A stretch of DNA of 43,802 nt from positions 1 through 43,802 of the forward strand of contig JAULBX010026763.1 in assembly GCA_032358255.1 (NCBI GenBank), in the 5' to 3' direction. The position numbers and the translations under genes were made by a program. The DNA is from Heterotrichella gracilis. Lineage: Eukaryota > Sar > Xanthophyceae > Tribonematales > Xanthonemataceae. The notes beneath the pieces were generated by a model, which was not told the origin of the DNA, did no database searches, and saw nothing but the letters and a program-made list of their open reading frames with translations. This document shows positions 1 to 43,802 of this stretch, piece after piece (positions within the stretch are counted from its first letter, which is position 1; each line of letters starts with the position of its first letter).

Positions 1-757
1 TTTACCGACCAGCCGCCAAGCGCGACTGGACCATGTGCTATTACCTGCTGTGCACCCAGCTTTTCACAGCTTTTGCAGCAACTTGTCACATTCTGCAGTG
101 CGAACATACAGTGGTACACTGCTTTTTACATTACTTAGCGTACAATTTTTTATATTACAATAACCAAGCCAAACCAGACAGAAAAAAATTCGACCGGGAG
201 GCCACGACCCCGTATTCCTAGAATAGGCCTAACGTGTAACGCGCCACATCACGTTGGACAAGGTCCCGGCAATAGGAGCCTCGTTCGGAAGCCTTCTGTT
301 GCGCTTTCAATGGGTCTCCCATGGTGGATCTAAATCACATAATTTAATTTCAGCAGAGGACTTTTTAGCTAGGTTCACCCTTTTCGGCAATAAAACATTT
401 TTTGAGTGACAGTCGGGTTTGGTAAGGGACATGGCGGAGGTTGCAATTGGTGCCACCAAGCAAACTAGTCACAACGCAAACCCTCAGCTGAAGTAGTTGG
501 TAGGGTCCTCAGGTCCACGAACCTATATATACCTATATACATGTCACCAGCGCAGGCCCCAGCTGTGCATACTCGCATTGCTTGCCCTTTCCCTGAGACA
601 CCTATCACCAAGCGCCACATGCGCCATCCAGAATGGAGCCGAGAGGGTATTGAAGCAATCGCCAAGCCTTAGCTAAGCTATAGCCGATTCCCCTCTCCCG
701 TCTGCCACCAGCCGCTGCCATGCAGCTAAGCAATTGCCACAATTGTTGTGGCAGGTG
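1..757. other. Intergenic, no gene seen
   Basis: Only short open frames occur on either strand and none shows family resemblance or paired splice sites. This is the 3' flank of the minus-strand HIT gene that ends at 758. Confidence 0.5.
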
Positions 758-3375
758 TCAACACCCCTGCTGGGTGGAGCTCAGCCCCACCCTCACGTCC
801 TCTAATAGTCGCTTCACCTGACTGGACGACAGGGGCACTGCGGGGACTGCACCATAGCACTGCAGAGCAGGGGGGTGCTGGGGTGAAAGGTATGGCCTTG
901 ATGGGATGGATGGGTGAAGGGTGTTGGTCATGAGAATGCTGCCCTGAAAGTGAAGGGCCACTAATACAGATACTGGAGACTGGTGTACTGTGCCTGAAAT
1001 TGTGAGATATTGCGCATAATTAGCACATGGGCAGGTTTGTGGCATTGCATTATATGGATAGCATGTGGAAAATGTTATAAATTATCTTTGAAGGGAGAAT
1101 TTTACTGATGACAATACTCTAGATGCAGAGATATCTCACCACCTTGCAGGTGCGACATTTACGATGCAAGAGGGGTTTTGTAGCAATTGGCGCATTAGCT
1201 TGCGTACAAAATGCAGTGCTGTCTACTTTTGTTATATGAGGCAGGCATCTGGGCTCTTTAACAAATTCAGCTTGATAGACTAACTTTTTAAAACGTTGTT
1301 CAAGTTGTTCTCTGACGCACAACCTGATTTGTCTTCTTAGTAAATGTGGGCAAAACAAAAGCATAGGCAACCGACTCTTCCCCTTGCTGTCGTACATATG
1401 TGCAATACATGTAATTAACTAACCCCCCGTACTGGCGATAAAGATTGGGCCCCATTAATGCTATAATTATTTTCTGCAAAGAGGCCCAACTGCTATCCCC
1501 AGTATGGCAACGTATGGTGCAAGGTGGCAGTGGTATACCACCGTCACGCAGCAGAACTGCTAGAGCAGATAGCAATTGCAACGAAAAGGAGGGTTCAGGG
1601 TTGAGAGATGCAGCAACGCGCTGACCCATATAAATAGGAATCTGCGTGGTAATGGTGACGAGTAGCGGTGACGAATATCCTAGGTGACATTGTGCTAAAA
1701 CACCGGGGCCTTGGTAACCAGGTAAGGCCTAGGTCACTCTCCAAGTCCTCGCCATTGATGTAAGTTCACCCATCTCCCCTGCACCCACCACCTATGCGGT
1801 ACTCACCGGTCCTGGCCATGATGGGTCGTCGCGATTGCGTGCGGTGACGTGGATGTGCAGCTGGGACACCTGCGGCAGCACAAACCCTTGCTTAGGGTTA
1901 CACCACACAATCCTCAACTCCTTTAGGGTTGAGATGGCACAAAAGCTTCCTTGAATTAAACCAGGCAACCCGTCCTAGCAGGGTATAAACCCATATAACC
2001 CTTCAACAGGGCCACATCTCCACTATGTATAGCAAACACCATTGCGGGATCAGGAATAGATTGGAACAGGAGGATTTCACTACATCACAACATGCTGAAG
2101 TCAATCTACCTTCACTCAAGTCTGTACACAGTCCTGGCCACAGCCGATTGGATAGTGCGGTCAGGACTGAACAAACCCATGATCAATACATCCGATACAG
2201 CAATGCCTGAATATCGTTCCCAGCAAACGTGGTGACAGCAAAGCTAGGAGCAAGGGTGGTGTAAAAGGGTCGATGTGGCCACGGACCACGTTGTCAATAG
2301 CAGCAATCTTGATATTGGAGGGTTCAGGTTGTACCCCAAACCCTACACCCTGAGCAGGGAGTGTACACCCTACACCCTACTCAGCGCTGACCACAAACTC
2401 TAAACAGTGACAGTACACCCTAAAACCTACTCCAGCCTTGACCACGCACCACGTTCCCGATGGTGGCTATGTTGATCTTGTAGGGCTTGAACAGGTCCTG
2501 CAGCAGCAACATTAGGTGTCAGGTACATGCATGCCGAATAATCCAACCCACGAGTTGGACCCAAACGGCTGCTGATTGCAGTTGTCAGATTTCATGACCC
2601 AAAACCATGTGGTACGCCCGATGCAATTGGCAATATGCAACCACCCAACACCATGTTACACCCCTTGTGATCCTTGCACCTCCCCAACTGCACCATCTTG
2701 GCAGCACTGGTCACCCTCTGCCCACATCACCATGAGCCCTAAACCCCTAATCACCCAACAATGAAACCCCCTTGCTACCCCCTTATGATCCCTGCACCTC
2801 CCTACCTGCACCACCTTGGCAGCACTGGTCACCTCTTGCCACATGACAGCCTGGTCCTCCCCTGACAAGTCAAACACCTCCCTTAGGTGGTTCTGCAGGA
2901 AGGGTACATGTAAATGAAATGATTGGCGATAGGGCAGGTATATTGCAAAAAAATGTTCCAAACATGGCGATTTCAAACACTTCCCTTAGGGTTCTACAGG
3001 GTTGAGGAGTTCAGTCAGTTGGTGTAAACTACATGCATTATGCAGCAATACAGCCAGATTAGCAGCAGGGAGGTCAATATCAGTGCGCGTTATATTATGA
3101 AAGCCTGCCGCCGTCGTATTCTCAAGTACGGCCCTTGATGACAAATAGCCGTGGGCCTACTAAGGCGCCACCATTTCACATGGCACATGCCCGCCAAAAA
3201 CGCCAAGCATGCAAAACTCCCTCCGTTTTCGCCTTGCACCAGCACATAGCTGCCAGATACCCCTCTATTTTCCCGCCCCTATCACCCCACCCACCTTTCG
3301 CGGCACCAGCACCAGCCAGCACGGGTAATTGGCGTCGTCCATCAGCAGCACCTTGCACAGCTCAAGATCAACCAC
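758..3375 (-). CDS. HIT (histidine triad) family protein, 5' partial
   Basis: Five exons on the minus strand, in transcript order: 3375-3295, 2892-2806, 2497-2450, 1869-1807 and 859-758 (stop TGA). All are flanked by AG and GT and every junction is phase 0. The 126 joined residues read like the small bacterial/plastid-type HIT proteins: a first strand containing KVLLMDDANYP and LVLVPRK, a helix LREVFDLSGEDQAVMWQE, then KINIATIGNV, the catalytic QLHIHVTAR, RDDPSWPGP and a C-terminal helix with SSSQVKRLLEDV. In this subgroup the motif is H-x-H-V followed by A-R rather than a full third His. HIT proteins are nucleotide hydrolases or transferases; the substrate here is unknown. The first exon, with the start codon and the usual N-terminal strand, was not found between 3376 and about 5000. 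Copies of exons 2 and 3 lie in the introns. The family call is firm; the 5' end is incomplete. Confidence 0.8.
2272..2318 (-). repeat. Intronic echo of HIT exon 3 with its donor
   Basis: This is a diverged copy of 2441-2484. It still reads IKIAAIDNVVRG against INIATIGNVVRG across the exon end and donor. It lies in the intron that follows the true exon. Confidence 0.65.
2661..2735 (-). repeat. Intronic echo of HIT exon 2, donor destroyed
   Basis: A copy of about 2779-2850, covering the end of exon 2 and the start of its intron. The donor GTAGGG has become TTGGGG and the frame is shifted, so this copy should not be spliced. Confidence 0.7.
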
Positions 3376-6300
3376 CTGCACGCAAGAAGCATTACGCCTT
3401 GTGAAAACTCGCCCTAAAGCTATTCACTACGATTCTTGATGTCTTTTTCTTCTGGGATTTATTTATACAATATTTTGTTTCTTTAGCACAGTGTTCGGCC
3501 CACGTTGGTATACTTTTATATAATAACAGTGCACATGATTTTGGGTTCGCACCCTTGCGCCCGGTTTCTCGAAATTTCTACTTCAAGATAGATGCAGCCA
3601 ATATTGCTGCAGAGTAATGGACAGAGTAATTTTATTGACATACATAAGAAACGTATCAGTATCTTTGCAGCAAACGTGGAGCTTTTATGGGCTCACTACA
3701 TTCATGGTTGTTTGAGTAACGAGGCACTGATTTGCAACAGTTTACTGGGCCCAGGTTTAGGGTTTAGGGTTGGACTTCCTCTTGACTGTCTCAAGAGACA
3801 TATAATAACGTAATAACTATTTTGGGGACATACTGCTGATTATCTACAGCAATCAAAAGTACATATAAACAGGCTATGCTGTTTATTTGGGCAATGTATG
3901 TATGAATACAAGGCCTGCCAAGGCAGAGCTAGGTGAGCCAGATGTGGAAGAGTGCCTGCTGGTTTCAAGTCTGGCAGCATTGCTGGAATGCAGCCATGTT
4001 TTGGGGGTTACCCTACCTCATGCTTGCCTTGCGCCAGCTCCTCCCACAATTTGAAATCGGTATCCGCCCTGCCGAGCATCCCTGGGGCTGTTGTTTCACC
4101 AGGTTCAGCCATGCCAGGAGTTTGAGTGAGGGTAGCTCGTCCCCGGGGTGGAGGTGGGGCGGTCGGTGATGGCACCCAGGGAGTGTGGGTGTGGCTGTGA
4201 CTGTGACTTTGAGATCAGGTGTACTGGCAGGGGTGCATTTGCACACCGCGGTGCACCGCTCTCTGGCTACTTCCTTGCACGTGGGGTGGAAACTTTGGTT
4301 TTGGCTGATGCTGGCGGGAATGCGTGCTGCGGCAATACCTGGATGGGTCGAGAGGCCCGGGGCAAATTTAAATGAATTTTCATGGCAAGGGGGTGCAGCT
4401 GTTCAGTTGGTTGATGGGTAGGTGGGTGCTGGGTAATACTGAGTGCATTGCATGCTGACATATTGTTCAGCGCAGGCACCACCTTTTGAAATTGTGCACA
4501 CCAACAGGCCGACACTCAACGTTCATAGCAGACATGAAGAATTTGGGCAATAATGGTTCAGCGGGGCGTTGAAGGGCCACAGCAGACATGATGCACATCC
4601 AGGTGACCGATGCATGCATGAGGGTTGAATGCATCAGTCGCACATCAAGCTTCACCAGCGCCTCAGTAACAGGGCATCAGACGACTTTGTGGTAGGTATA
4701 TTCGAAGCGTGCTGGACAAGGAGGAGGTGTTTAGTACTGCTTGTAAAGCTGCAGTAAAGGGGACTGCAGCGTAAAGGGCGGCTTTTACTAGAGCATAATA
4801 GCTTTCGGAAAAAACTCCGACACTTCATCAATTGAGTATCTTGCGTATCACCAGCTGAAAGGCAAACCACTCCAATATTATTACGATATTTTGGGCAAAG
4901 GCACAGACTTCAACTCCCGCTCTGTTTGTCACCGTGTTAAAAGCTGGTGACCAGGTGTGCCTTGTCAAAGTGCCCCTCATCCTGTCGAGCACTGCAGTTT
5001 CGACAAGCTCTTCACTTTCGGCGTTTCAAGGTAGGTTAATGGGATACTCTGAAGGTCTACCTAGGTGGATTACACTGGTAACCGGTCCATCCGGGCCAAC
5101 GATGCCGGCCAAGTGCATTGATTGACCCAATTGCAATGCATGCATATGCATCCAATGCATATGCGACGTGCCCAGCTGTCGTCGGAAAACACTTCGCCAG
5201 CTCACTCGCACTCTTGGAAGCATGGGATTGCAAGTACATACCTACATAACGGGCAACAACACCTTCTTAATTTGACAGCCGCGGTGTAGTTTTGAAGATT
5301 GTGGTTCCGGAACTGTGGTTTTCGGCACGCCACATAGAGCCATCCGTGCAGCGTGTTGAGCGTGTCAACAATACTTGATACAAAAAGGACTATGCCCATC
5401 TTTCTAGAAGCCACTCCCCGTCTCTGACCACCACTCTCTTGCCTCCCACTGGTGGCTACTCCATCATGTTGGTACTCAATGGCAGGCATCCCACTCACTC
5501 TGTGCAGTGTGCAGCCCCCAGGTGACGACACACCACCATGGAGTCCGTGTCTTGCACCAGTTCACTGGCAGTTGTATCACGGGCAGCACCACCAGCCCGA
5601 CCCAACCACCAGAATGGATGCCTACAAGGCACAAGGCACAGAGTGTCAGCTTCCACCACCCAGTCTGGGGGGGCAGCATCGATGCGTGCGAGGTAGGTGG
5701 CCTCCACTGGTGGGACTTGCTACTGTGTGTGTAAAATCTGTATGTGTGCAGCGTCCGCCATCCTGTATTGTTCACACCGCCACACATCTATCCATGCCAA
5801 CTGGCGGGTGTGTGGGTGGATGGCACATACTTGCTTTTACATACCAGCTCGTGCTGATCCCAGAAGACTGTCTACAAGGGTTTGCTCCTTCTGTACACCT
5901 GAAATTGCCCCTAGCTTATGTGTTTTTTATGACTGTTTTTCCTGTGCACTGCAGGCGGCAAATGTGGGGTGGGCTCGGTGCTGCACAGGCGCCACGTAGA
6001 GGTGTGTCAAACTTTCCTGATTCAGAGCAGGCCAAGTACCCACGATCTGCACCAAAATTAGCCAGATGCCGCACCGTGTAGCCAACCTTTATTGGAAACC
6101 CTTTCCATGTAGTTTACTGAACCGCAAATTTCCTGTTGCTCAACTCGCAAGTGAATCTTTCAATCCTCACCATGAGAAATATTTCCATGTGGACATAGCG
6201 GTGGACATAGTCATCATAGGTTTTCCATGCTGAAACTCCAAATGTCCTCTTAGAATCCCGATCACCTGGCAAGATCCCTAAATGCGCCCATGGTGTGCAG

Positions 6301-6614
6301 GCGGGATGGCGATGTGTGCGGGGCAGGCACCAGGGACTAACAACGGGCCAAAGCAGGAGGCGCAGGTGTGTTACCGTACAATGAATATTGATGTGCACAC
6401 TTCAAGGGTAGAGGGGGCAAAGGGGGTGGGTAAGCCAAGTGCCACATGGGCTGAGCTGACCCAGCAGGACCTGAAGTTTGCGGAAGGTCAATTGATCATA
6501 TAAACATGGCTTCAGGCAGTGCTTTGTGAGCTGTTGACTGATTCTTTTTGTTGTCTTACCTTGCCCCAAGAACAATTGTCTTTGAATGCACACCCCTCCC
6601 CCGACTCTGTGCAG
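3376..6614. other. Intergenic / 5' flanks of the divergent HIT and USP genes
   Basis: No gene could be supported. The missing first exons of the minus-strand HIT gene and the plus-strand USP gene should lie somewhere here. A TTTAGGG-type doublet sits at 3754-3770. Minus-strand peptides around 5640-5720 (PPDWVVEADTL) look mildly coding-like but could not be tied to a family or to splice phases. Confidence 0.4.
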
Positions 6615-6640
6615 ACCTCTTACAAGCGCCTCCTCATATC
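6615..6640 (+). repeat. Echo of USP exon start (short)
   Basis: TGTGCAG followed by ACCTCTTACAAGCGCCTCCT resembles the true exon start at 7014 (TSSLSYQHLLL). This is the most diverged of three copies of the same acceptor region. Confidence 0.45.
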
Positions 6641-6728
6641 CACTATTATTTTATTTTAATGTATATGTAACTTATGTGAAAATATCCGTTGCGTTTTCCC
6701 CCTTTTCATGGAAGGTTTACTCATAATC

Positions 6729-6808
6729 GGTTAACCCACTTTAGAAATCAAGATTTCTCTTCATAGTGGGTTAACCCACTGTAAAAATCAAGATTTCTTT
6801 TTAAGTTC
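6729..6808 (+). repeat. Two-unit tandem repeat, about 41 bp
   Basis: Two near-identical units each begin GGTTAACCCACT and continue with an A-rich AATCAAGATTTCT segment. They lie in the block upstream of the USP exon that is itself duplicated. Confidence 0.7.
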
Positions 6809-6912
6809 CAAAATTTAAATCCGCCCCTCCCCCTTCTCCCCCTGTGCAGACCTCCACCGTGAGCTACCAGCACCTCCTGCTGGCTATTCTGGGTGACAAC
6901 CCCTTTTCGTGA
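6806..6912 (+). repeat. Echo of USP acceptor and exon start
   Basis: Copy of about 6970-7075. It carries the preceding pyrimidine tract, the TGTGCAG acceptor and the first 18 codons (SYQHLLLAILGDNP), then diverges and reaches a TGA stop at 6910-6912. If its acceptor were used, the product would be truncated. Confidence 0.75.
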
Positions 6913-7013
6913 AAGGCTTACTGTACTTCTCTTCATGGAGCCCACTTTTGTTCAAATTATTCTATATATTCCAAAATTTTTATCCGTCCCTCTCACCCCC
7001 CCCTGTTGTGCAG

Positions 7014-8785
7014 ACCTCCTCCCTGAGCTACCAGCATCTCCTGCTGGCCATCCTGGACGACAACCCCTACCTAGGCGACGGCTCCAAGCAAGCCTGCGCC
7101 ACCGCTGCCACCCTGGCCGTTGCCAACACCAGCCAGCTGACGGTGCTACTGGTGGATGAGGCGGCTGAGGTGGAGCAGCGCATGCAGCAGCTGGAGACAA
7201 TATCATGGTGCGTGTGGGTGCAAACAGTCCTACCTAGATGCAAAATGGTTACCCATTTTGCTGTTAAATACCACCTTCCCATTTTAAATTCATTTGTGGA
7301 TGAGGCGGCTGAGGTGGAGCCATACGCGCATACAGCAGCTGGAGACGATATCGTGCTGCTGGTGCCTGCGTGCAAGCGACCCTACCTAGGGCGTCCATTT
7401 TGATTTTTGATTCCATGCGTATTATTCCTAATACCATTTGTATCCACTTTAATTTCGAGTTTACTTGGGAAGGGTTTGGGGACCAAGGCTTGCTTGGCAT
7501 GGGGGGCGTCAACCCACCCAATAAGAATATGCGCGCACCCTGCAAATACATATGGTCCACAAACATACACGCACACACACACCGCATTTGGGCTAGTCCT
7601 TGCACCTGTGTGCGGTGCGAGCACCTGAAGCAGCAGGGTTGCCAGGACTTCACGTTCCTTGAGAAGGGTTTAGGGTGTGGGATTTGGGTTTTGGGTTTTG
7701 TCTGGCCCAAGTGAACGGGGGCATGGCCACCTATCCACCCAACCCCCACCCAACCAGCATGCAATGCACATACACACCCACAAGCACCCACCCTGCACTG
7801 TGTATCCATATACACCCAATGAGCACGCACGCACACCCTGCACCCATGCTGCACCCTCCCCCCCGCACGTTCACCATGGACGCAACGTGTTGACCTTTGT
7901 ACAAGTGTGTGGCGCAGGCATCTAAAGCAGCAGGGTTGCCAGGACTTCAAGTTTTTTGAAAAGAGCGGGGACCACACCAAGGGACAGGGGTCGGTGGTGG
8001 TAGGTGAGTGCGCAAGACTGGACGGGTGGGGTGGGTGGGGTTTAGGAATGACCACGCAATGTTGGGGAGCGGGGGGTGCGGGGGGGAGTACAAAAAGCAA
8101 ATCGAGCGGGGACCACACCAAGGTGCACGGGTCGGTGGTGGTAGGTGGGTGTGCAAAATATAAGTGCGCAGGGATCATTGTGGCAGGCGGTGCTTGCATA
8201 CTGCCCACATCACATGCGCCAATGCCCGTATCACATGTACCCTGCCACAGTAGCATGTGTCCGCGGAGCATTGCTGGACGCACATTGTGAACTGTTTGTG
8301 CGTGTGGTGTTGCCGGCATCCAAACTGCTATAACAGCCCCTGGTTTCCTGCGCGTGCTTGGCAACCCTTGCTGCACAGGCACTCATGCCTGAACATGCGC
8401 GCCATTTACATGTACTCTTGCATCACAGGCCGGGGTGCCCACCCGCAAGTGAAACGGCGGATGCAGTAGGGGCACACCCGTTGATCACAGTCGAGACACC
8501 GAACGACCTAGCTCAATCTTAAACCCCAAACCCTGATAAACGCCCTTCATAGACTGGGTTTCAGATTTTGTATTAGGGTAATAATTAATTTGTGGTAAAT
8601 AATAACTTTTTGTTTTATTTCTTGGGAAATGGGCTAAAAACATCTGAGTTCCACACGCAGGTGATGCAGCGGATGAGGTGGACGCGGACCTGGTCATCCT
8701 GTCCAGCTCAGCGGTGCATGACAAGCTGGTGGATGCAAACCTGCTGGCCGAGTTTGTGCCCTGCCCCGTGCTGCTGCTGCCGTGA
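7014..8785 (+). CDS. Universal stress protein-like (USP/UspA fold), 5' partial
   Basis: Three exons: 7014-7207, 7918-8003 and 8661-8785 (stop TGA). Junction phases agree (phase 2, then phase 1) and all sites are GT-AG. The N-terminal exon reads LSYQHLLLAILDDNPYLGDG, then a helix rich in Ala, then LTVLLVDEAAEVEQRMQQLE. The middle exon gives WHLKQQGCQDFKFFEKSGDH and GSVVVG. The last gives DADLVILSSSAVHDKLVDAN and ends AEFVPCPVLLLP. This matches a plant and algal USP-like class with an alpha/beta Rossmann-type fold. The glycine-rich ATP loop of ATP-binding USPs is not visible, so it is probably a non-ATP-binding member. A first exon with ATG is expected upstream but was not identified. Five intronic echoes surround the exons. 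A TGTAA at 9603-9607 may be its poly(A) signal. Confidence 0.75.
7296..7400 (+). repeat. Echo of USP exon 1 end plus intron start
   Basis: Copy of about 7153-7255. It repeats GTGGATGAGGCGGCTGAGG and the QQLE codons, and carries on into intron sequence including CCTACCTAG. The duplication therefore spans the exon-intron boundary. Confidence 0.8.
7610..7672 (+). repeat. Echo of USP exon 2 start, acceptor altered
   Basis: Copy of about 7908-7968 that still reads HLKQQGCQDFTFLEK. The acceptor GCAG has become GCGAG and the copy breaks off into GGTTTAGGGTG. Confidence 0.8.
8098..8160 (+). repeat. Echo of USP exon 2 end with donor
   Basis: Copy of about 7970-8025. It repeats SGDHTK..GSVVVG and keeps a donor-like GTGGGT after VVVG. 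Confidence 0.8.
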
Positions 8786-11276
8786 AGTGAGGTGATTGTT
8801 GCCAGCAGCGGGGAGGGGGAGGTGTTGGTAGACAGCTGGCAGGGGAGGTAATACAGCAGCTGGCAATGAGTAGGTGGTTGCCGGGTGCGCTGGATTGTGC
8901 TTCTGGTGCTGCGAAGTGGCGACGGCCAAGGCCCTTGATGGAGTTCTCCTTGCCACTGGCCCAGCAACAATGGATGGGAAATGGTTCTGCTGGCAGGAGG
9001 GTCGGACATTTTCGCCCCACCCTTGTGGGCACCCCACCCTTGGTGCTGTCCACCTGGGTGGCCATGGTGGGCTGCGGGGCTGAGCTGAGCTGGCAGCTGG
9101 CAGCGGAGTAGGTGGCAGGGCGTGCGTTTGTGCGGTTACGCTTTTGCCACCAAGGTGCTGTGGATACAGATGCTGTTTGGAATGGGAGTGGGAGTTTTGA
9201 CAGTTGACAGGCTGGCTACAGAGTAGGTGGACATCCAAGCAAGCATCTCCTGGCAACACGTTTTGAACATGTATTGCAGTTTTATGCAGCCGGTAGTGGG
9301 TGCCAGGTGGTAGCATTGCGTAGAGCCACATGATGTCAACAGCTCCAGAGTCATTGCCACCACTTGCAAGGGGACTTGATTACGGTTTTGCATTTCAGCA
9401 ACAGGTGCATTTCACCACTGCAGTTGGTTTGCAGTTGTTTTTGGTGTTGTCATGTTTGGGACGGACATGTTTGTGCAGTTGCCATGTCTCTAGGCGCAAG
9501 GGTTCCAGCGTATGTACATGTATGCTTCACTGCAGCCCAATAATAAATCAGGATGATAATAAATAGTTTGCAAAGTAACTTGGTGGTATTGCAAAAGCAC
9601 TGTGTAAATTCCTGTCTACTTAGTCCACTTGAACGTTGCCCAATAGCGGCGCATACCTGACAACTGAGATGCATGGCGAGCGATGCCTTGCCCTGACTAC
9701 AGGTTGCGTAACAGTACTGCACGTGGTGCACCAGGCCATGGGCTCGGCTGGGCATCACTTGGCACCGCCGTTGCTTGCCGTTTATCAAATTTTGCTCTTT
9801 CAAAGAACGATTCAAGCTGGAATTTGATGCTACGTGTTACTGCTTGAATGCTAAGGTTGGACTGGCAGTGCTACCTGGTTCAACGAGGTCAGTGCTACCA
9901 GGGGCCCTGTGACACTGCCGGGGGCCGGGCAGTCGTGGCACGGCCCTGCGGGCAATGCCACAGAGAAACGGATTCTCTGTGGGGGAGAACCCTTACTTAG
10001 GGTTTCTCATAGTCTAGTGACAGATCTGGCCACTACAATTGTCCAGAGGGAGTTCACACTCTATACAGTGTCTATGACACAAGAAACAACCAGGTTTTGA
10101 CAAAACGAAAGTGGGTTTCGATAGGTTGTTGGTGTTCCTTGCACGGTTTGGGCAAACTTGAGAGCATGCATGAGTGCGAGTTTGAAATCCACGTTGAGCA
10201 ACGAAGTTAGCGAAGGTTGCCATACTCAAACAGCCAGTACTCTCTCCTAAAGATTTCGAGCAAATACAGTACCTGGGTTGGTACAGCTGCTCGAGTGTCC
10301 TGTGCAGAGGCTGCGGGACAAGAAAGGAGGCCAACCTCAGGATCTTCCGTGAAGAATGGTACCTCGGGCAACGACCTCCCTTCTGGACTTGCTTATGCAG
10401 CAAAGAACCGGCGGTCAGGAAGGAGTACGGTGAGAGTGGTTACTTAGCACCCAATATAGTCATCTTGGCTTCTAAGCTGCGGAGTATACTATACGTATTT
10501 TGGGTCAAGTGCGGTGCACTAACGGCATGCATGCATTGTGAAAACACCGGGGAAAACTCTTGGTAGCCGTGCAAGAGGCGTCTTGATAGAAAATCATGAA
10601 GTTGTATAGTAGCACTCTGACGCCTTTGAGTCTAGTACGTTTGTGTATTTTTTGCACCCTCACCTAGCCTGAGTACCACAGCTGCAAAAGTTTGCAACGA
10701 TGTTTTCCTGCAAGGAAGCTTTTTTCCAGTTTCAACGCAAAATGAGAGTATGAAACAATGTTCGAAACACAGTCTTCAGAAGTTGTCCACTGTAGACGTG
10801 TGACAGTCACTTTCTTCAAAGATTCAGGGGAATCACATTATATACAAACGCTGGCAATCTGTCTAGTTCCCTGTGCAACCTGTTTCAGGCCGCAACTTGT
10901 TTCAGACCTGTTTCAGGTATGCAGCTATTACGTAGTTGAGATGCGCAAATTAGAACTTGTGTAAATTTGCCTCTATCACAATTTTATCACCCTCCCTGTC
11001 ACCACCCCCTCCACATCGATGATATCGATGATATCACGTTTGCTTGTCCCGCCATCTCAACCAGCTTCTGTAAAGTTACCCACGATCCTCGCATATATGA
11101 AAGTTACCCACGATCCTTGCCTATATAACCGTACAGGTTGTTGCCACCTTGCCTCCTTTCACTCACATTGGTCACGGCTAAATAACCCACTCTCAAACCC
11201 CTCCCCAGATTCTGCCTGCCCCGTCACCTCAACCAGCCCATCTCCTTCCACACCACCCCATACTGCTACTGCGCAG
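8786..11276. other. Intergenic, no gene supported
   Basis: This is the 3' flank of the USP gene and the presumed 5' part of the gene ending at 13749. Open frames of up to 207 codons exist on the minus strand at 8694-9331, but they have no family signal and overlap the USP terminal exon. The upstream exons of the next gene could not be placed. Confidence 0.35.
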
Positions 11277-13749
11277 TGACGGGGGACACAACCCTGGCAG
11301 CATACCTCCACTCCAGGTACGGTTTGCCACAGGCAGAGTTTAGGGTTTAGGGTTTAGCATATAGGAGTAGGGGACAGCACCCTGGCAGCGTACCTCCACT
11401 CTGGGTAGGGTTTGCAAAAGGCACTGTTCAGGATTCAGTTTTAGGGGACACTATTCTGGCAGCATACCTCCACCACAGACAGGGTTCAACCGCAGTGATG
11501 GTCATTGGCAATATTTATGGTTTAGGATGCACCACCCTGCCAGCATACCTCCACACTGCAGGCGGGGTAAGCCGGCGCACATACAAGCACTGGAATACAT
11601 GTAAGTACTAGCTTAAAAGTACAAGTACAACATACCATCACGGTAATGCATTGCATGGCAAACATCTGTTGTAGATGTGCATGTGGCTTGATTTGCAGGG
11701 GGAGTAGCATAGAGGCTGGCATCCCGCTGGGGAGGTTGGCAGCAGGGGGGACGGGGGGGACCGCTAGCATAGAGAAAATCATGGAGTACTCTCCTGCTGA
11801 GCTGGCAGAGATGGCAGGTGAGTGAAAATCATTCACGGGAATCATTCGCAGAAATCAGGCCGCCACATGCATGCGCTCAGCACCCATGCAACTATCACAC
11901 AGCATTGCACCACGAGATGATGTACCACGGTACCCAAACTGCGCGCCCATATCCTTCAAACGATAAGTCTATTTGAATTTTAAAACTTTAATACCCAAAA
12001 TTCGACACCTCACCCCCCACAGGCCAACCCCACACTGCCCGCGCCCTGCGGTCCATACAGGCGGGTGTGCCGCTGCAATGGTCCCGTGACACACACCACC
12101 TGCTGCCCAAGGATTGCAGACTCAAGGTAGGCAAGCTAGCCAGCTATAGCTAGTGGGAAATTACTAGCGCCAGTCTATAGCCAGTCATGAGCAAACCTAC
12201 CAGCCCCAAGGCGTTGACGCACTCTGCATTATGGGTTTATAACTTATGAAGGGTATACCCATTTCCAACACAGTCATTACCCAAGTTTATTCATTTCAAA
12301 TAAAATTTGAGCTGCATTTCAACCATTGCCGAAACAAAGACGATGCAACGCAGACAGTGGGGTCATGCATACAGATGTAGTGCACCGGACTTCATGTATT
12401 TATGTATACAACGTCGTTTCCAAATATATACTTCCAATGAATCCAACACAGGTGCAGCAGGCAGTGGAGTCGTGCATCCACAGCGCCTGGCATGTGCAAT
12501 TACCCGCCCTCACTCGTGAGGCTATCATCACCCACCTGGTGGAGTCCATTGTGAGGGAGAGTGTGTGGACGGGGGTGGATGTGCGTGTGTGGCAGCAAGG
12601 GGGTAGCTTCGAGGGGGTGGTGGCAGGGGAGTGGATAGCAGGTGCGCGGTATACCGCGGTAAGACAGAGCACTTGCCACTTAGGTCAAGCTACCCCTGAA
12701 GCTGAATTGCTCTAGCAAACACCCTAGGGCCTTTAAAAGTGAACACCCATCTCTTATTCTGAGTTCTGATTTCTCGCATGGGACATAGTGAACACATGGA
12801 GGATACATGTTGAATGCTGCTATGTGTGTGTACTGCATGCAACTGATTGCCTTTCCGCCTGCAGTTGTCATGTATGATGGTCAGGGGTGTCGATAGGGAT
12901 TCTAGGTAACATTCACCAATCCCTGTTGGCACCCCTGACCATCAGCACGACAAATTGATGATCACACAAGATCAAGAGGATCGTGATGATGTCTCACTAC
13001 AATGACATGATGCACATGTGCCATGGCAATGCATTGTGAAATTCATTCGCATTAACTCATGAATGATAACAAATACTTGTCCACAATTTAATGTTGTGCG
13101 CCCTGCCCTGCGCAGAGGTGGAGGCCCTAATGCAACGGCGGCGCCCCGAGAAAAAATGCAAAGGAAAGGGGAGCGGCGACGCATGGAACAGGCCCCTCAT
13201 AGAGTTCCAGCTGCGCATGGCTGACCCAGCGGCTCCCCAGGGGGGAGGCCCTGCAGGCGCCCAAGGTGGCTGGTGGCAGCGGGGGAAGGGGAGGAAGGTG
13301 CTTGCTCTGGTGAGTGCACCTCAACCCTGGCAATGGCAATGCAATCTTGCACACCCGGCCATGCCAATGTGTACAGATGAATTTGTTGGTTAAATACGAA
13401 AGGGTCGGTTGAGGATGAGGTACCTGCAGTTGGACAACAGCGGGTGGTCTGGGGTTGCGGGGGAGAAGGGTGCTTGCTCGAGTGTACCCCGTGTCTATCC
13501 AAATCACGCCACCTTGTCACCTTGCCCAGGCTGGTTTAAATTTCAGGGTTTACCTGTTGAGTTCCAGCTGTGGGTGCACCTCAAAAGTCCATTCCCGGCC
13601 ATTTCCCCTATGTATTACATTCTTTCCTTGAGCCCCTTCTCCTCCTGCAGGGCCTTGCCTGCTGCCTCACTGCCCTGGGGCTGGGCATCACCCTGACCTC
13701 CAGGCGGGGCACCAGAGGGGCTGCAGCCCGGGTGTCGGGGTCCCAATAA
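11277..13749 (+). CDS. Unrecognised protein with C-terminal membrane segment, 5' partial
   Basis: Six exons agree in phase: 11277-11316, 11699-11817, 12023-12126, 12452-12641, 13116-13309 and 13651-13749 (stop TAA). About 248 residues are visible. They start TGDTTLAAYLHSR, then a Gly/Ala stretch, SIEKIMEYSPAELAEMAGQP, a helical part with QQAVESCIHSAW and REAIITHLVESIVRES, and a basic stretch QRRRPEKKCKGKG. The last exon encodes a hydrophobic run (GLACCLTALGLGITL) followed by Arg residues, like a tail anchor with positive residues after the membrane segment. I do not recognise the family. The first visible exon begins in mid-codon, so the start lies upstream. Its first exon is echoed three times in the following intron, and intron 4 holds a 27-bp hairpin. 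It converges with the minus-strand gene at 14651-15644. Confidence 0.6.
11369..11565 (+). repeat. Three tandem echoes of a 40-base exon
   Basis: Copies at about 11369-11410, 11442-11480 and 11523-11565 repeat the exon 11281-11316 (GGGGACA, then CTGGCAGCATACCTCCAC). They sit at a spacing of about 75-90 bp and carry adjoining intron (GGTTTGC, GGCA, TTTAGG). Donors differ: GTACGG in the first (true) copy, GTAGGG, GACAGG and GCGGGG in the echoes. TTTAGGG repeats at 11339-11357 lie between copies. Confidence 0.8.
12875..12944 (+). ncRNA. 27-bp hairpin in an intron, small-RNA precursor or MITE-like
   Basis: Arms 12875-12901 and 12918-12944 are separated by a 16-base loop. On the plus strand all 27 positions pair; three are G-U wobbles and the rest are Watson-Crick. 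The hairpin lies in the intron between exons 12452-12641 and 13116-13309 of the host plus-strand gene, so it would be transcribed in the pairing orientation. It could be a microRNA-like precursor, a short inverted-repeat element or a chance fold; nothing here shows expression. Confidence 0.45.
13428..13490 (+). repeat. Echo of exon 5 end in the gene at 11277-13749
   Basis: The stretch GGTGGTCTGGGG..GGGGAGAAGGGTGCTTGCTC resembles the end of exon 13116-13309 (GGCTGGTGGCAGCGGGGG..GGTGCTTGCTCTG) and ends near a GTGTAC. Confidence 0.55.
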
Positions 13750-14650
13750 TGGAGATTGGATGACCCAGTGACCATAATCCTGATGGGCACAATGATGACC
13801 CAGTGACGGGGATCCAACGTTGGCCCAGTGACGGGGTCTACGGGGTCTGATGCGTCCCAATGCCATGAGGCATCAATGACCGCATCAGACGTGGCGTACC
13901 TTTGTGGGGCCTGTATACAATTGGGTGTGAGTTTTTGAAAAAGGTCATGTTACAATAGTAAATGCCTAATAAATGCCTCTGGGCTACAGCCTGGGCATTG
14001 CCTACCGAATCATTTGAAAACATAACTGAACCTTTTTTATTAGGCCGAGCGTGTTAGCAGGATGTGACTTTTATATAGACCCGGGTAAGACCTTAATAGT
14101 CAACAAGAATAAATGACAGTGCCTGTACATGTAGTTCTAAAAAGCAGCGCTGTATCCTTTTGTAGAAAAATTAAAACGGATCTGAAAATGGATCCTTTCA
14201 GTGAAATGGATCTGATAATGAACCATGAGCACACTTGCACAGTACTGGTTCGTAACTGTGGATCAACAGCTGTCTGTATTGAATAAAATCGAGTCAACAT
14301 TTGTAATGCATGGAGCCAACAACTGACAATATTACTAGTCAAGGGTGCTTCAGAGGCTGCTGTGTTGTGTCACCAGAAGTTATCACTGCTGTACAAACAT
14401 TTTGGTAGCTATAGCCTATGGTATTGCTCACACAACCACAATAAAACAACAATGTGCGATATGGTATAGTTTGCAGCTAGCCTGAAGTTCAGGCGCAACG
14501 TGGGATTCAACATATATTCAGGGGGGAAACTGGGAGCTGCCATGTGCACATAAACAGCCATAATCTGAGTATTGTCACGGTGGCTGATGGTGATTTGTCA
14601 AAGTAAAAGTATACTACAACATGCGTAATCAGGGTAAGCACTAAGAAAGC
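13750..14650. other. Intergenic between convergent genes
   Basis: No coding signal. Just after the stop at 13749 there is a short imperfect repeat of GACCCAGTGACGGGG at about 13760-13840. A plus-strand TGTAA at 14302-14306 and a minus-strand one (TTACA near 13949) could serve the two converging genes. Confidence 0.45.
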
Positions 14651-15644
14651 TCACACCATGACCGCCTGCTGTGCGCTTGCCGCCGCCAGGTCAGCCGCCG
14701 AGCCCGTCATCGACCTTCCGCCAATCACCACCCGCCCACCCCTGCCACCAATCACCACCGTGCCCCCGCCGCCGCCAATCACCACCCGAGGCCCGCCCGC
14801 CGCCAGCTGGGGCCCAATCTCAGCCATGGTTTGCGCCATTTGCTTATCCACCTTGCTCTTGACGTGCCCCCGCATGCCCATAGGGAACGCGTTGGTGATC
14901 TCCGCCCCAAGCGCCCGGGAGTACCCCTCCGGGTCAACGGCGGGAGAGGGGATGGTGCGGCCAGAGGTGAGGGTGATGGTGCTGCCCATCGCCCTCTCGA
15001 CGTTGGCTCCGGTCTTCAAGTCGGACAGAGCAGATGCAACCTCCCTGTCCACCTTGGTCTTCACGTGGCCCCGCATGCCCATCGGGAAGGCGTTGGTGAT
15101 CTGGGCCCCAAGCGCGTTGGCGTACCCCTCTGGGTCCACGGCAGGGGAGGGGATGGTTGCGCCTGAGGGGAGCTGGACTGTGGCGCCTCCGTAGCGAGCC
15201 GCGGCGTATGCTGATGCGCTCATTTCGGACGCACAGTTCAATCCTGCCTGGAAGGGAAGGGTGAAATGGTCTGAGGGATCTTATGAGGTGAGTAAGATCT
15301 CACATTTAGGGGAAAAGCGGAACAGCAACGCTAAAGTACAGGCCCACTGTGTGATGAAAAACTGTGAACAAACCAGCTTCCAGTTCATGGTGTGCAACTG
15401 GGCTAATTTTGGGCTATCAATTTACCCCCTCCTGACATGCCCTACACAAGGGAACCGAGCCTGCCCCAGACAAGGGAATGAGGCTTAAACCGCCCTTAAC
15501 AAGGGAATCAACGCCGAAGAGAAGGTAATCAGGCCTAAAATACCCTAGACAAGGGCATCAGGTATTGCCTACCTGTTGCTTGCCTGCCGCAGCCAGGCGG
15601 GCAGGGGAGTCGTCCAGAACTGAGGCGGACACGCAGTTGCCCAT
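14651..15644 (-). CDS. MGNC-start lipid-anchored protein with internal repeat, unknown function
   Basis: Two exons, 15644-15573 (24 codons) and 15247-14651 (198 codons plus TGA), joined in phase 0 by a GT-AG intron, give 222 residues. The N-terminus MGNCVSAS fits N-myristoylation at Gly2 and palmitoylation at Cys4, so a membrane-face location is inferred. The body has two ~60-residue repeats, about residues 45-111 and 112-170. Each contains TIPSPAVDPEGY and ITNAFPMGMRGHVK, followed by a helix with KVD. The C-terminal part is Gly-rich, with VVIGG three times, then GSAADLAAASAQQAVMV. I do not recognise the family. The repeats, the open frame and the consistent splice make it a convincing gene. 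The long plus-strand frame opposite it is a shadow. Confidence 0.7.
15437..15561. repeat. Degenerate ~32-bp tandem repeat in intron
   Basis: The motif CAAGGGAATCAGGCCTAAA-like recurs four to five times, each unit holding a variant of ACAAGGGAA. It sits in the intron of the MGNC gene, just beyond the donor of exon 1. Confidence 0.6.
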
Positions 15645-17714
15645 GGCAATATGTGTGTGTGTGGAGGGGAAGGGGGCTGGAGGTGGTGGTTGCTTGGAGG
15701 TGGTGGGTAGGTGGAGGCGGACACGAAGCACCCTGGGAAGAACACCACACACGTCAGTAACGGTCCGTGGGAAAGCACCATAATGTGGGACAACACAAGG
15801 TGTCAGAAGCAATGATATCGATATGGTGGAAGGAAAGAGTACCGTAAGATTTGGTGCACAACAGGCATAAAAACCATAGGCAAACAAGGGCAATGTGGTG
15901 TTGCTGGTTATAATGGGGGGAATGGTGGATGGATGTAAGGGGCGTAGAGTGTAGGGATGGTGGTGAGGGTAGAGAAGAGTATTTCTAAGATACATACTGC
16001 ACAGCAAAGGCGTACAGTCAGGTGGCCAACCCCACAGGCAAGAATTCCTTTTCAAGAAACAGATGTCTTTTTCTTCGTTTTGTGCACGCATGCAAGCCTG
16101 TGGACGTGTGCAGCACTTGCAAAGAAAGGCATTAGCACGCGTGTACACCTATAAATGCATACCTGTGGTGGGTAGGAGGTTGGTGTGCTCGCGGGTCGGT
16201 AGAGACGCTGGCCTGCTCAGCTGGCAAGTACTAGAGCTAGTGTGAAGCACGGAGCAGCAAGTGAAGTGTGACTTAGCTAGCTAGTGAGGACACCACAACG
16301 CGCAGAGGGTGTTGAAAAAAACGTGGGTGAGAGCAAATGGACACAAGAGATTGTGGGTGCGTTTGATGTATAGGTGCTAACGGTGTTTCAGGCAATCGTT
16401 GAAGGTGTGTTGAGAGCAAAAGGGGCTGTGGGTGCGTTCGAGAGTTTGGGTGCGTTAGAAGTATAGGTGCTGCAAGACGACCGTGCAAACTCTTATAAGG
16501 AACTGGCACCCCAGCGAACAGTGCGGGTGTCGCAGCACCACCTGGGCAAGATTTATCGCAGGACTTCCGGGGTGGATGAAGGTTGGGGCGGACGAAGCCA
16601 CACCAAGTGACGAGCTGGCGCCACCTGGCCACCTGACACATAAAATTGCTGCAGCTGCTTTCCCGCCACCCACTGGGCCAGTTGTCATGTATCTGAAACA
16701 GTTGCAAGAACGCTTGGCCCAGTGAAAGGCACGGAACTCACTCTCAACCAGCAGTTCTGAGGTTATGGAGCCCAAACTACTGTACTTCTCCTCGCTTAGC
16801 GCTCATTCATGCCTGCTGACACCCACCCAAAGCCAATCGCTGACAAGATGAAGCCACACAAAGTAGTATGACCAGGGGAGTGTTTTGCCCAAAGTAGAAC
16901 TCAGTGTAGATGGTGCATGTGTGCGCATCATCGCCACTAAACCCACCATAATTTTATTTTAACTAAAATATGCCCCTGCTGTCAGTCACAAACACACTTG
17001 CACCAATGAGCACAACTCACTTGCAGACCAATTGACCCCACCCAGTGGACCATAGGTACGGTCCTGGCAAGCTGTGCCACCACCACCACCAGCGCCATAG
17101 CCGGCATGCCACTTGACATGTTCCGACTGAATCAACCCAAGGGATGGTACTACTCCCTGTGCCTTTATTGCGTTGAGTGCGCACATGTTTATGATGGTTT
17201 TGAGGCCCATATGGCCCCACAGGCCGATCAACACTCAGCCGTACCACCTTGATGCCATCAATCTTAAGAGTCCCTTTCAAAGTAAAACCCTAAACAAGGA
17301 AAATCTAAAGCACTCGTGTAGCCATCATGTGCACAAAGACAGGACATGTAGGCAAAGAATAAGAACATAAATAATGACAGCGGTGATACCTGAGTGTTTG
17401 GCCTGCCGCAGCTCTCTATGCTATCATCAGCACCAAGGGGTAAAAATAAAAGGTAAAGCCCGACGCGAGATGGGACTAAGGAATGACTGGCCATGTGGTA
17501 CAATAGGGCGAAAGAATGGCATACCACATCGCGGGATGCTTGTTGCATACAGGAAATGTGGCCTTCACACCTTGTGCAGACCTGACGGCGGTGGGGAACA
17601 CCGCCGCTCCTATTTTCCTTTGCAGGCCAACATCACCACAACCTCGTTTTGGTTGCGGTAATTAGGAATACCCTTACATGGAATACAATCCAGCGATGCA
17701 TGTTGACCCACCCG
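15645..17714. other. Intergenic between two minus-strand genes
   Basis: This stretch holds the 5' flank of the MGNC gene and the 3' flank of the GT8-DUF3431 gene. Frames such as 16483-16725 plus and 17013-17280 minus look unstructured or low-complexity and were not accepted. A minus-strand TGTAA (TTACA at 17674-17678), 193 bases past the stop at 17871, is a plausible poly(A) signal. Confidence 0.45.
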
Positions 17715-17830
17715 ATCCTTTAAAAAGAGGGATTTTTTAGAGTGCGCAAGTAGGCCAGCAGCCCTATACCCTGGCACCCTGCCTTGCGGTAGCGGTCAAG
17801 GGAGGGGCGCCCAAAAGAATGAGGAGGTGA
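17715..17830 (-). pseudogene. Echo of the terminal exon beyond the stop codon
   Basis: A copy of about 17905-18010. It repeats SLDRYRKAGCQ, then GLLAYLRTLKNP, against SLDRYRKAGCQ..GLLAYLRALNSP of the true last exon. It lies downstream of the TAA at 17871-17873, so it is 3' UTR or dead sequence. Confidence 0.75.
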
Positions 17831-17870
17831 ATGCGCTGCCAAAGGAAAAGACGCTGCTGCACCCGCTCCC

Positions 17871-20800
17871 TTAGATCGCCTCCAACCTTGTTCGGTGCCA
17901 GCTGGCATTGAAGATCGGCCAGGGGCTGTTGAGGGCGCGCAGGTACGCCAGCAGCCCCATCTCCTCATCCTGGCACCCCGCCTTGCGGTAGCGGTCAAGG
18001 GAGCGGCGCGCAATGTCAGGGAGGTGGATGTCCCTTTGGGGGTTGTTGTAAAAGTGGTCGGTCCACAGCTCGGGGAAGATGACCGGCGGCTCGCCGAAGA
18101 TGATCTGCCAAAAGGCCTCCAGCGCGATTGACCCGTCGTACCTACAATAAGAAACCGCTGATCACGGTATGCGAAAGCAAGTGGACGGGGAAGGCAAACA
18201 AGCAAGGACAGGTTGGGTACAAGGCAAAACAGGTGGCTACAATGGCATCAGCACTGTCAGGACACATACACTTTACAAAAGAGCGACATAAATGAATGTA
18301 TAAATGATTATGACATACTTATATACATGCGTTTCAGCGGTACATCCGGATTAGTAGGACGTACACATAAGTCAATGAATACATAATAAACACCCTGTCC
18401 TTGAACAGGCGCGTGTACTGAGGAAGGTAAAGGCATTGGCTGTATCCCTCTCTGCTTTCATTGAACAGCTGTAGGCAGCTGGTACATCTGAACTGTTTAG
18501 GGTTTAGGGTGAACTGGGCCGGGCCAGCACCCTTTCCCAGGTCACGCACAGCTCAAGCTCTTTTTCCCACTCTCCTTTTGAGAGCCAGTCCCGGGGTCCT
18601 TGCTTAGCCAATTAGACATTGGTGTCGCACGAACATGCCCTAAGCCCTACGCCCTAAACCCTTACCCGCGCTTCATGTTGTAGCTGTAAGCCAGCTTGTA
18701 CATCTCTTTGGGGCGGGCCAGCACCCTGTCCCGTGCCACGTGGAACTGCGCGCAGCACACGCTCTGCATCTTGCGCGGCCGTGCCCCTTGACCCAGGTAG
18801 GGCTGCGCCCACTGGCCCCACGCAAGGTCAAGCTCCTTCACGATCCGGTTCATCTGGCTGTTCACCTGCGCAGGATTCAAGGTTTAGGCTGGTGAATAAG
18901 ACGATGTTGAAAGAGAAGAGGGGAAGTAAAAAATGTATAGCCGAAAAAATTATATGTTTGGGGTGCAGAGTGAGGGCTGCGCCCACAGGCCCACGCCAGG
19001 TCCAGGCCCTCACGCACAATCCTGTCCATCTGGCTGTTCACCTGCCACCCAGGGTGTAGGGTTTGCAGTTGGGGTTTTGGCTGTTGGTCTGCGAGGATAA
19101 CCCCCTTTCAAGGTCCTGCTCATCAGGATGTTGACTTACACAGGGTTCAAGGTTCAGGGCCAGGAAAGAGCTGCGTGGCGCCGCATATGCAAGACCGACT
19201 GCTAATCTGGCTGTATTGCTGGAATGCATGTAACTAACTAACTAACTAAGGTTCAGGGCCATGGTGCAGGGTTTGTGGTTTAGAGTTTAAGGCTTCTGCC
19301 CCACCTGCGGGTGTGCACTTGCCCATGGCTCATGGCATGGAGCTCCAGTCCAGCAGCAGCTTGTCGTTGTAGTTTAGGGTTGATGGTGTAGGGTTTAGGT
19401 TTAGGATTGGGGGTTTTACCAACCTGCACAGGCATGCATTTGCCCATACGACGCAAATCCAGGAGTGTAGCGTTGACGGTATTTGGTTCAGGGTTTCTTT
19501 CCCACCTGTGCGGGCGTGCGCTTTCCCATGCGGCGCCAGTCCAGCAGCAGCTTGTCGTTGTAGTTTCGGTAGGAGGTCTTGAAGCAAACCTTGGTGAGGA
19601 GGGCTGGCAGGGGGGAGTACTGGGGGAACACACAGGGGAGGAAGAAATTAGAACGTAGCTATGGTCGTTCAGCAGTTCTGGACACATGGCGTGACAGGCA
19701 TAGCAAGGTAACGCGTTCAGGGTCACCATGGACCCTAAACCCTACACGCTCTCCCCTAAATATTACAACCCTACACCCTGTATCCTCATCTGGTGCCATA
19801 CGGGGGAGTAGTGGCCATGCAGGAAGATCATCTTATCGGGGAGGCAGCGGAAGCGTCGGATAATGAAGGGAAGGTAACCCTAAACCATAAAACAGTAACC
19901 CTAACCCTACAGCCCTCAACCCTCCACCTTGTAGCCTCACCTGGTGCCACACGGGGGAGTAGTGGCCATGCAGGAAGATCATCTTGTCGGGGAGGCAGTG
20001 GTAGTGATGAATGATGAAAGACAAATAGGCGCCTGCCTCCCGAGCGATCACGGGATCCCCAGTGGGGCAGGTGGCAGAGGTGGGGTTGCAAACGTGGACG
20101 GGGATGTTGAGGGCTAGGAAATATCTGGCGATTTTCAGATGGGCGTGCTGGGAGAGGATGACTGTGAGGGGCGGGGGGTTGCATGTGGCGTTGCTGTCAT
20201 CCCCGGTTGGGGGTAGGGTGAGTCCCAGGGAGAGCAGCTCGGCGGTCTCCAGCTCGATTTGGGACTGGAGGACGCGCTCTGGGGATGTCAGGTTTGCCTG
20301 CATGTGGGTATTGTTTGATTGCAAAACGGGGGACAGATGTTGTGGTGGGGCACACAGTGGCAAAATGCACATGAATAAAGTTGACAAAATCCCAGTACTT
20401 ATCCCTACATCTCATGATTGTCAATTCAATTACGCATCGCGGTTATTACTCTACTGTGAGAAACGCTTCACGCATGCCCTACCAGGTGATGCAATCTGCT
20501 GGATTCAGCATATTGCTACATGTCATCACATTGCTTGAAATTTAGATGGATGTGCTTGATGCGGGCTTTACCTCCGTCCCCAAGTATTCCCTCCCCGTCA
20601 GCAAGTCCTTCAAAGCATCCCCCTGGTTCATGGCCCACAGGAAATCATCCACCCCCTTGAAATCCGGCCCCCTGTCCTTGGAGAATGGCGCCTGGGAGGG
20701 GACCAATAAATAGGCCCCTGACGCTTGCAGGTGCGAAATGACGCCCTGTGCCGTCATCCCCTCCATCCCATAATCAAATACCACCAGGGGAGGTTGTGAC

Positions 20801-23503
20801 ACATGGGCAGCAGGGTAGGACCTGCACGGCGCCAGGCGAATCAGTGCAGAGAAGGGAAGAGAACCCCCTACACGCCCTCATTGAGGATTTTGCGCAGCCC
20901 CATGCACTTCAGGTAAACTTTTTCTTGTATCACAACCCCCACAGCATGTGTCAAATGGCGTGGAATGCAACCAAATACTGGCCTCCCTGAGTGCTGACTA
21001 GCTGTCCTTGATTCAGGGCTGATTTGCCACCACATGTTAGGGTTTACCCCCAGATGTAGGGCTTCACCACAAGGGTTTTGCACCGGCAGTAGCATTCCTA
21101 AAGGACAGTACCATGCAGGCATGGGGCACACAGCTGAGGTTTAGGGCCTTGAGACTAGGGTTTAGGGTTTTGTGCTCGCCTGAGGCCCCGCTGGCACTTC
21201 CGGCAGGCCACGTGTTGACACGTGGCGCATGGCGATGACGTCACCCCCAGCGCGCGCACCCCCCCCTGGGCCCCAAAATATGTGCTGATGAGGCCGTTAT
21301 CAGCCAGGCCGCTGTGCTGAAATTTGCCCCCGTCCAGCAATTCCCGCATGGCCTTGAAATCGGGGATGGAGGGAGTGGCCACAAATGCCTCTGCACAGGG
21401 GGGCTGCATTTTAACCCCATTGGGAACAGGGGGGTAAACGCCGCTGCACAGGGAGGGTGGTACTTCATGCCAGGGGGGTAGGCGCGAATTGTCAACGAAG
21501 GGATGTATGTGCAGGGTACTTAGACTCTTGACCTCCTCTAGGGTAGGAGAAGAATTCCCCCTCCTGGCAGGAAGGGGCTGTAATTGAAGGCGTTTAGTTC
21601 ATGGCAGATTCGAAGAAAATCGGCACCAGCGAGCAGGTTCCAAAACAGATTGTTCATGCCCCCATGATAGAACCCCAAAAGGGTAAATGAATACCCTTGT
21701 TCCATCCACCCCCCCGCCACCCACCTGTACTGACCACCTCTGGGGGGGTGACCCCACTGTCCAGCACACCCAGCGACCCCACCACCTCCCCACACGCGTG
21801 GTACAGCGCACCCAGGGGGCGTAGCGCCACCCCCCCTGGGGCCACAAACACCACCCGGTCATATTCCGCCAGCTCCCACACCCGCAGCCTGTCCATGCAT
21901 GCCCCCCACTCCACGTGCGCACAGCCCCTCATGGCCCGGGGGCGGTTCACTCCCACAATGAACTTCACGATAATCCCCCTGGGGACAGGGAACGCAATGT
22001 GAGTAGATATTACGAAGTAGATACTAACCATTATTATATTGAAATGGTTTCATTTAGTATACAGGAGTTGAAGGTGGTGGTCTGTCTGTGTGCTGTGCTG
22101 GCCTGTGCAGTAGGCCCCCAGAAGGGTTTCACTTTGCATGGAACCCCATTCCCAGCGGCGCACCTTCCCTGCAGCTCCGAGACAATCCCCGCATCCTTCA
22201 CAGCATGCGGTACCGTCACCAGGGTGATGAAATCATGGTTGGGCAGACGGGGATGGAACACCCGCCAGCTGGCATGTGTGCGCAGAACCCCTGCAGGCAT
22301 GGCAACAAGGGGAATTTTAGTGTGTTCCCAAGGCTAGGAAACCACAGCTGCTGGATATCGGATTCCAGTTGTGTTTGCCAGTAGCCCACTGGCCCCTTGC
22401 CACATGCGTTTGCCAGTTTTCGTTTCAACAGTGGGAGCTGATGAGTGGTGGCATGGGCTTGGGTGGCAGCAAATGCCGAGTAGTAGCCAAAGGCATGTGC
22501 ATGGCACAGTTACACTTGCGTGCTCAGGTTTGATGCATCCACTGGCATAGCAAAGGTGCATTTTAGGGTAATTTGTCGGGCTGAGAAACCGTGATGCCCA
22601 TGGTAGCAGGGGAAGAGACGTTTATCATTAACGCATAAGATGGGACACATAGCCAAGGGGTCTTTCTCAAGGCATGCCCATGACGCATCACTGCCATGGC
22701 TTAGGGTTTTAGGGTTTTGTGGTGTAGGGTTTTGGCCTCACGGTCCAGCACGTCCTCCCGGTACATCACGGTGACAAAGGCGATGCGCGCCAAGGGGAGT
22801 GGCTTAGGGTTTTAGGGTGTAGGGTTTTGTGGTGTAGGGTTTTGGCCTCACGGTCCAGCACGTCCTCCCGATACATCATGGTGACAAAGGCGGTGCGCGC
22901 CAGGGGAAGTGGTCTCCCCCCCTGCACCCACCCCCAGCCCCCAGGGATGTGGTACTCGAGGCAGGCCGAGGAGTTGGCGGGGCGGGCGGCCAGCAGACGC
23001 TGTGGACCCGGGGGGAAGGGAGGGCGTTATTTCATCGCAACAAGGGGAGGATTTTATGTAATAATGGGATGCATGCTAGGCGCCTGGGCTTGGCGAGAGT
23101 GTCAAGAATGCTTTTCGGATGTTCACAAAGCTCTGGGGACACAGTATAGGGAGCAAGAAGCCAGCGTACGCATGCACCGCGCTCGTGCATGGGTCCGGCG
23201 CCAGGCAATGCACAGCCTCAGCGACAGGATGTATGCGGCACTGCACCAAGGCAGGGCTTTCGGCGGGGTTTTGCTAGGGTTTTCGCCGCCCAGCCTCACC
23301 TGCAGGGCATCGCCGTGAGGGTTCCGTAGGGTTTGGCGCCCATGGTGGTGCTGCAGCCGCATCCCATCGCTGCACCACGCCACCAGCACAAGCACCGCCA
23401 GCCACGCCTTGATTTTCTCCAATCCCCAGGGACTGCATCCTGTCCCCAGGGACCGAGCAGCCCGCACACGGGGCTGCGATGAGCATGGCGCATCCCCGGG
23501 CAT
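17871..23503 (-). CDS. GT8-like / DUF3431-like fusion protein, membrane-anchored
   Basis: Ten exons in transcript order: 23503-23300, 22999-22852, 22290-22164, 21978-21725, 21390-21180, 20821-20572, 20297-19941, 19619-19506, 18865-18666 and 18141-17871 (TAA). Phases agree throughout and total 711 residues. Residues ~34-43 (WLAVLVLVAW) form a signal anchor, suggesting a Golgi/ER lumenal enzyme. Residues ~104-310 resemble a GT8 (glycogenin-type) fold: AFVTMMYRED, HDFITLVTVP, RVWELAEYDRVVFVAP, VLDSGV, and SGLADNGLISTYFG in place of the usual D-Q-G-x-x-N. The DxD metal site after YDRVVF reads A-P-G (206-208), so classical catalysis is doubtful. Residues ~399-711 resemble DUF3431: REAGAYLSFIIHHY, FLHGHYSPVWHQ, CCAQFHVARDRVLARP, LEAFWQIIFGEP. 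The donor of exon 5 is GC (CAG|GCGAGC); another choice, GT at a nearby site, keeps phase, so that end is tentative. Two adjacent genes remain possible. Confidence 0.65.
18960..19045 (-). repeat. Echo of exon 9 acceptor and start
   Basis: Copy of about 18796-18880. GGCAG then VNSQMDRIVRE.. follows the true VNSQMNRIVKELDLAW, and a one- to two-base shift breaks the frame later. A weaker third copy lies near 19105-19145. Confidence 0.75.
19280..19455 (-). repeat. Two echoes of exon 8 end with donors
   Basis: Copies at about 19395-19455 (LDLRRMGKCMPVQ then GTTGGT) and 19300-19380 (NYNDKLLLDWSSMP, stop, then GTGGGG) repeat the end of exon 19619-19506 (NYNDKLLLDWRRMGKRTPAQ then GTGGGA). Both retain donor-like ends. 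CCCTAAAC-type motifs separate them. Confidence 0.8.
19776..19862 (-). repeat. Echo of exon 7 end with destroyed donor
   Basis: Copy of about 19930-20015. CLPDKMIFLHGHYSPVWHQ is repeated exactly at the protein level, but the donor GTGAGG has become ATGAGG. The exon-like part is nearly intact and only the splice site is lost. Confidence 0.85.
21421..21465 (-). repeat. Echo of exon 5 acceptor and start
   Basis: CCCTGTGCAG then CGGCGTTTACCCCCCTGTTC resembles the true CCCTGTGCAG then AGGCATTTGTGGCCACTCCC at 21390. A perfect acceptor-like AG is kept. Confidence 0.55.
22734..22802 (-). repeat. Echo of exon 2 end with intact donor
   Basis: A copy of about 22842-22915 that reads LPLARIAFVTVMYREDVLD and keeps the GTGAGG donor, but lacks the exon's 5' half and acceptor. 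A shared GTAGGGTTTTG flank shows that intron was copied too. Confidence 0.85.
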
Positions 23504-25744
23504 GACGAGAAACTGTGCTGTGCGGCCTTTGTTGCAGAAATGCTGCCCCTGTCCCAGCGTGCTGCCTATGCCTTGGAAGCGCCGCGGCGGGTTCTCATTA
23601 ATAGTATTCCCCTTCTACCGATGCTGCGGGGTGTGCTGCCCCCCTGTCCACGCCTGTCGAGGCTGAAGCATGCCATGGCGTGTGCCTGTTTCAAGCTCCA
23701 AGGCGCATCGCTGCCTTGGCCCTGCCTTTACCCTAGCGTAGGGTCCACGCCTTGGGCAACTTGGTGGGGTCAGGCTGTGGGCACATATGCATGCATTAGT
23801 GACAGGCACAGCAGCAGGGTATGTGCGGGTTGCGGGTCACAAAAAAAGACCCCAAATTCTATAGGCACACCAAGTTGCGCGCATCGTGCATCTGGGCATC
23901 GTGGGCTGGGCATCGTGGGCTGTCGCCGAGCAGGGTTGTGCGGGACGTGATGGGTGGGTGTGCGGACGGAAACACAAACAGCAGTTGAACATCGGCGAAG
24001 AGTTCCAGGCAAAGGCACAGGTATAGCACCCACACCAAAAGATATGCTCGTTGTGCGACAAAGGTGGAAAACCAAGGGAGCGGTGGTTTGATCTGGAACC
24101 ACAGGCTGCGACTCACCGTTCGACGGCTTCTTTCAATGGATTGGACAGTTGGTTCTACAACCGGGGACGCAGCGAGTTGGTTTCACTAGGGGTTACGCCA
24201 CTCACCCCGGAAACAGTAGTTGACAGTTGAATACGAAGCTGTCTTACAATGCATGCATGCTAGTAGTCATGGTGACGTTGCTGTGACGTGACTTGGTGAC
24301 GTTGTTTACGCCCTCGAAAGCGCAAAACCAGCTTATCACTGATAATATCAACCTCCAAACTATCCAAAACACAGGGGACGCTTGCTTCAGTGGGTTTTGA
24401 ACGGGCCCGACAACCAGAGGAGGAAACCGTGATACCGAAGAAATAAGACTAAAATAGTCACTGATATTGAGCCCTTGCATACGCTACACAGATAAAGACC
24501 GCGTCCTTGCTATCGGTTTGACATCAACAGTTTAAGTGCAGAAGCATTTTGCGTTCCCAAAGAAGAAACGCCTGGAAAAAAGCGCTGGGCACTCCGCGCC
24601 GCGCAGCGAAGAGAAATCCTGGAGAAATCCTTGAACTCTTGAAGTTGAACCCCACTGTCCCTGGGATGGATCAAGAAGTGGTTCGCCCACCTGCGAAAAC
24701 CTAGACTCGGGGCTTTTCGTTGACAAGGCTCTTCCTAGAAGAGCTCATCACTCGACTCTATCCTACCTATCCTCACGCCCAGGTTACCCCTCACCCGCTC
24801 GTTAGCTTCATCCACCCAGCAACAGGTGAGTGAGTGCAACCCATCACCCAATACAAGTGAGGGCAAACCCTCGCTTGGTACAGGGGGGTTGACGGCAAAT
24901 CTAGGGCCCTTCCTGCCACACTGTTGGCCACGTAACGGTCTTCTACTCTCCCTTATGCAGCGTTTCCCATATCGTTGCCATTCCGTAGCAAGACGTTCGT
25001 GTGCGCCTTGAAAAGCGCGGAGCTAGGGTACCGGATTATGCCCTCGCCTCCTGTTTCTATTGCCCTCGCCTCCTGATTCTACCTCTTGTTTATGGTTGTG
25101 ACAGCCTGATCTCTGTGTTTGCTTGTGTTCTTTAGCGGTTTGACGTCCCGTATGCTAATGTAAGCTTGTGGGCACGCAATGGCACGTTCAGTGGGTGCGC
25201 GGGATGTGATGCGATTGAACGGTTTCATATGCACGCAAGGACTTTGCCGGCACCTGTGCTCCTATGTACGCATTGCTAGCAATTCATAACGCCTAGTGTC
25301 TTTCGTTGTCAAAGCAGGAACCCGTCGCTGCGCGGTTACGCTTCGCTTAGCTGTACCCAGTATCATCAGTGTTAGGGTAAGGGTGGGTGATAAGGGTGGG
25401 GCTTACCATCTCGGGGTTATATTGAGCGGACAGTACTGGGACAAGTTCGGCGCCCATCACCCTTACGCGTGTCAGTTGCTATCGACTCACGTTGTTGGCA
25501 GTTGAATTCCGAAAAGCATGGTGGTTGCCCAACAGGAATTGTGCTCAGGAAATGCTAGTGGACCGATCCTGTAGACTTGAGCCAAGCTTCAGGCCCCGGC
25601 AATAGCACACCACTGTATGTTGCCAAGAACACGATTCTGAGCATTCGGAGGAACGGGGCCTAAACTGGAATTGCTGTTGTTGCTTTGCCACCTTTGGTTG
25701 AGACACCTGCCAACCACTGAGGACTGGAACCAGAACTGGAACCA
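23504..25744. other. Intergenic between divergent genes
   Basis: This is the likely promoter region for the minus-strand gene starting at 23503 and the plus-strand gene at 25900. A tandem GGGCATCGTG occurs at about 23890-23920. No ORF here has a supported product. Confidence 0.45.
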
Positions 25745-25800
25745 GAGTGGACTTGCCCTGCTCCCTTTCCAACCCCCTCACAATGGAAGAGAACACTAAG
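25745..25800 (+). repeat. Echo of LEA-like gene leader and start codon
   Basis: ACTTGCCCTGCTCCCTTTCC and CACAATGGAAGAGA mirror the leader and start at 25866-25912 (ACTTGCCCTGCTCGCCCTTC, CACAATGGAGACA). The copy opens with an ATG and runs only about 11 codons to a stop. Confidence 0.75.
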
Positions 25801-25899
25801 CTTTTCCAAGGGGGCTAGGTTTGCGAGGTACAGGACGTAACGCTGTGTTTGTGCACTCTGTGCAGGACTTGCCCTGCTCGCCCTTCCAACCCCTTCACA

Positions 25900-26771
25900 A
25901 TGGAGACAATCAAGGACGCAGCTGCCAGTGTCACTGCTGGCGTCACAAGCTTTGGAACTACCGTGGCTACAGGCACCGAGACCTTCTTCAAGGACGCATC
26001 GACGGTGATGAAGACAGTGGGCGAGGACTTCATGTCCACTCAGAAGAAGAACGTGGGCGAAATCCACCAGACCATGGACCCAGCCTATGCCAAGGTGGGT
26101 CGCAGAAACTACTTGAGACAGCATGTTACTTGAGAGTGCCGACAGTGGGTGGCCAAAAGGGACTGTTAAGGGAGCCTAGTGAGTGCCAATTGGTTGTTGT
26201 TGTCACAAGGCTAGTAGCCCAGCGCTAGTCTGGTGGGCAAAGCTTGTGGGAGGGTTTTTGTAAACCATCACCAGACGACCAATGCTTTGCAAAGATGAGT
26301 TAGGTAGCTACAATCCCGCCCGCTACACAGCAAGACCAGCAGTCTGCGTATGCATATCACGGGGGCGTGCAGGTTCGCCCACCACTGATGTATGCCCGGG
26401 TTGGATGTTGTAGAGGGTGGCCCATGGCCCAACGTTAGCCTGTGCACTTGTGCAGGTTATTGAGCAGAGCGTGGCGAGTGATGTTTTGGAACGTACCTGT
26501 AACGACAGGGTCTGAATACCCAAACCAGGGTTTGAGTGGTACTGGGGCTTTACACCCACACATGGCCCAAACATGGCTACGCGTTACAGTCATGGCTGCA
26601 GGAATTGCACTGGGGGCACAGGCTACGCGCTTTGCCAACCAACACACGTGTGCTGTGTGTGCGCAGGAGGTGGACGATGCCAACGCACAGAAGATCGGCA
26701 AGATCGCCCAGGACCTAACGGCAGAGGGGAAGGCCGAGCTTGCCAAGGCCCATGCCCAGGTGCAGGAATAA
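25900..26771 (+). CDS. Small amphipathic, LEA-like protein
   Basis: Two exons, 25900-26094 and 26667-26771 (TAA), joined in phase 0, give 99 residues. The start METIKDAAASV follows a CACAATGG context, and its leader begins just after a TGTGCAG acceptor near 25865, suggesting an upstream 5' UTR intron. The chain is Cys-free and rich in Ala, Thr, Lys and Glu, with helix-prone parts such as TETFFKDASTVMKTVGEDF and IGKIAQDLTAEGKAELAKAH. This is like hydrophilic LEA or other amphipathic helix proteins; the family is a guess from composition. An in-intron candidate exon after the acceptor near 26457 (VIEQSVASDVLE) does not fit the phases and was left out. A TGTAA at 27147-27151 is a likely poly(A) signal. 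Confidence 0.6.
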
Positions 26772-28421
26772 GCAGTGGGGCTGGAGCCCTCTGTGGGGTC
26801 TGCTCCTGGAGGTCTGTAGGTCTGACTGGTACACTGCCACGTGGCAGCTGGGTCCTCCTTAGGGGTATAACCTAAGGGTTTACCAAGGGTTACAACCTTG
26901 GGGTTGTTTGTTTCCGTTTACGGCCACAGGGTGTGTCAGCTTGTGTCGCCCTGCTGGCGGGCTTGTGTTGTATACCTTGTCTCTTTCTTTTGTTAGTGGT
27001 GAGGCAGCAGCGAGGCGCCACCGTTGTCGAGTTGAATGTACGGTTGTTGCGACATATTTATGCGTATTGTTGAGATCACTTGGGCTTGAATATCCTTTGG
27101 CATCCACTTTGCTCTTTTTTGGTCCATAGCTCCCTTACCTTATCGCTGTAACAATCTAGAACTCTCCAGCTAATAGCCAGCACCTGCACCGAAGAGGTGG
27201 TTTGAGTAGCAGCTCCACCAGCTGCCAGCTAAACCCTAAACCCAGTGGGCAAACCCTGGCCTACAAGGGTGGAGGAGCGGAGCAGAGCACAGTGCTTGAA
27301 GTCCACTGAGCAAATTGAATGAGTGCTCTTCCGCCCTGAACCCTGTGCCACCTAGCCGGATGTAAGGAGAAGGAAGAGATTGAAGAGAGGATATGCACTG
27401 CGCAGTGACGGGCCACAGGGTGCAAGCCAAGAGCCAGGACACGCCTTGGCCATGGCCACCCACTAGGGCATTATTAGGGTGTTGAAGGGTGCATTCGGGG
27501 TACCATCCCACCTGACCTACTCCTCCTCAATGTCCAGTCAACCACACCCTGTGTCACATAGCAAGCACAGTAGCTAAGGGCACAAAATGGGTTCACCCTG
27601 ATGATTGTGAAGCAGCGTGCAAGATGGGCATTGCCATGCCAGTGAGCCACATGCGCCCAGTGGTGGCACCCATACCAAATGACCTAAAACCTAAACCCTC
27701 ACAAGTGCCCTTGACGTCTGTTGACAATGGCGCTGGCACAAACCAGGTGTTTAGTGCGTTGAGTGGATGGTGCCGTGTGATCAGATACCCACCCACCTTA
27801 GGAATCCTATTGGCGCCAGGTGCACGTGACTGCTCATGGTTGAGGTTAATATTTTTAATAACTGCGGTTCGGCGGTTTGAGGCAGGCTTGCCTGGGTTTT
27901 ATACATCTTGAAGAACCCAACTGGCAAGTTATTCTGATAACGTTCGTTGACACGGGTGCACAGCAGCCAGAGTGCTGCAGTATAACCCAGCAACATCGCC
28001 CATTTGCAACCAGCTACCTATCGTAACACAGCTAGCAACGTGGCCTGCCGGCCCGCGCACAAACTGCTGGCGTTGCTCAGCGTGCCATACCCTTGTTGCA
28101 TTTACATGCGCTCGGCAAGCTTGAATTGGACCTGAACTGACTGGATCTGCGTGGTGCAAAGGGTGCATGCATATCCACGCATATCCGGTAGTGCAGTGGA
28201 AGCTGAGCGCTGGGTGTTCTCGAGAACCAACTTACTAGTCTTCGGACATAATATTGCCGTATCGGGAAAGACCTGGTCTTACCAACCACAGTCATCCTGC
28301 CTGGTGTCAACTCCACAGCTAGCTTGTTCAAAGCAGCACTTGAAGCTCTGCCTAGCGAGTAAGGAGTAGGCAAGGAGTAGGCTCTCCTGTTTCAGTGAGG
28401 AGAAACAGCAAGGGGAGCACC
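26772..28421. other. Intergenic, 3' flank and promoter of Rubisco activase-like gene
   Basis: No coding signal supported. The CCTTGG inverted repeat (CCAAGG..CCTTGG) near 26883-26901 lies in the 3' UTR of the LEA-like gene. Confidence 0.45.
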
Positions 28422-31400
28422 ATGAAGACCCTCAAGGGTGGCACAGCTGTCTCAGCCCAGCTCCTTCCTACAAGGCAACCCTTCACCGCCTGCCCACCCA
28501 GGCATTGGCCTCCACGGCGAGAGGGGCTTGTGGCAGCAACCCACAGGACTGGCCCTCAACCACCCCAAGGTACCTCACGAGCCTCTGACCCACGGCTGTA
28601 TTGGGATACTTGGCCCACATGCTGCACATGGCAGCGTTGGGCGTCCATTCGTTGAACCCTTGGCCCCACATGTGACAGCGTTGGGCGTCCATTGGTTGCT
28701 GATTTTGTTGCTCCACATGGGCTAACGCCATGGTCTATTGCCTGTCGTTGACCGAGAGATACCCTAGCCCACCTGCTGCTGACTTGGCAGTGTTAGGGAT
28801 CCAATGGGTTTCTGGTTTCACAAAGGAAGTGATCCACACGGGCTAGCGTAATGGTCACTTGCCTGTCATGGACCGAAAGGTATCCTTTATGACCTTGTCT
28901 TGCATGCTGGCACTCATCTACACTGCGTCAACCACCAGGCAACCCATCCCTAGGGGTTGGTGCCGTCCTTCTGACAAAGTACAAACAAGCCGCATGCAGC
29001 TGCATCCCGCGCATTCCCCTTTAGCACCGGCTTGTGCACGTACAAACCCGTACGTGTGTGTGACCTTGCAGGGGGGTATGGATTTGGGGAGGGTGGCGCA
29101 GAGGAGTGGGTGGCCAGCTACAGGAATGGCGGGGAGGCAGAGCCACCGCCAAGTGGCAATGGAAATACGCCACCGAACAGGTATGGGGCCAGATAGCTAG
29201 CAGGAAACCCCAGACCAGACTGTGTGCCAGCCCTTGCCTAGGGTTTACAGGCATGGCGTCCTAGTCTAGCGCTCGCAGCCATGGCGTTCTGGCCCAAGGA
29301 GTTTTATCATGGCACCCTCGCCTAGGGTTTTCGAGGTGGGGTTTGTGCCTAGGGTGCCTTTGCAAGCGCTGCAGCACCAACGCATGCGCGCATGATACTA
29401 CCCCCTGCAGGCCCAGCTGCCTTGCTTGCTTAGGGTTTTTTGGGCGTGGTGGCTGTGATTAGGGTCTCTTTCACCCCTTTCACACATCCGGTATCCCCCC
29501 CTGCAGGTCCAGCTGGGATGCCAGGGAGGCAGCAGATGAGAAGGGCGAGGGTGGGGACTACCTCTACCAGCTAGGCAAATCAGACATCAACCTCAACATC
29601 GACACAGGTAAGGGGGTGGGGGCTGCATGCATTTTGGACCCGAGGCTGTGGGTGGGTGGGTGCCTCCAGCATGCACAACACCCAGCTGCTAGATCGGCTG
29701 CCATCAGGGTTTATTAAAGGTCCATGAGGGTTAGCACTTGCACAGTATATGTGCGCTGAAAATAGAGGCTTAGTGGGTGGGATATGCGTTTGGGCCATCA
29801 GGGTTGCACACCTGGTATGTGTATGGGGGCGAGGGCGCCGCACGCGTGGCACATTGCCTGCAAAATAACAGGATAATGATGACAGACATTGTCTGCATGG
29901 ACTGCATTGCAATGTGGTGCAACATTACCATGACACCTGTTTGGTATACCCCCCTCCAGGCCAGAACATCCAAAACCTGGACAGCGTGTTTGTGGGCAAC
30001 TTCCTGGGGCACCAATCCGACATCGCGGATGGGTCCCTGCGGGAGTACGAGTTCCGGACATTCAACAACCTGGTGGGGGACTACTATGTGGCCCCGGCGT
30101 TCCTGGAAAAAGTGGCGGTGAGTCCCTACTTGCGTGGCACATGTGGTAAGAGGGTGAAGGCATCACTGGGGAAAAGCGGCGGTGCGTCATTCGTCCACAG
30201 CCTATGGCACATTTGATGCATGCTGCAGTGTTTGTGCACACACAGTTAGGGGCACCACCTTTGTTGGCCATGGTATGCTAGCATTCAAAGCTGTGCGCAA
30301 ACTCATTGAGTATGTTGGGGGACACTCTTGTTGAGGTGTGCATTTTTGTTGAGGTATTTCTGGACCAGATCTCCTGGATCACATCCCCTGTTTTTATCCC
30401 CGCCGCCAAACCCCTTCTCTGGGACGCGCACCATTAAAGACCATGGTGGCCACCTCCCAAGCCCCGGCGTCCTTGCTGCCCTGCCCGTTTCACTCCCTCT
30501 CCCCCCACAGTATGTGGCAATACCTTGAAGTCGTTGTGGCCACATCCCCTTGTGCTGACCCCTTCCTTCCCCCCTTGCAGATGCACATCACCAAGAACTA
30601 CCTCCAGGCCCTGGGGTACTTTGACGACGCCACCAAGGTGTCCTTAATGCTGGGCATTTGGGGGGGCAAGGGCCAGGGCAAGACGTTCCAGACGGAGTTG
30701 GCATTCAAGAAGCTAGGGTAAGGCTGACCATCATTTCAAGCCCCAGGTTCAAACAAGCCGTAAGGTTGGTATCCTTCTTAGGGGTTCCACGCAGTACACG
30801 GACCCTCACCACAAAAATCCTGCACCCTCATCGCTTACCCTAATTTCTTGATGGCCAGCTTTGTCTGGAATGCCTTGTCCTGGCCCTTGGCCCCCCAAAC
30901 GTTAAGGGTTTCCACGCTGTGGGGATGTCCAAACGCTAGTTTTACCGCCAAAACCCTCACCATTGGCCTGGCCCCCAGGTGTGAAGCTGTGGTGATGTTT
31001 GCAGAGGAGTTCGAGCATGAGTGGGCAGGCACCCTCAGGATGATGATGTCCAAACCCTAATCATACGCCCTACATTTTTAAGGTCACCCCTACAAAACCT
31101 CCCACTTCTCGCTCTGCGCAATCCTGAACCCGAAACCTTATATTTGAACCCCATCCCCCCAGGTGTGAGGCTGTGGTGATGTCAGCGGGTGAGTTGGAGC
31201 ATGAGTGGGCGGGCACACCTGGGAGGATGATCCGCGAGCGGTACCGCAAGGCGGCTGAGCTGTCAAGGGTGGGTGGGATCGGGGATGTTATCAATAAATT
31301 CAACTTAGGCTGAATCATTGCATGTTGTATGCATCTGTCAGTCTCCGCATTGAAGGATTCTTTTGAACGACAGTTGTGGGGTACACCCATTGTGTGGAAA

Positions 31401-34386
31401 AACAATGGAATTTGGGTATATTTGTGGTATTGGAACGAACCGCTAGGCGGCTGAGCTGTCAAGGTGGGTGGGGGGTGAGGCGGGTGGTGGTGGTGTGGTG
31501 GGGGGAAGTGCTACGCATGTGATTGAATAGTCTCTTTCCAAAAAGGGTGATCCAATTTTGGTACTGCAAAGGGGTGCAAAGGCAATGGGTGGGGGGCGAA
31601 GCAGGTGGGGGGTGGGAGGAGGGGAGGGGGGGGCGCGTGCATGCCTGCGTTTCGAGGGGTGAAGCAGGGCGGCTGAGCTGTCAAGGGTGGGCTGGGCTGG
31701 AAGAGCATTTCTGCAACCTTGATGGGATTCTTATATCCCTATGGCAGGGGCTGTGCAAGCTGGCCTTTGGTGATCAATACTGAAGGCGGGTACATATACC
31801 GTAAACCCTTGCTTGTATTGTCATCTTATTCTTTTCATCTAATACCTTAAATCCCTGTGGCAGGTGCGGGGCAAGCTTGCCTGCCTGATGATCAATGACA
31901 TCGACGCGGGGCTGGGGCACTTTGAAAACACACAGGTGGGTGGTGGTGGCGGGGGTGGTAGTGGTGGCTGGTGGTGATTTCGGTGGTGGTGCTGCTGCTT
32001 TGGCGCTATTCAGTCGTTTGCACCAACAAGAACACCCAATGCACCCAAAGGTACCACAGTTCTCTTGTCCCTCGCACACTGCTTTGAACACTGGAAGACA
32101 CGGTTTCTCCTGCCATGTTCCATTGCCCACCCCACCCCCTGCTTCAGATTGAACCTGGATTCGTCCACCTTGCTCTAATCACCCCACCCATTTTATGGCA
32201 TTGAGTTGAACATGGATCTCCCCCCGTTGCCCCAATTTCCATCCATGCCCCACCTCCCCTGCACAAGTGCCTGTGAACAATCAGATCGTGGTGGGCGCCT
32301 TGGTGCACATTCTGCTCATGTAAAGTATTACTGAAATATCCAAATATCTAGTAAATTTACAGATTCAAATACCACCCATGGCCTACCTTCCCCCTGTGTG
32401 CAGGTGACTGTGAACAACCAGGTCGTGGTGGGCACCCTCATGAACATCTGCTGATGTAAAGTAGTACTTTACTATGCTTACTATGTTCAAATGGTTAATA
32501 TTGAATGTAAAATGCCACCCATGCCCACCCTTCCCCCTTGTGCAGGTGACAGTGAACAACCAGATTGTGGTGGGCACACTGATGAACATCTGTGATGATC
32601 CTGAGAGGGTGAGCATCGGCCAGGACTGGCGGGAGGGGGACTATGTGCGCAGGACGCCAATCGTGGTCACAGGTAGGATCAGTCTGGCTGCACCTGTTGC
32701 TCGGAGATCAGAGGGTGGACCAAAATAGCCTTGCTAAGGGTGTAGGGGTTAGGGTTAGGGTTTTGGTGGGCCGCTGATGAACATTTGCGATGATCCTGAG
32801 CGAGTGAGCATTGGCTAGGACTGGCGGGAGGGGGACAAGTGCGCAGGACGCCAAACGTGGTCACAGGTATATTGTGAACACTCATAATCAAAGGTGTGAA
32901 ATACTCTGGAATTACAGGTGCGATCGGTTATAATCACAAGTGCGATTGGGCATAATTACAGGTATGATTGGTCATAATCACAGGGTTAATCGGTCACATT
33001 CACAGCTGGTATCGGTCAGGAAGGAGGGGGCAGGACGTGATTGCACATCATGATTGATCACACATCATGAACCACCCAGGAAGTCACTCAATGCCATTGT
33101 GCGTGGCCCCCGTATGTAATGACCTGAGCAAGATCTCTCCCCCATCTGCTGCGCAGTGGGCGCACGGAGCAAGTACTACTGGAAGCCAACCAGTACCTGA
33201 AAGCTGTAAAATGACTGGGTAAATTAGGAATTTCTCATTACAAGTGATAACTGATACAATAACCAGTTTGTTCACCTCGCAGGCAATGACCTGAGCAAGA
33301 TTTTTGCCCCCCTGCTGCGTGATGGGCGCATGGACAAGTACTACTGGAAGCCCTCCCGGGAGGACCTGGTGTGCATCATACTGCAGATGTACCGGGATGA
33401 CAACATGACGCGCAACGATGTGGAGTTCCTGTTGGATCGCTTCCCCAAGCAATCGCTGGACTTTTTTGGAGCCCTTCGGTGCGGATTTGTTACCCATATC
33501 CCCCCCCCTGCCACTAACTACAACCACCGGTGACTTTTTTTAAAAAAATTTTGGTATATATATTAGGAATAACAAAAACCTAATAGAGCAAAACTCAAAA
33601 CCCTAACCACCGTGTTCCTGCTGGACCGCTTCCCCAAGCAGTCGCTGGACTTCTTTGGAGCCTTCGGTGCGGAATTTTTTGATCAAACTAACTCTGATCA
33701 TTCTTCCGTTGGGATACTTGTTAGGAAAAAAGTCTTAGTAGGATATCATCAAAACCATATACCCTAAACGCCTCCCTCGCAGGTCCGCCACCTATGACAA
33801 GCAGATCCTGCAGTGGATCAAGGGGAGCCGAGTGCTGATAAACCCTAGTAGGGCACCGCCTCTAAACCCTAAAACCCTATACTCCTCCCCGCAGGTCCGC
33901 CACCTATGACAAGCAGATTTTGCAGTGGATCAAGGGGGACGTGGTACAAGGGGAGCTGAGCGCCGACAACTCAGACATGCAGGCCCTGGGCAAGCGGCTG
34001 CTGAAGAAGGATAGGTTGCCCACCTTTGAGCCGGTAAGTGTGAAATGGGAAACCTAGGGTAGGGTTGGTGTCAGGTTGACACGGCTGTTGGCATGCACCC
34101 TGCACCTCTTGAAGGGAGCGCCTGGAATGCAATAGGAGACGGTCAATGCAATTCCCAGCACCAATTCACACCCTATATGCAAGAACAAAGAGAACAGAAA
34201 CCGTGCGTGTAAAATTGCTCTTGACCGCCTCTCTCCCTCACCCAGGTTGACGTGTCTGTGGGCATGCTGCTGGCTGAGGGGGAGCGGCTGGAGATGGAGC
34301 AGGAGATGGTGAACACAATCAGGCTGTCAGGGGAGTACCTCAAGAAAAGCAAGGGGAAGGGCTCGCTGATCGGGCTCAAGGGGTGA
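28422..34386 (+). CDS. Rubisco activase-like AAA+ ATPase, chloroplast
   Basis: Eleven exons with agreeing phases: 28422-28569, 29072-29180, 29507-29607, 29960-30117, 30581-30717, 31163-31268, 31864-31935, 32546-32672, 33283-33478, 33895-34033 and 34246-34386 (TGA). They give 477 residues. The first ~50 are Arg/Ser/Thr/Pro-rich and look like a transit peptide. DYLYQLGKSD, NFLGHQSDIADGSLREYEF and YYVAPAFLEKVA precede the AAA+ core. Walker A is GGKGQGKT (200-207), Walker B LMINDIDAG (261-269), sensor 1 TGND (319-322), and Arg332/Arg335 lie in RDGRM. DFFGALR and a C-terminal helix with QEMVNTIRLSGEYL follow. The SAGELEHEWAGTPGRMIRER and VRGKLACLMINDIDAG wording, which differs from canonical Rubisco activase, points to the plant/algal activase-like paralogue (Arabidopsis At1g73110 type). 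Whether it remodels Rubisco or another target is not shown. The introns are packed with echoes. Confidence 0.85.
30834..30908 (-). repeat. Inverted echo of the Walker A exon
   Basis: Read on the minus strand, this is a copy of about 30647-30722: VWGAKGQDKAFQTKLAIKKLG then GTAAG, against IWGGKGQGKTFQTELAFKKLG then GTAAGG. It lies in the intron right after exon 5, in reverse orientation, so the pre-mRNA could fold on itself here. Confidence 0.85.
30973..31056 (+). repeat. Echo of exon 6 acceptor and start
   Basis: CCCCAG then GTGTGAAGCTGTGGTGATG.. copies 31157-31235. It reads CEAVVMFAEEFEHEWAGTL against CEAVVMSAGELEHEWAGTP and keeps a good acceptor. Confidence 0.85.
31440..31695 (+). repeat. 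Two echoes of exon 6 end with donors
   Basis: GGCGGCTGAGCTGTCAAGG followed by GTGGGT-like sequence recurs at about 31446-31472 and 31669-31692, after the true 31250-31274. Both carry a donor-like GTGGG. Confidence 0.85.
31730..31783 (+). repeat. Echo of exon 7 acceptor and start with stop
   Basis: ATCCCTATGGCAG then GGGCTGTGCAAGCTGGCC copies 31851-31880 (ATCCCTGTGGCAG then GTGCGGGGCAAGCTTGCC). It reads KLAFGDQY then TGA. Confidence 0.75.
32255..32460 (+). repeat. Two echoes of exon 8 start
   Basis: Copies at about 32262-32330 (acceptor AG followed by a degenerate VNNQIVVGALVHI) and 32390-32460 (perfect GTGTGCAG acceptor, VTVNNQVVVGTLMNIC, then TGA) precede the true exon at 32546. Both end at ATGTAAAGTA, so they are also copies of each other. 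Confidence 0.85.
32766..32878 (+). repeat. Echo of exon 8 end with donor
   Basis: Copy of about 32574-32680. LMNICDDPERVSIG..DWREGD is followed by a one- to two-base loss, an in-frame TAG where Gln stood, and a retained CACAG then GTATAT donor. Confidence 0.85.
32914..33020 (+). repeat. 22-bp minisatellite, five units
   Basis: Units begin at 32914, 32936, 32958, 32980 and 33002 (the last partial). Each begins ACAGGT, ACAAGT, ACAGGG or ACAGCT and most hold CGAT/TGAT and TAATC. The first half of the unit resembles the exon 8 donor region (ACAGGTAGGATCAGT at 32669-32683). Confidence 0.8.
33095..33205 (+). repeat. Echo of exon 9 start
   Basis: AATGACCTGAGCAAGAT, then CTGCTGCGCAGTGGGCGCA and AAGTACTACTGGAAGCC, copy 33285-33352. 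The acceptor CGCAG has become ATGT, so there is no AG directly before the copy. Confidence 0.85.
33608..33680 (+). repeat. Echo of exon 9 end, one-base deletion
   Basis: Copies 33418-33484 (FLLDRFPKQSLDFFGA), with GCCCTTCG shortened to GCCTTCG before the GTGCGG donor. The deletion would shift the frame if spliced. Confidence 0.85.
33765..33842 (+). repeat. Echo of exon 10 acceptor and start
   Basis: CTCGCAG then SATYDKQILQWIKGS, nearly identical to the true 33889-33942 (CCGCAG then SATYDKQILQWIKGD). It then runs to TGATAAACCCTAG. The CCTAAAAC motifs before each acceptor are also duplicated. Confidence 0.85.
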
Positions 34387-35771
34387 ATTTGGTGGGGAGA
34401 ATGGGGACAAGGGGTGGGATGCTCATCATCGTATGTTCTATACACGGAAGAAGAGGGGTAGAGCATTGGGAGGCTTGAACTTGAGATTGAGGTGGTGGGT
34501 AGGTGGGAGCGAGCGACGCAGCATGAGGGGGGCAAGGGAGAAAGTGCGAGGGAAAGGAGTGAGAGAGAATTATGGGAGAGGGAGGAGGCAATATAGAGTA
34601 AAGGGCATCTGAAACTGGAATTTTGTTTGGTGGCTTTTGGTAGCCGTGGTCTAGGGCTTAGGGTTTTGGTGGTTTGTGGCAGCTTTGGCTTAGGGTTTAG
34701 GTTACAGGTGGTTTACAGCAACCATGACCCACAAGCATCTTACGCACGCAGTGAGAGGGGAGGAGTTCGACTAGGATCAATTACATTCGATATATGCTCA
34801 AAATGTCTTTTTTGGGTGGCCTGGATTCTGTCTGAGCTTGGCGTGATGTGACGGGACCAGGTGTGGGGTTTGGGACACAGGCAGTGAGCGTTCCGCGAGC
34901 TGGAACCCCCACCGTGGCAGAATACACCTGTCCACGCTGACGTGGCAGCCATGCACTCTCCCATTGTATTGACGGATGCATTTGAAACTGATATTGGCAA
35001 TGAGTGGAATTGAAAAATGTGTTGGTTCTGGTGCCTGTGGGTCGAGAGCATGGTGCCCCCCTGGCCCAGCGGCATAAGCAGTGTAGGCAACAACTGTTTA
35101 GGGTTTAGGGTGTGTGCAGTGGGCTTGGTGTTGGTCAGTGCCACAATCATCATGGTACAGTGGGGGGCTGGGCTGGGGGCCGCACAGCGTCCGCCAGGTA
35201 CCACATGGTATGATATCATGCCATATTATAATTATCAAAAAGAAAGAAAGAAAGGGAAAGCAGAGGCGGGTTTGAGTTGAAGATTATCGGGGGCGCCCAG
35301 TGGCTTGGCAAGAAGCCCTTGCAAAACCCAGTCTTTGCCAGTGGTCAAAAGCTCAGCCTTTGCCAGCGTATTAGACAGAACGCAAATATATATACGGCAT
35401 AGTGGCACCACATATGTGTTAACAACTACAAGAGCTGTGTCTGGAAACGAATTAAAACCTAAGAAATAATTGCATCATGTTTCCTGCCCGTTCACTTTTG
35501 AGTGTATGTGTCCCACCCCCCAACCTGGGCCACACACTTGAAACAGTGAGTTTTCATCAACCCACGCACAAAGGCACCGAAAGCGCTCGGTGATTAGCAG
35601 AGCAGAACCCCAACAACCTTCACGCCGTGCTTTCATCCACCTAACAGGCTATAGACCACCCAGCAGATCCCAGATCACCCTTACTCGCACACATTACGAG
35701 AACTCTAGTTAGTACACCCTATTTACTCCCTTGTTTCGACTTGTTTGCGTCAGAACTTCAGAAAATTCGCT
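34387..35771. other. Intergenic between two plastid-protein genes
   Basis: No coding signal. TTTAGGG repeats lie at 35097-35110 and a short AAAG microsatellite at about 35240-35256. No TGTAA was found between the stop at 34386 and the next start, so the upstream gene's poly(A) signal is a variant or was missed. Confidence 0.45.
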
Positions 35772-38256
35772 ATGGCGACATCAATACTTTGCGGCAGTGG
35801 CGTTGGCGTCCAAGCACGGAGAGGTGAGAGGTTTGTCGAATAGCTATTGTTCCATGCATATGCATGCATAGTGGGTGGATTGGAAAGGCAACCCACAACC
35901 GCCCTTGTAACCATGCAGCCCTTGTAACAACGCATATGAGGTTGATGGTTAGCTTAAAGCTTGGTCTGCTGGTTATTGGGACGCTTTTGCTTGTCGAGTA
36001 CCTCGCTGCCCTCATGCATTGCCAACCAAACCCAGGCATGGGTAACCCTCAGTTGGGGATCAGGGGTTCCTAGGCTCAGTCAGAAACGTTTAACCTGTAT
36101 TTCATGCCTGTGCAGTGCTGCCAGGTGGCGCCTCCAGCGCCTTCCTCCCCTCGGCCCTTCCCCCCCTGCGCAGCTCCTTTGCACACACCCTGAAGCCAGC
36201 CCTGGGGTCGGCGCGAAGCGGGCGGGGATTGGTGCAGACACAGGCGGTGAGTGCACCCACAACCTAGGGTTCATAAGAGGTGGGGGCGGTGCCTGTTCTT
36301 GTTCTTACTCCTTTACACAAAGCACAGGGTTCAACCCCTCTAGGGTTTATGAAAATCCTGCCAGCCAGGGAATGGGGTGCCCAAAATGTACAGGCATTCC
36401 TGGCATGGCGAACATCCACCTTGTGCCATATTATGTCATGCATCGAAAAGCATGACTCCATACTCTTTCTCGCTTACTGCCATCATCTTGCCTTATTCCT
36501 TAGACACTCACTGCACAGTCCGCAGTGATAGGTCAGGCAGGACGAAATTAGAAAATGCAACGGGAATAAGGCAATAACAGGTCCTATTGCTGCCTTATTA
36601 CCTCTGCTGTATGGACCCGGCAACTGGTACTCCAAATCCAGTGTAGTGCGTGCCCCCCGTTTTAACCCACCCCCCACCCGTTGCCATGCAGCTGTTCACA
36701 TTTGGCAACAAGAAGAAGGCAGCTGCCAAGCCCAAGTATGAGACTGTCATCCCCTCCCCATCGTATAACATACCATTCTGGCTGCTGGGTAAGTCATTTT
36801 GCAGCAATGTGACAGGGCCATATTTTCGTAGACACCCACAGCATCCCCACAGGCCAACAAATGCTTTCCCAAATATGTCGTTAAGTTGCAGGACCACATC
36901 CACTGGTTCGCCACATCATTCCCTCCCTGTCATGTGATATACCCACCTGGTTGCTGGGGGGACATGGGAGCATTGGCCAAACTCCGGCCATTTTTTTGTA
37001 ATACGTAGCGTGTTTCATTGCGTTACCCAAACACCGATGGCTGGGCCATTTTGCACATTTGCAACAATGTGACAAGGCCATATTTTCCTGAGCAACCACA
37101 TCAACCCTACAGGTCAATAAATGCTTTCTGAACCTGTCAACAAATGCCCTCGCCAGAGACCCTAGTCAAAACCCTTGTTTGTGGTTTGCGCAGCCACGGC
37201 CGCATGGGGCGGATTTCACGACCAGCCTGTGCTGACGGGGGTCACCGGAATCCTGGGCCTATTTCTATCGATCCAGGCCTCCAGGGTCAAATTTGTGTTT
37301 GATGACGAGGCGCTGGAGGTGGTGATTGGGGAGAAGAAAAAGGTGCGCCATGGAGAGGGGGGATGTGGATCAGTAAAAATGGAATTGGGCGTCTACACCC
37401 ACCATGCTGAGCTCGGTGGGTAAGATTGCGTGTGGGCAATTGAAGGCAACGTTAGGCACGTACGTGACAAGTTTACTGACCACTGTAAATCCTACTGTTT
37501 GGGTGATCATGCTATCACTGTAATTACCCACCCACCTGTAACTTTCGAGAACGTGATTGTTGGCAGAGCGTTCCCTCCTTCGCCATCACTCACTGCGTAT
37601 CCGACGCACCAGCACTGCAACTGAACATGGCAGCCACCATGCCTCTCCCCTTTTGCACCTCTTGCACTATCCCCCTGTCCCTTGTACAACCTGTGCTCCC
37701 CTCATTATCCATCGCCCACCCGTTACCCACCCCCTCGCAGGAGTCTGAGAACGTGTTTGTGGGTGGGGCCAACCGCTGGAGCTACGATTCGTTTGTCAAC
37801 TGGGAGTTCTGGTGGCCAGGCTTCCCGGTGCTGGTGTACTTCAAGGTAGGGTTGGGGCTAGGGTATGGGTGAGGGACCTGGCAGGGTTTCCAATGCTGGT
37901 GTGCTTTAAGGTAGGGTCGTCGCTAGGGTATGCCCTAGGGTTGCGGCAGGGTTTCTGTGTGTGGAATACAGCATTTACAGCATACTGCATACAGTACGTC
38001 AGGACAGTACGACATTATCTGCCACTGTTGACCTAACTTCCCACTTGTGCATCACATGCAAGTATATTCTTCCGTTCACAGGTGATTGTATGTGATCATG
38101 TCTTTTGTCACTATACAGGAGACCCAGACCAAGCCCGAGGGCCAGATCCATTTCTTCCCCATCATTTTCGACGGGGGGGTCTTGTACAAGGTCATGTCGG
38201 AGCGATGTGGGGCATCGGCCACCAGCGGACCCAAGCCAAAGGCAGCCAAGAAGTAA
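35772..38256 (+). CDS. DUF3119 family chloroplast membrane protein
   Basis: Six exons with agreeing phases: 35772-35823, 36116-36246, 36692-36788, 37194-37342, 37741-37845 and 38119-38256 (TAA), giving 223 residues. The first ~60 residues (MATSILCGSGVGVQARR, then Ser/Arg/Ala/Pro-rich) look like a plastid transit peptide. The mature part starts TFGNKKKAAAKPKYETVIPS. Two hydrophobic stretches follow, around residues 86-99 (IPFWLLATAAWGG) and 105-120 (PVLTGVTGILGLFLSI), then VKFVFDDEALEVVIGE, NVFVGGANRWSYDSFVNWEF, WPGFPVLVYFKETQT and a conserved IHFFPIIFDG. DUF3119 proteins occur in cyanobacteria and plastid-bearing eukaryotes; an Arabidopsis member (ENA) is linked to the acetyltransferase NSI, which is a recollection not tested here. 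The tail is Lys-rich. A TGTAA at 38628-38632, about 370 bases past the stop, is a plausible poly(A) signal. Confidence 0.8.
36925..37135 (+). repeat. Echo of exon 3 end plus over 100 bases of intron
   Basis: ATACCCACCTGGTTGCTGGGGG copies the exon end ATACCATTCTGGCTGCTGGG. Further on, GCAACAATGTGACAAGGCC and a ..CCCTACAGGTCAATAAATGC block copy the intron stretch at 36802-36870. The donor GTAAGT is lost. Confidence 0.75.
37523..37570 (+). repeat. Echo of exon 5 start, acceptor destroyed
   Basis: TTACCCACCCACCTGTAAC then TTTCGAGAACGTGATTGTTGG copies TTACCCACCCCCTCGCAG then GAGTCTGAGAACGTGTTTGTGG at 37721-37762. The acceptor CAG has become AAC. Confidence 0.75.
37872..37935 (+). repeat. Echo of exon 5 end with donor
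   Basis: GGCAGGGTTTCCAATGCTGGTGT and TTTAAGGTAGGG copy 37815-37866; LAGFPMLVCFK replaces WPGFPVLVYFK. The GTAGGG donor and the following GCTAGGGTATG are kept. Confidence 0.85.
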
Positions 38257-39466
38257 ATGGACTAGTGTTCAGGAGCGCTGCCTGGGGCAAGTTTTTTTTT
38301 GGGTTTGTGGGGGTGGCGTGGGGGCCACCGCACAGCGTGCAGCATACATTATCAGGGTGCAGGGGTAGGGGTTTAAATGGGTAGTAGGTGTCTAGCCTAG
38401 GCTCCGGTGATGGTTTTATGGGAGAAGGGGAGGGAGGCAGAAGTGCACAGGCCAGTATTTGAATCAGCATTGTGGACCCAATAAGAGGTACAAATAATGT
38501 ACATTGTCTTGCTTTTGGCAGCGTGGGGCCCCGCAGTGCTGATAGCTTCAGAACCTGAAGTGAATCACTAACTCTGAGTGTGGATAGAGGGATTTGCTTG
38601 CCGCCAGGCCCTGTCAAATATTGACATTGTAACACATCAACTGAATTGCGTATGTTGGTCGAACTCGATGACTCAATCGATCAGATTAAAATGTTTACAA
38701 GTAGCATTAATTACGGTACTCATGACTCGGAGTTTACAATGCTGTGGCATGGTTTGCGTACACTGGATAACTTTTCGTGTGGCGCGCTTAGCCTTGCTTG
38801 TATTCGAATTGAGTTGCACTCCATCCATGCATGCAGAATCTGCCTTTACAGTCAGTCACAGAGTCCAAGTCATTGTTGAACAGTCACTGCATGGTGCGTG
38901 TCACCCATGGTGTCACCAGCATGATGCCAATCCTGCTGGCGGCACGAGCATTTCCTGACCAATGTTTGGGATCCCTGTCGACATGCTTCATCACTGGCCA
39001 GGGCGGCCTGCATCGGTGACCCGTAATCATATACTCAGTGGCATGCAATCAGCGGGTCGGACTCAGTGCAGCACGTCATGCATGCCGCAGTTACTGTACT
39101 GTATGTACTGAAGCCTCAAGTTTTATCAGAGTGTCAGGACAGCTCAAATTTGAAAGACTACAGCCCTTTGGGTATCGAAAAGATACCAGTACTAATAGGC
39201 TAAATAGCATAGTCATTATAGTGGCCCCGGTGCCCATCTGCCAATACACAGATATTATCACAAGTATTTTAATGTCCTACAATCTGTGCAGCCCTCCCTG
39301 GCGGGGGCACTTGCAATTCGCTTGATACATTTACCCTCAGAACCCATATGCAATTCCACTGCAATTTGCTGCGGCAATATACATGCAATGCCTTCACGAT
39401 TTCGTTGTCGCTTGTGATGCACTCTCCGTGCATACACGCAGATCAGCTGTCCCTCTGCCCCTACCC
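38257..39466. other. Intergenic between convergent genes
   Basis: This is the 3' flank of the DUF3119 gene and of the minus-strand DNA-binding gene. No coding signal could be supported. Confidence 0.5.
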
Positions 39467-41112
39467 TCATGCATGCACCCCCAGATGAGACAGGCCCTGC
39501 ACTGGACCAGCTCGCTTGCTCCTGGGTGCATCCACGCCCTCCCGCAAGCCATACACCCTGGCAGTCTTGTTGGCATGACCCACAGCACCTGGGCGTAGGC
39601 TCCTGCTACCGGTGTCCACAAAGAGCCGGCCCCTGGAAACGTCTTTGGCCATGGCATCATACACTGAAAATCTCCACCTGCATGGGCAAACCAAGAATGT
39701 CTCAATGCCTGCCTTTGGATTTTTTCGGGGATACTTGTGACTATATATACATACCATACAAATTATGAGCGCTCCCTGTTATCTCAATTTGACAACTTGA
39801 CAATGATGTTGCATGCATGGGCATGGGCACCTCTTAGCATCAAGTGCACTGGTGAGCAGATGCGGTTTATGGATTCAACACCATGACCAGCCACAGCTAT
39901 TCAATGTCTCTGAGCAGTAAGTACTTAACAGTTGGCAAAAGTGGCGGCCATTGTGCCATCTTAACGTTCCTGAGCATGTGAGGCATCGATGAGCACCTCC
40001 TGAAGTCGAGGTATGGCCGATACGCCACAAAGTCCCTGTGCGTATCAATTATCTTGCAAACCTGCTCCGCTGTGCCCCGCTGGTTTGGCAGAAGGCTGAG
40101 CGCTTGCAAGGCCAGCATGCGCCAGGTGAAGGGGCGCTTAACGGGAGAATCTGTCAACGAGCAGAAATTAACTAAACACAATCCCTACTAGGCATTGAAT
40201 GCATTGAAGGCAAGAATGTACTCTGATGCTTTGCTCAAGATGAAGACCGCAAGCTTTCCCCTAGGGTGTCCGGTACTCACGTGAGATATGCCCCACAGTG
40301 ACCTTGCCGTGGGCCAAGCATACAAAGTTTGCGTCATATGCCTACCTGTGGCATCAGGGGGTGCTCCGTCCAAGCCAAGCTTCAATGTGTTTCTTCTCAC
40401 AGTGTATTGTGCACATAGAGACCCTGGAGACCGCCCCAGAACCACCCCCATTTGCGCAAACGTGGGCTTTGCCACCCCCATCATCCTGTGCATAGCCCTG
40501 GTCCTCCCGCAGCCGCACCACCTGGTCAACCTCCTCGCGGGTCCAGGGGGTGCCCCTGGCCTTGACAGGAATGGTGGGCAAGGGAGCAGGTGCTGGTGTA
40601 GCAGGTGCTGGTGGGGGTGGGGTAGGTGGGGGTGGTGCTGGTGCTGGTGCTGGTGCCCCCCTCTCCTCCCCTTTGTGCCTCCTCCCCTTGCCATGCTTCC
40701 CCTTGCGCTTCTCCTTCTTGTGCTTCTTCTTCTTGGGTTTCTGTCCCTTGTCCCGCTTCCTCCCTTCCCCACCTGCAGACCCCCATTGGCCCGTTTACTC
40801 CAACCCATGGCCATGGGCATACACAGATTTCACCACCACATAATGTACGATGGCAGGCAATAGCAGTATGTTGCGGCTACCAGCAGCAGGCAATGTCACC
40901 ACCCCAATTCCCACCTGCATCCAGCTGCTTTATTGACTTGGCCTTCTTCCTGCGCTTGCTGCTACCCATGGCAATGCTCCCCTCACTCCCCTGCTCACCT
41001 GCCTCCCGCTTCCGCTTCTCACTCCTGCTTTTCCTGCCTGTGCCAGGCGCTGGGTCGCCACCACCTGTGCCACCAACCGCGGCCTGAATATTCCGCCAAC
41101 ATTTGCCAGACA
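39467..41112 (-). CDS. Putative DNA-binding protein: Lys-rich, SANT/Myb-like and winged-helix-like regions, 5' partial, frame break
   Basis: Four exons in transcript order: 41112-40915, 40772-40346, 40150-39997 and 39677-39467 (TGA). They carry Lys/Arg-rich parts (KSRSEKRKREAG, KPKKKKHKKEKRKGK) that look like nuclear signals, then a Pro/Ala-rich linker (APAPAP). A SANT/Myb-like stretch follows: WTREEVDQVVRLRED, then FAQMGVVLGRSPGSLCAQY. The last two exons give RPFTWRMLALQALSLLP, GTAEQVCKIIDTH and WRFSVYDAMAKDVSRGRLF, which has the shape of a winged helix with its recognition helix. All junction phases agree only if one G of a five-G run (plus-strand C5 at 40475-40479) is ignored; as written, the frame breaks inside the Myb-like region. 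Splice choice at 39997 is tentative. An exon at 42589-42397 fits in phase upstream. It converges with the DUF3119 gene. Confidence 0.5.
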
Positions 41113-42396
41113 CTGCCACTAGCAAGGCAAAATGTATACTGCCACTGTAACTTAGTTTGATTGTCTAAGACACCCTGTGTCACCATCTTCTGCCTGCAAT
41201 TGCAATCAATACCTGCCAATTACCTGTTGAAATGGTACGCAACTCTAGCCGCCCACCCTGCCTGGAGCTACTACGGGGAAGACTACACACACCACACACA
41301 CCAGGCCTTGCAATGGTAAGAAGTATGCAAAAAGAACGGGTAAAATGGTGCAAAGGAATCAAAGTTATATGGTGAATATGCAGAATTTGAAGCAAAAATT
41401 GGACAGCAGAGAGGCAGAAAAGACAGTGACACCCCAATCACCAGCAGGAACCAGTGAATTTACTATTGACAGAATATTGGCTGAAAAGCACAAGATGGCT
41501 GCCATCAATGCCATTCACCGGCAATGGCCGTGCAGGCCACCACCAGAGTCCCCGGCGGTTAAAGGGCGCCTCTTCATAATGAAGCTTGCCCCTGCAAAGA
41601 CTTGAAACCTTCGCAGACATGCTGGCCTAGACAGTCGTCTCCACAGTCCTTTGGAAGGGCTGTGTGGGCTCCAATGGCGAGTTCAAGCTCAAATATTGGC
41701 AACAGTTTAGGCTCCTTTAATGGCAACTCTCAACGAAATGCACGCTAGTTAAAAGTTGGCTTTGCTGTGGTTAAATAGATTGTGGTGCTGGACTCCCGCT
41801 TACAGATGTCTGCACTGTACAGCAGGACTACTCTTTCCTGAGCATAAAATAAAAAAGGGTGTCCAATTGATTAGCCGTGGCATTCAACCAGCTCTTGGGC
41901 GAACCAACCCACCTTGTCTCACAGGATAGGTGAACTGGAGTCTGCTATCCATTGTTACCCTGTAATACAATTTTGAAGACGGTGAATCACCAAGTATCAC
42001 CACTTGTATGACATATATGGAGCCCTTGCCCTTGCCTTGGCTGCTACCTGTCACTGCAACCTCGGCTGCCTGCTTGCAGTGACATGCATGCATATCAACT
42101 TGTTAAACACTCGCTTCATTGACAAAGGTGGGTTCAGTGAAACCCCTGGGGCACCCCCTAAAGCACCCGCCGTGGCTTATTGTTTTCAAGTAGTTGTCAG
42201 CAGAACAGCTAGTGCATCGAACGGAAAGCTCCAACTAACTTCACGTTAGTAAGCTGAGGCTCTACTGACTTGGGGCCAGTTCAGCCAGCCAGCCTGCCCT
42301 CTACTAACTTCGTACTAACCTTTTCAACTGTACTAACTTGTTCAAAGTTAGTATACTAAGGCGCCCGCCGTGTAGTGTTGACCACTGGCTACGCAC
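41113..42396. other. No supported gene; intron or 5' flank of the minus-strand DNA-binding gene
   Basis: If the candidate exon at 42397-42589 belongs to the downstream gene, this is its intron, possibly with further small exons. A plus-strand frame at 41345-41605 (86 codons) looks protein-like but has no family signal or splice partners. Confidence 0.35.
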
Positions 42397-42589
42397 CTTG
42401 TGGCCCTCTCTCCTCTGCCTGCTCGTGCCCTGGCGCCCCATTCCCTCCCTGCCCTCCCTCCTGCCCCTGCCGCCCATCCAAAAGCCTCTCCAGCAGCACC
42501 ATGGGTCCACCCAGTGCGCTTGCCAGGCAGAACAGGGCAGGGGGGGACAGGTAGGGACCCACCATGGGGCGGGTCAAGTAGTTCAACCA
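42397..42589 (-). CDS. Candidate exon, hydrophobic then Gly/Glu-rich
   Basis: Minus-strand open block between CACCAG (acceptor) and CAAG then GTGCGT (donor), phase 0 in and phase 1 out. It reads WLNYLTRPMVGPYL.., a hydrophobic stretch with ALFCLASALGG, and a Gly/Gln/Glu-rich tail. The phase fits the exon at 41112 of the putative DNA-binding gene. No family is recognised. Its acceptor end lies inside a 41-nt palindrome. Confidence 0.35.
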
Positions 42590-42627
42590 CTGGTGTTGCA
42601 AGCAGTTACTGCTTGCAACACCAGTGG
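42587..42627. repeat. Perfect 20-bp palindrome with one-base spacer
   Basis: Arms 42587-42606 and 42608-42627 are exact inverted copies around a single T. The left arm begins CCACTGGTGTTGC. The flanks beyond the arms do not match. Confidence 0.9.
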
Positions 42628-43679
42628 GGCGACAGGCTGTGCGTGACACTCTGGAAGTTGCAGGCTTGCTTGGCTGACATCAAGAAAGAAAGCTGGTGTG
42701 TGGACACTGCTAGTACGAGGGCAGGACAAACTTGTCTTCAAACAAGGTGTGCATGCAGTACTGATGGGTGAAGTGCCAGACAGGTTTCGGGCGCGCTGGC
42801 GGTTCGCAGATACCAACTGGTTACCCATAGCCACTCCAGAACAGGTCCCAGAAACAGTTTTCGAGACCGCCAACGAAAAGGGTCCCCTCACCGTTCCAGA
42901 GTTACCCAATGGCTTGCCTAGGATCTCTCGGATACGCCCACAACGAGTACTTGGTAGATCGTGAAGGCAGTCCTTGCCAAATATTGACTGGAGTTCAGTA
43001 AAGTTTCAGAAATGACCGTGAAGGCCCGCACGTCTGCCTCTCAAAGTACTTTCGAAAGCCGTGGCATGCAGTTATGCATGCATGCATGTTCGTTGAATTG
43101 CGCCTTCCTCAGGAAGTTTCTGACGGAGGAAGTGAACTGTCGACGCAAATTATCCAGCAGCGCTATGCAGTAACCAAGGTGGAGTGCAGGGTTTTCTCAT
43201 GCGTGCTCTTAACGAGCGCATCTTGAAGTAGTCAAACCCAATATATAGGGTGCCCAAAATGGCGCTGGGGCTGTCAGCTGGACCTGTGGGGTTGTATGCT
43301 TGGCTTCCAGGGCTGGCGCCAGAAATAATAAATATAATATTTTTGATATATAATAACAAAGGCAATTGCATTTACTTGTGTCTACTACAGACACCCCACC
43401 GACCCTTGACAAGTTGCAACTGCAAAGATGGGATATTGGCGAGCCAAGCACGCAACAAGTTGGGCAATCACAGTTTTAAACAGATGGCGGACATCCCTTC
43501 TGAATCAGCTACTTTAGCACATCCAGGGATCCAGGAGCTTGAGGCTCCAAACAGTCATTGGACATGTTTGAAAGCGCCACCGTTCCTAGCATGTGCCACT
43601 CCCAGCAGTCAGTGATAGTTTGGGGAGAACTTCGGGCTTCACCACGGCCCACACACATCATCTGTCAGCCACAGCAAGC
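42628..43679. other. No supported gene
   Basis: A plus-strand frame at 42698-42964 (88 codons: RFRARWRFADTNW, TVPELPNGLPRISRIRP) is mildly protein-like but unassigned. Nothing else was supported. Confidence 0.35.
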
Positions 43680-43802
43680 TGATGCCCCTCCTTCAAATTC
43701 AACGCCTGCCTCCTCCCCTACCCCCGCCCCCGCGCCCCCGCCCCCTGCCCCCTCCCCTGCCCCCGCGTCCTCCCCCCCTGCCACCCCCCTCGCGCCCCCC
43801 TC
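43680..43802. repeat. C-rich low-complexity tract at the window edge
   Basis: From about 43710 the sequence is nearly all CCCCCGCC and CCCCTGCC steps up to the window end. Encoding Pro/Ala repeats or being a simple repeat are both possible. Confidence 0.8.

Follow-up and report, generated by a model that had tools for sequence, protein, structure and literature searches.

Small tandem duplications at staggered DNA breaks have been explained by filling in of both overhangs followed by joining of the ends, a process that requires Ku, CST (a telomere fill-in complex) and Pol alpha (accessible part of PMC8355091). Interstitial telomeric sequences are short telomeric arrays found at double-strand breaks; in the available portions of two reports (PMC2246262, PMC7215372), target duplication alone accompanied 6 of 130 loci in rodents, 4 of 25 in primates and 3 of 66 in the horse. 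Direct repeats, located inside the intron or shared with one adjacent exon, were described in new introns of Daphnia, where they were regarded as scars of staggered breaks and lengthen the introns (excerpts of PMC4202315). In AGGT intron gain, exon sequence that contains splice sites undergoes tandem genomic duplication, as reviewed in PMC3443670 (in extract).

In this work, we analyzed a stretch of 43,802 nucleotides of DNA from Heterotrichella gracilis, referred to as the window. A first-pass annotation had proposed that introns and flanks of seven genes contain degenerate copies of the adjoining exon ends, for which we use the term echoes. Three features absent from that annotation emerged from our analysis, namely that the copies are mostly not plain tandem duplications, that the DNA between them is enriched in telomeric repeats, and that their intron-side end lies near the splice junction.

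Materials and Methods

The assembly searched comprises 68.5 Mb in 903 contigs, and the window corresponds to C425:1-43802. It was compared with itself by blastn (E<=1e-3), with five dinucleotide shuffles (500-bp blocks) and the reversed sequence as controls. The larger sample consisted of 19 loci of this genome, i.e. the window and 18 others, denoted by L numbers; L006, L009 and L026 were excluded from it, as were L001-L005, which lay outside the scan. Tetranucleotide make-up of L006 and L009 was unrelated to that of the window, and zero direct pairs closer than 500 bp were present there, while L026 showed a tetranucleotide correlation of 0.57 with the window and contained distant pairs only. 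L001, L002, L006 and L009 differ strongly in composition and seem, on this ground, to come from other organisms present in the assembly.

Eight gene models were obtained in the window by a self-trained gene finder run with an intron-length penalty, without which the plus-strand genes merge into one. Pfam backs the HIT, DUF3431, Rubisco activase-like (RCA) and DUF3119 models, and gave no match for the remaining four of the eight. All exon limits are predictions: those of RCA were compared with homologues, those of HIT, DUF3431, RCA and DUF3119 were assessed by Pfam, and the rest are as given by the finder alone. For the DUF3431 model, no related protein was recovered at E<=0.001, so that its exon boundaries depend on the finder together with the Pfam match. 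Rfam gave no match in the window at gathering thresholds, nor in four further loci of the genome.

Results

Self-comparison of the window yielded 33 pairs, 29 direct, all spaced by 65-418 bp, and four inverted (two palindromes, one pair 16 kb apart and one spaced exon echo), compared with 0 pairs in five shuffles and 1 in the reversed window. The excess of self-similarity over shuffled sequence, named as a check by the first-pass annotation, was thus observed, and the description of the copies as mostly direct and 60 to 500 bases from their source agrees with these numbers. The phenomenon extends beyond the window: the 19 loci contain 124 direct pairs spaced by less than 600 bp, compared with a single spaced inverted pair; another 19 inverted matches, either palindromic or overlapping, were tallied separately. 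As some of the 124 pairs are members of multi-copy families, they cannot be treated as independent. They fall into the classes E-I (exon with intron; 72), GG (26, a class that may conceal unmodelled exons), EE (10), II (10) and E-G (6). Alignment length was 40-100 bp in 78 of them, and identity reached at least 95% in 8; this scarcity of near-identical pairs may reflect a slowing process or repeats collapsed in the assembly. The youngest pair, 1108/1323 in L018, is 100% identical over 62 bp. Density of echoes is uneven, with 21 in 10 kb of L013 and zero in L007, L010 and L020.

An exon edge was present in 66 and absent in 14 of the 80 exon/intron relations, from which 20 relations exonic on both sides were excluded. 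Recurrent local duplication including exon-intron boundaries, as suggested in the first-pass annotation, is supported. Echoes with an acceptor edge lay upstream of their source in 33 of 33 cases (two with both edges) and those with a donor edge only lay downstream in 33 of 33, a rule partly forced by geometry. Exon-edge pairs outnumber intron-only pairs 72 to 10 (72/82 = 0.88, other classes dropped), whereas simulated random placement on the present genes gave a share of 0.28-0.46, and reproduced the observed one only with introns of about 70-100 bp. A pure detection effect is thus insufficient to explain the exon-edge excess with present introns.

In the RCA gene (29507..34386, plus strand), modelled with exons at 29507-29607, 29960-30117, 30581-30717, 31163-31268, 31864-31935, 32546-32672, 33283-33478, 33895-34033 and 34246-34386, five of the eight introns contain echoes. 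The joined protein of 390 aa matches PF21228 and PF00004 in Pfam; its identity with Rubisco activases of green algae reaches 69% in the 120 matches listed out of 2689, a resemblance by which the host would be taken for a green alga. Upstream (acceptor) echoes on the plus strand are located at 30972..31047 (source 31156-31231, spacing 184, 83% identity), 31730..31778 (31846-31896, spacing 116, 80%) and 33749..33825 (33861-33937, spacing 112, 88%). Downstream (donor) echoes on the same strand occupy 31439..31472 (31243-31277, spacing 196, 94%), 31653..31696 (a second copy, from 31235-31277, spacing 418, 86%), 32761..32869 (32565-32675, spacing 196, 89%; preceded by an 85-bp filler with telomere-like repeats) and 33614..33679 (33425-33491, spacing 189, 90%). 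The start of an exon, 33285-33352, is echoed at 33118..33187 (plus strand, spacing 167, 86%) with the edge itself outside the alignment, and the exon end 30657-30722 is copied with 83% identity at 30834..30899 on the minus strand, no other spaced inverted echo being present in the window. Two acceptor echoes of 32523-32592 are present within 32244..32450 (32244-32313 and 32381-32450, plus strand); the two inter-copy stretches are similar on visual inspection, so the second step seems to have been a genuine tandem duplication. Two of the RCA echoes were called exons by the gene finder. An array of a 22-bp unit in about 4 copies also lies within an RCA intron, at 32910-33005. Copy spacings in the five echo-bearing introns total about 1661 of 2676 bp, so that about 62% of the DNA in these introns would come from copying if each spacing equals the net gain.

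Elsewhere in the window, the HIT gene carries a donor echo at 2651..2730 (minus strand, source 2770-2847), with telomere-like filler at 2731-2769, and the USP-like gene an acceptor echo at 6806..6904 (plus strand, source 6969-7068) and a donor echo at 7296..7389 (plus strand, source 7152-7237), together with the pairs 7600/7897 and 7963/8104, whose exon is uncertain. Echoes of the DUF3431 gene (17871..21896, minus strand, gene model and Pfam) were located on the minus strand at 18515-18546, 18973-19045, 19107-19158, 19336-19378 and 19766-19867. Next to the echo at 19766-19867, positions 19868-19916 are telomere-like filler, and another echo (17728-17814, minus strand) lies beyond the end of the model. 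The 110-bp pair at 22697..22912 (minus strand, 89%) is a true tandem copy and probably represents an exon that the DUF3431 model lacks. A direct pair, 25749-25787 / 25865-25904 (25749..25904, plus strand, 93%), is found at the start of the LEA-like model. In the DUF3119 gene there is an intron-only pair, 36798-36868 / 37058-37128 (36798..37128, plus strand, 83%), and a 65-bp tandem copy at an exon end (37817..37955, plus strand), the source copy of which has 29 bp of exon. Thus, among the seven genes to which echoes had been ascribed, HIT, USP-like, DUF3431, LEA-like, RCA and DUF3119 do have them, within the gene or next to it, while the repeated unit at 11282..11558 (plus strand), with a TTTAGGG array at 11338-11357, falls outside the gene models. 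The pair 14847/15048, an 84% DNA repeat of 125 bp with a spacing of 201 in a single-exon open frame (14651-15223, minus strand), was ruled out as an echo, being a coding repeat within one open frame.

Other repeats are present as well. A high-copy repeat with a (CTAA)n tail is represented by short pieces at 19155-19249, 6405-6477 (truncated at both ends) and 3008-3065, and also in L041, which on our reading resembles the 3' terminus of a LINE and for which Rfam gives no match. A short repeat at 18148-18236 is 99% identical to sites on C467 and C900; it may be part of the same element as the piece at 19155-19249, since the two are about 550 bp apart on C467.

Mismatch rates at codon positions 1, 2 and 3 were 0.089, 0.092 and 0.171 (110/1233, 113/1231 and 210/1226) in 78 pairs (76 distinct echo starts, 3690 exonic sites), which is what would be predicted if one copy is neutral and the other constrained. 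Twenty-nine of the 78 echoes are broken, 14 by a stop absent from the source exon and 22 by a frameshift (29 by either). The echoes are therefore dead, and neither the codon-position pattern nor the broken copies agree with purifying selection on both members of a pair. Intron parts of the aligned copies differ at 242 of 1564 sites (15.5%). When introns were matched to mRNA, an exon junction was spanned by only one of 86 matches, with 74% identity and possibly as two adjacent echoes. Retrocopying of mRNA was rejected on this count, and the source of the copies is DNA or RNA before splicing.

Eighteen edge copies are at least 90% identical to their source. They include 16-81 nt of exon (median 45) and a much shorter stretch of intron (median 9.5 nt), which is 1-17 nt long in 17 copies and 34 nt long in the remaining one. 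If the boundary could fall anywhere in the copy, 7.9 rather than 17 of the 18 would be expected (p 5e-6). Median lengths for all 65 edge-spanning copies are 44 nt of exon and 17 nt of intron. Among fillers scoring at least 22, the repeat has the CCCTAAA orientation relative to the gene in 9 of 10 on the acceptor side and the TTTAGGG orientation in 13 of 19 on the donor side (acceptor versus donor, Fisher p 0.005). Heptamers of the CCCTAAA strand peak 20-40 nt upstream of acceptors, at 37.8 per kb versus 2.7 for the other strand; values for C-type heptamers in this peak are 64.7 in echo introns and 20.6 in introns without echoes. Telomeric enrichment on the donor side is found mainly in echo introns. 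Judging from this placement, CCCTAAA repeats may act as branch-point modules, with CCCTAAAC as a candidate branch site.

Plain tandem duplication, in which the unit equals the spacing, predicts that the stretch between copies is homologous to the outer flanks. Among the 101 testable pairs, the spacer resembled the flanks at p<0.05 in 14, where 5 are expected; the median p was 0.33, and some homology may remain. When tandems were simulated with 50 of these pairs, the same test detected 50/50, 50/50 and 44/50 at 15.5%, 25% and 35% divergence. Thus, most echoes are not plain tandem duplications. Some true tandems do occur, as 11 of the 124 pairs exceed their own spacing in length. The filler of the youngest pair, 153 bp long, is non-telomeric and occurs once in the assembly. 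Its resemblance to pre-existing intron speaks for the copy having been inserted. No empty, echo-free allele was found in the genome assembly.

TTTAGGG is the telomere repeat of this genome, because 59 of 63 six-unit matches are no farther than about 280 bp from a contig end (7 starts and 5 ends) and all of these are oriented as at chromosome ends, reading CCCTAAA where contigs start and TTTAGGG where they end. The genome also encodes a telomerase RNA-binding domain. Throughout the 68.5 Mb there are 5629 two-unit matches, versus 5 for the reversed and 5 for the permuted motif, and 834 three-unit matches, the totals including overlapping matches and telomeres proper. In the 19 loci, TTTAGGG heptamers number 1219, compared with 122-289 for 19 other arrangements of the same letters. 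Their density per kb is 35.5 in intronic and 11.8 in intergenic spacers, versus 6.9 in other intron and 3.2 in other intergenic DNA; the repeats themselves are also telomere-rich (23.4 intronic, 42.4 intergenic), and exons have 1.2 outside repeats, 0.5 in repeats and 0 in spacers. A telomeric score of at least 30 was reached by 26 of 106 spacers versus 9 of 179 intron controls (Fisher p 3e-6), 7 of 461 intergenic controls and 1 of 120 from echo-free loci. The heptamer is absent from 55 of 102 spacers.

Telomeric coverage at 0-25 bp from the echo is 16% on the inner versus 5.5% on the outer side, and at 25-50 bp 10.6% versus 3.2%, the intron mean being 3.8%; over 100 bp the contrast is weak, since of the 78 echoes 34 have telomeric matches on their inner side and 28 have them on their outer side. 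Direct repeats flank 12 of 39 perfect telomere arrays, compared with 35 of 604 places drawn at random from those loci (p 5e-6), and inverted repeats flank 0 of the 39. In loci chosen by the array alone the corresponding values are 3 of 12 and 7 of 110 (p 0.06); a fourth case among these 12, L027, falls short of the cut-off of 50 with a score of 40. The pooled data give 15 of 51 arrays versus 42 of 714 random places. At L013 2271-2566, a 134-bp copy is followed by 27 bp with CCCTAAA repeats and a 135-bp copy. Echo density rises with the telomere density measured outside the pairs (Spearman 0.69, 18 loci). Telomeric repeats show no strand polarity within the spacer (mean position 0.45 vs 0.43, p=0.85), which argues against addition by telomerase at break tips, the expectation of polarity being our own.

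A copy is present in 53 of 151 modelled introns, whose median length is 405 bp versus 251.5 bp for introns without one; this contrast alone is no proof of growth, as longer introns give more room. The suggestion that local duplication is a mode of intron growth is supported; its extension to new splice sites is not. In an ungapped test, a repeat in register at donor and acceptor scored at least 14 in 1 of 172 introns versus 0 of 3440 controls, and at least 10 in 3 of 172 versus 26 of 3440, and the echoes decay as neutral DNA. Birth of introns by these duplications is thus unsupported. At L017 5100-5201, a 26-bp copy with AG|GT stands on either side of a 50-bp telomere-like filler; it is the best candidate for a precise new intron. 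In the case of introners, one sequence family makes the introns of many unrelated genes. Three window stretches compared with the genome, with scoring of the best candidates only, revealed short repeat pieces and no intron-long family.

Discussion

We give about even chances to the reading that echoes are scars left where staggered breaks close to an exon edge were repaired by fill-in, capture of filler and end joining. In its favour are the predominance of direct over spaced inverted pairs, the spacers mostly unrelated to the flanks, the telomeric enrichment of the spacers and of the inner side next to the echo, the direct repeats around perfect arrays, the array between the two copies in L013, the codon-position pattern and the correlation of echo density with telomere density. 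Two nearby nicks in opposite strands, or an equivalent staggered break, would open the DNA around an exon edge. Fill-in of both single-stranded ends would place the overhang, tens of bp comprising the exon edge and splice site, on both sides of the break, and filler, often telomeric repeat, would be trapped between them before the ends are joined into the order copy - filler - copy. The spliceosome would use the copy still attached to the remainder of the exon, so that the product would be tolerated, while the other copy and the filler would pass into the intron. The unused copy would then decay neutrally, leaving the intron longer by a copy and the filler. The observations themselves are paired direct copies separated by largely unrelated DNA, the telomeric enrichment of this DNA, the neutral decay of one copy and an origin in DNA or pre-mRNA; we infer the break, the fill-in and the insertion of filler, as well as the machinery responsible, for which the CST-Pol alpha route, as presented in the accessible part of PMC8355091, is a candidate. 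Against staggered-break repair stand the filler of the youngest pair, the absence of strand polarity, the 55 of 102 spacers free of the heptamer, the weak contrast over 100 bp, the p of 0.06 in array-chosen loci, the telomere-rich repeats, the exon-edge excess and the failure to find an empty allele.

It is possible, if doubtful, that breaks within introns were instead repaired by copying tens of bp from nearby DNA of the same strand, the template being the sister chromatid or reached by template switching at a fork; only the echo would then be new and the filler would be old intron. Such templated insertion would suit the single-copy filler of the 100% identical pair. Moreover, a 101-bp, 97% identical copy of an RCA exon (window 32552-32652) is present at C398:20286-20386 (L040), antisense within an intron of another gene (by eye) and with no direct repeat around, and this distant copy indicates that templated insertions do occur in this genome. 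However, telomeric DNA near the echo is denser on its inner side, intron-only copies should be common under templated insertion, and the local copies are nearly all direct whereas the one distant insertion is antisense. Ordinary tandem duplication by slippage or unequal exchange, with a unit equal to the spacing and an intronic part since decayed, seems improbable: 87 of 101 spacers have no flank match, though simulated tandems of up to 25% divergence were detected in 50/50, and the aligned intron parts differ by 15.5% only. It would nevertheless fit the 11 of 124 pairs longer than their spacing, the stretches 32244-32592 in RCA and 22697-22912, which resemble true tandem arrays, and the 14 of 101 spacers that match flanks where 5 are expected (median p 0.33).

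We also find it rather unlikely that copying was linked to splicing, with the junction directing the event through co-transcriptional breaks, R-loops or repair on unspliced RNA. The intron part of 1-17 nt in 17 of 18 young edge copies (p 5e-6), the concentration of telomeric heptamers within 40 nt of exon edges, chiefly in echo introns, and the direct strand would all agree with such a link; the first of these comes, however, from no more than 18 copies, all of them in gene predictions, part of the pattern could arise if intact splice signals were selected for, and spliced RNA leaves no trace (1 of 86 matches crosses a junction). Some echoes retain the frame and splice site, and the finder took two in RCA as exons, but a function as alternative, mutually exclusive exons is very improbable when mismatches at codon positions 1 and 2 are equal, the excess at position 3 is two-fold only and 29 of 78 echoes are broken. 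Unmerged contig ends can leave direct repeats around a join, and the assembly also has foreign contigs. Chance or an assembly artefact is nonetheless hardly credible, with 0 pairs in shuffles, with most pairs differing by 5-30% in a pattern set by codon position, and with no direct pairs closer than 500 bp in the compositionally foreign L006 and L009 of the same assembly. CpG-driven nicking was considered and rejected, since CpG observed/expected ratios of 0.65 in exons and 0.46 in introns reveal nothing specific.

We tentatively propose, with more doubt than conviction, that duplication is directed by the splice junction: cassettes of about 45 nt of exon edge and about 10 nt of intron would be copied outward with telomeric repeat between, and CCCTAAA would then provide ready-made branch-point and pyrimidine modules. 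If true, this would couple intron growth and the supply of splice signals through telomere-type break repair during transcription.

Intron growth is usually discussed in terms of transposons. Here, one small-scale, repair-like signature accounts for much of the length of introns; in the five RCA introns with echoes, the copy spacings sum to about 1661 bp out of 2676. The echoes are datable fossils of intron growth, including the pair 100% identical over 62 bp, and they offer a means of timing it, of examining whether breaks occur preferentially at exon edges, and of testing whether splicing signals can be supplied by telomere-type repair.

Each of the ingredients is known. The unusual aspects are how densely the echoes occur, that telomeric repeat serves as filler, and that 17 of 18 young copies end, on the intron side, no more than 17 nt from the splice junction. 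The earlier remark that no standard name exists is half right: the components have been published (PMC8355091, PMC7215372, PMC2246262 and PMC4202315, in their accessible parts), while no paper on exon-edge copies with telomeric filler, or on the components combined at such a density with breakpoints set by the junction, was among the matches listed, a search that covered few subscription journals and leaves absence unproven. With AGGT intron gain, as outlined in the extract of PMC3443670, the echoes share duplicated exon sequence including splice sites; unlike there, repeats in register at intron ends do not go beyond 1 of 172 introns. The Daphnia repeats measure 4-17 bp and belong to newly gained introns (excerpts of PMC4202315), whereas here 78 of 124 pairs align over 40-100 bp. 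Like the duplications in the available text of PMC8355091, the echoes are direct, local and tens of bp long (124 direct versus 1 spaced inverted pair); there the duplicate is immediately adjacent, whereas here other DNA, often telomeric, intervenes and the echoes gather at exon edges. Abutting copies, a trait of staggered-break small tandem duplication, are not the rule here (spacers match flanks in 14 of 101 pairs), and since the spacers are mostly unrelated to the flanks, the echoes represent at most a variant of that process with filler. With interstitial telomeric sequences they share an array identical to the telomere repeat of the organism. Compared with the loci in the available portions of PMC2246262 and PMC7215372, the present genome has 5629 two-unit and 834 three-unit matches, with direct repeats at 15 of 51 perfect arrays versus 42 of 714 random places.
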